64,000 nucleotides of DNA, from positions 1,488,001-1,552,000 of the forward strand of contig NZ_CP069128.1 of NCBI RefSeq assembly GCF_029637485.1. The letters are read 5' to 3'. Position numbers and translations under genes: made by a program. A model generated the notes under the pieces. That model searched no databases. It was not told the DNA's origin and saw only the letters and a list, made by a program, of their open reading frames with translations. This document shows positions 1 to 64,000 of the stretch, piece after piece. Origin of the DNA: Sphingomonas sp. LHG3406-1. GTDB taxonomy: Bacteria > Pseudomonadota > Alphaproteobacteria > Sphingomonadales > Sphingomonadaceae. Each line of letters begins with the position of its first letter. The first letter of the stretch is position 1.

Positions 1-2
1 CC

Positions 3-176
3 TTCGTCGGGCTTGGCGCGGCCGGCGCGGTGCTGGGAGCCCTGCTGATCACGCCCGCCATGGCCGGTCGCCTCGAGCCGACCGGCTTTTCGCTGCCGGG
101 AGTCCTGCTTTCGCTGTTGGGGACGTTCCTGGCGCTCGGCATCGCCATCGGCGTCCAGCGGCTGCAGCGCCGCTGA
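3..176 (+). CDS. C-terminal part of a small membrane protein (GlsB/YeaQ-like)
   Basis: An open frame enters from the left edge and stops with TGA at 174-176, leaving 57 residues. The peptide holds two hydrophobic segments separated by a short loop and ends in a basic tail (VQRLQRR). The Gly/Ala-rich first helix followed by a second helix resembles the C-terminal half of GlsB/YeaQ/YmgE membrane proteins, the family encoded convergently 10 bases downstream, but this is inferred from pattern only. The start lies outside the window. Confidence 0.5.
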   Translation, partial: FVGLGAAGAVLGALLITPAMAGRLEPTGFSLPGVLLSLLGTFLALGIAIGVQRLQRR

Positions 177-186
177 ACGCCGATCC

Positions 187-450
187 TCAGCGGCGCTTCA
201 AAACGAGGCGGTAGACGAACAGGATCAGCACCGCACCGACGATAGCCGCCAGAAATCCGGCGCCGTCGGTCGGTTCGCGATACCAGCCGAGCGCACGACC
301 GAGGAAACCGGCGACCATCGCGCCCCCAATCCCGAGCAGGATGGTGATGACGCAGCCGCCAGGATCCCGCCCCGGCATCAGCAACTTGGCGATACCGCCC
401 GCCAGCAGACCGATGATGATCCACGACAACCAGCCATAATCTTGGAGCAT
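187..450 (-). CDS. GlsB/YeaQ/YmgE family stress-response membrane protein
   Basis: An 87-residue inner-membrane protein with three hydrophobic segments. Recognisable family features are the WIIIGLLAGGIAKLLMPG start, the GGCVITILLGIGGA middle segment and the IVGAVILLFVYRLV end. The family (once labelled transglycosylase-associated) has no firm biochemical role and is often general-stress induced. An AGGAGG-like ribosome site precedes the ATG at 450. It stands alone and is divergent from the RND efflux operon, with about 200 bases of shared upstream DNA. Confidence 0.9.
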   Translation of the reverse strand: MLQDYGWLSWIIIGLLAGGIAKLLMPGRDPGGCVITILLGIGGAMVAGFLGRALGWYREPTDGAGFLAAIVGAVLILFVYRLVLKRR

Positions 451-654
451 CTCAGCCCTCCTGTTGTTTCACGTCCGGTTACCAACCATCTGCCGGGTTG
501 GGCAAACGCCTTTTGGCGGCTCGACGGTGACCGTTGGTCGAATGAGGCTTGTTGTTTGTCGCAGCCGCGCGCTGGGTTGTAAGCGGTGAGTTATGGGTAT
601 AACACAGCGACCTGACGAGTCACCGTTCGAAACAGATAGATAAAGGTGGAAGAG

Positions 655-1848
655 ATGAATCGCGAGACCCGGCTCCAGCGGGACGACACGATCGTGGTGG
701 TGGACGGCTCCCGCCGGCGTCGCAACATGATCATCGCGATCCTGGTCGGCGCGCTCGTGCTCGCGCTTGCCTACGTCTTCTTCAACCGGTCGAGCGAGCC
801 TGCCGGCGGGAAGGCGGCCAGCGCCGCAGCCGACGGCCAGGGTCGGGGCGGACAGGTGCCGACGGTGACCGTGCTGGTTCCGGGTCGCAGCCAGGTAGCA
901 AGCATCATTACCGCCAACGGCGCCCTCGCCGCCCGCCGCGACCAGCCGATCGGCGCTGCCGGCCAGGGTGGCCGGGTTACTGCCGTGCTGGTGGATGCAG
1001 GCACGTGGGTGCAGGCCGGCCAGGTGCTGGCCACGGTCGACCGCTCGGTCCAGGTGCAGACCAGCGCGCAGCTCGCCGCCTCGGTCGAGGCCGCCCGGGC
1101 AAGCGCGGCGCTCGCGCAGAACGAATATGAGCGTTCGGCCGCGCTGGTCGGTCGGGGCTTCGTCTCCAAGGCCGATCTCGATCGCAAGCGGGCCGCCCGC
1201 GACCAGGCCAATGCACAGGTGCGGGTGGCGCAGGCCCAGCTCAGCGCGACTCGGGCCGGCATCGGACTTCTCGACATCAAGGCGCCCACGTCGGGCCTGA
1301 TCCTCCAGCGCAACCTCGAGGTCGGCCAGGTGATCGGCGCCGGCAGCCAGAGCCTGTTCCGCCTCGCCCGCGGCGGCGAAATGGAAATGCGCGCACAATT
1401 GTCCCAGCAGGACCTTGCCGCCATCCGCGTCGGAATGCCTGCCAGCATCACTCCGATCGGCAGCACGTCGAGCATCACCGGCTCGGTGTGGCAGGTCTCG
1501 CCGGTCATCGATCCGCAAAGCCGTCAGGGCGAAGTGCGCATCGCCATTCCCTATTCGCCGGCAATCCGCCCGGGCGGCTTCGCGTCGGCCCGCATCTCGG
1601 CCGGGGCAACCACTGCGCCCCTGCTCCCGCAGAGTGCGGTGCTGTCGGACAATGACGGCAATTACGTCTACATCATCAATGCGAAGAACGAGGCCGAGCG
1701 GCGCAACGTCACGATCGGCGTGGTCGACGAGAGCGGCGCCACCATCACCGGAGGCCTGACCGGCCAGGAGATGGTCGTCCTGTCGGCCGGGCCGTTCCTC
1801 AACCCCGGCCAGAAGGTCAATCCGAAGCGGCAGGCGGCGGCCAACTAA
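655..1848 (+). CDS. RND efflux periplasmic adaptor subunit
   Basis: A membrane-fusion protein of 397 residues that would bridge the permease encoded next to an outer-membrane channel. It has a cytoplasmic basic start, one membrane anchor (about residues 24-42), a lipoyl-like half motif around GGRVTAVLVDAGTWVQAGQ, an alpha-helical hairpin and the matching half DIKAPTSGLILQRNLEVGQ. ATG 655 is preferred over GTG 646 because AGGTGG lies about 5 bases upstream of it. The permease gene follows 28 bases later, so the two form an operon; no outer-membrane partner is encoded nearby. Confidence 0.92.
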   Translation: MNRETRLQRDDTIVVVDGSRRRRNMIIAILVGALVLALAYVFFNRSSEPAGGKAASAAADGQGRGGQVPTVTVLVPGRSQVASIITANGALAARRDQPIGAAGQGGRVTAVLVDAGTWVQAGQVLATVDRSVQVQTSAQLAASVEAARASAALAQNEYERSAALVGRGFVSKADLDRKRAARDQANAQVRVAQAQLSATRAGIGLLDIKAPTSGLILQRNLEVGQVIGAGSQSLFRLARGGEMEMRAQLSQQDLAAIRVGMPASITPIGSTSSITGSVWQVSPVIDPQSRQGEVRIAIPYSPAIRPGGFASARISAGATTAPLLPQSAVLSDNDGNYVYIINAKNEAERRNVTIGVVDESGATITGGLTGQEMVVLSAGPFLNPGQKVNPKRQAAAN

Positions 1849-1876
1849 CGGCCGCCAGCGAAGGACAGACAAGCTC

Positions 1877-4800
1877 ATGGGTTTCCGCAACATTTCGGCG
1901 TGGTGCATCCGCAACCCCGTCCCGCCGATCGTCCTCTTCATCGCCCTGCTGCTGACGGGAATCTACTCGTTCGCGACGATGGAGATCACGAACAACCCGG
2001 ACATCGACTTCCCGGCGGCCAACGTCACCATCTCGCAGCCGGGCGCCGCCCCGTCCGAGATGGTCAACCAGGTCACCCAGAAGGTCGAGGCCGCGGTGCG
2101 CGGCGTCGATGGGGTGGACGAGATCAATTCCACCGTCCGCGAAGGCAACAGCAACACCTTCGTCCAGTTCAAGATCGGCACTCCGACCGACCGTGCCGTC
2201 AACGACGTCAAGGCGGCGATCGACCAGATTCGAGGGGACTTACCCGACGGAATTCTCGAGCCGCAGGTCAGCCGCGTGGATATCGGCGGCGACGAGTTCG
2301 CCTTTATCGCGGTCGAAGCCACGGACATGAGCCTCGAGGAGCTCAGCTGGTATGTCGACAATCTCGTGTCGCGCCGGCTGCTCGCGCAGGACGGCGTCGC
2401 GCAGGTCACCCGCGAGGGCGGCGTCGACCGGCAGATCCGCGTCATTCTCAATCCGGCCTCGCTCCAGGCGCAGGGCATCACCGCGGCGCAGGTCAACCAG
2501 CAGCTCCGCGCGATCAACGTCGATGCGCCGGGCGGCCGCGCCGAGATCGCCGGGTCGGAGCAGACGGTCCGCGTGCTCGGCAACGCCCGCAGCGCGGCGG
2601 CGCTCGCCGATACCCAGATCGCCCTCCCCGGCAGCCGGTTCGTCCGGCTCGGCGACATTGCGCAGGTGCGTGACTCCTCGGCCGAACCGCGCTCGGCCAC
2701 GTCGCTCGGCGGCCGCCCGGTCGTCAGCTTCAACGTGTCCCGTGCCAAGGGAGCGTCGGACGTCACCGCCTACGAGAATACTTGGAAGGAATTGCGCACG
2801 ATCGAGGAAGCCGACTCGCGCGTCCGCTTCGTCGAGATCAGCAACAGCGTCGATTACACCAAGGGCCAGTATTCGAGCTCGATGCACGCGCTGATCGAAG
2901 GCGCGGTGCTCGCGGTTCTGGTGGTGTTCCTGTTCCTTCGCGACATCCGCGCGACGGTCATCTCGGCCATCGCCATACCGCTCTCGGCCATTCCCGCCTT
3001 CTGGTTCATGGACCTCATGTCCATCAACCTCAATTTCCTGTCGCTGCTGGCGCTGGCGCTGGTCGCGGGCGTGCTGGTCGACGATGCGATCGTGGAGATC
3101 GAGAACATCGTCCGGCACATGCGCATGGGCAAGAGCGCCTACCAGGCGTCGATCGACGCGGCGGACGAGATCGGCCTTGCCGTGCTCGCCACCACCATGT
3201 CGATCGTCGCGGTGTTCCTGCCGGTCGCGCTGATGCCCGGCATCTCGGGCCAGTTCTTCCGCAACTTCGGCTACACCGTCGTGCTTGCGGTATTCATGAG
3301 CCTGCTCGTGGCGCGCATGATCACGCCGCTGATGGCGGCCTATTTCCTGCGCAGCGGCGGCATCCAGGAGCATGCTTCGGGCAAGTGGATGGACCGCTAT
3401 CTGGCGACCCTTCGCTGGACCATCGACGACAGCAAGGCCACGGCCGCGAGGGAGAGCGCGGGCAGTTTCATGGGCCGGCGCCTTGCCCGCCTGCGCGACC
3501 ACCGAGTATGGATGGTGGGCGTCGGGTTCCTCATCCTGATCGCCACCGGCGTCGGAATCGGCACCCTGTCGATGACCTTCCAGCCGCAGCTCGACCTGCC
3601 GAACAGTACCATCCGCATCGGGCTCGCGCCGGGCACCACGCTCGACCAGACCAAGGCGGTGACCCAGCGCGTGACGGAGATCGTCCAGCGCAATCCGAAC
3701 GTCGACAATGTCTTTCAGCGCAGCTTCACGTCTGCCGCCTTCATCAACGTCGTCTACAAGAAGGATCGCGAGAAGAAGAGCTGGGAGATCGAGCGCGAGA
3801 TCACGCCGCAGCTGGCCCAGATCGCCGATGCGCAGGTCAACTTCCTCAGCCAGGGCGGCGGTGGACCGGGCGGCGGCGGCCGTCCCGTCACCCTCTTCCT
3901 CGGCGGCGACGATCCGGTGAAGCTGACGGAGGTCGCCAATCGTGTGTCCGACGAGATGGCGACGATCCCGGTGCTGGTCGCCCCGCGCGTCCAGGGCGAC
4001 GTCGTCCGTCCGGAAATCCGGATCAAGCCGCGCTTCGACCTCGCCGCCGACCTTGGGGTGAGCACCGCCGCGCTGGCGCAGACCATTCGCATCGCCACCA
4101 TCGGCGACATCGACCAGAACAGTGCCCGCTTCTCGCTCTCGGATCGCCAGGTGCCGATCATCGTCAGCCTTGACCGGTCGGAGCGGCGGGACATTGCCAC
4201 GCTCGAGAATCTGCCGGTGCCGACGGCCAGCGGCGGCTCGGTTCCCCTGAAGTCGGTGGCGGAGATCACCTTTGGATCGGGACCGGTGGTCGTCAATCGC
4301 ACCAACCAAGTCTATCGCATCGCGATCGGCGCCGACCTGACGCCCAATACCGTCAGCGGCGACGCCTGGAAGCAGATCGACCAGCTTCCGGTGATGAAGG
4401 ATCTACCCGCGGGCGTGTCGCGACTGACGCTCGGCGACCAGAAGTGGCAGGGCGAGCTCATCACCAACTTCATCCTCGCGGTGATCGCCGGCATCGCGCT
4501 CGTGTTCGCAGTGCTGGTGCTGCTCTACCGGCGCTTCCTGGCACCGCTGGTGAACCTCGGCTCGCTCCTGCTGGCGCCGCTGGGTGCGGTCATCGCGCTC
4601 CATATCGCGGGCCAGCCGCTCAGCCTGCCGGTGTTCATCGGCCTGCTGATGCTGTTCGGCATCGTCGCCAAGAACTCGATCCTGCTGGTCGATTTCGCGG
4701 TCGAGATGATGGACCATGGCCTGGAGAAAGGTGAGGCGATCGTCGAGGCCGGGCACAAGCGCGCCCAGCCGATCGTCATGACCACAGTGGCGATGGTCGC

Positions 4801-5068
4801 CGGCATGGTGCCGATCGCGCTCAGCCTGACCGGCGACGGCAGCTGGCGCGCGCCGATGGGCGTGACGGTGATCGGCGGCCTACTGATGTCGACGTTCCTG
4901 ACGCTGCTGCTGGTCCCGGCCTATTTCAGCTTGGCGATCGACATCGAGCAGTGGATCGCCCGCAAGCTCGGCCGTCACCTGCAGGCGACCGCGCATGACG
5001 TTCCCGAAGCGCAGCCGGAGCATCGTGCGCCACCGGCTCCGGGGTCCGTGCCGCAACCGGCGGAGTGA
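1877..5068 (+). CDS. Efflux RND transporter permease subunit
   Basis: A 1063-residue inner-membrane proton-driven pump of the AcrB/MdtB superfamily, of usual length. It shows the family layout: an N-terminal helix, a large periplasmic porter domain, a helix bundle with the conserved acidic pair in [16 protein letters not shown] (about residues 402-403), a second periplasmic domain and a second bundle with the [18 protein letters not shown] motif. A glycine-rich stretch (GGGGPGGGG, about 660) lies in the second periplasmic loop. Substrate cannot be read from the sequence. It is the second gene of the operon with the adaptor. Confidence 0.95.
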
Positions 5069-5102
5069 ACCCGGCGCCACGTTCGGCTATTGAGCGGTTC
5101 GG

Positions 5103-6362
5103 ATGACACGTTCCGGACCGCTCACCCGCTTCAACCCCGCCCAGCCCGGCACCGCCGGCATGAAGGTCGTCGCGACCGGCCTGCTGGTCGCGATGGCGGC
5201 GCTGTTCGTGATCACCCGCGCGCTCGAGCCGCGCTATCCGTGGCTCGGCTACGTCAAGGCCTTCGCCGAGGCGGCGATGGTCGGTGGGCTTGCCGACTGG
5301 TTCGCGGTAACCGCCCTGTTCCGCCATCCGCTTGGCCTGCCCATCCCACACACCGCCATCATCCCGCGCAACAAGGACCGGATCGGCGCGGCGCTGGCGA
5401 CCTTCATCCGCGACAATTTCCTGGTCGCCCGGGTCGTCGCCCGAAGGATGCGCGGGATCGATGTTGCCGCCGCCGCCGGGCGCTTCCTCAGCACGCCGAG
5501 CGGCGAAGGCACCCGCATGCGACGCGGTGCCTCGCGCCTTATCGCCGACATGGTCGAGGCCTTGGATGACGAGCGGCTGGGCGGGATCGTCAAGGGCGCG
5601 ATCGCCCAGCGCATCGCAAGGACGGAGGTCGCTCCGCTACTGGGTGCGGCGCTGGCCTCGGCGATCGAGGACAATCGGCACGTGCCGATGCTGGAAGCGG
5701 CGATCCGTGCCCTGTCCCGAGCGCTCGACGCCAACGAGCCGCTGATCCGCGAGATGGTCCGCAAGCGCGCGAGCTGGGTGCTGCGGCTCGCCGCGCTCGA
5801 CGACAAGCTTGCCGATGCGATCCTCGACGGCCTGCGCAAGCTGACGGTCGAGATGAGCGCCGACCCCAACCATCCGGTGCGCGGCAAGATGGTCGAGGCG
5901 CTGACCGCCCTTGCCGACGATCTCCAGCACAAGCCCGAAACCCGAGCCCGTGTCGAGGGCTGGAAGGAAGAACTGCTCGCCAATCGCTCGGTCGCGCAAT
6001 GGCTTGACCGACTGTGGCAGCGCGGACGGGCCACGATCATCGCGGCCGCCCGCGATCCCGATGCAGCCATGGCCGGACGGATGGGCGAGGTGCTTCGTTC
6101 CGCCGGCGCCACGCTGGAGAGCGATCCCCGCATCCGCGCTGCCGTCAACCAGTTCACCCGCCGCGCCGTCGCCGGCATGGCGGCGAGCTACGGCAGCTCG
6201 ATCGTCACCCTAGTGAGCGAGACCATCCGAGGCTGGGACGCGAGGACGGTCACAGAGCGGCTGGAGTCCGCCGTCGGCCGCGACCTCCAGTACATCCGCA
6301 TCAACGGCACGATCGTCGGCGGACTGGTGGGGCTCGTCCTCCACCTCCTCGACACGCTCTAG
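5103..6362 (+). CDS. DUF445 domain-containing membrane protein
   Basis: A 419-residue protein of the DUF445 (YjiN-like) family. An N-terminal membrane helix (GLLVAMAALFVITRAL) is followed by the hallmark GGLADWFAVTALFRHPLGLP and a long helical soluble region, and a C-terminal membrane segment (INGTIVGGLVGLVLHLL) closes the protein. Function is unknown for the family. It starts 34 bases after the RND permease stop and 24 bases before the pseudouridine synthase, so it may be read through from either side. Confidence 0.88.
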   Translation: MTRSGPLTRFNPAQPGTAGMKVVATGLLVAMAALFVITRALEPRYPWLGYVKAFAEAAMVGGLADWFAVTALFRHPLGLPIPHTAIIPRNKDRIGAALATFIRDNFLVARVVARRMRGIDVAAAAGRFLSTPSGEGTRMRRGASRLIADMVEALDDERLGGIVKGAIAQRIARTEVAPLLGAALASAIEDNRHVPMLEAAIRALSRALDANEPLIREMVRKRASWVLRLAALDDKLADAILDGLRKLTVEMSADPNHPVRGKMVEALTALADDLQHKPETRARVEGWKEELLANRSVAQWLDRLWQRGRATIIAAARDPDAAMAGRMGEVLRSAGATLESDPRIRAAVNQFTRRAVAGMAASYGSSIVTLVSETIRGWDARTVTERLESAVGRDLQYIRINGTIVGGLVGLVLHLLDTL

Positions 6363-6386
6363 GCCAAGGCGCTAGGAGCCGCGTCC

Positions 6387-7529
6387 ATGGCCAGCATCGA
6401 GCATCGCACCTTCACCGTCGCGGCGGACGACGACGGCATCCGGCTCGACCGCTGGTTCAAGCGCCACATGGCCGAGGAAGTGAGCTTCAACCTCGTCTCG
6501 CGCTGGGCACGGACGGGCCAGCTCCGTCTCGACGGCGAGAAGGCCAACCCCGGCGATCGCATCCTTGCCGGCCAGACCATCCGCATCCCACCCCGCGATG
6601 CCGTGCCCGAGCGCAGCGCGCGGCCCCAGCGCATCCTCGAACCGCTCACCGACGAGGAACGCAGCTACGTCCAGGAGATGGTGATCGAGGCGACGCCCGA
6701 AGCCTTCGTCCTCAACAAGCCGCCGGGCCTCGCCACGCAGGGTGGCACCAAGACCGATCAGCACCTCGACCGCCTGCTCGACGGGCTGGCCGACGAGGAT
6801 GGGCAACGGCCAAAGCTGGTCCACCGCCTCGACAAGGACACCAGCGGCGTCCTGCTGGTCGCCCGCTCGGCCCGCGCCGCCGCCTTCTTCTCCAAGAGCT
6901 TCTCTGGCCGGACGGCGCGCAAGGTCTATTGGGCCATCGTCGTCGGCGATCTCGGCCAGGACGAGGGGCTGATCGACGCCCCGCTCGCCAAGCAGCCAGG
7001 GACCGGCGGCGAGAAGATGCATGTCGCCGAGGATGGCCAGCCGGCGCGCACCCGCTGGCGGGTGATCGACCGCGCCGGCACGCGCGCCGCCTGGGTCGAG
7101 CTCCAGCCGCTGACCGGCCGCACGCACCAGCTTCGCGCCCACATGGCCCATCTCGGCCACCCGATCGTCGGCGATGCCAAATACGGCGGTGCGGAAGCGT
7201 TCCTGACCGGGGGGATCAGCCGCAAGCTGCACCTGCATGCACGCCGGCTCAAGATCGACGCGCCCGGCAGCAAGGAGATCGACGTCTCCGCCGAACTTCC
7301 CGGCCATTTTGCGGAGAGCCTCGCCACGCTCGGTTTCGAGGCTCGGTCGGGCGACAACATGCCGCTCGACCGGCCCGACCCGGCCAAGAGCCAGGTCGTC
7401 CAGGCCCGCCGCAAGGCGGCCGCCGCCAAGACCGCGCGCAAGGAGCGCAAGGGCGAGCGGCGAAGCCGGGGCGCTGCTCCGCCGCCCAAGGGAACGCGCC
7501 CCAAGTCGCCGCCGAAGGGCCGCCGGTGA
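6387..7529 (+). CDS. RluA family pseudouridine synthase (RluC/D-like)
   Basis: Converts uridines in rRNA to pseudouridine. The 380-residue protein has an N-terminal S4 RNA-binding domain (about residues 12-75, DGIRLDRWFKRHM) and the catalytic domain with the signature VHRLDKDTSGVLLVARS that carries the active-site Asp, plus LTGRTHQLRAHMAHLGHPI. The C-terminus is an unusually basic Lys/Arg/Ala/Pro tail of about 50 residues, probably disordered and RNA-binding. AGGAG precedes ATG 6387. The stop overlaps the GTG start of the HAD gene, indicating translational coupling. Confidence 0.93.
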   Translation: MASIEHRTFTVAADDDGIRLDRWFKRHMAEEVSFNLVSRWARTGQLRLDGEKANPGDRILAGQTIRIPPRDAVPERSARPQRILEPLTDEERSYVQEMVIEATPEAFVLNKPPGLATQGGTKTDQHLDRLLDGLADEDGQRPKLVHRLDKDTSGVLLVARSARAAAFFSKSFSGRTARKVYWAIVVGDLGQDEGLIDAPLAKQPGTGGEKMHVAEDGQPARTRWRVIDRAGTRAAWVELQPLTGRTHQLRAHMAHLGHPIVGDAKYGGAEAFLTGGISRKLHLHARRLKIDAPGSKEIDVSAELPGHFAESLATLGFEARSGDNMPLDRPDPAKSQVVQARRKAAAAKTARKERKGERRSRGAAPPPKGTRPKSPPKGRR

Positions 7530-8197
7530 TTCGCTGCGCCATCTTCGATTGCGACGGGACCCTCGTCGATTCCGGGGGCACCATCCATCGCGCTCTTGGC
7601 CTTGCCTTCACCGAGCATCGGCTCGAGCTTCCGCCGCGTGAGCGGGCGCAGCGGGTGATCGGCCTGTCGCTGACCGAAGCCATGGCGGCGCTCGCGCCGG
7701 AGCAGGACTCAGACACCCACCAGAGGATGGCGCAGACCTACAAGGATGCGTTCGTCACGCTTCGTGGCCGGCAGGAAGTCGAGGAACCGCTTTACGACGG
7801 CATCCTGCCGCTCCTCGACGACCTCGAATCCCGCGGATGGACCCTCGCGGTCGCCACCGGCAAGTCCGATCGTGGTCTCCGCCACTGCCTGACCTCGCAT
7901 GGCATCCATGCGCGCTTCGTCTCGCTTCAGACCGCCGACCGCCACCCGTCCAAGCCGCACCCCTCGATGACGCTCACCGCCATGGCGGAATGCGGCGCGG
8001 CGCCCGAGCGATCGGTGGTGATCGGAGATACGGCCTGGGACATGGGCATGGCCAAAGCCGCCGGCGCCCACGCGATCGGCGCCCTGTGGGGCTATCACGA
8101 TCATGCGGAGCTGTCGGCAGCGGGCGCGGACGCCATCGCCGAGGCTCCTGCCGTCGTTCTGGAGATTGCCGAGCAGCTGGTGAGGGCAACGGCATGA
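7526..8197 (+). CDS. HAD family hydrolase (phosphoglycolate phosphatase-like)
   Basis: A 223-residue haloacid-dehalogenase phosphatase. Motif I is FDCDGTLVDSGG with the nucleophilic Asp, motif II the ATGKS segment, motif III the Lys in KPHPSM, and motif IV GDTAWDMGMAKAAG. A helical cap sits between motifs I and II. The true substrate is not determinable; many such proteins act on phosphoglycolate or other small phosphate esters. GTG 7526 overlaps the preceding stop (GTGA) and its own stop overlaps ATG 8194. Confidence 0.9.
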   Translation: MIRCAIFDCDGTLVDSGGTIHRALGLAFTEHRLELPPRERAQRVIGLSLTEAMAALAPEQDSDTHQRMAQTYKDAFVTLRGRQEVEEPLYDGILPLLDDLESRGWTLAVATGKSDRGLRHCLTSHGIHARFVSLQTADRHPSKPHPSMTLTAMAECGAAPERSVVIGDTAWDMGMAKAAGAHAIGALWGYHDHAELSAAGADAIAEAPAVVLEIAEQLVRATA

Positions 8198-8424
8198 GCT
8201 CCGAGCAGGATGCGCTCTGGAAGAAGAGGTTCGGCATCTTCGCCCTGCTTCGGATTTCGGGACTGCTGATGTTCCTGCTGGGCATGGGGATCATCTTCGG
8301 CGACCTGGTGCGGCCCGGCGGCTTTCTCGAGCTTGGCATGGTGGTCGTCGGGATCGGGCTCGTCGATGCACTGCTGGGACCGGTGCTGCTGCGCCAGCAT
8401 TGGGAAAAGGCGGATCGCCGGTGA
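8194..8424 (+). CDS. Small two-helix membrane protein
   Basis: A 76-residue protein with two hydrophobic helices (ISGLLMFLLGMGIIFGDLV and LGMVVVGIGLVDALLGPVLL) and charged ends. It is framed by stop/start overlaps on both sides (ATGA at 8194, GTGA at 8421), so it is clearly part of the HAD to ATP12 operon. Such a gene between these two is common in sphingomonads (recollection, not checked). No function is known. Confidence 0.82.
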   Translation: MSSEQDALWKKRFGIFALLRISGLLMFLLGMGIIFGDLVRPGGFLELGMVVVGIGLVDALLGPVLLRQHWEKADRR

Positions 8425-9116
8425 AGCGCTTCTGGAAGGAAGTGCAGCTGGTCGACGATGACGGTGGCTGGCGGATCGAGCTGGACGGCAGGCCCGTCCG
8501 GACTCCCGCCCGCGCCCTTCTGCTGCTTCCGAATCGGGCGTTGGCGGACGCCGCCGCGGCCGAGTGGCGCGCGGCGGGCGAGACGGTTGACCCTCGCGCC
8601 ATGCCGATGACCGGCCTTGCCAATTCCGCGCTCGACCGGGTCGCGCCGCAGCGGGAGACGTTCGCCGACGGGCTCGCCCGCTACGCGTCCGGCGACCTCT
8701 TCTGCTATCGTGCGGAAAGCCCCTCGGCACTGATCGACGCCCAAGCGGCCGAGTGGGATCCGCTGCTGCAGTGGGCCCGGCGGCGGTATGACGTGGACTT
8801 CGCCGTCACCGGGGGGGTCGCCCCTGTCGACCAGCCCGAAGCGACAGTCGAGCGGCTGACCCATGCCGTTCGCGCCCTTGGCCCCTTCCAGCTGGCGGGC
8901 CTGTCGCCGATGGTTACGGTCGGGGGCTCGCTGGTGGCAGCTCTCGCGGTGTTTGAAGAGGCGATCGGCGTGTACGAGGCCTGGTCGGCCGTCAGCCTCG
9001 ACGAGCGCTGGCAGCTCGATCAATGGGGCAGCGATGCCGAGGCGGAGAAGGCGCTCGACGCGCGCGAGGCCGACTTCCGCGCCGGCGCCCGCCTGCTGGA
9101 GCTGCTTCGCTCCTAG
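8421..9116 (+). CDS. ATP12 family chaperone (F1-ATPase assembly)
   Basis: The 231-residue protein matches the ATP12 family, which in mitochondria assists assembly of the F1 alpha subunit; homologues are almost confined to alphaproteobacteria. Family segments seen are KRFWKEVQLVDDDGGWRIELDGRPVRTPA at the start, AEWRAAGETVDPRAMPMTGLANSALD, and EWDPLLQWARRRY. GTG 8421 is chosen because the protein then begins VKRFWKEV as homologues do and overlaps the previous stop. It is last in its operon and converges on gmk with overlapping ends. Confidence 0.92.
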   Translation: MKRFWKEVQLVDDDGGWRIELDGRPVRTPARALLLLPNRALADAAAAEWRAAGETVDPRAMPMTGLANSALDRVAPQRETFADGLARYASGDLFCYRAESPSALIDAQAAEWDPLLQWARRRYDVDFAVTGGVAPVDQPEATVERLTHAVRALGPFQLAGLSPMVTVGGSLVAALAVFEEAIGVYEAWSAVSLDERWQLDQWGSDAEAEKALDAREADFRAGARLLELLRS

Positions 9117-9754
9117 TTGGGCTTCTCGACGAGATTGCGGACGAAATCTAGGAGATAGGGCTGGCGCTCGCGGCGCAGGCGCTCGGCGGCGACGATCGCC
9201 CGCACCTTCTCGGTGCAACGGTCCACATCGTCGTTGATGAGCACATAGTCATATTCCGCCCAGTGCCCGATCTCGGCCGCGGCACGACGCATGCGGAACT
9301 GGATCACCTCGTCCTTGTCGGTGCCGCGATCGACCAGCCTTTGTTCCAGCACCGCCATCGACGGCGGCAGGATGAAGATCCGCACGAGATCGGTGCGGAA
9401 GGCATATTCGAGCTGCTGCGTGCCCTGCCAGTCGATGTCGAACAGGGTGTCGCGCCCGTTCTTCAGCGCCTCCTTGATCGGCTCCTTCGGGCTGCCGTAG
9501 CGGTGCCCGAAGACATAGGCCCATTCCGCCAGTTCGTCGGTGTCGATCAGCTTCTGGAAGGTGTCGTCATCGACGAAATGATAGTCGACGTCGGCGACTT
9601 CCCCCGGTCGCATCGGGCGCGTCGTGGCGCTGATCGACATGGTGATGGTCGGATCGTCCTGCATCAGCTTGCGGCTGATGGTCGACTTGCCGGCGCCCGA
9701 GGGGGAAGAAAGCACGATGAGGAGGCCGCGACGGGTGCGCTGAGCGTGGTCCAT
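9113..9754 (-). CDS. gmk: Guanylate kinase
   Basis: Phosphorylates GMP to GDP with ATP. The 213-residue protein has the P-loop SSPSGAGKST near the N-terminus, the GMP-binding stretch SATTRPMRPGEVADVDYHFVD, and the DIDWQGTQQL motif. Length and motif order are normal. Its 3' end overlaps the convergent ATP12 gene by four bases. The upstream region is shared with the divergently transcribed phasin gene. Confidence 0.96.
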   Translation of the reverse strand: MDHAQRTRRGLLIVLSSPSGAGKSTISRKLMQDDPTITMSISATTRPMRPGEVADVDYHFVDDDTFQKLIDTDELAEWAYVFGHRYGSPKEPIKEALKNGRDTLFDIDWQGTQQLEYAFRTDLVRIFILPPSMAVLEQRLVDRGTDKDEVIQFRMRRAAAEIGHWAEYDYVLINDDVDRCTEKVRAIVAAERLRRERQPYLLDFVRNLVEKPN

Positions 9755-9818
9755 GGCCGCTCTTGCCGCCCCGGAGCGGTTGGCGTCAATGCTGCAGCTG
9801 CGAAGGCCTCTTGATTTC

Positions 9819-9847
9819 TTGTGCAGCGCACTATATTGTGCACTGCA
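9819..9847 (+). promoter_or_regulatory. Probable operator/promoter of the phasin gene
   Basis: Two near-identical 12-mers, TTGTGCAGCGCA (9819-9830) and TTGTGCACTGCA (9836-9847), are spaced 17 bases apart and end 14 bases before the phasin ATG. A TATATT element lies between them. TGCA-rich sites of this kind are bound by the PHA-responsive repressor PhaR in front of phasin genes in other alphaproteobacteria; assignment here is inference from position and motif. Confidence 0.5.
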
Positions 9848-9861
9848 ACAAGGGACGAGAT

Positions 9862-10530
9862 ATGACCGACAACGTAGCGAATGAAACCATCTCCGAAGAG
9901 ACCGTGCAGGCCGTCGAGCCCGCCGTGGTCGAAGCCGTGAAGAAGGTGAACGCGCGCCGGGTGAAGACCGAGCGCAAGCCGCGTGGCCGCAAGGCCGCGA
10001 GCATCAGCAGCAAGCCCCGCGCCGAGAAGCCCGCGCCCGAGCAGAAGGACAATGCCGTGAACTTCGATCCTGCCAACTGGATGAACCTCCAGTCGTTCGC
10101 CGCCCTTCCGGGTGCCGACCGTTTCCAGAACCTGTTCGCCGAAGCCGGCAGCAAGGGCCAGGAAGCCATCGAGAAGAGCCGCAAGGCCGCCGAGGAGTTC
10201 GCCGAGCTGACCCGCGCCAACGTCGAAGCGGTCGTCGAGGCTGGCAAGATCGCCGCCACCGGTGCGAAGAGCGTGGGCGAGGACGCCCTGCAGCGCACCC
10301 GTGAGGGTCTCGAGCAGAACGTCGCCGAGTTCAAGAGCCTGGCTCAGGCCCAGAGCCCGAGCGAGTTCTTCCAGCTGCAGAGCGAGATCGCCAAGCAGAA
10401 CTTCGACCGCGTCGTCGCCAGCTTCAGCCAGCTCACCGAAGCGACGGTGAAGCTCGCCGGTGAGGCGATCCAGCCGCTGTCGAGCCGCGCCGCCGTCAAT
10501 GCCGAAAAGATCAACGAGCTGACTGCCTGA
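9862..10530 (+). CDS. Phasin family protein
   Basis: A 222-residue granule-surface protein expected to coat polyhydroxyalkanoate inclusions. The first 70 residues are polar and Lys/Arg/Ala-rich (KPRGRKAA), followed by a long amphipathic helical phasin domain with FNMxLQ-type start (WMNLQSFAALPGADRFQNLF) and EFFQLQSEIAKQNFDRVV. The ATG at 9862 follows an AAGGGACGAG ribosome site. phaC lies 6 kb downstream, and the two fit one storage pathway. A strong terminator follows the stop. Confidence 0.92.
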   Translation: MTDNVANETISEETVQAVEPAVVEAVKKVNARRVKTERKPRGRKAASISSKPRAEKPAPEQKDNAVNFDPANWMNLQSFAALPGADRFQNLFAEAGSKGQEAIEKSRKAAEEFAELTRANVEAVVEAGKIAATGAKSVGEDALQRTREGLEQNVAEFKSLAQAQSPSEFFQLQSEIAKQNFDRVVASFSQLTEATVKLAGEAIQPLSSRAAVNAEKINELTA

Positions 10531-10556
10531 TAACCCTCCTCCTGTCAGGCATTCTT

Positions 10557-10597
10557 GCGGCCGCCTCTCGCGTATTGAGAGGCGGCCGCTTTCCTTT
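10557..10597 (+). terminator. Rho-independent terminator after phasin
   Basis: A perfect 13-bp stem, GCGGCCGCCTCTC (10557-10569) against GAGAGGCGGCCGC (10577-10589), has a 7-base loop and is followed by TTTCCTTT. It lies 26 bases after the phasin stop and is the clearest terminator in the window. Confidence 0.88.
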
Positions 10598-10681
10598 GGG
10601 ACGCGCTGAGGGCCGAACTGGGCCGAATGGGCGCAAGCCCGCCTTGGCAAGCCCTTGCCCCCTCCCCTATCTAGGGCACCG

Positions 10682-11041
10682 ATGATCGAGCGTATCACCA
10701 TGGCTGGCGAAGATGACGTCCCCGGCAAGGGCGACGGCGTGGAGGAAATCGAGCGCGGGGTCGTCACCCGCACCCGTCCGCGCACCCGCAAGCCCAGCAA
10801 CTACAAGGTGCTGATGCTCAACGACGACTACACGCCGATGGAGTTCGTCGTCCTGTGCCTGCAGCGCTTCTTCAACATGGGCATCGAGGATGCGACCCGG
10901 GTCATGCTCCAGGTCCATCAGCAGGGTGTCGCCGTCTGCGGGGTCTTCACCTACGAAGTCGCGGAAACCAAGGTCAGCCAGGTCATCGACTTCGCGCGTG
11001 AGAACCAGCACCCGCTTCAGTGCACGCTGGAGAAGGCGTAA
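10682..11041 (+). CDS. clpS: ATP-dependent Clp protease adaptor ClpS
   Basis: Delivers N-end-rule substrates to ClpAP. The roughly 119-residue protein contains the ClpS core with [21 protein letters not shown], where the [10 protein letters not shown] loop forms the N-degron pocket, then [20 protein letters not shown]. The N-terminal 40 residues are polar and flexible as usual. The start is uncertain: ATG 10682 and ATG 10700 are both possible and neither has a strong ribosome site. clpA is not adjacent; murA follows by 45 bases. Confidence 0.93.
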
Positions 11042-11086
11042 AGCCCTCCCCTTGCGCCTCCGCAACGAGGCCCTAAACCCCCGCCG

Positions 11087-12373
11087 ATGGACTCCATTCT
11101 CATTCAGGGCGGAAAGCGCCTCGAAGGCGCAATCCCTATTTCCGGCGCAAAGAACAGCGCGCTGACCTTGCTGCCCTGCGCCATCCTCACCGACGACAAG
11201 CTGACGCTGAGCAACCTGCCGCGGCTCGCCGACGTCGACAGCTTCGGGCATCTGCTCAACGAACTCGGTGTCTCAACCAAGATCGAGGGGCTCCAGAAGG
11301 GCGAGATCGGGCGGCGCATGACGTTGCGCGCGAAGAAGCTCATCTCGACCACTGCCCCCTACGACATGGTGCGGCGGATGCGCGCCTCGATCCTGGTGCT
11401 CGGGCCGCTGCTCGCCCGCGCCGGTGATGCCACCGTCTCGCTTCCGGGCGGATGCGCGATCGGCGACCGGCCGATCGACCTCCACCTCAAGGCACTGGAA
11501 GCACTAGGCGCGGAGATCGAGCTGGCAGCGGGCTACGTCCGCGCCACCGCCCCGCGCGGCGGACGGCTGCCGGGTGGCGACTTCACCTTCCCGGTCGTGT
11601 CGGTCGGCGCGACCGAGAATGCGGTCATGGCCGCCGTCCTCGCCCGCGGCCGGAGCAATCTCTACAATGCGGCGCGCGAGCCCGAGATCGTCGATCTCTG
11701 CCGCCTGCTCCAGAAGATGGGCGCGCAGATCCAGGGTGCCGGAAGCCCGCACATCTCCATTGAAGGCGTCGAGAAGCTCAACGGCTGCAGCTATGCGGTC
11801 ATGCCCGACCGTATCGAGGCCGGCAGCTACGCCTGTGCGGCCGGGATCACCGGCGGCAGCCTCGACCTGATCGGGGCGCGGCCCGAGGACATGCTGGCCA
11901 CGACCAACGCGCTGGCACAGTGCGGCCTGATCGTCGAGTTCCACGACAATGGCATCAAGGTCAGCGCGGACGGGCCGCTGAAGCCGCTGGCCCTGTCGAC
12001 AGCGCCCTTCCCCGGCTTCGCTACCGACATGCAGGCGCAGTTCATGGCCATGCTGTGCCGCGCGAAGGGCGAGAGCTTCCTCGAGGAAACCATCTTCGAG
12101 AATCGCTACATGCACGTGCCTGAGCTTCGCCGCATGGGCGCCAACATCGACGTCCGCGGGCGGTCCGCCATCGTTCACGGCGTCGATCACATGACCGGTG
12201 CGAAGGTGATGGCGACCGACCTGCGCGCTTCGATGAGCCTGATCATCGCGGGCCTCGCCGCCGAGGGCGAGACCGAGGTGCTTCGCGTCTACCACCTCGA
12301 TCGCGGCTATGAGCGGCTGGAAGAGAAGCTTTCCGCCGTCGGTGCCACGATCGAGCGCAAGGGCGGCGGTTAA
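11087..12373 (+). CDS. murA: UDP-N-acetylglucosamine 1-carboxyvinyltransferase
   Basis: First committed step of peptidoglycan synthesis, transferring enolpyruvate from PEP to UDP-GlcNAc in the cytoplasm. The 428-residue protein is of normal length. The N-terminal [17 protein letters not shown] binding segment, the catalytic Cys in [17 protein letters not shown] (about residue 122) and the C-terminal [17 protein letters not shown] are present. The retained Cys predicts fosfomycin sensitivity at the target. The stop overlaps that of the convergent amidohydrolase. Confidence 0.97.
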
Positions 12374-13683
12374 TCGGCGGCGGTCAGCTGTCGCTGGCCG
12401 CCCTGCTTCACCACCTGGCCCCACTTCATCACGAAGCCGAGCTGCTGCAGCCGGCCGATGTCGGCCAGCGGATCGCCTTCGACCGCGACGATGTCGGCGT
12501 CCTTGCCCGCTTCGATGGTGCCGATCGTTGACGAGCGGCCGAGCAGGTCGGCGGCATTGACCGTCGCGGCCTTGATTGCGTCCATCGCGCTCATGCCGTT
12601 TCTCGTCATCAGCACGAATTCTTCCGCATTCGTGCCGTGGGGCGAGACACCGCTGTCCGTTCCGAAGGCGATCTTCACGCCGCGCCGTACCGCCTCGGCG
12701 AAGCTCTTCTCCGCATTGCCTGCGGCCTCGCGCGCCTTGGCGACCTGGTTGGGCCGAAGGGCACCGCGCTCGGCACTCTTCAGCGCGTACATGGGCGCGA
12801 GCAGGGTGGGCACATAGTAAGCGCCGGTCTGGCGATAAAGCCGGAAGCTCTCTTCGTTGGTGAAGGTCCCATGCTCGATCGAGGCGACCCCGGCCTTCAG
12901 CGCATCGTTGACGGCCTGCACCCCATGGGCGTGCGCCGCGACCCTGCGTCCGAAACTGGCGGCGGTATCGACCACCGCCTTCATCTCATCGTCCGTCATC
13001 TGCTTGCCAAGGCCGCCCGCGACATCGCTGAGCACACCGCCGGAGGCCGCGATCTTGATGACGTCCGCGCCCATGCCGATCTGGTAGCGAACGGCCCGGC
13101 GGCAGCTTTCGACGCCGTCGCAGCGACCGCTGGCGCGCTCAGGCTCCATGGCATCTTCGGTAAGGGCCCGGTTGAGCCCCGGCTGCCCGCTACCATGGCC
13201 CATGGTGATGCCGACGGTGCGACCGGCATACAGGATGGTCGGCCCGACCAGGTCGCCGCGGCCGATCGCGTCGCGCAAGGCGCGAAGCTGGCGCGGATTG
13301 CCGTTGAGGTCGCGGACCGTGGTGAAGCCGGCCATCAGCAGCCTGCGGCTGTTGCCGAAGGCGGTGAAGGCCTCGTCCTCGAGGTCCCGGCTCGCGGCCT
13401 CGACCCGGGCTCGCAGCGGATCGTCGAGGCCGCCGACGTGAACGTGGCTGTCGATGAAGCCGGGCATGACGGTGCTGGTGCGAAGATCGACCACACGGGC
13501 GCCGGGCACGTCGACGAAGCCATCGCGAACCTCAAGAATCTGCCGGCCACGAACGACGATGCTGGCATTGCGCTTCGGCTGCTGGCCGGGGACGTCGATG
13601 AGCGTGCCAGCGTGGATGACGGTGACGGACAACGGCGCAGGTGCCGCCTGAGCGAACGCGGCGGCCAAGATTGCGATGATCAT
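12370..13683 (-). CDS. Secreted amidohydrolase family metal-dependent hydrolase
   Basis: A 437-residue member of the amidohydrolase superfamily (imidazolonepropionase / Xaa-Pro dipeptidase-like branch). A signal peptide ([16 protein letters not shown]) points to the periplasm. Metal ligands are visible in [13 protein letters not shown], the His of [15 protein letters not shown] and [11 protein letters not shown]. Homologues act on dipeptides, imides or lactam-like compounds; the substrate here is unknown. It stands alone, and its 3' end overlaps murA. Confidence 0.88.
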
Positions 13684-13713
13684 GCTTCCCCCTGTCGAAC
13701 TTCGGACAGCAGC

Positions 13714-14073
13714 TTAGCGAGGTGCTTGTTTCTGCCAATAGTCGAAGGCCTGCCGCTGCAGCCGGCCGATCAGCCGACGTGCTTCGGGGCCAAACCAGTC
13801 GCCGGTGTGGTGATGCTTTTCCCAGCTGCCGGTCCACCAGCCCTGACCGGGAAGACCGTCGGACTGGCGGACGACCAGGACGGCGAGCTCGGGCTCCCCG
13901 TTCGCTTCGGCGGCGTCATCGACGGCAGCGAGGGTCTTGCAGAGGGCGCGCATCCTGGGTCGACTGAAGGGATAGCCAAGACGCTCGAGCAGTTCGGAAT
14001 AGGTCAGCGGATGGCCGGCCGCGGCGGCGGCGAGCAAATGGGCGCGGACCTCTTCCGGGTCCGACAGGCTCAC
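13714..14073 (-). CDS. Conserved hypothetical protein, 119 aa
   Basis: A small soluble protein starting with GTG 14073, which overlaps the stop of the DUF4893 lipoprotein gene (GTGA), so the two are translationally coupled. Notable segments are LTYSELLERLGYPFSRPRMRALCKTL, which resembles a small helix-turn-helix, and LAVLVVRQSDGLPGQGWW. Similar sphingomonad proteins have sometimes carried misleading enzyme names (recollection). No function can be assigned. Confidence 0.72.
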   Translation of the reverse strand: MSLSDPEEVRAHLLAAAAAGHPLTYSELLERLGYPFSRPRMRALCKTLAAVDDAAEANGEPELAVLVVRQSDGLPGQGWWTGSWEKHHHTGDWFGPEARRLIGRLQRQAFDYWQKQAPR

Positions 14074-14744
14074 CGGCTCGGCTGCTGCGCCACCGGAGTC
14101 AGCTCGAACACGTCGAGCTTCGCCCCGGACTGCCCATGCGGGATGATCAGGCGCCAGCGCATCGGACCGATTCGCTCCAGCACTCCGGCCATGTCGCGCT
14201 TCGGATCCTCGCCATAAGCCTTGGGCTGGTCCTCGTTGCCGAGCGCGAGGCTGCCGAGAAAGATGAGGCGCGTCGAGACATCGTCGTCCCACAGACGTCC
14301 GGCCGGTCGTTCGGAGCCGGTCTGCTTGACGATGGTGAGAAGGTCCTCCTCGACTTCCACGTAGCAGAAGAATGGCTTGAAGCGGACGAAGGCCGGGGCG
14401 CGGGCGCCAGTCTGGCCGAGCCGGACCATGCGGCAATTGTAGCTTCCGGGAGTCGGCGCCGGCCGGGCGAGGGCCGCCTCGGGACGGAGGAGATCGCCTT
14501 CCTCACGCAAGGCGGCGGCGAACCGGCCCTGGCGCGCGGCGGCGAGGCCTTCCTGCCAGGCACCGGCGATGCCGCGCAGGCGCTCGACGTCCTCGGGATT
14601 GGCGATGCGCATCCATGCCTCGGCCTTGGTTGGCGGGAGCGCTTCGACCGTTGGCCGGGCCGCAGCCGTGCGCGGCTTTTCGAAAGCAGCACAGCCGCCC
14701 AGCGCCACGGTGGCGAGCAACAGTCCTGCACGGGCAATAAGCAT
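14070..14744 (-). CDS. DUF4893 domain-containing lipoprotein
   Basis: A 224-residue exported protein with a lipoprotein signal (LLLATVALGGC, lipobox LGGC at about residues 15-18). The remainder matches the DUF4893 pattern: PGSYNCRMVRLGQ, the GSERPAGRLWDDD loop, RLIFLGSLALGNE, RDMAGVLERIGPMRWRLIIP and a C-terminal LDVFELTPV. Function is unknown; the family is largely restricted to sphingomonads. It heads an operon with the 119-residue gene and is divergent from rarD. Confidence 0.85.
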   Translation of the reverse strand: MLIARAGLLLATVALGGCAAFEKPRTAAARPTVEALPPTKAEAWMRIANPEDVERLRGIAGAWQEGLAAARQGRFAAALREEGDLLRPEAALARPAPTPGSYNCRMVRLGQTGARAPAFVRFKPFFCYVEVEEDLLTIVKQTGSERPAGRLWDDDVSTRLIFLGSLALGNEDQPKAYGEDPKRDMAGVLERIGPMRWRLIIPHGQSGAKLDVFELTPVAQQPSR

Positions 14745-14852
14745 GATCGTCCTCACGCTAGCATAGCGCCTGCCCCCGTCCACTACGGACAAGGGGGCAA
14801 AAGGGTTAACAAAGTCTTGCAGCCACGCCGGAGCACGGCCACAGCCCGCCCG

Positions 14853-15770
14853 ATGGAAGCCCCTCGTCAGTCCAGCCCCGACCGCGCCCGCGTCGGCTTC
14901 GCGCTCGGCATCGGTGCGTACGGCATGTGGGGCCTGCTGCCGATCTACTTCAAGCTGCTGGTCGGCGTGCCGGCGGTGGCCATTGTCGCGCACCGGATCG
15001 TCTGGTCGCTGCTGGTGCTCGGGATCCTGCTCAGCGTGACGCGGGCCTGGGGCGAGGTGAAGGCGGCGCTTCGCCATCCGGGCACCGTCCGGCTCCTGCT
15101 CGCGTCGAGCCTGCTGATCGGCGCCAACTGGCTGATCTACGTCTATGCGGTGAACAGCGGGCACATCCTTGCCGGAAGCCTCGGCTATTATCTCAACCCC
15201 CTCGCCAACATCTTGCTCGGCCGCTTCGTACTGGGCGAGCCGCTGACCCGGCAGCAGTGGGTGGCGGTGGCGATCGCCGGCGTTGGCGTGTCGATCCTGG
15301 CGGCGGGCGCGCTGTCGCACCTGTGGATCAGCCTCGCCCTGTGCGCCAGCTTCGCCTTGTACGGGCTGCTTCGGAAGGTCGCCCATGTCGATGCCAGCGC
15401 GGGGCTGGGCATCGAGACGGCCTTGCTGTTCGTGCCCGCCCTGGCCTGGCTCGCCTGGGCGAGCGGCGGGACCATGCCGGTCTGGGGCCTCGACCGGACC
15501 GACACGGTCCTGCTGGTGCTGAGCGGCGTTGCCTCGACCATTCCCCTTCTGCTGTTCACCGGCGCGGCGCGGCGGCTTCCCTATTCCACGCTCGGAATCC
15601 TCCAGTTCATCGCCCCGACGCTGCAGTTCCTGGTCGCGGTATTCCTCTATGGCGAGGCCTTCACCACCGCCCATGCCGCCGCCTTCGCGTGCATCTGGAC
15701 GGCGGCGCTGTTATACCTATCTAGTGCACTGAAGGGGTCCGCGGCCAAGGCCGAACCGATCCCCGACTGA
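14853..15770 (+). CDS. rarD: EamA family transporter RarD
   Basis: A 305-residue inner-membrane protein with about ten transmembrane helices. The N-terminal GIGAYGMWGLLPIYFKLL, the NWLIYVYAVNSGHILAGSLGYYLNPL segment and IPLLLFTGAARRLPYSTLGILQFIAPTLQFL are characteristic of RarD, a chloramphenicol-sensitivity-type member of the drug/metabolite transporter superfamily. The ATG at 14853 is chosen as the first in-frame start before the family-like N-terminus. The substrate is uncertain. Confidence 0.9.
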   Translation: MEAPRQSSPDRARVGFALGIGAYGMWGLLPIYFKLLVGVPAVAIVAHRIVWSLLVLGILLSVTRAWGEVKAALRHPGTVRLLLASSLLIGANWLIYVYAVNSGHILAGSLGYYLNPLANILLGRFVLGEPLTRQQWVAVAIAGVGVSILAAGALSHLWISLALCASFALYGLLRKVAHVDASAGLGIETALLFVPALAWLAWASGGTMPVWGLDRTDTVLLVLSGVASTIPLLLFTGAARRLPYSTLGILQFIAPTLQFLVAVFLYGEAFTTAHAAAFACIWTAALLYLSSALKGSAAKAEPIPD

Positions 15771-15781
15771 GGAGAACGAGC

Positions 15782-16006
15782 TTGCTCAACATCATCTCCC
15801 TGCTGGTCGGGCTCATCGCCCTGGTCAGCGCCGCCATCGCCTTCCTGCCGTTGCTCGGCTGGGCCAACTGGCTGATCCTCCCGCTGGCGGTGGTCGGGGC
15901 CGGGATCGGGCAGCTGAGCGGCGGGTCCAAGGCGGGACGCAACCTGTGCCTGTTCGTCATCCTGGTCGGGATCGTCCGGCTGATGCTTGGGGGCGGGATC
16001 CTCTAG
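15782..16006 (+). CDS. Small membrane protein, 74 aa
   Basis: A TTG start at 15782 is supported by the strong AGGAGAACGAG ribosome site directly upstream. The protein has three hydrophobic segments, ending with LFVILVGIVRLMLGGGIL. It follows rarD by 11 bases and probably shares its transcript. No family assignment is possible beyond a generic small integral membrane protein. Confidence 0.72.
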   Translation: MLNIISLLVGLIALVSAAIAFLPLLGWANWLILPLAVVGAGIGQLSGGSKAGRNLCLFVILVGIVRLMLGGGIL

Positions 16007-16007
16007 C

Positions 16008-17747
16008 CTAGCGGGTCCTCACATAGCGTCCGGGGGCATCCTCGATCGCCTTGCGCTTGCCCTTGCCGGGAATGCGGTCGCCAGTCGCCGCGACTTGCTT
16101 CGGGGCCAGCGCCTTCAGCCAGGCGAGCCAGTCGGGCCACCAGCTGCCCTTCACCTCGGTCGCGCCCTCGATGAACTCGTCGAGGCTGCGCGGCTCGCCC
16201 TCATTGACCCAATGCTGGTAGCGGCCGGCGCTCGGCGGATTGACGACGCCGGCGACGTGGCCGGAGCCAGCGAGCACGAAGCGCTTGGGCCCAGGCACAT
16301 GGTCCATGATCTTCCACACGCTCTGCGGCGGGGCGATATGATCCTCGCGGCCAGCCTGGATGTAGAGCGGGGTCTGGATCTGACCAAGGTCGATGGGGGT
16401 ACCATCGACCTTGATCCCGCCGCATTCCACCAGCCGGTTCGCCTTGTAGAGCGTCTCCAGATAGTCGCGGTGCCAGCCGGCCGGCAGGTTGGTGACGTCG
16501 CCGTTCCAGTGGAGGAGGTCGAAGGGCGGCGGCTCCTTCCCGAGCAGGTAATTGTTGACGACATAGTTCCAGACGAGGTCGCGGCCGCGCAGCTGGTTGA
16601 AGGTCGCCGCCATGACCCGGCCGTCGACGATGCCGGTCTCGGCCGACAGCTGCTCCAGCAGCGCCATCGTCTCCTGCCCAATGAACAGCTTGAGGTCGCC
16701 GGCTTCGGAGAAATCGACCTGCGCGGTGAAGAAGGTGGCCGAGGCGACCTTGTCCGCTTCCCCGCGCGCCTGCATCAGCGCCAGCGTGGCGGCGAGCGTG
16801 GTGCCGGCGACGCAATAACCGATGGTGTGGACGCTTTCGACGCCGAGCAGGTCGCGGACGGTGTCGATCGCGTCGACCTGGCCGCGCAGCACATAATCGT
16901 CGAGGGTGACGTCCCGGAGGCTTTCGTCCGCCGACTTCCAGCTGACCATGAACAGGGAGATGCCGTTTTCGACGCACCAGCGGACGAAGCTCTTCTCCGG
17001 CGTCAGGTCGAGAATGTAAAAGCGATTGATCCACGGCGGGAAGATGACCAGCGGCGTTTCGAGCACCGTCCTGGTGGTCGGGGCGTAGTGGATCAGCTGG
17101 TACAGGGGCGTTTCGTGGATGACCTTGCCAGGCGTGGTGGCGAGATTGCGGCCGACCTCATAGGCGCCCTTGGGCACCTGGCTGAGCTGACCGGCCTTCA
17201 TATCGTCGAGCATATGGCGAAGGCCGGTGAGGAGATTGTCGCCCCGGCTTTCCAGCGTCGCTTTCAGCACTTCGGGATTGGTCAGCGCGAAGTTGGACGG
17301 GCTCATCGCATCGACGAAGCCCTTGGTCAGGAACTTCAGGCGCTGCCGGGCCTCGGCGTCGAGGTGATCGGCATCGTCGACCGACTTCATCAGCTGGTCG
17401 GAGATGGCGAGATAGGATTGGCGGATTGTGTCGAACAGCGGATGATCGTGCCACTCCGGCGCGGCGAAGCGCTTGTCCTTCTTCTCCGCCGCCTCGGCCA
17501 TTCCGCCGAGCATCCGGCCCCAAGACTCCAGCCCCTTGCCCCAGGCTTCGGCCCCGGCGGTCAGCATCGCCATCGGATCGGGCGCGTGGGGGAGCTTGAG
17601 CCCGGGCGCGGGATCGCCAGCCTTCCAGCTGTCGGACCAGGTCTCCAAGAGCATTTGCTGGGCGCGGCCCATGACCAGGGTCCAGTGCTGCCAATCCTCG
17701 AGGCTTGGAAAAGGCGGAGTGGTCGTGGTCGATTCGCTGGTCACCAC
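16008..17747 (-). CDS. phaC: Class I poly(R)-hydroxyalkanoate synthase
   Basis: Polymerises hydroxyacyl-CoA into storage polyester at the granule surface. The 579-residue protein has the alpha/beta-hydrolase core with the lipase-like box GYCVAG, where Cys at about residue 310 is the nucleophile, the catalytic Asp in QAGREDHIAPP and His in SGHVAGVVNPP. PPWINRFYILDL and VSWKSADES are typical of the family. Length fits a PhaC that acts alone without PhaE. The start is GTG 17747 or the GTG one codon later. Confidence 0.96.
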   Translation of the reverse strand: MVTSESTTTTPPFPSLEDWQHWTLVMGRAQQMLLETWSDSWKAGDPAPGLKLPHAPDPMAMLTAGAEAWGKGLESWGRMLGGMAEAAEKKDKRFAAPEWHDHPLFDTIRQSYLAISDQLMKSVDDADHLDAEARQRLKFLTKGFVDAMSPSNFALTNPEVLKATLESRGDNLLTGLRHMLDDMKAGQLSQVPKGAYEVGRNLATTPGKVIHETPLYQLIHYAPTTRTVLETPLVIFPPWINRFYILDLTPEKSFVRWCVENGISLFMVSWKSADESLRDVTLDDYVLRGQVDAIDTVRDLLGVESVHTIGYCVAGTTLAATLALMQARGEADKVASATFFTAQVDFSEAGDLKLFIGQETMALLEQLSAETGIVDGRVMAATFNQLRGRDLVWNYVVNNYLLGKEPPPFDLLHWNGDVTNLPAGWHRDYLETLYKANRLVECGGIKVDGTPIDLGQIQTPLYIQAGREDHIAPPQSVWKIMDHVPGPKRFVLAGSGHVAGVVNPPSAGRYQHWVNEGEPRSLDEFIEGATEVKGSWWPDWLAWLKALAPKQVAATGDRIPGKGKRKAIEDAPGRYVRTR

Positions 17748-18048
17748 ATGTTCCGATCGCTGTCTTCGGTCCGGTTCGCGGTCGCGCGAACCTGAACAAG
17801 GTCACAAAGGTCACCGGTGGCGGGGGTCTTTCGCGCCGCCTTTTCCTGAACAAGGTCACGAAGGTCACCGGTGACCGCCATTCGGGCCCAAATCCGCTTG
17901 CCGTGCAGGATCAAGTGGCGGCCGGGCGGGCAAGTCGTCATGCAAGGACAATGACATAGGAAGAGGCTGTAGGACAGAGGCGATGGCAATGGCGGGGTGC
18001 GCCGCCGTCGACTTCGCTTGGGGTGAACGGGCGTGTAGGAGGGCATCG
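17748..18048. other. Intergenic stretch between phaC and the TRIC gene
   Basis: About 300 bases between divergent genes. The left half holds a pair of 30-base direct repeats described separately; the right half shows no gene. Promoters for phaC (leftward) and the channel gene (rightward) must lie here but no clear -35/-10 pair stands out. Confidence 0.6.
17791..17876. repeat. Tandem pair of CCTGAACAAGGTCAC direct repeats with a palindrome
   Basis: The 30-base unit at 17791-17820 recurs at 17845-17874 with only two differences, a 54-base period. The second copy ends in the perfect 14-base palindrome GGTCACCGGTGACC (17863-17876). It lies just upstream of phaC and is not coding. Similar units are, to my recollection, scattered between genes in sphingomonads. 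Confidence 0.75.
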
Positions 18049-18678
18049 ATGACGCCCGCGCTTCCCGTCCCTGCACTGCCGCTGGCGCTTCAGGCGCTCG
18101 ACCTGTTCGGGATCGCGGTCTTCGCCGTGTCGGGCGCCCTTCTGGCGGCGGAGAAGAGGCAGACCTTCGTCACCTTCCTGTTCTTTGCGGTGGTGACCGG
18201 GGTCGGCGGCGGGACATTGCGCGACCTGCTGATCGGGGCGCCGGTCTTCTGGGTGCAGACCAACGGAGTGCTGCTGATCTGCTTCGGCGCGGCCTTGCTG
18301 GTGTGGCTGGCAAGCCGGCGCTGGTTCGCCGGGCGTGCGCTCCTGTGGTTCGACGCCCTCGGGCTTGGCGCTTACGCCACCTATGGCGCGGCCAAGGCGC
18401 TGGCCTATGGAATCGCGCCGGTTCCCGCCTTTGCCATGGGCGTCCTGACCGCCTGCGCGGGCGGAATCATCCGCGACGTGCTGGCGGGCGAGCCGTCGAT
18501 CCTGATGCGGCCCGAGCTTTACGTCACCGCCGCGGCGCTGAGCGCCGGGCTGCTTGTCGGGCTGGCGGTGCTGGGTTTCGGCGGCTGGGGCGCGGCGCTG
18601 GCGGCCGCAGTCGCCGGGTTCGGTCTGAGGGGTCTCGCGCTTGCCCGCGGCTGGAGCCTTCCCGCCTATCGTGGGTGA
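18049..18678 (+). CDS. Trimeric intracellular cation (TRIC) channel family protein
   Basis: A 209-residue inner-membrane protein built of two homologous three-helix units, each with the glycine-rich kink and Arg-Asp pair of this family: GVGGGTLRDLLIG in the first half and CAGGIIRDVLAGE in the second. Prokaryotic homologues form trimeric potassium-permeable channels (old name UPF0126). ATG 18049 is preferred over an upstream start because AGGAGG lies 6 bases before it. Its stop is 65 bases before the TonB-like gene. Confidence 0.9.
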   Translation: MTPALPVPALPLALQALDLFGIAVFAVSGALLAAEKRQTFVTFLFFAVVTGVGGGTLRDLLIGAPVFWVQTNGVLLICFGAALLVWLASRRWFAGRALLWFDALGLGAYATYGAAKALAYGIAPVPAFAMGVLTACAGGIIRDVLAGEPSILMRPELYVTAAALSAGLLVGLAVLGFGGWGAALAAAVAGFGLRGLALARGWSLPAYRG

Positions 18679-18743
18679 AGCCTCGTTCACGTCGGGGCAA
18701 GCGGCGGGCTGGAAGAGCCGCGCTGCGGCGCTAGGGAGCCAAA

Positions 18744-19567
18744 GTGGGTGTCGATCTTCCCCTCGAGCGGCCGGTAGCGGCAAGGCGCGCTGCCGGCGCA
18801 GCGGTCCGTGCGCCCCGGCGGCAGCGGCTGATTGGCCTTTCGCTCGCGCTGCTGCTCGAGGCTCTGGTGGTGATCCTGCTGCTGGCGCTCGGCACCGGGC
18901 GGACGGTGGAGATGGATGGCAACGAGAAGCCGCTCTCGACCTTCGACCTGGCTGCCTCCGAGGTCGAGCCGGCGGAACGGGTGGAGCCGGCCGAACCGAG
19001 CGAGACGAGGGTCGCCGAGCGGCAGCCGCAGGAGGCGCAGCCGGTCGAGCAGCCGCCGGTCGAGCAGCCCCGCCCCTTACCGCCGAGCGAAGCGCCGCCG
19101 GTCCAGACCCCGGCGCCTCTGGTGAAGCTGTCGCCAGGTGAGCTGGCGGCGTCCGACCTTCGGTCCATGCCGTCGACCTCGAGGCCGCGGGCCCCGGCCG
19201 GCCCGCCGGTGAAGCCGATACGCCGATGGTCGACGGGCGGGGGCCGAATGGCGAGCGTCTTTATGCCGCCTCCTGGTACCGCGAGCCCTATGACAGCGAA
19301 CTCAAGGGCTATCTGTCGACCGCGTCGGGGCCAGGCTGGGCGCTGATCGCCTGCCGGACCGTGCCCGACTTCAAGGTCGACGATTGCGTTGCCATCGAAG
19401 AGCAGCCGCGTGGCTCGCAGCTGGCGCGGGCGGTGCTTGCGGCGGCCTGGCAGTTCAAGGTCCGCCCGCCGCGCATCGGCGGACGGGTGCAGGTCGGCGA
19501 GTGGGTACGGATCCGGATCGATTATGGGCTGAAGCGCCGCAACGCCTGGGAGCGGGACCAGGGCTGA
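18744..19567 (+). pseudogene. TonB-like envelope protein, frameshifted
   Basis: Two overlapping frames make one protein. The first, from GTG 18744 (AGGGAG upstream), gives a basic N-terminus, one membrane helix (LIGLSLALLLEALVVILLLAL) and a Pro/Glu-rich linker as in energy-transducing TonB proteins. The conserved C-terminal domain (ERLYAASWYREPYDSELKGYLS, LIACRTVPDFKVDDCV, AAWQFKVRPPRIGG) is in another frame. Removal of one base somewhere in about 19,160-19,215, a very GC-rich tract, explains the switch. It may be a real mutation or a sequencing error; if corrected, the product is about 275 residues. Confidence 0.75.
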
Positions 19568-19589
19568 GCCCGGCCCCGCCTCCGGCAGG

Positions 19590-20285
19590 TCAGGCGTCGG
19601 CAGTCTGGCGGGTCAGCGCTTCGAGCAGGGCTTCGGCGGCCGCATCGCTCGAGGGCGGGTTCTGGCCGGTGATCAGCAGCCCGTCGCGCTGAACATGGGA
19701 CTGGAAGGCGGCGGCCTTGCTGTAATCGCCACCCAGCCGCTTTAATTCGTCCTCGAGCAGGAAGGGCACCACGTCGGTGAGGCCGACCGCTTCTTCCTCC
19801 TCGTTGGTGAAGCCGGTCACCTTGCGGCCACGGACGAGCGGGCTGCCGTCGGGCGCGGTGACGTTCCTGAGAACGGCCGGCGCGTGGCAGACGAGGGCGA
19901 CCGGCTTGCCGTCGGCGAGGCTGCGTTCAATCAGTGCCTTGCTGTCCGCATCCTCGGCGAGGTCCCAGAGGGGTCCATGTCCGCCGGGATAGAAGATGCC
20001 GTCGAAGCGAGAGGCGTCGATCGAACCGAGGCGCTCGGTCGAGGCGAGCTGGGCCTTTGCGGCCTCGTCCGACTTGAAGCGGCGGGTGGCGTCGGTCTGG
20101 GCGTCTTCCTCGTCGCTCTTGGGGTCGAGCGGCGGCTGGCCGCCGTGAGGGCTGGCGAGGGTGATGTCGTGGCCGGCATCCTTGAGGACGTAATAGGGGG
20201 CCGCGAATTCCTCGAGCCAGAAGCCGGTCTTCTTGCCGGTGTCGCCGAGCTGGTCATGGCTGGTGAGGACCATCAGGATGTTCAT
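19590..20285 (-). CDS. DJ-1/PfpI family (type 1 glutamine amidotransferase-like) protein
   Basis: A 231-residue protein of the ThiJ/DJ-1/PfpI superfamily, Hsp31/YDR533c-like branch. The nucleophile-elbow Cys is in ALVCHAPAVL, and FYPGGHGPLWDLAED supplies the conserved Glu/Gly-His region. Members act as glyoxalases or protein/DNA deglycases against methylglyoxal damage, which is the likeliest role. ATG 20285 gives the family-typical start MNILMVLTSHDQL. It is divergent from alaC. Confidence 0.9.
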   Translation of the reverse strand: MNILMVLTSHDQLGDTGKKTGFWLEEFAAPYYVLKDAGHDITLASPHGGQPPLDPKSDEEDAQTDATRRFKSDEAAKAQLASTERLGSIDASRFDGIFYPGGHGPLWDLAEDADSKALIERSLADGKPVALVCHAPAVLRNVTAPDGSPLVRGRKVTGFTNEEEEAVGLTDVVPFLLEDELKRLGGDYSKAAAFQSHVQRDGLLITGQNPPSSDAAAEALLEALTRQTADA

Positions 20286-20387
20286 CGTTGCTTGTCTCCG
20301 TCGCGCCCGCTCGGTTGCGAAACAGGATTGACCAATGCGGGTTCCGCGACGCCTTGCCGCGGTGCAGCAGGGACGGCACAAAGGGCC

Positions 20388-21566
20388 ATGCACACCGACT
20401 TCTACCGCATCGAGCGGCTGCCGCCCTATGTCTTCGCCGAGGTCAACGGGATGCGCGCGAAGATGCGGGCCGAGGGGCGTGACGTGATCGACCTTGGCAT
20501 GGGCAATCCCGACAGCCCGCCGCCGGCGCACGTCATCGCCAAGCTGGCGGAGGTGGCGGCCAAGCCCGATGCGCATGGTTATTCGGCGTCCAAGGGCATT
20601 CCGGGGCTGAGGAAGGCGCAGGCGGCCTATTATCAGCGGCGCTTCGGAGTGGAACTCGATCCCGAGAACGAGGTGATCGTGACCCTCGGCTCGAAAGAGG
20701 GGCTGGCCAACCTTGCGCAGGCGATCACGGCGCCGGGGGACGTCATCCTCGCGCCCAACCCGTCCTATCCGATCCACAGCTTCGGCTTCATCATCGCCGG
20801 GGCGGCGATCCGGTCGATCCCGGCGGCGCCTGGCGACGACTTCTTCGAGCGGCTGCGGCTGGCGATGCGCTACACGGTGCCGCGGCCCAAGGCGCTGGTG
20901 ATCGGCTATCCGAGCAATCCGACGGCCTATGTCGCGGACCAGGCCTTCTACGAGCGGCTGGTCGCCTTCGCGCGCGAGCATGAGATCTGGATCATCTCCG
21001 ATCTTGCCTATGCCGAGATCTATTTCGGCGACACACCGACGCCGTCGATCCTGTCGGTCGAGGGGGCAAAGGAGGTGGCGGTCGAGTTCACGTCGATGAG
21101 CAAGACCTATTCCATGGCCGGCTGGCGGATCGGCTTCGCGGTCGGCAACCGGGAGCTGATCGCGGCCCTGACGCGGGTCAAATCCTATCTCGATTATGGC
21201 GCCTTCACGCCGATCCAGGCGGCGGCGGTGGCGGCGCTGAACGGGCCGCAGGACTGCATCGCCGAGACGAGGGAGCTATACCGGCGCCGGCGGGACGTGC
21301 TGGTCGAGAGCTTCGGCCGGGCGGGCTGGGACATTCCCGTGCCGCAGGCGTCGATGTTCGCCTGGGCGGCCATTCCCGAGGCCTTCGCCAAGCTGGGGAG
21401 CATGGAATTTTCCAAGCGGCTGCTGGCCGAGGCGGGCGTGGCGGTGGCGCCGGGGGTCGGCTTTGGCGAGGAGGGCGAGGGCTTCGTCCGCATCGCCCTG
21501 GTCGAGAACGAACAGCGGCTGCGGCAGGCGGCGCGGGGCGTGAAGAAGCTGCTGAAAGGCGCCTAG
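20388..21566 (+). CDS. alaC: Alanine transaminase AlaC / LL-diaminopimelate aminotransferase-like
   Basis: A PLP-dependent class I/II aminotransferase of 392 residues. It strongly resembles E. coli AlaC along its length: RIERLPPYVFAEVN, LGMGNPDSPPP, HGYSASKGIPGLR, NPSYPIHSFG, and the PLP-lysine motif TSMSKTYSMAGWRIGF. AlaC interconverts pyruvate plus glutamate with alanine plus 2-oxoglutarate; the family also includes enzymes annotated as LL-DAP aminotransferases. AAGGG lies before ATG 20388. The 3' end overlaps the convergent antiporter gene. Confidence 0.88.
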   Translation: MHTDFYRIERLPPYVFAEVNGMRAKMRAEGRDVIDLGMGNPDSPPPAHVIAKLAEVAAKPDAHGYSASKGIPGLRKAQAAYYQRRFGVELDPENEVIVTLGSKEGLANLAQAITAPGDVILAPNPSYPIHSFGFIIAGAAIRSIPAAPGDDFFERLRLAMRYTVPRPKALVIGYPSNPTAYVADQAFYERLVAFAREHEIWIISDLAYAEIYFGDTPTPSILSVEGAKEVAVEFTSMSKTYSMAGWRIGFAVGNRELIAALTRVKSYLDYGAFTPIQAAAVAALNGPQDCIAETRELYRRRRDVLVESFGRAGWDIPVPQASMFAWAAIPEAFAKLGSMEFSKRLLAEAGVAVAPGVGFGEEGEGFVRIALVENEQRLRQAARGVKKLLKGA

Positions 21567-22627
21567 GGGACGATCGTCACCAGCAAATAGGCGGCGAAGA
21601 TGACGAGGTGGACGGCCCCGTGGAGGACCGTCACCCGCCCGCGCGCCAGCGACAGGGACGAGATGAACAGGGTCAGGGTCAGCAGCACCATGCCCTTGGT
21701 GTCGAGCCCGAGCGCAAGCGGAAGGTCGAGCAGGAAGGCGACCACGGTCACTGCTGGGATGGTGAGGCCGATGGTGGCGAGCGCAGACCCGAGCGCGAGG
21801 TTGAGGCTGGTCTGGAGAAGGCCGAGCCGCGCTGCCTTGAGGGCGGCGAGCCCTTCGGGAAGCAGCACCACGCCGGCAATGACGATGCCGACCAGCGCGC
21901 GCGGTGCGCCAGCGGCGGCGATCGTCTCCTCGAGTGGCGTCGACAGGCCCTTGGCGAGGAGCACCACTGCGACCAGGCTGAACAGCAGCAAAGTGAAAGA
22001 CAGGCCTGCTACCCCGGCGCTGGGACGGTGGTCGACATCATCTCCGGGGACTGCCGGCCGGACGAAATAGTCGCGGTGGCGGATGGTCTGGGCAAAAACG
22101 AAGGTCAGGTAGAGGATGAGCGCGAAGGCGGCGACGAAGGCGAGCTGGGCGGGGCTGTAGATCGGGCCGGGAACGCTGGTGGTGAAGTTCGGAAGGACAA
22201 GGGTCAGCACCAGCAAGGCGGCGATCGTGCTGATGGCGGCGTTGGCGCCGGTGCGCACGAAGCGCTGCTCGACCAGCCGACGGGCGGCCGCGATCAGGCA
22301 GATGCCGAGCATCAGGTTGAGGATGATCATGCTCGCCGCGAACACGGTGTCGCGCGCGAGCGTGCTCGCGCCCTCGGGCGCCGCGAGCATCAGGCTGACG
22401 ATCAGGCCGGTCTCGATGACCGTGACGGCAAGCGCGAGGATGAGCGTGCCGAACGGCTCCCCTACCCGCGCCGCGACCACCTCGGCATGGTGGACGGCGG
22501 CGAGCACCGTCGCCGCCAGCACCACGGTCGACAGCGCCCACCAGCTCAAGCCGGCAAGGTCGAGCAGGGCTATGCCGACGGCGACCGGCGGGACGAGGTT
22601 GCTGGCGCGGGCGGTGACGGCCGACAT
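21563..22627 (-). CDS. Calcium/sodium:proton antiporter (ChaA/CaCA-like)
   Basis: A 354-residue inner-membrane protein with about eleven helices. Two inverted alpha-repeat motifs of the cation/Ca exchanger superfamily are visible: a first with [21 protein letters not shown] and a second with [15 protein letters not shown] / [20 protein letters not shown]. It is predicted to expel Ca2+ or Na+/K+ in exchange for protons. ATG 22627 starts 2 bases after the stop of the upstream membrane-protein gene, so both are one operon. Confidence 0.88.
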
Positions 22628-22629
22628 GG

Positions 22630-23196
22630 TCAGAAGAGGATGTAGCCGAGGACGTAGCGGCCGACGAGCGCGGCCAGCACGAGGGTCAGCCAGCGCCGGT
22701 CCTTCAGCGCCATGGCGAGCAGCATCAGCACGGCCAGCAGGCACGTCATGGCCAGGGATGCCGGCGCGAAGATACGCGGGGCGATCTGGGGAAGGGAAGC
22801 ATACCAGCCGATCTGCACGACCAGAAGGACGAACAGGATGCCGATGACGATCCGGCGCATGCGAAAGAAATGGTCGTCGAGGCTGGCAAGGCCGGCGAGA
22901 TCGCGCGGGAAGACCAGGCGGGAGGCCATGTAATAGGCGCTGGCGAAGGCGGTGGCGAACATCAGGCTGTCACCCGACACGCGGATGATGTCGCGGGTCA
23001 GCCAGGCCGCACCCCAGAAGGAGAGCAGGTCGAGCAGGACGAAGATGGCGAGCAATGGAGTCAGCCAGCCGATGCGGAGGCCGGCCCCGGGGCTGAGCCT
23101 TTCCTCGATGGCGCGGGCAAGGCCGCTCAGCAGTTCGGCCAGCGAAAGGCCGAGCATCAGGCCGTAAAGGGCGAACATGAATTCGAAGTCGCTCAT
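22630..23196 (-). CDS. Hypothetical membrane protein, 188 aa
   Basis: An integral membrane protein with about five helices: [66 protein letters not shown] and [17 protein letters not shown]. An acidic start (MSDFEF) and basic loops give a cytosolic N-terminus. It precedes the antiporter gene by 2 bases. No family is recognised with certainty. Confidence 0.72.
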
Positions 23197-23262
23197 CGCG
23201 GCCCAGCATGCGGACCCATCGCTGGTTTGACTAGGCCCGTGCCGCTGCCCCAAAGGGAGTGC

Positions 23263-23415
23263 ATGCCAAGGATGCGCAAGAAGGCCGACCTGCCGACCAA
23301 GATCTGCGCGTCGTGCGGGCTGCCCTTCGCATGGCGGAAGAAATGGGAGCGGGACTGGGATCAGGTGCGGTTCTGCTCCGATCGCTGCCGGTCGGCGGGA
23401 GCCAGACGCGCATGA
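23263..23415 (+). CDS. DUF2256 domain-containing small zinc-finger-like protein
   Basis: A 50-residue basic protein with the DUF2256 pattern: [26 protein letters not shown] followed by VRFCSDRCR. The four cysteines (CASC and CSDRC) suggest zinc binding. AGGGAG precedes ATG 23263. The stop overlaps the ATG of the next gene. Function is unknown, though the family is widespread. Confidence 0.85.
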
Positions 23416-23900
23416 TCCTTCCCGTCACTCCGGAAGATGCGTCGGCGGTGGCGCGGATCATCGGGCAGGCGGTGGCACCGGTCTTCCTGCTGGCCGGCAT
23501 CGGCGCCTTCCTCAACACGCTGACGGGGCGCCTGTCGCGCATCGTAGACCGCGGACGGGTCGTCGAACCGCTGCTGCTCGACAGCGTCGGGGTCGAGCAT
23601 GACCGGCTGGTGCGCGAGATCAACACGGTCGACCAGCGGATGCGGCTGGTCAGCTGGGCGATCACCATGACGGTGGCGAGTGCGGTTCTGGTCTGCGCCG
23701 TGGTGGTGCTGCTGTTCGCGGCGGCACTGGTCGACCTTCACGCCGGCACGACCATCGCCCTGCTGTTCATTCTGGCGATGGTGACGCTGGCGCTCGGATT
23801 TTTCATCTTCCTCATCGAGACGCGGATCGCGGCGCGGGCGATCCGGGTGCGCAAGGCGCTGCTCACCCACCAGGTGGACGAGGCCGCCGGAGACGAGTGA
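23412..23900 (+). CDS. DUF2721 domain-containing membrane protein
   Basis: A 162-residue inner-membrane protein with the DUF2721 layout: an N-terminal helix with [31 protein letters not shown], a charged loop, then two adjacent helices ([20 protein letters not shown] and [21 protein letters not shown]). The ATGA overlap with the DUF2256 gene supports co-translation. Function is unknown. Confidence 0.85.
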
Positions 23901-23901
23901 A

Positions 23902-24318
23902 TCATCCGCCGGCGGGCGGCACCTCGGCCCCCGGCGTCTGCCACTCCCTGACCGAACCGCCCTGGCGGAGTGCGGCACGGAAGGCATGATCTGCGGGATC
24001 GAGCACCAGCCAGGCGTCGGGCGCCCTGGCCACGAGCAGGTCGCCGTCACGGGCGAGCGGCCCGGCCCGCATCATCGCATCGCGGAAGGCGCCGGCATCG
24101 GGACCGAGCAATGCGTTCAGGTCGACGCTGATCGCGCTGCTCTCGATGAGCCCGCTTTCCGACGGACGGCGACCGACCATCTCGACCAGTCCGGACCAGT
24201 CGCCGGGCGTTTCGCTGGCGACGTCGAGGGCCGGCATGACGGCATTGTCGGCCACCTTTTCGTTGCCCGAGCAGGCGGCAGCAGAAGCGGCAAGGAGGAC
24301 GAGGATGGCTGTGCGCAT
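23902..24318 (-). CDS. Hypothetical lipoprotein, 138 aa
   Basis: A short exported protein with a lipoprotein signal peptide (AILVLLAASAAAC, Cys at about residue 16). The mature part is acidic and has no recognised domain; WSGLVEMVGRRPSESGLIESS and AWLVLDPADHAFRAAL are its most distinctive stretches. It converges on the DUF2721 gene (2 bases apart) and is divergent from glpX. Confidence 0.72.
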   Translation of the reverse strand: MRTAILVLLAASAAACSGNEKVADNAVMPALDVASETPGDWSGLVEMVGRRPSESGLIESSAISVDLNALLGPDAGAFRDAMMRAGPLARDGDLLVARAPDAWLVLDPADHAFRAALRQGGSVREWQTPGAEVPPAGG

Positions 24319-24462
24319 GGGGGGACAACGCTCGCCCGCGGCGAATTGCTGCCTTTCATTGTTGAGGCGGCGGAACAAGGGGCGGCCCGGGGAGCTTTGT
24401 TGCCCGACCGCCGGAGCCATTCTAGGAGCGGTCGCCAGCGAGAACAGCAGGAAGAACAGCCC

Positions 24463-25437
24463 GTGATCGATCCGTCCAACATCCTCGACCGAGTCCTCGT
24501 GCTTGAAATGGTCCGGGTCACCGAAGCGGCGGCGATCGCCGCCTCGTCGCTGGTCGGACGCGGTGACGAGAAGGCCGCAGACGCGGCCGCGGTGGAAGCG
24601 ATGCGGGCTGCGCTCAACGAGCTGCCGATGGACGGCACGGTGGTGATCGGCGAAGGCGAGCGCGACGAGGCGCCGATGCTCTACATCGGCGAGAAGGTCG
24701 GGTCCGAGCAGGGCACGGGTCCGAAGATCGACATCGCGCTCGACCCGCTGGAAGGAACGACCATCACCGCCAAGGCCGGTCCGAACGCGCTGGCGGTGCT
24801 GGCCATCGCCGAGGCAGGCGGGCTGCTGAATGCGCCCGACGTCTACATGGAGAAGCTGGCGATCGGGCCGGGCTATGCCCCGGGCACCGTCAGCCTCGAC
24901 CGCTCGCCGGCCGAAAACGTCCGCTCGCTGGCGGCGGCGAAGGGCGTCGAGCCGAACGAGATCATCGCCTGCGTGCTCGACCGGCCGCGGCACGCGGAGA
25001 TCATCGCCGAGCTTCGAAGCATCGGCTGCGGCATCATGCTGATCCCGGACGGCGACGTTGCCGGGGTGATCGCCACGACCGACCCCGAGACGACCGTCGA
25101 CATCTACATGGGCTCGGGCGGCGCCCCGGAGGGCGTGTTGGCAGCCGCGGCGCTGCGCTGCGTCGGCGGGCAGATCGAGGGCCGGCTGTTGTTCCGCAAC
25201 GAGGACGAGCGTTCGCGGGCTCGTCGGTGGGGTATCGAGGACCTTGATCGAATTTACCGGCTCGACGACCTTGCCAAGGGCGACTGCATCTTCGCCGCGA
25301 CCGGCGTCACCGACGGCTCGCTGCTGAAGGGCGTCAAGCGCCGCAAGGGCTGTGTCACCACCGAGAGCATCGTCATGCGCGCATCGAGCGGCACGGTCCG
25401 CCGGATCGCCGGCGAGCATCGCCTGGGCACCGCCTGA
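24463..25437 (+). CDS. glpX: Class II fructose-1,6-bisphosphatase
   Basis: Gluconeogenic enzyme converting fructose 1,6-bisphosphate to fructose 6-phosphate. The 324-residue protein carries the metal and substrate segments of GlpX: GEGERDEAPMLYIGEKVG, DIALDPLEGTT and GSGGAPEGVLAAAALRC. GTG 24463 is chosen because it follows a GGAAGAA ribosome site and gives the family start IDPSNILDRVLVLEMVRVTE. It stands alone; a PH-domain operon follows. Confidence 0.95.
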   Translation: MIDPSNILDRVLVLEMVRVTEAAAIAASSLVGRGDEKAADAAAVEAMRAALNELPMDGTVVIGEGERDEAPMLYIGEKVGSEQGTGPKIDIALDPLEGTTITAKAGPNALAVLAIAEAGGLLNAPDVYMEKLAIGPGYAPGTVSLDRSPAENVRSLAAAKGVEPNEIIACVLDRPRHAEIIAELRSIGCGIMLIPDGDVAGVIATTDPETTVDIYMGSGGAPEGVLAAAALRCVGGQIEGRLLFRNEDERSRARRWGIEDLDRIYRLDDLAKGDCIFAATGVTDGSLLKGVKRRKGCVTTESIVMRASSGTVRRIAGEHRLGTA

Positions 25438-25479
25438 CGCAACCCTTGAAGCGCCATGCGGCTGCTGTATTGTGGCCGT

Positions 25480-25992
25480 ATGACAGCTGAAGCGATCGAG
25501 GGCGGAGCCGAACCGCCGGCGCCTAGATCGGGCCTTACTCCGGTCGACCGGGGCTATGTCCAGGTGCTGCGGGTGCAGACCCTGCTGAGCTGGGTCCCGC
25601 CCGTGATCGGCGCGATCGTGTTCGACCGGCTGGTGCTGGCGGACACGTCGTGGGGCGGGCTCTTGCTGGTTCTGGTGCCGCTGCTGGCCGCGCTGACCGT
25701 GGTGATCGCGCCGATCAGGGTGTGGCTGCGGCTCGGCTACGCGCTCGAGCCGGCGATGCTGCGAGTGGTGCGGGGCTGGCTAGTCCATACGGACACGCTG
25801 GTGCCGCTGGTGCGGGTCCAGCATCTCGACATCGCACGCGGGCCGCTCGACAAGATGTTCGGCACCGCCACCCTCGCCATCCACACGGCAGGCACCCACA
25901 ACAGCATCGTCTCCCTCCCCGGCCTGGCGCCAAGCCGAGCGGCGGAACTGGCGGCGGTGATCCGCACCCACGTCAAGGCGGATATCGACTGA
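25480..25992 (+). CDS. Bacterial PH domain membrane protein (YdbS-like)
   Basis: About 170 residues with two membrane helices (LSWVPPVIGAIVFDRLVL and LLLVLVPLLAALTVVIAPIRVWL) followed by a bPH2 domain in which HTDTLVPLVRVQHLDIARGPLDKMFGTATLAIHTAG is typical. It pairs with the next gene as in ydbS-ydbT, an arrangement seen in many bacteria with unknown function. The start may be ATG 25456 instead; neither has a strong ribosome site. One base separates it from the next gene. Confidence 0.85.
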   Translation: MTAEAIEGGAEPPAPRSGLTPVDRGYVQVLRVQTLLSWVPPVIGAIVFDRLVLADTSWGGLLLVLVPLLAALTVVIAPIRVWLRLGYALEPAMLRVVRGWLVHTDTLVPLVRVQHLDIARGPLDKMFGTATLAIHTAGTHNSIVSLPGLAPSRAAELAAVIRTHVKADID

Positions 25993-25993
25993 A

Positions 25994-27583
25994 GTGGACC
26001 GGTTGGAGCAAGGCCCCCTTGCGATCGAGCGAGCGGTCGCCGGCGCGGAGCCCGTGCCGGGCGCTGACGAGGCCAAAGCGGAGCGGCTTCACCCCCTCTC
26101 GCTGCTGAGCGGGCTCGGCCGGGCGGCGCGCAACGTCATCGGCGGCATCGCGGCGGGTGGGTTCCTGGCGTTCCAGGGACGGTTCCTGATCGCCTTGCTG
26201 GTGCTTGGCGGAATCGCCGTGGCCAGCCTCGCCGGGCTGCTGCTCCATTGGTGGAACTTCTCCTTCCGGGTCGGCCGCGACGCCATCCGCATCGACAGCG
26301 GGGCGCTCAACCGCAACCACCGGACGATCCCGTTCGACCGGGTCGCCGACGTCAGCATCAGCCAGGGACCGCTGCAGCGCGTAGCCGGGATCGCCCGGGT
26401 GACGCTGGAGACCGGTGGCGGGGGCAGCGACGACGGGGTGCTGGACGGCATCCCGCTGCAGCGGGCCGAAGCGCTGCGCGAGTTCATCCGGGCCCGGCGA
26501 AGCCGTGCGCCTGCATCGGCCGGCGCCCTGCCCGCCATCGGCACGACGCAAGAGCCGGCGCCCCTGTTCGCGATGGACATTCGGCGGGTGCTGACGCTTG
26601 GCCTTTTCAACTTCAGCCTGGCCCTCTTCGCGGGCCTGTTCGGCGCCAGCCAGACGTTCGGCGACATGGTCGACATCGATCCCTTCGAGCGCAACTTCTG
26701 GCGGCCGATCCTGGAGCAGAGCGGCTGGGGCGCCTGGCTCCTGGCGCATCAGATCGGCCTCGCGCTCGGCGGCGTGGCGGTGCTGTTGCTGGCGGGGATC
26801 GTCACCGGCGTGGTGCGGACGGTGCTTCGCGAGACGGGCTTCCGGCTCGACCGCACGGGCAATGGTTTCCGCCGGCGGCGCGGGCTGCTGACCAAGACCG
26901 ACGTGTCGCTGCCGCTGAAGCGCATCCAGGCCGCGCTGATCGCCACCGGCCCGGTGCGCGAGCATTTCGGCTGGCGCGCCTTCAAGGTGGTGAGCCTGGC
27001 GGGCGAGAGCGGCACCAAGGGCCAGCCCGGGACAGAGGACAAGCGCGACCATGTGCTTGCGCCATTGGCAACGACGGATGAACTGGCGCCCATTGCCGGC
27101 GAGATCGGGCTTGCCCTTCCCGGTCCGGACACGCCGTGGCGGCCGGTGTCGAAGCGGCATGTCGGCAGCTTTCTGGCGTTCGTCGGGCCGCTCATGCTGC
27201 TGATCGCCTCGGTTAGCGCCACTGCCCTCCTGCTTCGTGGCGAGCCGAACGCGGGAGCGTCCATCGTCCCGCCAATCGCTGCGGGCATCGGCTTCCTCGT
27301 ACTGTGGGGCCTTCGCTGGCTGGAATGGCAGCGGACCGCTTATGCAGTGGAAGGCCAGAGGCTGCTGATCCGCAGCGGCTGGTGGAGCCGCAAGACCTTC
27401 CTCATCCCGCTTCGCAACATCCAGAGCGTCACGCTGCACGAGAACAGCCTGGGGCGGAAGTTCGGCATCGCAACGCTGGCGATCGACGTCGCCGGTGGGC
27501 GGTCGACCGGCCAGCGCATCCCTTCGCTGCCGCGAAATGAAGCGAGCCTAGTGCGCACGGAGCTGCTATCTCGGCAGCCATGA
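25994..27583 (+). CDS. Bacterial PH domain membrane protein (YdbT-like)
   Basis: A 529-residue membrane protein with three bPH2 repeats separated by paired helices. Repeat signatures are IDSGALNRNHRTIPFDRVADVSI (N-terminal), GLLTKTDVSLPLKRIQAAL (middle) and RSGWWSRKTFLIPLRNIQSVTL (C-terminal). GTG 25994 directly follows the upstream stop, and the 3' end overlaps recJ by four bases. In other bacteria such pairs have been linked to membrane and peptide-antibiotic stress; the role here is inference. Confidence 0.86.
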   Translation: MDRLEQGPLAIERAVAGAEPVPGADEAKAERLHPLSLLSGLGRAARNVIGGIAAGGFLAFQGRFLIALLVLGGIAVASLAGLLLHWWNFSFRVGRDAIRIDSGALNRNHRTIPFDRVADVSISQGPLQRVAGIARVTLETGGGGSDDGVLDGIPLQRAEALREFIRARRSRAPASAGALPAIGTTQEPAPLFAMDIRRVLTLGLFNFSLALFAGLFGASQTFGDMVDIDPFERNFWRPILEQSGWGAWLLAHQIGLALGGVAVLLLAGIVTGVVRTVLRETGFRLDRTGNGFRRRRGLLTKTDVSLPLKRIQAALIATGPVREHFGWRAFKVVSLAGESGTKGQPGTEDKRDHVLAPLATTDELAPIAGEIGLALPGPDTPWRPVSKRHVGSFLAFVGPLMLLIASVSATALLLRGEPNAGASIVPPIAAGIGFLVLWGLRWLEWQRTAYAVEGQRLLIRSGWWSRKTFLIPLRNIQSVTLHENSLGRKFGIATLAIDVAGGRSTGQRIPSLPRNEASLVRTELLSRQP

Positions 27584-29331
27584 GCGTGGCGCTAGGGGTG
27601 GAACGGTCGCTGTCGGGCCAGGCATGGCGCTGGCGGCGGCCGCAATCGGACGAGAAATTGGGCGAGGCCCTGGTCGACGAGCTGCTGCTCGGCCGCGGCG
27701 TAAGCCCGCACGAGCTGGAACGCTACCGCTCGCCGACCATCCGCGACCTGCTGCCCGACCCGAGCCTGTTCCGCGACATGGACGCGGCGACCGAGCGGGT
27801 GGCGGCGGCGGTGCTGGCTGGCGAGGCCATCGCCATCTTCGGCGATTATGACGTGGACGGCGCGACCAGCAGCGCCTTGCTCGTCCTGCTTCTGCGCCAG
27901 CTCGGGACGGAGGCGCTGGTCCACATCCCGGACCGTCAGGCGGAGGGCTATGGCCCGAACCTTCCGGCCATGCTGAGCCTCAAGGCGCGCGGCGCCAGCC
28001 TGGTGGTGACGGTCGACTGCGGGGCACAGGCATTCGAGCCGCTCGCCGGCGCTCGCGAGGCCGGCCTCGACGTGGTGGTGGTCGATCACCACCAGTGCGC
28101 CGCCGCCCTCCCCTTGTGCCACGCCCTGGTCAATCCGAACCGGCTGGACGAGAGCGAGACCGGCCTCGCGCACGGCCATGTGGCGGCGGTGGGCATGGCC
28201 TTCCTGCTCGGCGTGGCGCTGGTGCGGGCACTCCGCCAGCGCGGTTTCTTCGCGACCCGCCCGGAGCCACGGCTGGTCGAGCTGCTCGACCTGGTGGCGC
28301 TCGGCACGGTGGCCGACGTCGCCAAGCTGCACGGCCTCAACCGCGCCTTCGTCGCCCAGGGGCTGAAGGTGATGGCGGGCGGGCGCAACATCGGCCTGAA
28401 GGCGCTGGCCGAGGCGGCGCGGCTGACGGCGGCCCCGAGCTGCCGCGACCTCGGCTTCGCCTTGGGTCCGAGGATCAATGCCGGCGGGCGGGTCGGGCGC
28501 GCGGACCTCGGGGTTCGGCTGCTGACGACGACGGACCCGGAAGAAGCGCGCGGAATCGCGCTCGAGCTCGACAAGCTCAACGAGGAGCGCCGGGCGATCG
28601 AGCAGGGCGTGCTCGACGAGGCGCTTGCCGAGGCGGCGAGCCGGGGCGACGATCCCGTCGTCACCGTCGCGGCGCAGGGCTGGCACCCGGGCGTGATCGG
28701 CATCGTCGCCGGGCGGCTGAAGGAAAAATACGGCCGGCCGGCGTTCGTCATCGCGATCGGTGAGGACGGGATCGGCAAGGGCTCCGGGCGGTCGATCACC
28801 GGCGTCGACCTCGGCGCGGCGGTGCTGTCGGCGAAGGACGAGGGCATGGCGGCGGGCGGCGGCGGGCATGCCATGGCGGCTGGGGTGACCCTCGCGCCGG
28901 GCGGCGTCGAGGCCTTCCGCGACTATCTGAACCACCGGCTTGCGGCGAACGTGGCGGCAGCGACCGCCAATCGCGCCATGCTGCTCGACACCTTGTGCGC
29001 GCCGAGAGGCGTCGCTGTCGGGCTGTGCGACGCGCTGGACGTTGCCGGTCCCTATGGGGTCGGCTGGCCACAGCCACGCGTGGCAGCGGGCGAAGCCTCG
29101 CTGCTGAAGGTCGGCGTGGTGGGCAATGGCCATGTGCGCGGGCTCGCTCGCGGCGCGGACGGCGCCAGCTTCAAGTGGATCGCTTTCCGGGCGGCCGACA
29201 GCGAACTCGGCCAGGCGCTGCTGGCGATGCCGGCCGACCGCAAGCTGTGGCTGGCCGGCACGATTCACCGCGATACGTGGAACGGCGGCAATGCTGCCGA
29301 GCTTCACCTCGAGGATGCGGCGATCGCCTGA
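27580..29331 (+). CDS. recJ: Single-stranded-DNA-specific exonuclease RecJ
   Basis: 5'-3' exonuclease of recombination and mismatch repair. The 583-residue protein has the DHH phosphoesterase core: motif I FGDYDVDGATSSALL, TVDCGAQAFEP, motif III VVDHHQC, then the DHHA1 domain with GGGGHAMAAGVTL, and a C-terminal OB-like region. Length is normal. ATG 27580 overlaps the preceding stop (ATGA). It is the last gene before tRNA-Glu and the genomic island. Confidence 0.95.
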   Translation: MSVALGVERSLSGQAWRWRRPQSDEKLGEALVDELLLGRGVSPHELERYRSPTIRDLLPDPSLFRDMDAATERVAAAVLAGEAIAIFGDYDVDGATSSALLVLLLRQLGTEALVHIPDRQAEGYGPNLPAMLSLKARGASLVVTVDCGAQAFEPLAGAREAGLDVVVVDHHQCAAALPLCHALVNPNRLDESETGLAHGHVAAVGMAFLLGVALVRALRQRGFFATRPEPRLVELLDLVALGTVADVAKLHGLNRAFVAQGLKVMAGGRNIGLKALAEAARLTAAPSCRDLGFALGPRINAGGRVGRADLGVRLLTTTDPEEARGIALELDKLNEERRAIEQGVLDEALAEAASRGDDPVVTVAAQGWHPGVIGIVAGRLKEKYGRPAFVIAIGEDGIGKGSGRSITGVDLGAAVLSAKDEGMAAGGGGHAMAAGVTLAPGGVEAFRDYLNHRLAANVAAATANRAMLLDTLCAPRGVAVGLCDALDVAGPYGVGWPQPRVAAGEASLLKVGVVGNGHVRGLARGADGASFKWIAFRAADSELGQALLAMPADRKLWLAGTIHRDTWNGGNAAELHLEDAAIA

Positions 29332-29399
29332 TCCCGGCCCTTGGTCCGTGCCGCTTGACCCCCGCACCGCCTTCCCCTAGGCAGCGCGGCGCCCAAGTT

Positions 29400-29474
29400 G
29401 GCCCCTTCGTCTAGTGGTTAGGACGCGGCCCTTTCACGGCTGAAACACGGGTTCGAGTCCCGTAGGGGTCACCA
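29400..29474 (+). tRNA. tRNA-Glu (anticodon TTC)
   Basis: A complete 75-base cloverleaf. Acceptor arm GGCCCCT pairs with AGGGGTC (one G-T), the D-arm holds TAGTGGTTAGGA, the anticodon loop is CTTTCAC (TTC), and the T-arm holds GGGTTCGAGTCCC. CCA is encoded. Its 3' end serves as the integration site of the island that begins here. Confidence 0.96.
29458..29474 (+). repeat. attL core (3' end of tRNA-Glu)
   Basis: TCCCGTAGGGGTCACCA, identical to 48,872-48,888. It covers the T-arm end, acceptor strand and CCA of the tRNA, so integration preserves a functional tRNA gene. Confidence 0.85.
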
Positions 29475-29528
29475 TCCAAGCCTAAGGCTTGGAAAGCGTT
29501 GGATTTACGGCCTCTTTACCCATCATGT

Positions 29529-29548
29529 GTACAGAACATGGGTACAGA
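29529..29548 (+). repeat. Left arm-type repeat pair GTACAGA
   Basis: GTACAGA at 29,529 and 29,542, start to start 13 bases, 55 bases inside the left core. The same motif, orientation and spacing recur near the right core. Likely arm-binding sites of the integrase; they precede the proposed integrase start at 29,568. Confidence 0.55.
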
Positions 29549-29567
29549 AATCGTGAAGAAGTCCAGC

Positions 29568-31391
29568 ATGGCCACCCCCTTCGCCGACCCCCGTACGGGG
29601 CAGCTCTACTTCCGGCGCGCCATCCCCGAGCCGCTTCGGGCCGCGTTCGGCGGCATGCGTGAGCGGAAGATTACGCTTGGCACCAAGAATCCCGTGATGG
29701 CCAAGGAGCCATTCGCCAGGCTGAATGCCGAGTTCGAGCGCGATCTCGCCGAAGCCAGGCACAAGCTCGCAGAGGGTACGCTGCTCCCCACACCCGGTGC
29801 AGTCGTTCGGCGCTGGTGCGAGAGCGCACCGACAAACGGCGGGCTGTCGGGTCAGCAGCGACTGTTGCTTACCCTCATGGAACTGGATGCGGGTGTCGGC
29901 GGACGCTTCTCGGCCAACCCCAAGCAAATCTACCCGCCCGCAATCACTGGACCGGCGGTCAACACTGATTGGAATGCCGTGCTTGACGAGCCGTCTCGGT
30001 TCGCGGGCATCGTCACTGACGTCTACGGCGGCGAGGCCGAGCAGGTCGGCACCAACTGGATTCGATCTCGCTGGCACGAGTCCGGGAACGCCTGGCATCC
30101 TCACCTTCTGCAAGCCGCAGAACGGCTCCGGCGCTTCGTTCCTGAAGCTCAGCGCTTCTCCACCGAAGAGATCGCTAAGGCCCTGCTCGCCGTCCTGGAT
30201 GAGCAGCGCCCGGCCGACGAAGACTTCAACCGTGCTCGGCTGGCCAAGCGGCGCCATCGCCCCAACCGGTCACGACTTCGCCCAAACATGCGGCTCAAGC
30301 AGCTGTTTGACGAGTGGGAAGACGGCAACAAACCCCGCCCGCAAACGGCGCTGGAGTATAGGGCCTCCGTTGATGACTTCATCGACTTTGCAGGAGATAT
30401 CCCGGTATCGGCGATCGACGCCGACTTGCTTTTCGACTATCGCGACGAAGCAGCGCGGCTGCCCAGCACGATGCCCCGTGCCGATCGTGCCCTCCCTTTT
30501 CGGGCTCGCGTGGAAAAGCACGGCGGCGGTACGCCTAAGTGTTCGCCGGCAACCCTGAAGAAGCGGATCGGCGCGCTTCAAGCGCTACTCACCTACGCCT
30601 TCCAGCAGCGCTGGACGGCGAGCAACAACGGCGTGGGCATCACCATCATTGGTTACTCAAAGACAAATAAGAACCGTCGCAGCTTGGAGGACCACGAACT
30701 CACGTTGCTGTTTGCTTGTCCCCTCTTTGTCGATCCGCGGTCGTGGAACTCACCGTCCCGGATCAGCGACGTCACCATCTTCTGGCTGTTCCTGATTGCT
30801 GCGACGACCGGGGCTCGGTTGGAGGAAGTCGGGCAGGTGGCGCTCGCCGACATCCGCCGTGACGGTGACATCGTCTATCTCGACATCAGCGACTATGCGC
30901 TTCTGGAGGACGGAGAAGAGAAGAGCGTCAAGAACCCGGAGTCGAGGCGTCTCGTGCCCGTCCATGCCAACTTGGTTGCGATCGGCTTCCTCGCCTATTG
31001 CAATGCGCTTGCTGCAGCCGGGCACCGGCAGCTTTTCCCCGACCTAAAGGAGAACAAGATCGGAAAGAAGACCAAGGAAGCCAGCCAACGCATCAACCGC
31101 ATCGTGGACCGATACGTGTCCAAGGATAAGCGGCTCGTCTTCTACTCGCTCCGGCATACCTTCAAGGCCAAGGGTAACGAGGCCAATCTGACATCCAAGA
31201 CCCTCAACCAGATCTGCGGGCATGCGCTGGTCAACGTCGGCGAGCAGTATGGCTCCGAGCCTCGCATCCGGAACTTGTACAGGGAACTGCATCGCATCGA
31301 CTTCTCGTGCATCGATTGGGAGGCGATCAGGCAGGCGGTGTCCGGCTTGAAGTGGAGTGAGGTCCTGCGCCGCGGCAAGCCGGATGACTGA
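29568..31391 (+). CDS. Tyrosine-type site-specific integrase
   Basis: A large recombinase (607 residues) that would insert and excise the island. The N-terminus (GQLYFRRAIPEPLRAAFGG, TLGTKN) is the DUF6538-like DNA-binding start seen in long alphaproteobacterial integrases, and a core-binding SAM-like segment lies around residues 240-300. The catalytic domain has Arg in TGARLEEVGQ (about 416), SLRHTFK with the H and R residues (about 528) and the Tyr in VNVGEQYG (about 560). Start is uncertain (29,538 or 29,568); a GAAGAAG stretch favours 29,568. It converges with the methyltransferase gene. Confidence 0.92.
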   Translation: MATPFADPRTGQLYFRRAIPEPLRAAFGGMRERKITLGTKNPVMAKEPFARLNAEFERDLAEARHKLAEGTLLPTPGAVVRRWCESAPTNGGLSGQQRLLLTLMELDAGVGGRFSANPKQIYPPAITGPAVNTDWNAVLDEPSRFAGIVTDVYGGEAEQVGTNWIRSRWHESGNAWHPHLLQAAERLRRFVPEAQRFSTEEIAKALLAVLDEQRPADEDFNRARLAKRRHRPNRSRLRPNMRLKQLFDEWEDGNKPRPQTALEYRASVDDFIDFAGDIPVSAIDADLLFDYRDEAARLPSTMPRADRALPFRARVEKHGGGTPKCSPATLKKRIGALQALLTYAFQQRWTASNNGVGITIIGYSKTNKNRRSLEDHELTLLFACPLFVDPRSWNSPSRISDVTIFWLFLIAATTGARLEEVGQVALADIRRDGDIVYLDISDYALLEDGEEKSVKNPESRRLVPVHANLVAIGFLAYCNALAAAGHRQLFPDLKENKIGKKTKEASQRINRIVDRYVSKDKRLVFYSLRHTFKAKGNEANLTSKTLNQICGHALVNVGEQYGSEPRIRNLYRELHRIDFSCIDWEAIRQAVSGLKWSEVLRRGKPDD

Positions 31392-31397
31392 TGATTT

Positions 31398-32399
31398 TCA
31401 GTCGGTCGTCGAGCCGTCTTTGTACTCGCGGTAGAGACGGACGATCTCCGACTTCGCTAGGCTCGGGTTGCCGGCGACATTGCCGACAACACTGGCGAAA
31501 TCGAGCTGCTTCATGATCGTCTCGACCTCTCCCTTGATGAAATAGTGAGATGACGGACTCATGTTGAGGTCGTGATGCACACGCCCGGCATTGGCGCCAA
31601 CGCGCTGGATAGCGAAGTCGGCTAGCTCCGGCTTGGTAAACTTGAAGTCGGGGTGAGTGGTCTCCGTGCGCTGCAGCTCCCGCTTGTAAGGGCGGCGTTC
31701 CCAGATTTGGAAGACAGCCGGCACGTGGAATGGCTCGTACCGGAAGAGGAAAGCGTTCTCAGGCACCGGCACCTCGCAAATGCGATGGAATGCATTGTCG
31801 AGACGGTTCTCAATCGAAGCTTTCCGAACGGACGCTGGCATAATGAATGCGATGACATCCCCTGCGCGAGCGGCGCGATTGAAGAACGCAACAGCCATGC
31901 TGGCATTCTTACCGAACGGAGGGTTTCCGATGATGGCTGTTGGCCAATCGCGCGGGAGATCGACAGCGAGGAAGTCAGCACGTTGAACGTCTGGATATCT
32001 CGGATCTAGATCGTAACCAAGGCTACCCGGCGGCAGCAGACTGAAGAACGCCCCGGTCCCAGCGCTTGGTTCGACCATGCGAAAGTGACGCGGATCGAAG
32101 TGCTCGCGGAAGACCTCATAAAACTCCCGAGCGACGTGCGGAGCCGTGTAGTACTGGTCAAGCTCAATTGCGGGCCGGCAATCATCGTCCGCCGCCACTC
32201 CAAGAGACGGGCCGATGACGGAGACCACTTCATCAAGCAGCTGTGAAGCATTTGGCGCGTCTTCAGCTCGCCTGTAATAATCGAACGACAACTGCTTGGC
32301 TTGGCAAGCATCGGGGCGACTGGCGGTTGCAGCTTTTGATCTGCTGCGCCCGAGCGGAGGATTAAAGGGCTTCATGGATCGTCTTGAAGGACGGCCCAT
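31398..32399 (-). CDS. Class I SAM-dependent (adenine-type) methyltransferase
   Basis: A 333-residue protein with SAM-binding motif I VEPSAGTGAFF and catalytic motif IV GNPPFGKN, the NPPF form used by N6-adenine methyltransferases. A preceding DQYYTAPHVAREFYEVF helix is typical of DNA methylases. No target recognition domain is obvious and no restriction endonuclease is adjacent, so it looks like an orphan or phage-type enzyme. ATG 32399 lacks a clear ribosome site; ATG 32375 is an alternative. It is divergent from the XRE-like gene 36 bases away, so they likely share control. Confidence 0.82.
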   Translation of the reverse strand: MGRPSRRSMKPFNPPLGRSRSKAATASRPDACQAKQLSFDYYRRAEDAPNASQLLDEVVSVIGPSLGVAADDDCRPAIELDQYYTAPHVAREFYEVFREHFDPRHFRMVEPSAGTGAFFSLLPPGSLGYDLDPRYPDVQRADFLAVDLPRDWPTAIIGNPPFGKNASMAVAFFNRAARAGDVIAFIMPASVRKASIENRLDNAFHRICEVPVPENAFLFRYEPFHVPAVFQIWERRPYKRELQRTETTHPDFKFTKPELADFAIQRVGANAGRVHHDLNMSPSSHYFIKGEVETIMKQLDFASVVGNVAGNPSLAKSEIVRLYREYKDGSTTD

Positions 32400-32435
32400 T
32401 CCACGATATGCAACAACCCGACAATTTAGTTGAGA

Positions 32436-32957
32436 ATGGGTCCGATGCCTTCACGTCGACCGTGCCCGCCCCTTCGCTACGCAGCCTTCAGGTCCGACTT
32501 GGGGTCAGTGCTGAGGGCTCGACGGAAGGCTGATCAGATTAAGCAGCAGACACTCGCGGACGCGATCGGCATCCAGCGTTCAAGTCTCTCCGCCATCGAA
32601 AACGGCAGAGCATGGCCCCTGCCAGACACGCTGGAAGGACTGATGCGCGAACTTGACCTCGACTGGTCAATGGTACTCAAGAAAGGAGCGACAAAGCCGC
32701 CTGATCAAGAAGTCGGAGGCACCGACGATGCTGATAGGCGACTGGATCTCGGGCGTGCACTTCGGTCCGGCCGTCTTCAGGAGGGCAGTAGCCTTCGGCA
32801 GGTTGCCGAGCGATGCGGTTCGTCCGCAGCGCAGCTGTCGAGACTAGAGCGGGGCCAGGCAACGCGGAGTCGCGTGTACGCGAAACATCCGAAGGACGGT
32901 TCGTTTGAAGGGTTCAAGGATCCGGAACTCGATCGCTTGCACCTGCTAGGGGAGTAA
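32436..32957 (+). CDS. XRE-like regulator with two helix-turn-helix segments
   Basis: A 173-residue putative DNA-binding protein. The first HTH (LGSVLRARRKADQIKQQTLADAIGIQRSSLSAIENGR) is a clear XRE/Cro type. A second, separated by a short polar linker, reads GSSLRQVAERCGSSAAQLSRLERGQ and is also XRE-like. The C-terminal tail is charged. Location beside a divergent methyltransferase recalls control proteins of modification systems, but that is inference. ATG 32436 is assumed; ATG 32445 is possible. Confidence 0.75.
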   Translation: MGPMPSRRPCPPLRYAAFRSDLGSVLRARRKADQIKQQTLADAIGIQRSSLSAIENGRAWPLPDTLEGLMRELDLDWSMVLKKGATKPPDQEVGGTDDADRRLDLGRALRSGRLQEGSSLRQVAERCGSSAAQLSRLERGQATRSRVYAKHPKDGSFEGFKDPELDRLHLLGE

Positions 32958-33363
32958 GCGATGGTCGCGCCGGGTGTGTTGAGGCCGTTTGCCCTTCCAC
33001 TGAGACGCAAAAGCACAGGAGGCGGGCTGACCTCCTAGCGGCATCAAGCCAGCCGGCCATGCGCGAAGCGCACACGCGTCAAACGTCCGCATAGACCCAC
33101 TCTCAGACATTCACGGAAGAATTGCAGCGGCCGGACAGCGGACGTTGGTTTGTTCATCGATTTCCATCTCGGCATCGATGTCGGAGATGTTCTAGCCTTG
33201 GCTGAAGCGATTGACATTCAAGCAGGACGGCGGGCCGGTTGCCGGTCCACCGTCACCCCGCTTCAACGTCGGCATGTGCCGGGTTCAAAGCAGCCTGTCG
33301 GGATCCCGATCGCGAGCATTTTGCGACCTGCAAAAGCCACCGCAGATTTGCGGTAGTCGAGGA
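32958..33363. other. Gene-free stretch between XRE-like gene and mscL
   Basis: About 400 bases with several short open frames but none with recognisable protein character or ribosome site. The only structure seen is a small hairpin at the right end, downstream of the leftward mscL gene. Confidence 0.55.
33332..33354 (-). terminator. Possible terminator of mscL
   Basis: On the minus strand ACCGCA pairs with TGCGGT across a 4-base loop, followed by GGCTTTTG. It lies 10 bases beyond the mscL stop. The stem is only six pairs, so confidence is modest. Confidence 0.4.
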
Positions 33364-33786
33364 TCAAGGCCGACGACGGAGCTCATCGCGGATTTCTGCA
33401 AGTAGATCTACTTCGGTCGGACCTGCGACCTCATCTACCCGCTTCATTACTTTGTTGGCCGAGCGGACAAGCATGAAGATGATAAAGGCGAGAATTAAGA
33501 AGTTGATCAGAACCGTGATAAACTGACCCCATCCCAGCACGGCTACGCCGGCCGCTTTCAAATCTGTGTAGCTGCTTGCATTGCCCTTGAAGCCTTCCGG
33601 AATAGGTCCGAGCACGGCGAAGTAGTTAGCGAAATCGAGGCCGCCGAAGACTGACCCTACCAAGGGCATTATGATGTCGTCCGTCAGGCTGGCAACGATG
33701 GTTGCGAAGGCCGCACCGATGATCACGGCGACAGCCAGATCGAGCACATTGCCCTTTGCGATGAAGGTCTTGAACTCTGAAAACAT
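33364..33786 (-). CDS. mscL: Large-conductance mechanosensitive channel MscL
   Basis: Inner-membrane channel that opens under high membrane tension and releases solutes during hypo-osmotic shock. The 140-residue protein is of normal length, with the N-terminal amphipathic segment FKTFIAKGNVLDLAVAVIIGAAF, pore helix, periplasmic loop, TM2 (FITVLINFLILAFIIFMLV) and the cytosolic C-terminal helix with EVDLLAEIRDELR. An AGGAGGAACG ribosome site precedes ATG 33786. Its presence on an island is notable because it is often a core gene. Confidence 0.95.
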   Translation of the reverse strand: MFSEFKTFIAKGNVLDLAVAVIIGAAFATIVASLTDDIIMPLVGSVFGGLDFANYFAVLGPIPEGFKGNASSYTDLKAAGVAVLGWGQFITVLINFLILAFIIFMLVRSANKVMKRVDEVAGPTEVDLLAEIRDELRRRP

Positions 33787-33859
33787 GTCGTTCCTCCTGA
33801 CGTGAAATCACGAGACCGATATCTTTCGGTGTTTCGTGCCGTTTCTCGGGTGCGATCGA

Positions 33860-34345
33860 TCAAGTCTCAAGGATGCTCTTCAATTGACCTATTCGCTCAC
33901 AAAGGGCGCGCATTTGCGCATTCATGTCACCCAGCTGATCGAGGGTAAACGCGGTCCGTGACGCTGGGAGAGAGGTGATGCCGCCATCCGAGGCATAGGC
34001 CACCCATGTTCCCTCTGCGGCTCTTTCCACTCCGACAAAGTGATGGAAGATCAGGTTGCGGGTCCGGGAGAACTGTTCTGCCAAATTGCCAATTTCAGCC
34101 ACCTCGCGAGCTGCTGTTGGATTACGCCGCGACTTGAGACTGACGAGGGCGCGCCACTCTGCCAAGCGCTCGTTGAAAGAGCCTCGAACTCGCGCGGTTG
34201 TCATTCCGCTGTCTCCATCGGAAAGACGCAGCCTCTTGATGTCGTCGATGACGGCGCGCTCCAGCATGCTCCAACTCAGCAGGAGGTAGCCGAGCGCTGT
34301 CATGAGAGTGTCGACATCGGAATAGCCATCGATCACCTTGTTCAC
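33860..34345 (-). CDS. Hypothetical protein, about 161 aa
   Basis: A soluble, mostly helical protein. GTG 34345 is preferred because AAAGGATCAGGGTGC precedes it; ATG 34369 is the alternative. LLLSWSMLERAVIDDIKRLR, EIGNLAEQFSRTRNLIFHHFVGVE and a C-terminal helical MNAQMRALCERIGQLKSIL are the main features. The conserved-looking RNxxxHH stretch recalls HEPN-like helical proteins, but this is weak. No neighbour suggests a role. Confidence 0.55.
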   Translation of the reverse strand: MNKVIDGYSDVDTLMTALGYLLLSWSMLERAVIDDIKRLRLSDGDSGMTTARVRGSFNERLAEWRALVSLKSRRNPTAAREVAEIGNLAEQFSRTRNLIFHHFVGVERAAEGTWVAYASDGGITSLPASRTAFTLDQLGDMNAQMRALCERIGQLKSILET

Positions 34346-34492
34346 GCACCCTGATCCTTTGACAGGCATCGACCGAATACATCAGCCTAAAGGAGAGATC
34401 AGCCCTCCTTCGTCTGAGCGGGTCGCGCCGCCGTCGCTGCCGTTGACTTTAATCTATGTCAGGCGTTCAATCACCGCACAAGGAGACCAATC

Positions 34493-34692
34493 ATGGCCGT
34501 AGCCAAGACTCTTGAAATTTTTCGAGCTCCACGGAAAGCATCGAGGCAGCTGTAAGCGAGGGCAGCGCCAAGGCTGGCGAGACCATTCACGACATCCAAG
34601 AGGCGTGGGTGTAGAGCACCAAGGCGCTGGTACGCGACATGAAGGTTGTCGAATGGCGAGTGACCCTGAAGGTGACCTTCATCGTCAAGTAG
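34493..34692 (+). pseudogene. Dodecin gene with frameshift and nonsense mutation
   Basis: AGGAGA precedes ATG 34493, and the frame begins MAVAKTLEI as in dodecins, small dodecameric flavin-binding proteins. Two extra T bases in the TTTTT run near 34,518 shift the frame. Thereafter the other frame reads SSTESIEAAVSEGSAKAGET, DIQEAWV, an in-frame TAG at 34,612, then STKALVRDMKVVEWRVTLKV and TFIVK before the final stop. Undoing the 2-base insertion and reading the TAG as Gln would restore a 66-residue dodecin. Confidence 0.85.
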
Positions 34693-34774
34693 CAGCTGCT
34701 GCCACCCGCCTGTTGCACTCACCAGCCAATGCTGGGGCAGGCATTTGCCCAAATGCCCACGAGGAGAGACTTAA

Positions 34775-35368
34775 ATGGACGTCAATCAGATGCTGCAGCA
34801 GACTGGTGCTGTGGAGGCACTATCGCGTGAACTGGGCGTCGACGCTTCAACGGCTCAGGCAGGAGCGGCCGCACTCTTGCCTTCAATCCTATCCGGATTC
34901 CAGAATCCTGTCGCAGCAAGCGCTCCTCCGGCTGCCTCCCAAGCGCTCTCTGCCTCGAGTGGGTTAGGTGGGCTGCTCGGGATGATTGGCGGATTGGGTG
35001 GCGGCGCGCTCCTCGACAACGTTACTTCTTCAGGACCCACCGAAGTCAACAAGGGCAATGAGATTCTTGGACAGCTGTTCGGATCAAAGGACGGAAGTCG
35101 TGCGGTAGCCGCAAGCGCTGCGGCTCAGTCAGGCGTCGAGCCGTCTCTGTTGAAAAAGATGCTTCCAATCCTCGCAATGGTCGCTGCCGGCTATTTGATG
35201 AAGCAAGCAAGCCAAGGAGGTGGAATTGGAGGAGCATTGGGGAGTGTTTTCGGAGGGCAATCGAGTGCCGCTGGAACGGAAGGATCTTCGCAGCAAACAC
35301 AGGGCAGCGGGTCGGCCGACATTCTTGGCGATCTGATTGGCGCCGCCGGCAAATTCCTGGGACGGTAG
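34775..35368 (+). CDS. DUF937 domain-containing (YidB-like) protein
   Basis: A 197-residue protein of the DUF937 family. The N-terminal helical part (MDVNQMLQQTGAVEALSRELGVDASTA, AAALLPSILSGF) is followed by glycine-rich linkers, a second helical region with PSLLKKMLPILAMVAAGYLMKQ, another Gly/Ser-rich stretch and a C-terminal DILGDLIGAAGKFLGR. Low-complexity linkers explain its length. GAGGAGAGAC precedes the ATG. The function is unknown; the DUF3597 gene follows by 24 bases in the same direction. Confidence 0.87.
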   Translation: MDVNQMLQQTGAVEALSRELGVDASTAQAGAAALLPSILSGFQNPVAASAPPAASQALSASSGLGGLLGMIGGLGGGALLDNVTSSGPTEVNKGNEILGQLFGSKDGSRAVAASAAAQSGVEPSLLKKMLPILAMVAAGYLMKQASQGGGIGGALGSVFGGQSSAAGTEGSSQQTQGSGSADILGDLIGAAGKFLGR

Positions 35369-35392
35369 TCAAGCAATTAGGAGACGCATGCG

Positions 35393-35809
35393 ATGAGCAT
35401 TTTCGGCAAAATCAAAGACGCCATTTTCGGCAAGAAAGCCGTACCGGCTCCGGTCCCGACTGGCAGCGGAACAGTTCAGCCGTCTCCGGGAGCTGACTCG
35501 CCGACATCATCTCCCATGGGTCAGGCCAACCAACCTCAAGCGCAAAGCCAGGTTGACGTTGAGCAGGTCCTTACCAGCCTAGTTTCGTCGAAAGGTAATC
35601 CAGATCTGAATTGGCGGACGTCGATCGTAGACTTGTTGAAGCTGCTCGACATGGATTCAAGCCTTGGAAACCGGAAGGAACTCGCAGCCGAGCTCGGGTA
35701 CAAGGGAGAGAAGGACGGCAGCGCAGAGATGAACCTGTGGCTTCACAAGGAAGTGATGCGGCAGTTGGCCGCTCATGGCGGGAAGGTACCCGCCAATCTC
35801 ACTGACTAA
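35393..35809 (+). CDS. DUF3597 domain-containing protein
   Basis: A 138-residue protein. The start MSIFGKIKDAIFGKKA is characteristic and is followed by a Pro/Ser/Gln-rich linker (about residues 18-52) and a C-terminal domain: VDVEQVLTSLVSSKGNPDLNWRTSIVDLLKLLDMDSSL, then AAELGYKGEKDGSAEMNLWLHKEVMRQL. The fold resembles a small LysM-free helical domain, with no known activity. AGGAGACGC precedes ATG 35393. It sits between the DUF937 and PilZ genes in a run of co-directional stress-type genes. Confidence 0.87.
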   Translation: MSIFGKIKDAIFGKKAVPAPVPTGSGTVQPSPGADSPTSSPMGQANQPQAQSQVDVEQVLTSLVSSKGNPDLNWRTSIVDLLKLLDMDSSLGNRKELAAELGYKGEKDGSAEMNLWLHKEVMRQLAAHGGKVPANLTD

Positions 35810-35826
35810 TCAGCGGCGTCGGCACG

Positions 35827-36084
35827 GTGACAGAAGAGGAGAACGCGACCGATTGGGTGAAGCGAGCAGATCGCGACCCGGTATCAGTCGCTGCCTCTCT
35901 GGTACTCGAAGACCGGAGGTTGCCAGTTCTGATCACAAACATTTCGGAAGATGGCTGCCGAATCACGTGTGAGGAGACTTTGCCAATTGGATCCCATGTC
36001 ACGATCAGGGTGAATCTGGTAAACATTGCTGCAACTATTAGGTGGTCCCTTGCCGGCAGCGCCGGCCTACGTTTCGCTAAGTGA
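35827..36084 (+). CDS. PilZ domain-containing protein
   Basis: An 85-residue single-domain protein from GTG 35827. The segment RDPVSVAASLVLEDRRLPVLITNISEDGCRI aligns with the PilZ pattern (RxxxR ... DxSxxG), and the barrel continues to AATIRWSLAGSAGLRF. The first Arg motif is imperfect (KRADRDPV), so c-di-GMP binding is uncertain. It ends the DUF937-DUF3597 series with an 18-base gap, so co-transcription is likely. Confidence 0.78.
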   Translation: MTEEENATDWVKRADRDPVSVAASLVLEDRRLPVLITNISEDGCRITCEETLPIGSHVTIRVNLVNIAATIRWSLAGSAGLRFAK

Positions 36085-36282
36085 AGGATATTCAGCACTT
36101 GTTGACATACACGATGGTCTAGCTGGAAACGGCTTCGTTGAGTCGAATGCGACAAAACACCAAGCGCAGCGGTCCGCTTACACGATGAAGCATTCGACAA
36201 CGGCCGGACCGGCATCCACCATCAGCAGACGTGAAGTGAAGATCGCATGACCGCCCCAAGCCAAATGGCCACTGAAGCTGAT

Positions 36283-36906
36283 CTAGCAGCCGCTTGAGAT
36301 ATAGGCGCTGAAGGATCCCACTCCGACCGTGGTAAGGGCTTTGAGTTGCTCTCGAGAAGCGCCGGCGCGAGCCTGCAATGAAATGCCCTGCACCAACGCG
36401 AACAAGAAGCTTGTAAGCCCATCACTGTCAGCGTTGGCCGGCAGGTCACCTTCTTGTCGTGCCTTATCAAAGCGTTCGACAAGCTTGGTGCGGACTACCT
36501 TGCCGCGCCGCTGAACATCGTCACGCACACCCTGAGTATCCTCGCCGCACGACGTGGACGCAATCACACCCATGCAGCCACGCGACTCGCCTTCGCCAGC
36601 GGCGGTCTCGTACGCACCCCGCAAGAGTCGCTCGGCAACCTGGGCTGCGGTTGGCTGCTCGATCGCCTGTTCGATGTAGCGCAGCTTATCGCGCTGGTAG
36701 AGGTCGAGCGCTTCGTGGAACAGCGCCTCCTTGTTGCCGAACGCGGCATACAGGCTCGGCCGCGTGATCCCCATTGCAGCTGTGAGGTCGCTCAAGGACG
36801 TCGCATCATAACCCTTGCTCCAGAAAACTTGGAGAGCGGCCGCCAGTGCCTTGTCCGTGCAGAACTCCCGTGGGCGGCCACGCGCCTGTGGCACCGACGC
36901 GCTCAT
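36283..36906 (-). CDS. TetR/AcrR family transcriptional regulator (downstream copy)
   Basis: A 207-residue repressor-type protein. The N-terminal HTH (about residues 12-57) is in RGRPREFCTDKALAAALQVF and YDATSLSDLTAAMGITRPSLYAAFGNKEALF; the ligand domain includes ESRGCMGVIASTSCGED. The ATG overlaps the stop of the upstream tetR gene by four bases (ATGA), so the two are co-translated. With the neighbouring efflux operon it may sense a pump substrate. Confidence 0.9.
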   Translation of the reverse strand: MSASVPQARGRPREFCTDKALAAALQVFWSKGYDATSLSDLTAAMGITRPSLYAAFGNKEALFHEALDLYQRDKLRYIEQAIEQPTAAQVAERLLRGAYETAAGEGESRGCMGVIASTSCGEDTQGVRDDVQRRGKVVRTKLVERFDKARQEGDLPANADSDGLTSFLFALVQGISLQARAGASREQLKALTTVGVGSFSAYISSGC

Positions 36907-37511
36907 AGCTGCGGCTCCAGCACTGCCAGGGACATGCGATCTGCCGGCGTCACGTCAGGTGACAGGGCAATCCTCAACATAGCCGAAAGCCTGAGCTCGA
37001 AAGTGTCGTCTTCGCAGCCGCCGCAGTCGTCAACCCGCAGGATGGTGCGCACGATCGTTGTACCCATGAGCACCGATAACGCCATCGCCGCCCTCCGATC
37101 CGCCTGCGCGCCGGTCAACACATTGGCGAACGGCTCAAGCACCTCAGTCTTGAAAGTCGACTGTACGATGACCGACGCCGTTGGCGAGGTGGCTGAGCGA
37201 AGCATGATCAGCAGGCGCTCGATATGATCGGCATCCTTGGAATCGTCGGTGACGAGCATGGAAGCCAAGTGGCTCGGCAGGTCATCAGCCCCGGCAAGCT
37301 CCTCCCAACGATTGTCGTCGGTCGCTAAAGCTGCCTGGAACAATTGCTCTTTCGAGCCGAAGTACCGACCGATCAGCGCGACATCGACCCCTGCAGCACC
37401 CGCAATCTCACGCAGGCTGACGGCGTCGTAGCTCTCCTGCACGAAGCACTTGCGCGCGCAGTCGAGGAGGCGTTCGCGGGTGGCGGCAGCGTTGCGGGTG
37501 GTGGGTGGCAT
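36903..37511 (-). CDS. TetR family transcriptional regulator, divergent from RND operon
   Basis: A 202-residue protein with HTH region RERLLDCARKCFVQESYDAVSLREIAGAAGVDVALIGRYFGSKEQLFQAAL near the N-terminus and a helical effector domain. ATG 37511 is preferred over upstream frames because the protein then starts MPPTTRNAAATRERLL as the family does. It is transcribed away from the RND pump operon with 152 bases between, which holds palindromes likely to be its operator. A second tetR overlaps its end. Confidence 0.9.
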   Translation of the reverse strand: MPPTTRNAAATRERLLDCARKCFVQESYDAVSLREIAGAAGVDVALIGRYFGSKEQLFQAALATDDNRWEELAGADDLPSHLASMLVTDDSKDADHIERLLIMLRSATSPTASVIVQSTFKTEVLEPFANVLTGAQADRRAAMALSVLMGTTIVRTILRVDDCGGCEDDTFELRLSAMLRIALSPDVTPADRMSLAVLEPQL

Positions 37512-37552
37512 TGCTTCTCCAGAGGCTGTCCATCGCGGCAACACAAGCCGAA

Positions 37553-37592
37553 TGTCAACAGCTATTGACTTTGTAAGTCTACAAGTGTTGAC
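37553..37592. promoter_or_regulatory. Probable TetR operator between tetR and RND pump genes
   Basis: Nested inverted repeats: GTCAACA (37,553-37,559) against TGTTGAC (37,586-37,592), and within them GACTT-TGT-AAGTC (37,567-37,579) with almost the same centre. A further palindrome TTGTA-agtc-TACAA overlaps at 37,571-37,584. TTGAC elements of -35 type lie on both strands, so a repressor bound here could block both directions. Confidence 0.6.
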
Positions 37593-37663
37593 GGCGCGTG
37601 AATGCCGATGTGAGTCGGATCTGTCGACCGCTTTGGGTATCAAGTTCTCGGAAAGTCAGTTCG

Positions 37664-38863
37664 ATGTCCTCACCTCATGCCCGGTCGCGCCTCGCACCTC
37701 TTGCCTTCTTCGTCCTTGCTCTGGTGGGAGGCTGCTCCAAGTCCGAGGAGCAGCCGGCGGCGCCGCCGGTCATGCCGGTCACGGTCGCTCAGCCGATACA
37801 GCAGCAGGTAGTGGACTGGGACGAGTTCGTTGGTCGCTTTGAGGCGCAGCAGAACGTCGAAGTGAGGCCCCGCGCCACCGGCTATCTCCAGTCGGTGCAC
37901 TTCCGTGAAGGTCAATATGTCCGCGCCGGGCAACTGCTGTTTACGATCGATGCACGGCCTTCGCAGGCGGCCCTGGCCCAATCGCAGGCGCAGCTGGCAC
38001 GCGCTCAGGCGACGCTTACCAATGCCCGCACCGAATTGTCGCGCTCACGGGCCTTGGCGGCGCAGCAGGCGGCAAGCACGGAAGAGGTCGAGCAGCGGCA
38101 GGCAGCCTTGCGCACCGCCGAAGCGGACGTCGCGGCCGCCCGCGCAGCCATCCGCGCGCAGCAACTCAACGTGGGCTTTACGCGGGTGCTGGCGCCCTTG
38201 TCCGGCATGGTGTCGGAGAGGCGGGTTGATGCGGGCAACTCGGTCACCGCCGATCAGACTGTGCTGACCACGATCGTTTCTACCAATCCACTTCAGTTCA
38301 CCTTCAACGGCTCCGAAACGCTGCTTCTAAAATACCAACGGCAGAACGCAGGCAACACAGCAGGCACGCCCGTGCGCATCCGGCTCGGCGATGAGACGTC
38401 CTACGTCCATGCCGGACGCCTCGACTTCATCGACCCGGTGGTGAATAGCGAAGCCGGCACCGTTCGCGCCCGCGCGATCGTCCCCAATCCGACCGGCTTC
38501 CTGAAGCCCGGCATGTTCGGCAATCTTCGGCTTGAAGCCTCGAAGCCATACGCCGCCTTGCTGGTACCCGATGAGGCAATCGTCACCGATGCCGCGCGCC
38601 GCGTGGTCTACGTCGTCGACAAGGCCGGCACCGTTCTTGCGCGCCCGGTCGAGCTTGGACCGCTGACCGGCAATCTGCGCGTCATCCGCCGCGGCATCTC
38701 CCCGCAGGATCGGGTCATCATCAACGGCCTTCAGCGTGCCCGTCCCGGTCAGAAGGTCAAACCGCAGCCCGGACGCATCAAGGTGCAGAGCGGGCCTGAG
38801 CCGGCCAGCCAGCAACCGCCAGCGGCGAACCCGTCGGCCATCGCGACACCCGTCGGCGCCTGA
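37664..38863 (+). CDS. RND efflux periplasmic adaptor lipoprotein (MexA/AcrA-like)
   Basis: A 399-residue membrane-fusion protein of a MexAB-OprM-type tripartite pump. It has a lipoprotein signal (APLAFFVLALVGGC, Cys about residue 23), lipoyl half motif YLQSVHFREGQYVRAGQLLF, a helical hairpin rich in Ala/Gln, second lipoyl half VLAPLSGMVSERRVDAGNSV, and the beta-barrel domain. The C-terminus ends in a Pro/Ser/Gln-rich tail. ATG 37664 fits the signal peptide; the upstream in-frame start adds unlikely residues. Permease follows after 14 bases. Confidence 0.94.
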   Translation: MSSPHARSRLAPLAFFVLALVGGCSKSEEQPAAPPVMPVTVAQPIQQQVVDWDEFVGRFEAQQNVEVRPRATGYLQSVHFREGQYVRAGQLLFTIDARPSQAALAQSQAQLARAQATLTNARTELSRSRALAAQQAASTEEVEQRQAALRTAEADVAAARAAIRAQQLNVGFTRVLAPLSGMVSERRVDAGNSVTADQTVLTTIVSTNPLQFTFNGSETLLLKYQRQNAGNTAGTPVRIRLGDETSYVHAGRLDFIDPVVNSEAGTVRARAIVPNPTGFLKPGMFGNLRLEASKPYAALLVPDEAIVTDAARRVVYVVDKAGTVLARPVELGPLTGNLRVIRRGISPQDRVIINGLQRARPGQKVKPQPGRIKVQSGPEPASQQPPAANPSAIATPVGA

Positions 38864-38877
38864 AGGACCTCGCTCCA

Positions 38878-41800
38878 GTGAATATCTCGCGCTTCTTCAT
38901 CGAACGGCCCATCTTCGCGTCGGTCCTCGCGGTGTTCATCACCCTGATCGGATTGTTCGCCTATCCGCAGCTGCCGCTCTCGCAATATCCGGAGATCGCG
39001 CCCCCGACGATCAGCATCGCGGCTGCCTATCCGGGTGCCTCGTCCGAGACGATTGCCGAAACCGTCGCCGCGCCGCTCGAGCAGGAAATCAACGGCGTCG
39101 AGAACATGCTTTACATGTCCTCGTCGTCAACCGGTGGCGCGGCACAGATCACCGTGACCTTCAAGCCCGGCACCGACCTCGATGCCGCGCAGGTGCTGGT
39201 GCAGAACCGCGTGGCGCTCGCCGAACCGCGTTTGCCGGATCAGGTGCGCCAGGTCGGCGTCACCGTCAGCAAGCAGTCCACCGGCTTCCTGATGATCGTG
39301 GCGCTGACGTCCACCGATCCGAACCTCGATGTGGATTACCTCGGCAATTACGCCAACACCAACCTGCGCGATCGGCTGCTCCGCCTCGAAGGTGTCGGGG
39401 GGGTGCAGGTGTTCGGCGGCGGCAATTACTCGATGCGGGTCTGGATCGACCCGTCCCGCGCGGCCGCCCGCAACCTCACCGCAGGCGAGATCGTCACCGC
39501 GCTTCGCACCCAGAACGTCCAGGTCGCTGGCGGCGCGCTTGGCCAGCCTCCGTATGGCGGCGGCAATCCGTCCTTCCAGCTGCCTGTCCAGGTGCAAGGC
39601 CGCCTCAGTGATCCCGAACAGTTCGCCGACGTGATCATCAAGACGGACCCGTCGGGCGGCATCACCCGTGTCCGCGACGTCGCCCGGGTTGAGCTTGGCT
39701 CACAGGATTACGGCATTCGCGGATCGTTCACAGGCAAGAATGGGGTGGCGCTGGCGGTGATCCAGCAGCCGGGCTCCAATGCCCTCAACGCGGCTGAGCT
39801 GGTTCTGAACGAAGTCGAGACGGCGTCCAAGGACTTCCCGCCAGGCATCGTCTACTCGATCCCCTACAACCCGACCGAATATGTCTCGGCGTCGGTGACG
39901 GCGGTGCAGGAAACGCTGCTCGAGGCGGTGATCCTTGTCATCATCGTGGTCATGGTATTCCTCCAGACCTGGCGTGCGGCGGTGATCCCGATCCTGGCGA
40001 TCCCGATCGCGCTGGTGGGCACCTTCGCGGTGCAGCTGGCGCTCGGCTATTCGATCAACTCGCTGTCCTTGTTCGCCCTCGTGCTGGCGGTCGGCATCGT
40101 AGTCGACGACGCTATCGTTGTTGTCGAAGCCGTCGAGAAGCACATCCGTGAGGGGCTCAGCCCACGTGAAGCCGCGCACCGCACCATGCAGGAAGTGTCG
40201 GGAGCGCTGATCGCGATTGGCCTGGTGCTGACCGCCGTCTTCGTGCCGACCGCCTTCGTGTCGGGTATTCCGGGCATCTTCTACCGACAGTTCGCGGTGA
40301 CCATTGCGGCGGCCTCGCTGATCTCGCTGGTTGTGTCGCTGACGCTGTCGCCCGCATTGGCAGCGTTGCTGCTGAAGCCACACGTCGAGATGCACGCCGG
40401 AGGCGGCTTCAAGTGGACCCGCCCGCTGCGGCTTGCCGCTACCAAGTTCAACGCCGGCTTTGACTGGCTGTCGGACCGTTACGGGCGTCTGACCAGCCAG
40501 CTGGTGCGCAAGACCGGCCTGATGCTGGTGATCTACGCCGGCTTCCTGGCGCTGACCGGTGTTCAGCTCGCGTCAACGCCGACGGGCTTCATTCCCGAAC
40601 AGGATCAAGGCGTCCTGATCGGCGTCGTCCAGTTGCCGCCGGGCGCATCGCTCGATCGCACGACGGAGGTGCTGAACCGCGCTTACGACATCGTCCGCAA
40701 GCAGCAGGGCGTAGTCGACGCCGCGACCTTCGCGGGCCTCGACGGCGCGAGCTTCTCGCAGGCATCCAACGCCGGCACCATGTTCATCCGTCTGGCGGAC
40801 TGGGGCGATCGCGGCGGCAAGGGCCTGTCCGCCAACGAGCTCTCCCAGGCGCTGACCGGAGCACTCGCCGGCCAGATCCAGGAAGCCAACGTCTTCATCA
40901 TTGCGCCGCCGGCAGTGCCTGGTCTTGGCACCGGCAACGGCTTCACCATGATGATCCAGGACCGCTCGGGCGCCGGCTATCAGGCGCTTGAAGGGGCGAC
41001 CATGGCGATGATGGGTGCTGCCGCGCAGCAGCCCAAGGTGACCCAGGTCTTCTCGACCTTCAACACCGGCTCGCCGCGGATCGACGCTGAGATCGACCGC
41101 GACCGCGCCCAGTTGCTCGGAGTACAGCCCTCCCAGGTCTATGAGGCCCTGGGAACCTACCTGGGCTCGACCTACGTCAACGACTTCAACATGCTCGGCC
41201 GCACCTTTCGGGTAACCGCGCAGGCCGAACCTGCCGCCCGAGACGACCTTGCCGACATCGGTCAGTTGCAGGTCCGCTCGGCCGGCGGCGAGATGGTGCC
41301 GCTCGCCTCGGTCGCGACCCTCCGCAACGACAGCGGTCCGGAACGGGTGGTGCGCTACAACATGTTCCCGGCCGTCGAACTGCAGGGACAGGCTGCGGCG
41401 GGTGTGTCCTCGGGCGACGCCCTCACCACCATGGAGCAGCTCGCCGCCAGCACCTTGCCGCACGGCATGAGCTTCGAATGGACCGGCCTTGCGTTCCAGG
41501 AGAAAGCTGCGGGAAGCAGCTCGACGCTGATCTTCCTCCTCGCCGTGCTGTTCGTGTTCCTAGTGCTCGCCGCGCAATATGAAGCGCTGACCCTGCCACT
41601 GGCGGTGATCCTGATCGTGCCGATGTGCATCCTGGCGGCACTGTTCGGGGTCATGCTGCGGGGCATGGACAACAACATCCTGACGCAAGTCGGCCTCGTC
41701 GTGCTGGTCGCGCTGGCCGCGAAGAACGCGATCCTGATCGTTGAATTCGCCAAGCAGGCCGAGGAAGAGGTTGGCGCCAGTCCGCTCGAAGCAGCGGTCA

Positions 41801-42090
41801 CCGCTGCCCGTCAGCGCCTTCGGCCGATCCTGATGACCAGCTTCGCCTTCATCTTCGGCGTGATCCCGCTGGCGATCGCCGTCGGGCCGGGCGCGGAGAT
41901 GCGCCAGTCGCTGGGCACCGCCGTCAGCTTCGGCATGCTCGGAGTCACCATCTTCGGCCTGATCTTCACGCCGGTCTTCTACGTCGTCATGCGCGGTCTT
42001 CCCGATCGCCTGCGCAAGGTTCGCACGCACGTCATGCGCCGCAAAGACGACACCCACCCACCGCTCGCCGCGGATGGAGCATCTTCATGA
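38878..42090 (+). CDS. Efflux RND permease, hydrophobe/amphiphile (HAE-1) family
   Basis: A 1070-residue AcrB/MexB-type pump. The start NISRFFIERPIFASVLAVFITLIGLFAYPQLPLSQYPEIAPP is diagnostic of HAE-1. The proton relay Asp pair is in LAVGIVVDDAIVVVEAV (about residue 407), and GLVVLVALAAKNAILIVEFAKQ lies in the second bundle. Length is normal, so multidrug export is the expected role. GTG 38878 is the start. The gene overlaps the outer-membrane gene by four bases; all three components are in one operon. Confidence 0.96.
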   Translation: MNISRFFIERPIFASVLAVFITLIGLFAYPQLPLSQYPEIAPPTISIAAAYPGASSETIAETVAAPLEQEINGVENMLYMSSSSTGGAAQITVTFKPGTDLDAAQVLVQNRVALAEPRLPDQVRQVGVTVSKQSTGFLMIVALTSTDPNLDVDYLGNYANTNLRDRLLRLEGVGGVQVFGGGNYSMRVWIDPSRAAARNLTAGEIVTALRTQNVQVAGGALGQPPYGGGNPSFQLPVQVQGRLSDPEQFADVIIKTDPSGGITRVRDVARVELGSQDYGIRGSFTGKNGVALAVIQQPGSNALNAAELVLNEVETASKDFPPGIVYSIPYNPTEYVSASVTAVQETLLEAVILVIIVVMVFLQTWRAAVIPILAIPIALVGTFAVQLALGYSINSLSLFALVLAVGIVVDDAIVVVEAVEKHIREGLSPREAAHRTMQEVSGALIAIGLVLTAVFVPTAFVSGIPGIFYRQFAVTIAAASLISLVVSLTLSPALAALLLKPHVEMHAGGGFKWTRPLRLAATKFNAGFDWLSDRYGRLTSQLVRKTGLMLVIYAGFLALTGVQLASTPTGFIPEQDQGVLIGVVQLPPGASLDRTTEVLNRAYDIVRKQQGVVDAATFAGLDGASFSQASNAGTMFIRLADWGDRGGKGLSANELSQALTGALAGQIQEANVFIIAPPAVPGLGTGNGFTMMIQDRSGAGYQALEGATMAMMGAAAQQPKVTQVFSTFNTGSPRIDAEIDRDRAQLLGVQPSQVYEALGTYLGSTYVNDFNMLGRTFRVTAQAEPAARDDLADIGQLQVRSAGGEMVPLASVATLRNDSGPERVVRYNMFPAVELQGQAAAGVSSGDALTTMEQLAASTLPHGMSFEWTGLAFQEKAAGSSSTLIFLLAVLFVFLVLAAQYEALTLPLAVILIVPMCILAALFGVMLRGMDNNILTQVGLVVLVALAAKNAILIVEFAKQAEEEVGASPLEAAVTAARQRLRPILMTSFAFIFGVIPLAIAVGPGAEMRQSLGTAVSFGMLGVTIFGLIFTPVFYVVMRGLPDRLRKVRTHVMRRKDDTHPPLAADGASS

Positions 42091-43481
42091 AGCGCATTCT
42101 ACTCGCTCTAAGCAGCGCATTTGCCCTGAGCGGTTGCATGACCGTAGGTCCCGACTATCGCTCGCCCGCGCCCGACGTGCAGGCGAAGGCGCAGCGGCCG
42201 TTCGTCAGCGCCGCGCCCTCGCCCTTATTCACCGGCAACGAGCCGCCGGGCCGCTGGTGGAGCCTGTTCAACGATCCCGCACTGGATGGACTGGTGCGGC
42301 AGGCGCTGACCGCCAATACCGATCTGCGCGTCGCTGCCGCCAACCTTGCCCGGGCCCGCGCCGTGTTGCGCGAGACCCGCTCGGCGCGGCTACCGTCCAC
42401 GACCGTGTCGGGCAGCGCAACCTACGCCCACCAGCCAGATCCCCTGCCCTCGGACACCACCTTCGATGTCGGGCTCGACGTCGGCTACCAGGTCGACCTC
42501 TTCGGCCGGCTGCGTCGCGCCACCGAAGCCAGCCGCGCCGACGTCGGAGCGGTGCAGGCCGCATTCGATCTCGCGCGCGTGTCGGTCGCAGCAGAAACCG
42601 CGCGCGCCTATGCCGATGCCTGCAGCGCCGGCCGCCAGCTTGAGGTCGCCCGCGAAACGGTGCGACTGCAAGAGCAGACCTTCGACCTCACCCGCCGGCT
42701 GGTCGCTGGTGGGCGCGGCACCGCGCTTGACACCGGCCAGGCCGGTTCACTGCTTGAGCAGACCCGTGCCACCGTTCCGACCATCGAAGCACAGCTGCAG
42801 ACCGCGCTATTCCGCTTGGCCGTCCTGACCGGTCGCCCGCCGGCCGAGGTTTCGCCCCAAGCCGCAGCCTGCACTACGCCGCCGGCTCTTAGCCGCCCGA
42901 TCCCGGTCGGCAATGGCGCAACCCTGATCGCCAGGCGCCCTGACGTTCGCCAGGCCGAACGCGAACTCGCCGCCGCCACCGCTCGGATCGGCGTCGCCAC
43001 CGCCGACCTTTACCCCGACATCCAGCTTGGCCTGTCTGTGGGATCGACGGCTACCTCGGTCGGAGACCTAGCGTCCTCGCGTGGCTTGCGTATCGGACTC
43101 GGTCCGCTGATCAGCTGGACCTTCCCCAACACCGGCGTCGCCCGCGCACGCATTGCCCAGGCCGAGGCGTCTGCTCAAGCTTCGCTCGCCCGGTTCGACG
43201 GCACCTGGCTCAGCGCCCTGGAGGAGACCGAAAGCGCGCTGACCCGCTACGCCCGCGAGCAGGAGCGTCTCCAGGCGCTTCGCCGGGCGCGCGCAAACAG
43301 TGCCGAAGCTGCGCGCATCGCCCGCCTTCGCTATCGTGCTGGCCGCGAGGCCTTCCAGATCGTCCTTGAAGCCGAGCGCTCGCTCGCTCAGACGGACAGC
43401 GCACTTGCCCAGTCGGAAGCCCAGCTTTCGACCAATCTCGTCAGCCTCTTCCTGGCGCTCGGTGGCGGCTGGCAGGTCTGA
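42087..43481 (+). CDS. Outer-membrane efflux channel lipoprotein (NodT/OprM family)
   Basis: A 464-residue TolC-like trimer subunit completing the pump. The lipoprotein signal ALSSAFALSGC (Cys about residue 17) precedes MTVGPDYRSPAPDV, a typical family start. Two long coiled-coil repeats, NTDLRVAAANLARARAVLRE and EREL-type segment QAERELAAATARIGVATADLYP, mark the duplicated OEP fold. The ATG overlaps the permease stop (ATGA). No gene follows in the same direction for 560 bases. Confidence 0.95.
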   Translation: MKRILLALSSAFALSGCMTVGPDYRSPAPDVQAKAQRPFVSAAPSPLFTGNEPPGRWWSLFNDPALDGLVRQALTANTDLRVAAANLARARAVLRETRSARLPSTTVSGSATYAHQPDPLPSDTTFDVGLDVGYQVDLFGRLRRATEASRADVGAVQAAFDLARVSVAAETARAYADACSAGRQLEVARETVRLQEQTFDLTRRLVAGGRGTALDTGQAGSLLEQTRATVPTIEAQLQTALFRLAVLTGRPPAEVSPQAAACTTPPALSRPIPVGNGATLIARRPDVRQAERELAAATARIGVATADLYPDIQLGLSVGSTATSVGDLASSRGLRIGLGPLISWTFPNTGVARARIAQAEASAQASLARFDGTWLSALEETESALTRYAREQERLQALRRARANSAEAARIARLRYRAGREAFQIVLEAERSLAQTDSALAQSEAQLSTNLVSLFLALGGGWQV

Positions 43482-44042
43482 ACTTTCTTCAAGGTCACGG
43501 CTCGCCTAATCGTCGAAGAACAGCGCTTTGAGCGGCATTCCCGCTCGTCAACGATGGTCTGCTATTCGCCTGGGCTAACCCGAAAGCAGCCGGTCCGCTT
43601 ACCACCATGAGCGGAAGCTAGATTGAACCACCATGGAGGCCTGTATGAGACTGGGATCGGAACGACAGCTATAAGTTGGCGGACGTCATAAGCAGACGTC
43701 ATCATTGTATCCCAGGCATCAAGCACTGAGTGTCGCTACAGACCTGTCACGAATGCCTCGGCCTCAATGCTCGTGCGTTTTTGGGAGCAGTCGAGAGGAC
43801 CCCAGAACCGCTCGATGGTGTGGCGGCCCAGCAGACTTCGTCAGGCTGGGCCGCCTTGCCGGGCACCGAACTCCACTTGAAACCTTTTTGGCGGTCATAA
43901 AGGCCATCGCGAATGCGCGCTGATTAAGATTGGGCTTTTGGTTGTGTGACTTGGTTGCTCGCTTTACGAAAGCGTACAAACACGCGAAACGAGCACTGGG
44001 ACGGTGTAACTCCTTGTTGAGGCTTGTCCCGAGGAGGCCGCT
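43482..44042. other. Gene-free stretch between efflux operon and histidine kinase
   Basis: About 560 bases of lower coding character. It contains one copy of an AACCCGAAAGC-type degenerate repeat (43,577-43,607) and, at its right end, the strong GAGGAGG ribosome site of the kinase gene. Short open frames exist but none is convincing. Confidence 0.6.
43577..43607 (+). repeat. Dispersed degenerate repeat, AACCCGAAAGC type, copy 1
   Basis: This 31-base segment matches 46,620-46,650 at 27 of 31 positions (AACCCGAAAGC, TCCGCTT and CCACCA conserved). Both copies are intergenic within the island. Confidence 0.6.
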
Positions 44043-45074
44043 ATAGGTACACCAAAGCCTGACGCCGAGCTGATCGCCGCGCGCAATGCGCTGGTTGAGA
44101 GCGACGCCAAATTTCAGACGCTGGCTGATGCCTTGCCGCATATGGTCTGGTCGACTTTGCCCGACGGGTACCACGACTATTACAATGCGCAGTGGTATGA
44201 GTTTACTGGGATCACTCCAGGTTCTACTGATGGCGACAAATGGAATGGCATGTTCCACCCCGATGACCAGCCGCGCGCTTGGGAGCGATGGCGGAAGAGC
44301 CTTGCGTCGGGTGAGCTTTACGAGATTGAGTATCGCCTGCGGCACCGGAGCGGAGCTTACCGCTGGACGCTTGGCCGGGCCCTGCCGGTCCGCACTCCGG
44401 ACGGCCAGATCGTTCGGTGGATTGGGACCTGCACCGACATCCACGATGCCAAGGAGCAGGCGGCCAGGAATGAAATTCTTAGTCGCGAGCTGAGCCACCG
44501 CATCAAGAATATCTTCGCCGTGATCAGCGGCTTGGTTGGGATGTCCGCCCGGCAGGATCCCGGCGCAAGTGGCTTTGCAAAAACGCTTCAGGCCCGGATC
44601 GCTGCCCTTGGCCGCGCGCACGAGTTCGTCCGCCCGCACAGCGAAGAATCCGCTCCCCTTGTCCCAACGGCCTCCTTGCACGGAATCTTGCAGGAAATCT
44701 TGTCCCCGTATCCAGCCATGGACGAGGGCCGGATTACGATGAAAGGCATCGATGTGCGCGTGGACGATCGCGGCGCTACCCCACTGGCGCTCCTGGTTCA
44801 TGAGCTCGCAACCAACGCCGTCAAGTATGGCTCTCTTTCTGTGCCTGTGGGGCAGGTCCGCATCGAAACCCGGGTGGACGACGACGTGCTGGGCTTATGC
44901 TGGCAAGAAAGCGGCGGCCCAGCCATTGATGGTCCGCCCACGCGTCAAGGATTCGGCTCGCGCTTGAGCGAGCTCAGCATCGTTCAGCAGCTCGGCGGCA
45001 ACTTGCAGCGGCACTGGAACGCGGATGGATTGCTGGTCGAGGTAGAGGTCGAGCTACAAAGTCTCGTTCGCTGA
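44043..45074 (+). CDS. PAS-domain HWE/HisKA_2-type sensor histidine kinase, no canonical start
   Basis: A roughly 343-residue cytoplasmic kinase. A PAS domain runs from about residue 20 (QTLADALPHMVWSTLPDGYHDYYN, GITPGSTDGDKWNGMFHPDD) to CTDIHDAKEQ, followed by the phospho-acceptor box LSRELSHRIKNIFAVISGL of this class and an HATPase with LLVHELATNAVKYGSL and RQGFGSRL. The GAGGAGG ribosome site at about 44,030 points to ATA 44043 as start, with a stop upstream and no ATG/GTG/TTG until TTG 44133, which lies inside the PAS domain. Probably an ATG-to-ATA change; expression is doubtful. It converges with a response regulator gene. Confidence 0.78.
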   Translation: MGTPKPDAELIAARNALVESDAKFQTLADALPHMVWSTLPDGYHDYYNAQWYEFTGITPGSTDGDKWNGMFHPDDQPRAWERWRKSLASGELYEIEYRLRHRSGAYRWTLGRALPVRTPDGQIVRWIGTCTDIHDAKEQAARNEILSRELSHRIKNIFAVISGLVGMSARQDPGASGFAKTLQARIAALGRAHEFVRPHSEESAPLVPTASLHGILQEILSPYPAMDEGRITMKGIDVRVDDRGATPLALLVHELATNAVKYGSLSVPVGQVRIETRVDDDVLGLCWQESGGPAIDGPPTRQGFGSRLSELSIVQQLGGNLQRHWNADGLLVEVEVELQSLVR

Positions 45075-45473
45075 TCAGCCAAAAAGCTTCATGCTCGGGG
45101 GTGGCGCGACCTGGGGGCCACGTCTCGTGCCGAGCGCATACTCGACCGCTGCCTTGACGATCTTCTCATCGGTCGGCTTCGTAATCACGCCAATGGCGCC
45201 AGCAGCACCGTCATTCAACAAGCCCGGATTGGCGGTCACGAACACCACGGCAACCCCCGCCGCGCTTAGCTGAGCACCAATCTGCGGGCCGGTGAACCCA
45301 TCCCGCAGGTTCAGGTCGACCAAGGCCAGATCGAGAGGCTGGTCAATGTACTGCCGAGCGGAATTCAGATCGGGCACGATGCCGACCGGGTCGTAGCCCA
45401 GTTCGGACAACGTCTCCTCAAGGTTCATGGCCACGAGGATCTCGTCTTCAACAATAAGGATTTTTGCTGTCAT
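45075..45473 (-). CDS. Single-domain response regulator
   Basis: A 132-residue stand-alone receiver domain. The acidic pocket is in ILIVEDEILVAMN, the phospho-acceptor Asp in LALVDLNLRDG, the Thr/Ser switch in VVFVTANPG and the Lys in GVITKPTDEK. Such proteins usually pass phosphate on, as with HWE-kinase partners. ATG 45473 is chosen since the receiver fold starts at once. Upstream on the same strand lies a truncated kinase gene that was probably its original partner. Confidence 0.9.
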   Translation of the reverse strand: MTAKILIVEDEILVAMNLEETLSELGYDPVGIVPDLNSARQYIDQPLDLALVDLNLRDGFTGPQIGAQLSAAGVAVVFVTANPGLLNDGAAGAIGVITKPTDEKIVKAAVEYALGTRRGPQVAPPPSMKLFG

Positions 45474-45573
45474 CGCACTAGATCCTAGGCTCCGTCGAGT
45501 AACCGACAAAACGGGGATTGGTTCAACAGTGCCCCTCACCGGTTGACGGATCTAGAAGGAGGTGTTGCTGAGA

Positions 45574-45834
45574 TCACTCAGAATCAATGAACGTCACGGT
45601 TGTTTGCGTCCCCTTAGGTGAGCTGCTTTGCTCCAGCACCCCCGCAATCTGTCGAGTCAGCGAGCGGAGCAGGCGGGCGCCGGTGCCGGTGCCGGGTTCA
45701 GCGCCCTCGGCCGCACCACCGCCGTCGTCGGTGACCCGAAGAATGGCCCTGCCACCTCCTGCACCGGCCAGCAGCTCGACGGTTACACTTCCTCGAGCTC
45801 GCCCCTGAAAAGCGTACTTCAGGCTACTCGTTCC
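45574..45834 (-). pseudogene. Remnant of a histidine kinase (HATPase domain end)
   Basis: About 87 codons encode only the C-terminal ATP-binding part of an HWE/HisKA_2 kinase: SSLKYAFQGRARGSVTVELL (N box end), ILRVTDDGGGAAEG (G1) and GTGTGARLLRSLTRQIAGVLE (G2), ending KGTQTTVTFIDSE. No sensor, H box or start is present; the frame runs into the 3' end of the META gene on the same strand, at about 45,840. It ends 100 bases before the response regulator start. Confidence 0.72.
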
Positions 45835-46477
45835 ACGCCCGCTCCGCTGTTGGGCATGCCTTCGAGGTCCTCCTACCAGTCTCGAAGCGAACGCGGTCCT
45901 CACCCAGCTGCTGCCAGCCGCCCTCAACCGTGCCGCAGGCCGTATCGAGCCGGAAGAGGTCGCCCTCCACGATCAGCGCTGGCACCTGCCGGCCTATTCG
46001 CCACTCGCCGCTGACCGCGCGAAAGGTGCAGCGCGTAGCGATCAGCGCTCTCGGAGCCTCGCCAGAACCGCGCACCGCCCTGCCGGCTCGCCCAAGCTCC
46101 AGACGGTGCTTAGCCGTCGCGAGCGTCACCCGGTCGGCGCCATTGAAGTGGATCGTCGGCCCGCTCGCCAGCATGCCGTGGACTGCCGCATCTTGCCCGC
46201 TCAGCGGCTCTGCGCAGCCCATCTGATTGGCCATGGCGAAGTCACCGTACCAGCGCCCATCATGCCTCAGCCCGATACCCCCAAAATCGTTGCAGCCGGC
46301 ATTGCCGCCATAGTTCGATGGCCCGAACACCAAGTGTGGCTGCTGGTCGTAGGCGGTCTTTGCCGGTGCCCGTCCATCAATGGCTATGATGATCCAGCGG
46401 CCTTCCAACGACGTCCGCTCCGTAAGCTTCACCGGCGCAGGTGCGGCAGAGCAGGTAGGCAAACGGAAGATACGCAT
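45824..46477 (-). CDS. META (HslJ-like) domain protein
   Basis: About 217 residues. The META domain is seen in SLEGRWIIIAIDGRAPAKTA, HLVFGPSNYGGNAGCNDFGG and FAMANQMGCAEPLSG, with GCNDFGG the best-conserved motif of the family; a second related segment follows. HslJ-type proteins are envelope proteins linked to heat or antibiotic stress. No good ribosome site precedes ATG 46477 and the short N-terminus (FRLPTC) looks like a damaged lipoprotein signal, so the 5' end may be decayed. The last residues overlap the kinase remnant, implying a junction there. Confidence 0.68.
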   Translation of the reverse strand: MRIFRLPTCSAAPAPVKLTERTSLEGRWIIIAIDGRAPAKTAYDQQPHLVFGPSNYGGNAGCNDFGGIGLRHDGRWYGDFAMANQMGCAEPLSGQDAAVHGMLASGPTIHFNGADRVTLATAKHRLELGRAGRAVRGSGEAPRALIATRCTFRAVSGEWRIGRQVPALIVEGDLFRLDTACGTVEGGWQQLGEDRVRFETGRRTSKACPTAERAWNE

Positions 46478-46596
46478 GCAATCACCAACGCCAAAAAGTT
46501 CGAATAGCAGCTTAATGGCAGCTAGTCTTAGCGAGGTCTGGCATGCGCGCGGGCATGCGTCAGCCGTAGGTGGACAGTTGTAACCGAGGTCCCACC

Positions 46597-46650
46597 AATG
46601 TCCGCTTTCTGCTTGTGCGAACCCGAAAGCTGCCTTTCCGCTTCCCACCA
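46597..46650 (+). repeat. ATGTCCGC-type dispersed repeat, copy with AACCCGAAAGC tail
   Basis: AATGTCCGCTTTC followed by AACCCGAAAGC and TTCCGCTTCCCACCA. The second half matches 43,577-43,607 at 27 of 31 bases, and the first half recurs at 46,905 and 47,292. Confidence 0.6.
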
Positions 46651-46707
46651 AGCCAAGTCTCTTCGCTCGTTTTCTCCTCGGCTGCTGTTGGCCTGAGGAG
46701 ATGAAGC

Positions 46708-46788
46708 ATGGGACATGCAATCTACGATCCCGGTCAGGAAGACCGCCCTGTGTGGAATGTTGGCCGTAAGCTTGGTGCAAAGCTAGAG
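46708..46788 (+). pseudogene. Probable 5' remnant of a second integrase gene
   Basis: A GAGGAG ribosome site leads to ATG 46708 and an opening peptide that includes DRPVWNVGRKLGAK, resembling my recollection of the N-terminus of alphaproteobacterial phage-type integrases. After about 25 codons similarity ends, and the frame stops at TGA 46,808. An alternative frame beyond the break encodes one hydrophobic helix (FVAFLILSVAWVATTTFW). It could be a relic or a chimeric small gene. Confidence 0.4.
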
Positions 46789-46904
46789 CCATCTTCGTCG
46801 CCTTTCTGATCCTGTCAGTGGCGTGGGTGGCCACGACTACGTTTTGGGGAGTGCTTCGACTGTTGCATCCACCAGAACAAGCATGAGCAATAATGAACGT
46901 GCTC

Positions 46905-46932
46905 AATGTCCGCTTTCAACCCAAGGCGGAAA
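46905..46932 (+). repeat. ATGTCCGC-type dispersed repeat
   Basis: AATGTCCGCTTTCAACCCAA followed by GGCGGA, the same family as 46,597 and 47,292. Intergenic. Confidence 0.6.
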
Positions 46933-47290
46933 CTAGGAGGGCAGCGCCGCTTTCGACAACAGCCGCAAAGTTCTTCGCCGGGAAAATGGGTAAGCCCTTC
47001 CAAAGAGTCGCTTGTGCCTTGCGCCAGGCCCATGAGCCTACGGTGCCTCATCAACGTCCATCGGCCGATGCTGAGATCGATAGTCCGCAGGGTCGATCGG
47101 TTCACCGCGCTGTGTGACGACTGCGGATCGATTATAGAGCGCTCGGACGAGAGCCGATGCCGAAGGTCAGAGCCATTGGCGTCAACATGTGGCCACGCCG
47201 CAACAGCGGACCTCTCCTAGCTCAACTGGATAGATTGTCGGGCTCGAGTCCGAACGTTGAGGGTTCAGGTCCTCGGGACGGGCCAGTCCC

Positions 47291-47322
47291 TAATGTCCGC
47301 TTTGGGTCGATTCCGGACATTA
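47291..47322. repeat. ATGTCCGC-type repeat, palindromic copy
   Basis: TAATGTCCG (47,291-47,299) is the exact inverse of CGGACATTA (47,314-47,322), with 14 bases between including CTTTGGGTCG. This is the most intact copy and suggests that the family is hairpin-forming. Confidence 0.7.
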
Positions 47323-47400
47323 GCTACTTAGCTGAACGAACGTCCCCTTATTGGTGCCGCCGCTGTTGATCAGAACGACCGCCACGGGCGCATAGAAGAC
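47314..47400 (+). repeat. Left copy of a diverged about 87-base duplication
   Basis: Resembles 48,603-48,689: CTTAGCTGAACGA is identical, and the following bases share TGCCGC, GAC(C)G and GGGCGCA blocks in the same order at roughly two-thirds identity. Intergenic in both places, flanking the 318-residue hypothetical gene. Confidence 0.5.
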
Positions 47401-47556
47401 GGTGGCAGTTCGGCCTTGCACCGGAAATCAGTTGCCTGATTCAAGAGGCGGAGGCTTGCAAGGGGCCACTCTCGCCTCCAAGGCCTTGACTCTCATCGGC
47501 GGACCTCAAGGCGGCGAGACAGCGTTGGGCAAGGATCAATCGCGCAATCGTCAGTT

Positions 47557-48513
47557 GTGAACCGCCGTTCGCCACCCCACCCGCGCCACTCGCGCCGTCT
47601 CGATCCGGCGCTGGCCCTGGCGCTGCTCGCCCTGCTAGTCGCGTTCGTGGCGGGGGTGCTGGCGATCTTCGAGATGCGGGGGGACCTCTTCCGCTGGCGG
47701 GAGGAGCGGCGGCCGCTGCCGGGGCCGCTGGGGATCGAGTTCGTCGCGCTGCCGGGCGGAACGGGGCCGTTCCTCACCATCCTTGCGGCGCCGGCGCGGG
47801 ACGTCCGGCCCTCGCCGGACCTGATTGGCGCCGGCGAGCGGCTGCTCCCCGAGGATGCGCCGGCAGTGGCGCCGGAGCTTGCAGACAAGCTCCGGCTGGT
47901 GGCCCGGCTGGAGCCGCCGCCGCCGGACACCCAGGAGCGGCTGGTGACCTTCGACGCGGAGGAGAGGCCGGCGCCGGTGCGGACCGGCCGGGTGATCCTT
48001 CGCGACGGCTGCCTTCGCGTGGGCATCAAGGACGAGCCGCTGGCGGTGCTTCCGGCGGGCACGCGGCTGGTGCGCGACCCGCAAGGGCATGTGCTGATGG
48101 TGATGGTGCAGAATTCACCCACCAACGCCCGAGTGGGCGAGGAAGCGATGTGGGTCGAGACGGGCGTGCGGCCGATCCCAAGCGCGGCGGCCGAGCGGAT
48201 GCGGCGGGCGTGCGGAGGCGGGAGGATCGCGCTCCTGAGCTTCGTCCAGAGCGTCAGCGCGGTGCGGGCTCAGAGCGACGCGCTGGCGGCGCGCAACGTC
48301 GACATTCATTACGGGCTAGGCTGGGAAGAGTCGCTGCGGCGGGTGGTGCGCTGCCGCGAGCGCTCGCCGGTTCCGATGGGGGCGAGCAACATGTGCGGGT
48401 CGACTCCGCCGAGCCCGGTCGCTGATCCCCGCGACTGCCCGGCGGGAACGAGCCTCAGCGGCGGACTGTGCCGGACTCCCGAGGGCCATGTGCGGCCGGT
48501 GCCAGCGATGTGA
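47557..48513 (+). CDS. Hypothetical membrane-anchored protein, 318 aa
   Basis: Begins with a basic cytoplasmic segment and one membrane helix (ALALALLALLVAFVAGVLAIF, about residues 18-38), then a periplasmic domain without recognised family. RTGRVILRDGCLRVGIKDEPLAVLPAGTRLVRDPQGHVLM is its best-defined part and hints at a beta-rich fold; the end has four cysteines (CRERSP, MCGST, DCPAG, LCRTPEG). Very GC-rich codon use resembles the flanking chromosome more than the rest of the island. GTG 47557 is assumed. It is flanked by the two copies of a degenerate repeat. Confidence 0.68.
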   Translation: MNRRSPPHPRHSRRLDPALALALLALLVAFVAGVLAIFEMRGDLFRWREERRPLPGPLGIEFVALPGGTGPFLTILAAPARDVRPSPDLIGAGERLLPEDAPAVAPELADKLRLVARLEPPPPDTQERLVTFDAEERPAPVRTGRVILRDGCLRVGIKDEPLAVLPAGTRLVRDPQGHVLMVMVQNSPTNARVGEEAMWVETGVRPIPSAAAERMRRACGGGRIALLSFVQSVSAVRAQSDALAARNVDIHYGLGWEESLRRVVRCRERSPVPMGASNMCGSTPPSPVADPRDCPAGTSLSGGLCRTPEGHVRPVPAM

Positions 48514-48602
48514 GGGGAGCGGTCGAAGTCCCCTCAGTCATCCGCTGCGCGGCTGACAGCTGGCCCAGGCGCCCAAGGGGAGCGGCGGGAGAGGATCGGT
48601 TC

Positions 48603-48689
48603 ACGACATATGCAACTTAGCTGAACGAGGTTCCGCTTACGGATGCCGCTGGCGCGACTCGGAATGACCGTGATGGGCGCAAAGCGGAC
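48603..48689 (+). repeat. Right copy of a diverged about 87-base duplication
   Basis: Counterpart of 47,314-47,400, with CTTAGCTGAACGA conserved and the same block order beyond it. Confidence 0.5.
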
Positions 48690-48789
48690 GCTTGAGAAAG
48701 GCGATCAATCGAGCCCGACACCCGGGGCTTGACCCCATGGAGACGAAGACTCATGATCTCCTTGGAAGCGACCGACAACCGGCTCGTGA

Positions 48790-48809
48790 GTACAGAAGGT
48801 GTGTACAGA
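48790..48809 (+). repeat. Right arm-type repeat pair GTACAGA
   Basis: GTACAGA at 48,790 and 48,803, again 13 bases apart and in the same orientation as the left pair, 63 bases inside the right core. Confidence 0.55.
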
Positions 48810-48871
48810 GGGCGTCCAGCTGCGCAAAGTAGATTGGCAGATTACCGCCATTCTCTCGTACTACGGACCCC

Positions 48872-48888
48872 TCCCGTAGGGGTCACCA
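48872..48888 (+). repeat. attR core
   Basis: TCCCGTAGGGGTCACCA, a 17-base copy of the tRNA-Glu 3' end. Bases before it (TACGGACCC) do not continue the tRNA, so this is the distal attachment site and not a second tRNA gene. Confidence 0.85.
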
Positions 48889-49059
48889 GCGATCGAATTT
48901 CTGCGGTCGCAGCGCTTTCTGCCGGCTTGATGATCGGAGAGTGGTTGAGGCCGCTCGGGCGCTCGACATGATTTTGCCGAGAGTTCGTCAAGGCTTAGCG
49001 TCGACGTGGCGATCGCCCGGTGCGAGTAACAGGCACTGAAGCGTTACCCGGCGCTCCGT

Positions 49060-51504
49060 TCACGACAGCGTGAACGAGGACAGTTCCGCGAGGCTCGCGG
49101 CCAGTTCGCTCTTGCGAAACGGCTTCGCAAGGCGCGGCAAATCGGCAGCAACGCCGTCCACCTCGGCATAGCCCGAAACCACCAGCACGGGCAGATCGGG
49201 GCGGCGGCGGCGCAACGCCCGCGCCAAGTCGGTCCCTGTCATGCCGGGCATGAGATGATCGGTGATGACGAGATCCGGATGTGCCCCATTCTCGATCATG
49301 CCCAGCGCTTCCTCGGCCGAAGCTGCCTCGATCACCTGGTAGCCAAGGTCGGAGAGCATGTCGGCCGTGCTGAGGCGCACATATTCCTCGTCATCAACCA
49401 GGAGCGCGGTGCCGCAGCCTGCGGCCGTGGCCGCTTCTTTCATCATGTTGGGCACCTCGGGCGATGCTTCTGTCTGCGGCAGCCAGAGCTCGACATTCGT
49501 TCCGAGGCGCGGCTTGCTACTGATCGTCAGCGCCCCGCCGAGTTGCGAAGCAAGACCGTGCGCCATGCTAAGACCCAAGCCGGTGCCCTTGCCGATCCCC
49601 TTGGTCGAGAAGAACGGCTCCACTGCACGTGCAAGCGTAGCCTCGTCCATTCCGACCCCGGTGTCGGCTACCGACACGCGCACATACCGGCCCTGCGGCA
49701 GCTTGGCCTGCGATTCGGGCAGCGCCACTTCGGCCGAGACGCTGATCCGTAACGTGCCCCCGTCCGGCATCGCGTCGCGGGCATTCACCGCCAGGTTCAG
49801 GAGCGCCATTTCGAGCTGGTTCTGGTCGGCCTTCGCCGGCGGCAAGCCATCTCCGGCATCAACCACGACGTTGATCTGGGGCCCCGTCGTGCTTGCCAGC
49901 AGGTCGGCCATGTTCCGCACGAGCGCGCGGACATCGACGGCGACCGGCTGCAACGGTTGGCGCCGCGCGAAGGCGAGCAAGCGCTGAACGAGAACCTTGG
50001 CGCGCTCCGCGGATTGCACCGCGCCTCCGATCAGCCGCTGCTCGCGCTCGCCGCCGAGCCCCTTGCGCTGCAGCATATCGAGCGCACCGATGATCGGGGT
50101 CAGCAGATTATTGAAGTCGTGGGCCACGCCGCCGGTCAGGTTCCCCATGGCCTCCATCTTCTGGCTTTGCCTGAGCGCCTCTTGCGCTGTTGCCAGTTCG
50201 GCCTCCGCCCGCAGTCGATCGCTGATGTCGTAAGCCGTGTGCCAGGCCCCGATCAGCTGCCCGTTGCGATCACGTAAGCCACCGAACCGAACTTCATAAG
50301 CAATCCGCTCGCGCCGGGCGTCTCCGAACGTGTCGCTGATCACCACTTCCTCGCCAAGGAAGGCGCGGGCCCACATCTGCCGAACCTGCTCCTGATGCTC
50401 GGGCAAGTCCTTCAGCAGCTCAAGGATGTTTTCGCCAACCTGTGGCCTGATGCCGTAAATGCGCTCCAGAGCATCGACGGCGGCGCGATTGATCGCCAGG
50501 ATCTTGAAGTCGACGTCCAGCGCCATCGTCGTGGCGGTGGCCCCCTCGACCACATCGGCGAAAACCTTGCGCTCGGCGAGCGCTTCGGCGACCCGTCTTT
50601 CCAGTGTCTCGTTCAGCTCGCGCAGGCGCGCTTCGCTCGCGCGCAACGCCGCCTCCGCGCGGCGCTGGTCAGTCACATCGTTGGCGTTATGGATGATGGC
50701 TTCGACCTCGCCGCGTTCGTTGAGAACGGGCGAATTGACCGGACTCCACCAGCGCTCCTCGAACCCTCCGTCCGGCCGAGCGATGTCATATTTCAGTCCC
50801 GGCAAGGTATTCGGTTCACGCGTTTTCACAACGCGTTCGAGCGAGGCGCGCAAGGTGCTCACGCCCTTGATCTCAGGATCGTCAGGATTGTCCGGAAAAG
50901 CCTCGAACACACCGCGTCCGACGATGCCATCGCGCGTTGTCATGGTGGCGGCAAGGTAAGCGTCGTTCACCTCTCTGATGGTGAAGCGCGGTGCATCTGG
51001 CGCGAGCACCAGGAACGGCGCTGGCGATGCCTGGAACAAGCGGGTGAAGCTCTGGTCCGCCTTGACGCGCTCCGTGACATCTCTGGCCGCACCGAACCAC
51101 TCGACGATCTCGCCGGCGTCATCGAGGATGGGTACTGCTCTCGAGAACATCCACCCGACCGTACCGTCCTTGCGCACCACCTGGTGCTCAAGCTCCAACA
51201 TAGCCTTCGCGGCAATCGCCTTCTCGATCGCATCGCGAACACGCGGCCGCTCATCCGCCGGGATGTAAGTCTCGATCCAATCACAAGCGGGTTCTTTGGT
51301 GTCGGCGATGAAGCCTGCCCCGTCGAGCCTTAGCACTTCGCGCCAGTCGGGACTTACCCGAAAGACAAGGTTCGCGGTTGCGGTCACGAGCGCGCGAAAG
51401 CGGCGCTCACTCTCCTGCAATGCGGCGTTCGAACTGTGATCCGGATCGATGGCCAATCGCCGTCCTACTCTGTCGGCCCACGCTGGCCTGGGTGGTTCGT
51501 CCAA
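49060..51504 (-). CDS. Hybrid sensor histidine kinase with PAS domains and C-terminal receiver
   Basis: An 814-residue cytoplasmic kinase, no membrane segment. Three PAS-like domains (about residues 28-150, 155-285, 310-435) are followed by a HisKA box with GGVAHDFNNLLTP (about 460), an HATPase with LLNLAVNARDAMPDGG, DTGVGMDE and GKGTGLGLSMAHGLASQLGG, and a receiver with ALLVDDEEYVRL and ITDHLMPGMTG near the end. Such FixL/blue-light-like hybrids phosphorylate a separate regulator, not encoded next to it. First gene on the chromosome right of the island. Confidence 0.93.
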   Translation of the reverse strand: MDEPPRPAWADRVGRRLAIDPDHSSNAALQESERRFRALVTATANLVFRVSPDWREVLRLDGAGFIADTKEPACDWIETYIPADERPRVRDAIEKAIAAKAMLELEHQVVRKDGTVGWMFSRAVPILDDAGEIVEWFGAARDVTERVKADQSFTRLFQASPAPFLVLAPDAPRFTIREVNDAYLAATMTTRDGIVGRGVFEAFPDNPDDPEIKGVSTLRASLERVVKTREPNTLPGLKYDIARPDGGFEERWWSPVNSPVLNERGEVEAIIHNANDVTDQRRAEAALRASEARLRELNETLERRVAEALAERKVFADVVEGATATTMALDVDFKILAINRAAVDALERIYGIRPQVGENILELLKDLPEHQEQVRQMWARAFLGEEVVISDTFGDARRERIAYEVRFGGLRDRNGQLIGAWHTAYDISDRLRAEAELATAQEALRQSQKMEAMGNLTGGVAHDFNNLLTPIIGALDMLQRKGLGGEREQRLIGGAVQSAERAKVLVQRLLAFARRQPLQPVAVDVRALVRNMADLLASTTGPQINVVVDAGDGLPPAKADQNQLEMALLNLAVNARDAMPDGGTLRISVSAEVALPESQAKLPQGRYVRVSVADTGVGMDEATLARAVEPFFSTKGIGKGTGLGLSMAHGLASQLGGALTISSKPRLGTNVELWLPQTEASPEVPNMMKEAATAAGCGTALLVDDEEYVRLSTADMLSDLGYQVIEAASAEEALGMIENGAHPDLVITDHLMPGMTGTDLARALRRRRPDLPVLVVSGYAEVDGVAADLPRLAKPFRKSELAASLAELSSFTLS

Positions 51505-51691
51505 GTGCTGGAGCCTAGAGCCTGCCTACATCCCGCGCAACGTGATGAAGAGGGAGAGAAGGTTCTGCGAGCGGGAAGCGAGAATGAGGCCAAGGCGAAG
51601 GACGCACACCCCGGGGCGTCGCAGGCGGAGCAACTTACGCCGAAGCCCGTTCGTGTCGCATGACTCTAACCGCTGAGGGTGGCTGACGTCG

Positions 51692-51862
51692 ATGGAAAAG
51701 GAAAAAGAGCCAAGGCTGCAGGACCTCGACATGGGAGAGGGTAGCCTCGAGGAGTCCCTGTCCGAAGGAAAGGGACCGTCCCGCAGCAAGCAGGGTCCCA
51801 AGACGGTTCCCGTCAAGCCAAACGCGAACTCACGTCCCGCGGTCTCGCGAGACGCCGATTAG
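51692..51862 (+). CDS. Small hydrophilic protein, 56 aa
   Basis: A short charged protein from ATG 51692 to TAG 51860-51862. It reads MEKEKEPRLQDLDMGEGSLE then a Ser/Lys/Pro-rich half (KGPSRSKQGPKTVPVKPN). It lacks hydrophobic segments and is probably disordered. It lies 35 bases before the DUF3008 gene in the same direction, so a shared transcript is plausible. No family is recognised. Confidence 0.5.
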   Translation: MEKEKEPRLQDLDMGEGSLEESLSEGKGPSRSKQGPKTVPVKPNANSRPAVSRDAD

Positions 51863-51897
51863 CTGTTCCACCATCGTCCAGACGCAAGGAGACGGAT

Positions 51898-52086
51898 GTG
51901 CCCGCAAAATCAGGTGCCCAGCAGAAGGCCGCTGGTGCAGCGCTCTCAGCCAAGCGCGGGGACACGCCCAAGGGCGAGCTGAAGGGTCCATCCAAGCAGA
52001 TGGCGGCATCAATGAGCGAGAAGCAGCTGGAGGAGTTGGCTTCCACCAAGCGCAAGGGAAAGCCGGAACACGCCAGCAAGACGTAG
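51898..52086 (+). CDS. DUF3008 family small protein
   Basis: A 62-residue highly polar protein with the family pattern: MPAKSGAQQKAAGAALSAKR, then KGELKGPSKQMAASMSEKQL and a Lys-rich end (TKRKGKPEHASKT). GTG 51898 is used, preceded by AAGGAGACGG. Members are small, soluble and often seen beside stress genes; no activity is known. Confidence 0.87.
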   Translation: MPAKSGAQQKAAGAALSAKRGDTPKGELKGPSKQMAASMSEKQLEELASTKRKGKPEHASKT

Positions 52087-52204
52087 GCGGTACTATGCTC
52101 CTGCGAATGTCCTGAAACCGAGCTGCCCGCACGTCGGAGTCGCTGCTTCGGGCGGCTGTTGCTGCTGTCCCGAGGCATGGGCTGAGCCGAACCCGGCAGG
52201 CAGG

Positions 52205-53128
52205 TCAGGAAGTCATTTCCGCTCCGGGCGGCACGAAGCTGACCTGGGCGAGGCGCCAGGGACGGTCCTCGCCTGCCGGCCACAGCGCTTCAAGCTCGAC
52301 CTGATCCTCCGGCAGCACGCCGCTGACTTGTGCGTTGATGAAGCGGCCCGTTTCGCGCAGCCGGATCTGCGCACCTGGGTAGCGTCCGGCAAGCCGCCGC
52401 CTCAGTTCCTCCGCCTCGGGCGCGATCTCGTCCTTCTCCAGCTTGCGCGGAGCGCCGTCGATCAGTTCGGCGGTGGAGGATCGCAGGGCGTTCACGCCGT
52501 CATGAACGATGCTTCCAGCAATGACGATGCTGGCCGCTGCATCCGCCCACCAGTAGCCGAAGCCCACGCCCAGCACCCCGGCGATCCCCGCGAGGCCCGT
52601 CATCCAGTCGGCCTTCTGCATCAGCGCGTCGGTGTGCAGCACCTTGTCCTGCAGCCGTTGCGCGACCGGCAGCTTCAGCCGGCCAAGGATGAGCGGGGGA
52701 ATGACCGAATAGACCAGCGCCGCGATCATCAGCCAGCCGAGCCAAAGGGTCTCGCCGAACATGGTGACCGGAGGGATGGTGACATGCTCCCGCTTGAGGA
52801 GTGTGCTTGTCGATTCGAAAAGGAGAAATGTCCCGACGGACGCAAGCGCAACCGCCGAAATCAGGAAGGCCAGGCTTTGAACCCGGTGAAAACCATAGGG
52901 AAAGGCGCGGCTCGGCGGCCGGCGCTCGAGCTTGGCCGCGACCAGGAACACCAGCGCGGGCACGAGGCTGAGCAGGTCCTCGAACCATGCCGTACGCATG
53001 GCCTGACTGGATCCTGCGGCCATGAACATCACCACCAGGACCGTGCTCATGGTCACCAGCGTGAACCACTCCAGCCGCTGCGCCCGGGCGAAATCCTGCT
53101 CGATCTCCTGGGGCATGGTCCGGCTCAC
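52205..53128 (-). CDS. Cation diffusion facilitator family metal transporter
   Basis: A 307-residue inner-membrane divalent-metal/proton antiporter. Six helices are visible; the region AWFEDLLSLVPALVFLVAAK carries the TM2 acidic site, RAFPYGFHRVQSLAFLISA is the typical basic loop, and HTDALMQKADWMTGLAGI in TM5 carries the H-x-x-x-D type ligands. A cytoplasmic C-terminal domain follows. GTG 53128 overlaps the upstream stop (GTGA), so it is coupled to the lipoprotein gene; ATG 53116 is possible. Metal specificity cannot be told. Confidence 0.9.
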   Translation of the reverse strand: MSRTMPQEIEQDFARAQRLEWFTLVTMSTVLVVMFMAAGSSQAMRTAWFEDLLSLVPALVFLVAAKLERRPPSRAFPYGFHRVQSLAFLISAVALASVGTFLLFESTSTLLKREHVTIPPVTMFGETLWLGWLMIAALVYSVIPPLILGRLKLPVAQRLQDKVLHTDALMQKADWMTGLAGIAGVLGVGFGYWWADAAASIVIAGSIVHDGVNALRSSTAELIDGAPRKLEKDEIAPEAEELRRRLAGRYPGAQIRLRETGRFINAQVSGVLPEDQVELEALWPAGEDRPWRLAQVSFVPPGAEMTS

Positions 53129-53562
53129 TGGAGCCTGCCGATCTTCCCGGCCTCGCGGTAGAGCATCGCGATCCACGCATTCTCGCCGTTGCGGGTCATC
53201 GCCATTGTGGCGGGCCTGGATCCGTCGTCAGGGCCGAGCGGAGGAAGGAAGTGCACCTTGGTTCGCCATGGGCTCTTCTGGGCCATGGCGCCGACCACCA
53301 GGTCGAGCCTGCCCTGCTCGAGTTCTTCGAGCAACGGCTCGGCTGGGCCATGCTGGATCGCCGGTCGAGCGCCGGTGGTTCTGGCAACCTCGTCGACCAG
53401 CATCAGCCCGCGTCGCTCGCCTTCGGGACTGCCGGAAATCACGCCAACTCTGAAGCGGCCCTCCTGCCGGACTCGTTCGAACGAGCGCTCCGGATCGCGC
53501 GGAATCTGGCTGCAGGCTCCCAGCGCGACCGCTGCGCAGAGAATAAAGCTGCGGATCTCCAT
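53125..53562 (-). CDS. Solute-binding-protein-like lipoprotein, 145 aa
   Basis: Starts with a lipoprotein signal (FILCAAVALGACSQ, Cys about residue 17). The mature part (GRFRVGVISGSPEGERRGLMLVDEVARTTG, PLLEELEQGRLDLVVGAMAQ) looks like one lobe of a periplasmic amino-acid-type binding protein (SBP_bac_3), but at half the usual length. Its stop overlaps the start of the CDF transporter gene, an unusual pairing that suggests a periplasmic accessory role. Function is inference. Confidence 0.7.
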   Translation of the reverse strand: MEIRSFILCAAVALGACSQIPRDPERSFERVRQEGRFRVGVISGSPEGERRGLMLVDEVARTTGARPAIQHGPAEPLLEELEQGRLDLVVGAMAQKSPWRTKVHFLPPLGPDDGSRPATMAMTRNGENAWIAMLYREAGKIGRLQ

Positions 53563-53939
53563 TCATCCCAAATGCCGCCGGCGTCGTTTCGGTTCCGTAC
53601 CGGGCGGCGGGCGTGGATCGGCGCTCCGTGGCGCCGGAAAGTGCGGAGCAGATGCGGCGCTGAACGAGGCGCTACTTACCGCATCATCGCCTTTCGGCCT
53701 GGATGGCATCAGCATGGCCATTTGCGGCGTCGGCCGACAGATGGCCCAAACGCACAGCCATCTGCTCTTGACTGAAAGCGCCGGGCTTGCCGGAGTTGAG
53801 GGCAGCGGCCGCCTGACTCACCTTTCCGTCGTTCGGCTTTCCCGGAACCCAGCCCCTTGTGGCCCGCGGGCTAAGTTGATGACTTTCCGGGAAATGGGCT
53901 GCGGTCTTTGGGTCGACGCAGGGGAGTCCAGGCCGGGCC
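53563..53939. other. Intergenic stretch left of the type I secretion operon
   Basis: About 375 bases without a supported gene. One minus-strand frame (53,684-54,100) is open but overlaps the better-supported 83-residue gene and has no family resemblance. No terminator for the secretion operon was identified. Confidence 0.55.
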
Positions 53940-54191
53940 TCAGGGAAGGCGAAGCTCGTCTCGGCCAGCCCGATCCGGACGCTCATTGCCTCTCCCCGCC
54001 AGTTCGCCATATCTTGCGGACAGTTCGAGGTGGATACGCCGGGCGGCCTCGTGAGTAGCGTGGCTGGCGGCGGACAGCTCGTCCTCTGCTCGCCGGGCAT
54101 AATAATCCTGGTCCTGGTCCTGGTCCTGGTCGATCAGAGGCGCTTCCCTTGCGCAAGGCGGACCGGGATCCTGGGGTCGCCTGCTCTTCAT
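53940..54191 (-). CDS. Small protein coupled to the T1SS adaptor, 83 aa
   Basis: ATG 54191 overlaps the hlyD-like stop (ATGA), so it is the last gene of the secretion operon. A Pro/Arg-rich start is followed by four Asp-Gln-type dipeptides, then YYARRAEDELSAASHATHEAARRIHLELSARYGEL, a helical segment that I recollect from sphingomonad hypothetical proteins. It is hydrophilic, with no signal peptide. A hexanucleotide repeat underlies the Asp-Gln run. Function unknown. Confidence 0.72.
   Translation of the reverse strand: MKSRRPQDPGPPCAREAPLIDQDQDQDQDYYARRAEDELSAASHATHEAARRIHLELSARYGELAGRGNERPDRAGRDELRLP
54106..54129. repeat. TCCTGG hexanucleotide tandem repeat, four units
   Basis: TCCTGG repeated exactly four times inside the 83-residue gene; on the minus strand it encodes alternating Asp and Gln. 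Whole-unit gain or loss would keep the frame and lengthen or shorten the acidic run. Confidence 0.8.
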
Positions 54192-55543
54192 CCTTCGCGC
54201 CCGGCCAGCCAGAGCGATCGGGTCAGCGGCTCGAACAGATACTGAAAGGCACTGCGGCGGCGGAGCGGGATGAGTACGTCGGCGGGAAGACCGGCGTGAA
54301 CGGCAGCGTCCTTGCCTCTGTTCGCCTTGGTCAGTTCGTTCGGGGGAACGACCACTTCGATCCGGAAGTAGGATTGCCCGGTGCGCTCGTCTTCCAGGCT
54401 GTCGGCCGAGATCTTGGTCACCTTGCCCTTGAGGATCGGCAGGTTGCGGTCCTGGAGCGCGGTGAAGTTGACCTGCGTCTCCATGCCGACACGAAGATCG
54501 TCGGCGTCGCGCGGGGCGACCTTGGCCTGGACGACCAGGTCGCGGTCCTGGGGCACGACCTCCATCAGCGTGTCCCCCGCGGCAAGGACCCCGCCGACGG
54601 TGAACACCCGCATGCCGACGATCCGGCCGCTGGCCGGCGCGCGGACGACCGAGCGTGCCACCTGCTCGCGCAGGGCGAGCAGCCGCGGCTGAAGTTCGTC
54701 GAGCCGTGCCTGGACCTCGCGAAGCTGACCGGCGACCTCGCTCGCCATCTGCTTGCGAAGCGACACCATCTGCAGCCGGGTTTCGCCGATGGCCTCGCGC
54801 GACCGGGCGATCTCCGACCGGTACGAGCCGTAGTGCCCGTCGAGGGCGCTCGCCTCGCGCTCGACCGCACGCAGGCGGTTGATCGAGACGAAGCCCTTGG
54901 GGACGAGGGCGGCAAGGCCGGCGAGTTCGTCGCCGATCAGCCTTTGCTGATCGCGATTGGCCGACATCTGATGCTCGATCCCGCCGATCTGCTGGCCATG
55001 CTGGGCGATCCGCTGGGCCAGGACCGCCTGCTCGGTCCGGAGCGACGCGCGACGGGCTTCGAACAGGCTTCGCTGGCCGGCGAGCGCCGTCTCCGCGATC
55101 TTGCGCTGGTCACCCTCGAGCATGGCGAATTCCTCGGGCATGGGCACCGACCCGGAATCACGACTTTCAGCGAGAAGCCGAGCCCGCATGGCGAGGAGCG
55201 AGAGGACTTCGCCGGCGATGCTGCGCTCGCCGGCGACGAGGTCGGAGGAAGAGACTACCGCCAGCGGTGCGCCTTTCCGGACGAGCTGGTTTTCGGTCAC
55301 GAAGAGGGCGCTGATGATCCCGCCTTCGCGGTGCTGGACGACCTGGCGGTTACCCGACACGGTCACCACGCCCTGGCCGTAAGCGGCCGCATCGAGCGGG
55401 GTCAAAGCCGCCCAGCCGAGCAGGCCAACAAAGAACAATCCGCCGACAAGAGCGCCGCGGCGAGCATCGCGCAGGGGCGAATCCTCCGTATCCTGCCAGC
55501 GGGCGGACGCCCGAAATGCCTCGCGATTGCGCATCTCGTTCAT
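54188..55543 (-). CDS. Type I secretion periplasmic adaptor, HlyD/PrtE family
   Basis: A 451-residue membrane-fusion protein for the RTX exporter. One membrane helix (ALVGGLFFVGLLGWAALTPL, about residues 31-50) is followed by a first lipoyl-like half (QVVQHREGGIISALFVTENQLVRKGAPL), a long coiled coil (about 110-300), a second half (VVRAPASGRIVGMRVFTVGGVLAAGDTLMEVVP) and a C-terminal barrel with ALQDRNLPILKGKVTKISADS. The start is 4 bases from the ABC gene stop, and the end overlaps the 83-residue gene. Confidence 0.93.
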   Translation of the reverse strand: MNEMRNREAFRASARWQDTEDSPLRDARRGALVGGLFFVGLLGWAALTPLDAAAYGQGVVTVSGNRQVVQHREGGIISALFVTENQLVRKGAPLAVVSSSDLVAGERSIAGEVLSLLAMRARLLAESRDSGSVPMPEEFAMLEGDQRKIAETALAGQRSLFEARRASLRTEQAVLAQRIAQHGQQIGGIEHQMSANRDQQRLIGDELAGLAALVPKGFVSINRLRAVEREASALDGHYGSYRSEIARSREAIGETRLQMVSLRKQMASEVAGQLREVQARLDELQPRLLALREQVARSVVRAPASGRIVGMRVFTVGGVLAAGDTLMEVVPQDRDLVVQAKVAPRDADDLRVGMETQVNFTALQDRNLPILKGKVTKISADSLEDERTGQSYFRIEVVVPPNELTKANRGKDAAVHAGLPADVLIPLRRRSAFQYLFEPLTRSLWLAGREG

Positions 55544-55546
55544 GGA

Positions 55547-57289
55547 TCAGGCCCTTTCAGTCAGGGGAACGACATTCGACCGAGCGGCGTCGCGCGCGAG
55601 CTCGTCGAGAACGTCGGCGCGGGGGCCGTGTTTGACGACGGTCCCAGCATTCATCACCACCAGATTCTCGGCCGCCGCCAGGATCTGCGCACGGTGCGCG
55701 ATCATCATCACCGCGGCACCCTGAAGGCATGCGGCCTTGACTGCGCGGCCGAGCGCGCTTTCCCCCTCCGCGTCGAGGGCGCTGTTGGGTTCGTCGAGGA
55801 TCAGGACCTTGGGCGAGCCGAATAGGGCCCGGGCGAGGGCGATGCGCTGCGCCTGCCCCGCCGACAGGACCTCAGCGCCGTCGCCGATCCGGGTCTGATA
55901 GCCGGCAGGAAGGCGCAGGATGGTGTCGTGGACTCCAGCCATCTGCGCGGCATGGACGATGTCGTGATCGACGACCTCCTGGTCGGTCCCGCACGATGGG
56001 CGGCTGAAGCGCGAGATATTATCGGCGACGGTGCCCGGAAGCAGGGTCGGCTGCTGGGGGAGGTAGCCGATGTAGCGGGCGAGCCGCTCTGGGTGCCAGT
56101 CCGCATAGCGGGCGCCGTCCATGCGGAGCTCGCCGGTGTCCGGGATGATGCACCCGGCAGCCGCGCGTGCCAGCGTCGTCTTGCCGGCGCCCGACGGACC
56201 GACCACGCCGGTCAGCGTGCCGGGCTTCAACCCGAAGCTGACGTTGCGAAGGATGGGCACCTCGCCATTGGCGGCGAAGACGCTGATCCCGGCGATCTGG
56301 AGGTTGCCCGTGGGCTCCGGAAGGGCGAGGCGATGCTCCTCATTGCTGCCGGTGGTCGCAAACAGGCGGTCGAGCGAGGCCAGTGACTGGTGAGCCTGGC
56401 TGAGAGCTGGCCAACTGCCGACCATTTGCTCGACCGGCTGCAGGGCGCGGCTGAGCAAGACCGACGCGGCGATGATCGCGCCGACCGAAATCTGGTTGTT
56501 GATGGCCAGCCAGGCCCCCACCCCCAGCGCCAGCGATTGCATGAACATCCGCACGAACTTCACGAGCGCGGTGAAACGACCGCTGGTCAGCTGGACATCG
56601 AAGGCGGCGACAAGCCCGCTCCTGCGCTGTTCGCTGTGGCGGGCAATGAGGGCGGTCCCCATGCCGAGTGCGCGGACCACCTCGGCGCCCCGGAAGGTGG
56701 CGTCCTGTTCGGCATAGGCCTTGGCCTGCGCGCTATGGGCCTGGCTGCCGCTCAGCCGATTGGCGCGTTCGTTGAGGATCGCGAGCATGATCAGCAGGCC
56801 GGCGCCCAGCAGGACCATGAGGCCGAGCAGCGGATGGATGAGGAAGGCGACGAGCAGGTAGAGAGGGGCCCAGGGCGCATCGAACATGGCGGTGATGCCG
56901 GGGCCGCTGAGCGCACTGCGGACGCTGTCGAAGTCGCGCAAAGCCTGTGCGCTCGGCCGCTCGTCAGGAGGCGCGAGCGCCCGCGCCATGACAGCGGCCG
57001 AGAGCAGGCGATCCAGCCGGATGGAGGCTCGCAGCATCAGCCTCGAGCGGACCGCATCGAGAGCACTCAGGATGGCAATGGCGGCTCCGACCAGCAGGGT
57101 CAGGACGTACAGGGTGATCACCCCGCCGGTCGGCACCACCCGATCGTAGACCTGCATCATGTAGATGGTCGGCGCGAGGTAGAGCAGGTTGATCAGCGCG
57201 CTGAAGAAGGCAACGAGCAGGAAATGCTTCCGGCATTGCCCTAGAGCGGCTTCGAAAGGTTGCGGGATCCTGATCCAGAACAGGCGCAT
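55547..57289 (-). CDS. Type I secretion ABC permease/ATPase (PrtD family)
   Basis: A 580-residue inner-membrane exporter that drives one-step secretion of the RTX protein. The N-terminal half has six helices (FLLVAFFSALINLLYLAPTIYMMQVYDRVVPTGG opens the domain), and no peptidase domain, as in PrtD-type exporters. The ATPase half has Walker A GPSGAGKTTLARAAAG, signature LSAGQAQRIALARALFG and Walker B VLILDEPNSALDAEGE. It lies 77 bases downstream of the peroxidase gene. An outer-membrane TolC partner is not in this locus. Confidence 0.95.
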   Translation of the reverse strand: MRLFWIRIPQPFEAALGQCRKHFLLVAFFSALINLLYLAPTIYMMQVYDRVVPTGGVITLYVLTLLVGAAIAILSALDAVRSRLMLRASIRLDRLLSAAVMARALAPPDERPSAQALRDFDSVRSALSGPGITAMFDAPWAPLYLLVAFLIHPLLGLMVLLGAGLLIMLAILNERANRLSGSQAHSAQAKAYAEQDATFRGAEVVRALGMGTALIARHSEQRRSGLVAAFDVQLTSGRFTALVKFVRMFMQSLALGVGAWLAINNQISVGAIIAASVLLSRALQPVEQMVGSWPALSQAHQSLASLDRLFATTGSNEEHRLALPEPTGNLQIAGISVFAANGEVPILRNVSFGLKPGTLTGVVGPSGAGKTTLARAAAGCIIPDTGELRMDGARYADWHPERLARYIGYLPQQPTLLPGTVADNISRFSRPSCGTDQEVVDHDIVHAAQMAGVHDTILRLPAGYQTRIGDGAEVLSAGQAQRIALARALFGSPKVLILDEPNSALDAEGESALGRAVKAACLQGAAVMMIAHRAQILAAAENLVVMNAGTVVKHGPRADVLDELARDAARSNVVPLTERA

Positions 57290-57327
57290 GTCGGCCCCCC
57301 AAGAATTCGAATTGCGAAAGGCGGGCT

Positions 57328-57354
57328 GGCCGGGCTCGAAAGGCGAGCCCGGCC
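57328..57354 (-). terminator. Strong hairpin between peroxidase and exporter genes
   Basis: An 11-bp perfect stem GGCCGGGCTCG / CGAGCCCGGCC with a 5-base loop, extended outward by AAGGCGG / CCGCCTT. It sits 13 bases past the peroxidase stop. The following sequence (AGCCCGCCTTTCGC on the minus strand) has only a short T-run, so partial termination or transcript-end protection, rather than a full stop, is likely. Confidence 0.6.
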
Positions 57355-57366
57355 GCCTTGCTCAGC

Positions 57367-60300
57367 TCACACAATCAGATGGTCCGCGGGGTCGAACTGC
57401 AAGCCGTGGATCTCCGCCCGCTCCCTCGTCTCCGGCGCGCTCCAGGCCGGCGGCATGTCCACGAATGCGCTGCCTGGCGCCCAACCTTCCGAGAAGATCT
57501 TCTGCAGGCGCCCGCTGGAGCCATAGTCGGTGTTGCTCTCCAGCATCTCCCGCATGCGGCCAAGGACTCCGAGCGCCTTCAGGTCGAGAGCGAAGCCGTT
57601 CGCACTCCCGTTCACCACGTCCTGCGGCCTGAGGGAGCCGATGACCTCGTCGGACCCGCCATTGGTGTTGAACACGAGCCTGTGGTCCGAACTCAGCCGG
57701 GAGATGTCGACCGTGTCGGCCCCCCTGCCGCCATTGACCGTGATCGTGCTGTAGTCGAGGCTGGTCTGGGTGAAATCGCCGATGACGTTCACCGTGTCGC
57801 CGCCCAGGTTTCCGCCGTTCACGACGCCATCGCCAGTGTTCGTCGTGGTCACGGTTCCGTTGACGACGATCTCCTCGATATTGTCGAGCTCGGCGAACAG
57901 CACCCCATTGCGGCGGATGACGATCTCCGTGGAAGCATGGAGGCCGGTCACTCCGGCCGCTTCCGCCGCTGCCCTCGTCATGATGTCGAAGGTCTCGGCC
58001 GCGGCGGTGCCGACAAGGGTGTAGGTGTCCGCACCGGCCCCGCCGTCGACGAAGTCGGCACCCGCATTGGCGGCGCTCTGGGTGATGCTGTCCGCTCCGG
58101 CTCCGCCCAGGATGATGTCGTTTCCGCCAGCGCCGTTGATCACGTCGGCGCCATTGCGTCCGAGGATGATCTGGTTGGTGGCGTTCCCGGTCAGGGTCTG
58201 CGACGAGCCGTTCCCGGCGAGGACGTTGTAGTTGACGCCATTCAGGCGGATCACTTCCACGTCGTTCCCCACGGTGTCGGTGCCTTCGAGCCCCGACACG
58301 GCGGTGATCACGAGGTCCGAGCCGGCTTCGCCGAAGGTGTAGGCGGTGGACGCGCCGGCGAAGACAGCGGTGTCGTTACCGTCGCCACCGTTCAGGTCGT
58401 CGTTGCCGTTCCCGCCGGTCAGGGTGTCGCTGTTATCGCCACCGTTCAGCGTATCGTTTCCGTCGCCGCCATTGACGATGTCATTCCCGCCGCCGCCGTT
58501 CAGCAGGTCGTTGCCGGCGAAGCCGTTCAGCGTGTCCGCCCCGCCATTGCCGCTGGCAATGTCGTCGCCGGCGGTTCCGGTGAACTGGTTGCTGCCTCCG
58601 TCACCGGCCCAATTCGCGCCTACCGGCCCGGTGGCGGCCGAGGTGACCGATTCGGGATTGCCAAAGCCGTCGGTGAACCTGACGACGACGCTGAGGCGAA
58701 GACCCTGCTGCGGGTCCGGCGCCATGCCCGCCGCGTTCGTCGGCGTGAAAGTGGCAAGGGTCGCGCCGGCGATATTGGTCCAGGTGATGCCATCGGCCGA
58801 GGACCGCCATTGGTAGCTGAAGGCGCCAAGCCCCTGCGCATCGGCAATCGCGGCCGTGTTGACCGTCAGGGCCTGACCCGCGGTCGGGGTCGGGTCGCTG
58901 ATCACCGGTGCCCCGGTCGCCGGGCTATTGGTGGAAATTTCCATGTCGGCGAAGCGAAGCCGCTCGATGCCGAGAAGCGTGTCCACGCCATCGACCTGGG
59001 TGCCCCGGGCGTGGGTGACGGTCAGCCGGCCATTCACGGCGCCGATGTTGTAGTCCGCCCGGTTGCCGGAGAAGACCGCGACGTCGACGTCACCCGCGGT
59101 GGAGTCGGTCTTGATGGACCGGACGATGCCAAGCTGGTTGGGATTGATGGCGCCGCTGAAGATGTCGTTGGTCAGCTCCTTCATGCTGCTGACGAGCCGG
59201 ATCGGAGCGCCGGCCTTGTCGGCGGTGGCGTAGACGCCGATCTGCACATCAAGCCAGCGGTCGCCGTCGATCAGGTCGTTGCCGCCGTTGCCCTGGATGA
59301 GGTCGCTGCCATCCCCGCCAAGGATGATGTCGCCGGCCGAGAAGGAAGTTACGCCCGCGCCCAGCAGCTGCTGGAGCCCGGAGATCAGCGCGATCCCGTC
59401 GGCGGTAAGAATGCTGCCCTGGAAGCCCGAGGTTCCCCCCTGGCTGGTCGGCAGACGATCCGCGGCCGTGTCGTGCGATCCCTTGAGCACGTCGTTGAAG
59501 CGCGAACCCGAAAGGCCTTCCATGCTCTCGAACTCATCCAGAGCCGTGTTGGGAGGAAGAGTCGGACTTTCATCGAACACGATCGGGATTGAGAGATCGG
59601 CGTTCACGCCGAAGCCGAAGTCCTTGTAGGTCGCCCAGTCGAAGCCCGACATGCCAGCCATCTTGCCGCGGCCGAGGCTGCCCACCATGATGTCGTTGCC
59701 GCCTTCGCCGATGAATTCGTCGAAGCCGCCATCGCCCAGGAAGACGTCGTGGCCGTTGATTGCGTCTTCGGCGAAGATCTCGTCGAAATTGTCGCCGGGA
59801 GCGCCGTCGAAGGTGCCGGTTTCCAGCCAGTCGTTGCCCTCGTTCCCGAGAATGCGTTCCGCATTCTTGTTGCCGAGGATGAAGTCGTCACCCTCGCCGC
59901 CGAAGACTTCGGAGCCGGCATCGGTACCGAGGACGACGAAGTCCTGTCCCGCGCCGGCGAGGACCAGGTCGAGACCGGGTCCGGCATGAATGGCGTCGTT
60001 GCCGTCGCCGCCCTTGATGTTGTCGTCGCCGCCGCGGTCGCGGATGATATCGTCGCCGTCACCACCGTTGAGGATGTCGTTGCCGAAGTCACCCTCGATG
60101 CGGTCGTTCCCGCCATCGCCGTAGATGGTGTCGTCGCCGATGCCCGATTGCAGGATGTCATTTGCTTCGGTGCCGCCGAGGACGACATGGTCGCCGCCGG
60201 TGTAGCGCAGATAGTTGCTGTCCGGACCGGCCGTGGACGGATTGTTGCGGACGATGAGGGGTGTCAGGATCCCGCCGCCGAGCGGATCGAGGTTGTCGAA

Positions 60301-63111
60301 GACCCCGTCGCCATTGCTGTCGTTGAACTGACGGGACTGATCGACCTCCAGGATCCAGGCAGGCGCGCTGAACACGTCGGAGGGCAGGTGCACCGCGTCG
60401 GTGTGCCGCATGATCATGGACGCGAAGCTGTTGGCCTCGAGCTCACCGAAGAGGTGCAGGCCATCCAGCCGCTGCAGATAATAGAAGCGGTCGCCGCTCT
60501 GCAGCGCTTCCATCTGCACTTCGAAGACGAAATTGAAGGTAGAGCCGAGCATGCCGCCGAACGGCATGGTCTTCTCCGCCAGGCCGCCGATCCAGAAGTC
60601 GACATTCTCGAGCCCGCCGAGGCTTCCGCCGGCCCAGGCCCCCTGCGCGTTGAGGAAGTCGACGGCATCCGCCGGAACTGCCAGCCCGCCGACCGAATTG
60701 CCGGTGATGATGGTCAGTGCGGCATCGCGCCGGCCTTCGGCAGTGGTCTGGCCGGTGATCAGGCTGTGGGTGCCGTAGGAGGCGATGAAGTTGATGATCG
60801 AGGCTTCGTTCTTGAGGTTGCCCGCGAAGTCGACCCAGCTTTCGTAAGGCTTGAGCTCGGCAGCCTGGTCGGTGACCGCGTAGAATTCGCGCCGCGCTTC
60901 GTTGAGCGTGGGCACCCCGGCATCGCGCCCGCGGGCGAGGTTGATGGTCGCAAGGTCGAGCGGCAGCCCCAGGAGGTTGTTCCGGAGGGCGCTGGTGACG
61001 AACTCGTCGATCTGGTTTCCGACCTGGCGGGTCATGCCCCGCACGATGTCGCCCGCTGCGATCGTGGGATTGAGTGGATCGAATTCGATCGGATTGAGGA
61101 AGCCCTGGATGAGGGAGATATGACCCTCGGCGAAATTGACGTCGAACCGGTCGATGTCCTCGTTCAGCATCGAATGGCCGAAGCGATAAACGACGTGCGC
61201 GAACTCGGCCATGATGGTCGGGTTCATGGTGGCGTCGTAGCCATCGGGCACGAGGAACGGATTGATCGCCGGCTGCACCTTGCGGGCGAACTCCTCGAAG
61301 ACGAGGTGCTGGTACTGCATCTCGGTGCCGAACTTGGCCGCCTGGAAGATGCGTTCGCCGTCCCAGTCCAGTGCCGCGACCGCCCCAGGCGTCATCGGCA
61401 CGGCCGCGACGTCGACATCGAGCCATTCGTTCAGAAAGGCGACGGCGTCGGCCATGCTGGCGCCGTTCGCAAGCAATTGGCGCGCGTCCTCGATCACCAC
61501 GTCCTTGGTGTGCTGCACCAGCCGGTTGTGTTCGGCGTGGAAGACATGATGGACCGCGGTCAGGCCGATGTTCTCGTTGGCGCGACCGTCGCCCGCAACG
61601 TAATGGGCATCGAGCAGCTCGTCGTCATACGTCCCGTCCGCCGGGATGTTGCCGCCGACTTCCGTGTCGCCGTCTTCCAGGCCATCGGGCACCGCATTGT
61701 GCGCGATGTCGTCGAGGAAGGCATGTCCGGTCCGGACCGGGCCGAGGCCGCCGTTCAACTCGGCGAGCACGAGCGGCGTGGCGAGGTTGCCTTCGACAAC
61801 GAGGTCGTCGGCTGTGTTGGGAATGCCATCGCTCCCAATGCCGATGACCACCTGCGGGAGGCCGTTCGCACCGGGGATGAAGTTGCCATAAGGATCGGTG
61901 CGCAGAAGCGGCAGATTGCCGACGTCGGTGTCCCTGAGGTCGATGCCGAGCAGGTTGCGGGCCTGGACCTTCAGTTCGCCCCAGGTCGCCATGCCGCCAT
62001 TGACACCGTGGATCAGTTCTCCGGTGGCCTCGGGCCCGTTCGGTCCCATCTCATAGGCACGCAGGAAGACCTGGTGCGACGGGTGCGAGGAATAAGTCTG
62101 GTTCTGGTCGACGAACGGTGTCGTCAGGTTGATCGCATTGCCATTCTCATCGAGCGTGGCGCGGGTCAGGACCATGAAGTTGGTGCTGCTGCCAGGCACG
62201 TAGAGCGGATCGTCCGGCGCAAGCGGGATCATCACCTGGCCCGAGCCGCCCTTCGCGACGAGGTCGAGACCATGATCGAAGAACTGGCCGAACAAGGTGA
62301 ACCAGCTGTTGAACGGTGCCGACAGGCCTTCGTCCGGCGCGACATTGGGAAGGACGACGTTGGCGCCGCTCAGTTCGATCCCGTAGGTCGTGAGCAGGGC
62401 ATCGAGCGACTGCGCCGGCCCGGCGCCGTCCGGATCGGTCGCGCGGGCCCCGGCGAGGTCGGCCCGCGCCGCATCCAGCGCTGCCTGGGCCGCCGCGGCC
62501 GCGGCGATGTTCTCGGGTGTGGGATTGACCGCTGCGCTCGCCGTCGCCTCGGCCGCCGCATCGGTGGCATCGTCCACGGCCTTGAACAATTGCTCGATCG
62601 AGCGGTCGCCAAATCCCGATAGCGGCCGTTCGTAGGCCTCCTTGATCTGGCCGGCGATGTCGATGAGGTCGCCCTCGATGCCGTTACGGCTGAGGGCGGA
62701 GATGATCGCCGCCGGATTGTCGAGGGTCTGGTCGGCGGTGAGATTGCTGATCATCCGCACATAGGGATCGATCATGTCCCCGGCGACGCGCGGCCCGGGG
62801 CCGTCCGGGTCGATCGTCGGATCGTAGGACAGCGTGATCATCGGGGTCGCGGGATTGCGATCATGATCGACAAGTATGCTGCTGAAAGAAGGGTCGACAT
62901 GCGCCGGGAAGGGCTGGTCGGCCGCGCCCCAATATTCCCGCCCCGGAAGCAGATTGTTGTACGACCCGTCGACCGTCCGCAGCCCCCAGGACAGGTTGTA
63001 GGTCGGGATCAGTCCGTTGGTCCCGTACAGCGGCTGTCCGCTGGAGTGCGCTTCCGCAATCTTGATCTGCTTCAGGATGAAATCGAGATCGCTACGGATA
63101 TAGTTGACCAT
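57367..63111 (-). CDS. Giant secreted RTX haem peroxidase
   Basis: A 1914-residue member of the animal-type haem peroxidase superfamily fused to calcium-binding RTX repeats. The peroxidase part spans about residues 10-930, with a distal-His region TAVHHVFHAEHNRLVQH (about 522) and proximal-His region YRFGHSMLNEDIDRF (about 645). Nonapeptide blocks (GGNDRIEGDFGNDILNGGDG type) lie near 974-1090, 1264-1287, 1504-1587 and 1640-1684. The C-terminus ends ADHLIV, an acidic-plus-hydrophobic tail as in T1SS substrates; no Sec signal is present. ATG 63111 follows AGAGGGGAAC. Exporter genes are directly downstream. Confidence 0.9.
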   Translation of the reverse strand: MVNYIRSDLDFILKQIKIAEAHSSGQPLYGTNGLIPTYNLSWGLRTVDGSYNNLLPGREYWGAADQPFPAHVDPSFSSILVDHDRNPATPMITLSYDPTIDPDGPGPRVAGDMIDPYVRMISNLTADQTLDNPAAIISALSRNGIEGDLIDIAGQIKEAYERPLSGFGDRSIEQLFKAVDDATDAAAEATASAAVNPTPENIAAAAAAQAALDAARADLAGARATDPDGAGPAQSLDALLTTYGIELSGANVVLPNVAPDEGLSAPFNSWFTLFGQFFDHGLDLVAKGGSGQVMIPLAPDDPLYVPGSSTNFMVLTRATLDENGNAINLTTPFVDQNQTYSSHPSHQVFLRAYEMGPNGPEATGELIHGVNGGMATWGELKVQARNLLGIDLRDTDVGNLPLLRTDPYGNFIPGANGLPQVVIGIGSDGIPNTADDLVVEGNLATPLVLAELNGGLGPVRTGHAFLDDIAHNAVPDGLEDGDTEVGGNIPADGTYDDELLDAHYVAGDGRANENIGLTAVHHVFHAEHNRLVQHTKDVVIEDARQLLANGASMADAVAFLNEWLDVDVAAVPMTPGAVAALDWDGERIFQAAKFGTEMQYQHLVFEEFARKVQPAINPFLVPDGYDATMNPTIMAEFAHVVYRFGHSMLNEDIDRFDVNFAEGHISLIQGFLNPIEFDPLNPTIAAGDIVRGMTRQVGNQIDEFVTSALRNNLLGLPLDLATINLARGRDAGVPTLNEARREFYAVTDQAAELKPYESWVDFAGNLKNEASIINFIASYGTHSLITGQTTAEGRRDAALTIITGNSVGGLAVPADAVDFLNAQGAWAGGSLGGLENVDFWIGGLAEKTMPFGGMLGSTFNFVFEVQMEALQSGDRFYYLQRLDGLHLFGELEANSFASMIMRHTDAVHLPSDVFSAPAWILEVDQSRQFNDSNGDGVFDNLDPLGGGILTPLIVRNNPSTAGPDSNYLRYTGGDHVVLGGTEANDILQSGIGDDTIYGDGGNDRIEGDFGNDILNGGDGDDIIRDRGGDDNIKGGDGNDAIHAGPGLDLVLAGAGQDFVVLGTDAGSEVFGGEGDDFILGNKNAERILGNEGNDWLETGTFDGAPGDNFDEIFAEDAINGHDVFLGDGGFDEFIGEGGNDIMVGSLGRGKMAGMSGFDWATYKDFGFGVNADLSIPIVFDESPTLPPNTALDEFESMEGLSGSRFNDVLKGSHDTAADRLPTSQGGTSGFQGSILTADGIALISGLQQLLGAGVTSFSAGDIILGGDGSDLIQGNGGNDLIDGDRWLDVQIGVYATADKAGAPIRLVSSMKELTNDIFSGAINPNQLGIVRSIKTDSTAGDVDVAVFSGNRADYNIGAVNGRLTVTHARGTQVDGVDTLLGIERLRFADMEISTNSPATGAPVISDPTPTAGQALTVNTAAIADAQGLGAFSYQWRSSADGITWTNIAGATLATFTPTNAAGMAPDPQQGLRLSVVVRFTDGFGNPESVTSAATGPVGANWAGDGGSNQFTGTAGDDIASGNGGADTLNGFAGNDLLNGGGGNDIVNGGDGNDTLNGGDNSDTLTGGNGNDDLNGGDGNDTAVFAGASTAYTFGEAGSDLVITAVSGLEGTDTVGNDVEVIRLNGVNYNVLAGNGSSQTLTGNATNQIILGRNGADVINGAGGNDIILGGAGADSITQSAANAGADFVDGGAGADTYTLVGTAAAETFDIMTRAAAEAAGVTGLHASTEIVIRRNGVLFAELDNIEEIVVNGTVTTTNTGDGVVNGGNLGGDTVNVIGDFTQTSLDYSTITVNGGRGADTVDISRLSSDHRLVFNTNGGSDEVIGSLRPQDVVNGSANGFALDLKALGVLGRMREMLESNTDYGSSGRLQKIFSEGWAPGSAFVDMPPAWSAPETRERAEIHGLQFDPADHLIV

Positions 63112-63335
63112 GACTGTTCCCCTCTGAAGAGACCAACAAATTCCCCGCCCACTGCCATTGCTGGACAATGAGGTCTGGTGTCAGCGCCAATCGAATCAAT
63201 GGCCCGGTGGCCGGTCGAGGAACAATATTGGTAGATAACCTGGATCTATGTCCATTATGCTAGGGAACTAGGTCTGAAATGATCGGAGATGTCTGGTTGT
63301 AGTTACTCAGGACTCCGATAACTCACCCATTCGTC
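63112..63335. promoter_or_regulatory. Upstream region of the peroxidase gene
   Basis: About 220 bases, noticeably more AT-rich than flanking genes, between the regulator stop and the peroxidase start. The ribosome site AGAGGGGAAC (minus strand) precedes the ATG. A promoter is expected, but no -35/-10 pair could be picked out with confidence. Confidence 0.35.
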
Positions 63336-64000
63336 TTAGTTCTCGAGCGCCCTCGGACTAAGACTTTCGATCTCGTTCGCCCCACGTGCGTGAGCGTAGT
63401 CCCCCACCAGCAAGGGCCTCGCCTCCACCGCCGCCGAATGGTGGGACTGCTGGGCTCTCTCGTTGAACAGGGCAACGGCGCCGGCGCGACTGCTGACGCC
63501 CAGAATGCGGAAGGCCGCGCTCATGTGCACCTTGACGGTGGATTCGGAAATCGAAAGCTGGCGGGCAATCTGCTTGTTGGAGCTGCCGTTGCAGGCGCAT
63601 TGGAGCACGTCCCTCTGGCGCGGGCTGAGCCCATCGAAGGTCGCAGCACCAGCGACGGCGGCCTCGGCCCGGGGACGCTCGGAAAGGTCGCACAAGATCG
63701 GCGGCACGAAGACATGACCGGCGACGATCAAACGCAGCGCTTCGACAAGCTGCTCGGCCGCCATGGTCTTGCCGACGACGCCATGCGCCCCCGCCGCAAG
63801 CACCGCGAAAATGTCGCGGACCCCGAATTCGCTGGCGACGACCGCGATCTTGAGCGTCGGAAAGCTCAGCCGCAGCCCGCGGACGTGCGTCGGGGCATCG
63901 AAATCGGGCAGGCTCGCATCGATCAGGGCCAGTTCGGTCTCGATGGAGATGACCTCGCACAGCGCCTGATAGTTACCGACAAGCCGAACCTGCCGGCAGG
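63336..64000 (-). CDS. LuxR/NarL-type response regulator (N-terminus beyond the window)
   Basis: The frame enters from the right edge. About 221 residues are visible. The receiver part includes LALIDASLPDFDAP, where the Asp of LIDAS is the probable phospho-acceptor, and AVLAAGAHGVVGKTM with the conserved Lys. The C-terminal HTH is LSPRQRDVLQCACNGSSNKQIARQLSISESTVKVHMSAAFRILGV. The gene precedes the peroxidase on the same strand and may control it; that is inference from order. Confidence 0.9.
   Translation of the reverse strand, partial: CRQVRLVGNYQALCEVISIETELALIDASLPDFDAPTHVRGLRLSFPTLKIAVVASEFGVRDIFAVLAAGAHGVVGKTMAAEQLVEALRLIVAGHVFVPPILCDLSERPRAEAAVAGAATFDGLSPRQRDVLQCACNGSSNKQIARQLSISESTVKVHMSAAFRILGVSSRAGAVALFNERAQQSHHSAAVEARPLLVGDYAHARGANEIESLSPRALEN

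What the first reader, a model, noticed from the sequence alone, without database searches (positions are those of the whole stretch)
29458..48888. A 19.4-kb integrative island at tRNA-Glu with identifiable att cores
TCCCGTAGGGGTCACCA occurs at the 3' end of tRNA-Glu and again at 48,872, with an intact tyrosine recombinase gene directly inside the left copy. Interior pseudogenes, gaps and degenerate repeats contrast with the compact flanks. Cargo combines an RND pump, methyltransferase, channel and signalling genes and lacks transfer functions. Targeting of tRNA 3' ends by tyrosine recombinases is well established; the boundaries here come from the sequence.
Basis: partly seen in the sequence, partly recalled or inferred. 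Interest (0 to 1): 0.75.

Follow-up and report, generated by a model that had tools for sequence, protein, structure and literature searches.

The report
A 19-kb tRNA-Glu genomic island
This is a real, self-delimiting 19.4-kb genomic island inserted at a tRNA-Glu gene; its two ends carry matching signals that look like the two halves of the integrase's attachment site, but as a kind of element it is ordinary.

Summary
TCCCGTAGGGGTCACCA occurs exactly twice (29458-29474, inside an intact tRNA-Glu(TTC), and 48872-48888), with an apparently intact tyrosine recombinase just inside the left copy. The right end has independent support: a phased pair of GTACAGA motifs (13-bp spacing) lies inside each core. 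A looser pattern (GTACARA pair) has 5 matches in 71 whole genomes of the genus: four beside tRNA-Glu, and this right end. In another genus one contig carries a single core with similar pairs on both sides, next to a distantly related integrase and without a tRNA: an attP-like layout.

Three corrections. (1) The right flank is not the ancestral neighbour: in relatives the tRNA leads to pgl and GSH-FDH, which here lie about 88-90 kb away; the 19.4 kb is the tRNA-proximal part of a larger variable zone. No 29474/48889 empty site was found. (2) The cargo is patchwork: the mscL block and the RND operon occur elsewhere in relatives at 80% and 85% DNA identity. (3) The integrase end is 99% identical to one at a different tRNA-Glu gene (CTC) in another species whose recJ is only 79% identical. 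No transfer genes or excisionase were found in the proteins scanned. New member of a known kind.

The parts
27580..29331 (+). recJ, conserved left neighbour of the tRNA
   Evidence: Pfam DHH, DHHA1, RecJ_OB; in 64 of 71 genus genomes one match of over 1 kb runs from recJ to the end of the tRNA (counted; in the other 7 it is split, cut short, or only in or near the tRNA)
29400..29474 (+). tRNA-Glu(TTC), intact; integration target
   Evidence: ARAGORN, Rfam tRNA
29458..29474 (+). left att core, 17 bp, 3' end of the tRNA
29529..29548 (+). left pair of GTACAGA motifs, 13-bp spacing, +55/+68 from the core; candidate integrase arm sites (P')
   Evidence: same offsets in G020, G017 and (one mismatch) G003; GTACAAA form in Sphingomonas 3P27F8 and G442
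29568..31391 (+). tyrosine recombinase (DUF6538 + Phage_integrase), 607 aa from the inner ATG
31398..32399 (-). methyltransferase of type II MTase kind, apparently full length; shared with G020 up to 32039
   Evidence: PADLOC MTase_II, 98% identical homolog of 325 aa
32430..32957 (+). XRE-type regulator with two HTH matches
33355..36079 (.). cargo block 1: mscL (33364-33786 -), ORF (33860-34369 -), DUF937 (34775-35368 +), DUF3597 (35393-35809 +), PilZ (35827-36084 +)
   Evidence: Pfam; 80% DNA identity to G011:C1:423831-426566 and G070:C1:1397997-1400718
36283..36906 (-). TetR-family regulator
36903..37643 (-). second TetR-family regulator (my gene caller starts it at 37511)
37598..38863 (+). 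RND periplasmic adaptor (MexE-like)
38878..42090 (+). RND permease
   Evidence: Pfam ACR_tran, NF000282 above cut-off
42087..43481 (+). outer-membrane efflux protein (NodT type)
   Evidence: 36879-43481 is 85% identical to G070:C1:1840366-1846960
44133..45074 (+). PAS-HWE histidine kinase
45075..45539 (-). response regulator receiver
45574..45927 (-). short HATPase_c ORF, possibly a kinase fragment
45824..46906 (-). META-domain protein
47211..47286 (+). degenerate tRNA-Arg(TCG), preceded by about 300 bp of its usual upstream sequence
   Evidence: alignment with G070, G017 and G011 stretches in which ARAGORN calls tRNA-Arg(TCG); coordinates read from the alignment
47557..48513 (+). 318-aa protein without a Pfam, NCBIfam, PADLOC or PHROG match
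48790..48809 (+). right pair of GTACAGA motifs, 13-bp spacing, -82/-69 from the right core; candidate integrase arm sites (P)
48872..48888 (+). right att core, 17 bp

Best explanation
A 19.4-kb non-conjugative genomic island, integrated by its own DUF6538-type tyrosine recombinase into the 3' end of tRNA-Glu(TTC). Inferred mechanism: in the circular form the integrase binds a pair of 13-bp-phased arm sites on each side of a 17-bp core (attP: pair, core, pair, int) and exchanges strands with the identical core in the tRNA gene. Integration rebuilds the tRNA with the island's copy and leaves the displaced copy at 48872. Shown: cores, intact tRNA, conserved catalytic residues, phased pairs at both ends, a similar layout around one core in another genus, and a near-identical integrase end at another tRNA-Glu gene in another species. 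Inferred: that the pairs are integrase arm sites, that the island moved as one unit, and that it can still excise. It is the tRNA-proximal part of a variable zone that here separates tRNA-Glu from pgl by about 88 kb.
For: Cores unique. tRNA intact. Catalytic residues conserved. GTACAGA occurs 5 times on + and 0 on - in 132 kb, four of the five as two pairs at the island's ends. GTACARA-6N-GTACARA has 5 matches in 3 of 71 genus genomes, 0 for the reversed control: own left end, own right end, own tRNA-Glu(CTC), G017 TTC, G020 CTC. G442 has one core with GTACAG pairs at -81/-68 and GTACAA pairs at +67/+80, beside a distantly related integrase (29% over residues 243-587, 46% over 1-68), and no tRNA on the 109,759-bp contig. 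tRNA-Glu lies beside 5 of 5 integrase loci of at least 60% identity that have sequence upstream. Own 29399-32039 is 99% identical to G020 while recJ is 79%. tRNA-to-GSH-FDH distance spans 1.3 to 89.6 kb in 47 of 71 genomes.
Against: No empty site with these exact flanks was found (list cut). No excisionase was recognised in the proteins scanned; of the small ORFs listed only one (46906-47220) was scanned. The motif was noticed in this window first and then tested elsewhere; the upstream pair in G442 reads GTACAGC and was seen by eye, so it fits only a looser pattern (which has 2 places in the window and 2 in the G442 contig). A second integrated island with pairs at both ends was not found: G020 shows no right pair and no second core within 98 kb, G017 no right core in 38.9 kb, and the fetched 3P27F8 and Parvibaculum stretches reach only about 10 kb. 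In the family sample a similar pattern (4 matches in 397 genomes, 3 of them own; the sample holds 11 of this genus, not G017 or G020) is rarer outside the own genome than its reversed control (1 against 4), so by itself it predicts nothing there. Box II histidine is Tyr526, as in 5 of the 15 other aligned sequences.
Confidence: 0.92

Rival explanations
1. The 17-bp repeat at 48872 is a chance or unrelated copy; the true island is larger, perhaps up to pgl near 117 kb in window coordinates.
For: Relatives G028 and G020 place pgl next to the tRNA, so all DNA up to about 117 kb is extra relative to them; 48889-92877 has only paralogue-level matches (44% protein identity or less) in the G031, G011, G070 and G017 intervals.
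Against: Only two cores occur in 132 kb; the phased motif pair sits 82 bp inside the 48872 core and was found nowhere to the right of it; 48889-92877 has near-host G+C, 66.4%; the stretch 92878-113299 is a gene cluster in the same order in G031.
Confidence: 0.05
2. The island is real but fossil: it inserted this way once, and excision is now lost.
For: No excisionase recognised in the proteins scanned; degenerate tRNA-Arg copy and a possible kinase fragment inside; partial integrase genes beside tRNA-Glu occur in several genomes (G017 residues 1-509, G003 residues 6-156, own CTC site fused to a peptidase).
Against: Integrase open and conserved, both cores exact, both motif pairs present; 99% identity with G020 suggests recent movement of the integrase end.
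Confidence: 0.4
3. The GTACAGA pairs are operators for an integrase or excision regulator rather than integrase arm sites.
For: The left pair lies in the 5' region of the integrase gene; an XRE regulator is encoded nearby.
Against: The same phased pair sits at the far right end, and similar pairs flank the single core in G442 on both sides, which suits arm sites better.
Confidence: 0.15

Closest known systems
tRNA-integrated genomic islands with a tyrosine integrase (e.g. Bordetella petrii islands, PMC2717098; islands with a shared excision/integration module, PMC6035254; listing and start of abstract seen; details recalled)
   Same: integrase just inside a tRNA 3' end, direct repeats at both ends, varied cargo
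   Different: here each end carries a 13-bp-phased GTACAGA pair; excision untested; I did not compare the integrase families
Lambda/P4-type attP with core and arm sites (recalled; the KplE1 prophage paper PMC2951348 seen as listing and start of abstract)
   Same: one core flanked by arm-like pairs on both sides, integrase gene next to one arm (G442)
   Different: no phage structural genes found; binding not shown
Composite island at one tRNA (Shewanella CGI48 at tRNA-Trp, PMC8978831; listing and start of abstract seen)
   Same: several accessory segments at one tRNA
   Different: only one delimited unit is evident here; the rest of the zone has no recognised ends

Membership tests
tRNA-targeting tyrosine-recombinase genomic island | direct repeat of a tRNA 3' end at both boundaries | tested here: met
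tRNA-targeting tyrosine-recombinase genomic island | intact tyrosine integrase next to one end | tested here: met
tRNA-targeting tyrosine-recombinase genomic island | relatives with the same site empty | tested here: inconclusive
   tRNA joined to pgl in G028 and G020; no 29474/48889 junction found (list cut)
tRNA-targeting tyrosine-recombinase genomic island | same integrase at the same kind of site elsewhere | tested here: met
   5 of 5 loci of at least 60% identity with sequence upstream, own included; weaker hits not examined
tRNA-targeting tyrosine-recombinase genomic island | excision to a circle | not testable with these tools
   needs PCR or reads
Integrative and conjugative element | relaxase, coupling protein and type IV secretion genes | tested here: not met
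   none among the 18 island proteins scanned with Pfam
Prophage or phage satellite | phage structural, packaging or replication genes | tested here: not met
   PHROGs: 10 island ORFs scanned, none of these; integrase, methyltransferase and regulator hits, plus one weak peptidase match (E 7e-4) to the DUF3597 protein

The most novel reading that the evidence does not exclude
An undescribed family of Sphingomonadaceae islands built on a portable end module (integrase with or without a methyltransferase, flanked by 13-bp-phased arm pairs) that uses the shared 3' end of two tRNA-Glu isoacceptor genes (TTC and CTC) as interchangeable sites and collects cargo that in relatives also occurs near tRNA-Ser and tRNA-Arg genes, so that tRNA loci of one genus exchange island material.
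Probability: 0.35. Interest if true: 0.5.

Novelty: new member of a known kind. Interest (0 to 1): 0.35.

Why it matters
The paired end motifs let the right end of this island be called by a signal independent of the core repeat, and they give a concrete attP for bench work on a DUF6538-type integrase family; one search found no paper in the held library that uses that name. The locus is also a clear example of a tRNA-proximal interval varying from 1.3 to 89.6 kb within one genus (47 of 71 genomes measured).

Tried and rejected
Hairpin just inside the left core as a signature: rejected, because several non-integrase sites also fold there. Empty site with the own flanks in a relative: none found (list cut). 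Right end of the G020 island by core or motif pair: none within 98 kb. RNA family other than the tRNA at 27000-52000: none at E 0.1. Plasmid or phage relatives of the integrase: 33 plasmid and 7 phage records, all below 60% identity. Papers: nothing for Sphingomonas + genomic island + tRNA-Glu + integrase, DUF6538, or sphingomonad + genomic island + tRNA + tyrosine recombinase; no paper was opened. A defence role for the cargo was considered: of 10 ORFs only the methyltransferase and the XRE regulator had PADLOC matches.

My notebook (entry) took the G070:C1:89429 match for the META gene; searches show that it is the tRNA-Arg unit. The entry says recJ-tRNA-Glu is conserved in all; the count is 64 of 71.

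Distances were copied by hand and cover 47 of 71 genomes; the other 24 were left out because the tRNA and GSH-FDH lay on different contigs or far apart or in another orientation, the gene was missing, or recJ with its tRNA was split or not found. The match lists were cut by the tool, and searches list the best 120 only.
Full report
Check of the observation. The 17-mer TCCCGTAGGGGTCACCA is exact at 29458-29474 and 48872-48888 and nowhere else in the window with up to 3 mismatches (0.10 expected), nor in 131,999 bp of this chromosome from the window start. ARAGORN gives an intact tRNA-Glu(TTC) at 29400-29474. Beyond 17 bp the two copies diverge on both sides. The ORF 29499-31391 (inner ATG 29568) has DUF6538 and Phage_integrase domains; R417, K452/K455, R529, H552 and Y561 are invariant in 16 of 16 aligned sequences (their role as catalytic residues is recalled). 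The box II position is Tyr526 here and in 5 of the other 15.

Are the ends real? GTACAGA occurs 5 times on the + strand and never on the - strand in 132 kb; four of the five form two pairs with 13-bp spacing, at 29529/29542 and 48790/48803, just inside the two cores (window chance test). The pattern GTACARA-6N-GTACARA has 5 matches in 3 of 71 whole genomes of the genus, with 0 for the reversed control: own left end, own right end, own tRNA-Glu(CTC) site, G017 tRNA-Glu(TTC), G020 tRNA-Glu(CTC) (tRNAs). G003 has a one-mismatch variant at the same offset. In a sample of 397 family genomes, 11 of them of this genus and without G017 and G020, a similar pattern has 4 matches, three own and one in G442, against 4 control matches in 3 genomes. 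So it is no probe on its own, but the G442 match is beside a distantly related integrase. There, one core is flanked by GTACAG pairs at -81/-68 and GTACAA pairs at +67/+80, and no tRNA or second core lies on the 109,759-bp contig. The upstream pair reads GTACAGC and I saw it by eye; a looser pattern that covers it (GTACAR twice, 13 bp apart) has 2 places in the window and 2 in that contig, both strands searched. The own right end has its pair at -82/-69. Apart from the motifs the two stretches are unrelated (30 of 110 identical; 3267 of 10000 shuffles reach that), so the matching layout is not simple homology. I read it as P arm, core, P' arm, int. Whether G442 holds a free circle, a plasmid or a tandem junction is not known.

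Same integrase, same target. Of 6 loci of at least 60% identity, the 5 with sequence upstream all lie next to tRNA-Glu: own (TTC), G020 (CTC), G017 (TTC), G003 (TTC), Sphingomonas sp. 3P27F8 (CTC). A Parvibaculum MAG contig starts at the integrase, so its target is unseen; the weaker hits were not examined. G017 is probably Sphingomonas kaistensis (its contig length equals that of the source of P0012). Own 29399-32039 (tRNA, integrase, most of the methyltransferase) is 99% identical to G020, although recJ is 79% identical. In G020 the methyltransferase lacks its N-terminal part. An 83% integrase homolog and a 79% methyltransferase homolog come from contigs of the same length, 35,526 bp, which suggests that the two genes travel together.

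The flanks. recJ followed by tRNA-Glu is conserved: in 64 of 71 genomes one match of over 1 kb runs to the end of the tRNA (counted). To the right, many relatives have pgl, S-formylglutathione hydrolase and GSH-FDH (enzyme names from my reading of the sequences). G028 and G020 join the tRNA to pgl within about 100 bp. In the own genome pgl is at about 117101 in window coordinates and GSH-FDH at 119069. The tRNA to GSH-FDH distance in 47 of 71 genomes runs from 1.3 to 89.6 kb, median 6.2 kb, the own genome being the largest (copied by hand). Own 92878-113299 is a gene cluster in the same order in G031 (44-86% protein identity), by its gene content probably polysaccharide-related; 48889-92877 has only paralogue-level matches (44% protein identity or less) in the G031, G011, G070 and G017 intervals. 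G031 has a serine recombinase near the tRNA and G070 a 12.4-kb segment absent from G011.

The cargo. Own 33355-36079 (mscL, DUF937, DUF3597, PilZ) is 80% identical to blocks in G011 and G070; own 36879-43481 (TetR and RND operon) is 85% identical to a block in G070. In G070 the RND block ends about 0.1 kb from a tRNA-Ser; in G011 the mscL block is about 6 kb from a tRNA-Ser; G070's mscL stretch shows no tRNA in 20 kb. No second mscL match was listed in the own genome. Own 46904-47322 holds a degenerate tRNA-Arg(TCG) with its usual upstream sequence; the unit matches three places in G070 and one each in G017 and G011, ARAGORN calls tRNA-Arg(TCG) in the one stretch fetched from each, and a match to the tRNA part alone lies at G000:C1:1060380. 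No conjugation gene was found among the 18 island proteins scanned and no phage structural gene among 10 ORFs. So a good part of the island is material that occurs elsewhere in the same genus.

Mechanism. Shown: cores, intact tRNA, conserved integrase, matching pairs at both ends. Inferred from the lambda-type paradigm (recalled): integrase bridges arm pairs and core, and exchange within the 17 bp rebuilds the tRNA. Whether it still excises is open.

Verdict. A genuine tRNA-Glu island with well-supported ends; ordinary in kind, useful for its clean attP-like ends and for the variable tRNA-Glu locus around it.

Noticed in passing
L091:8163-10328 (own genome, tRNA-Glu(CTC) site, G000:C1:788162-790327): A 721-aa ORF joins a DUF6538 integrase-type N-terminus, with its GTACAAA pair beside tRNA-Glu(CTC), in one frame to a subtilase-type region that matches PADLOC IetS models.
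   Followed up: partly
window 46904-47322: A 380-bp unit of a small ORF plus tRNA-Arg(TCG) recurs in G070 (3 matches), G017 and G011; the own copy's tRNA is degenerate.
   Followed up: partly
window 46601-46783: A stretch of about 120-190 bp with 85-92% matches at single places in at least 8 genomes of the genus; no Rfam family at E 0.1.
   Followed up: no
window 43557-43607, 46600-46650, 47304-47401, 48593-48690: Short dispersed repeats, some of them also in stretches fetched from relatives and from the own tRNA-Glu(CTC) region.
   Followed up: no
L078 (G031), 190-1755 right of tRNA-Glu: A serine recombinase (Resolvase + Recombinase) next to the same tRNA-Glu(TTC) in G031, so other recombinase types may use this locus.
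   Followed up: partly
L074 and L073 (G011, G070), right of tRNA-Glu(TTC): G070 has a 12.4-kb segment right after the tRNA that G011 lacks, and an altered 3' half of the tRNA, consistent with another insertion; no second core found.
   Followed up: partly
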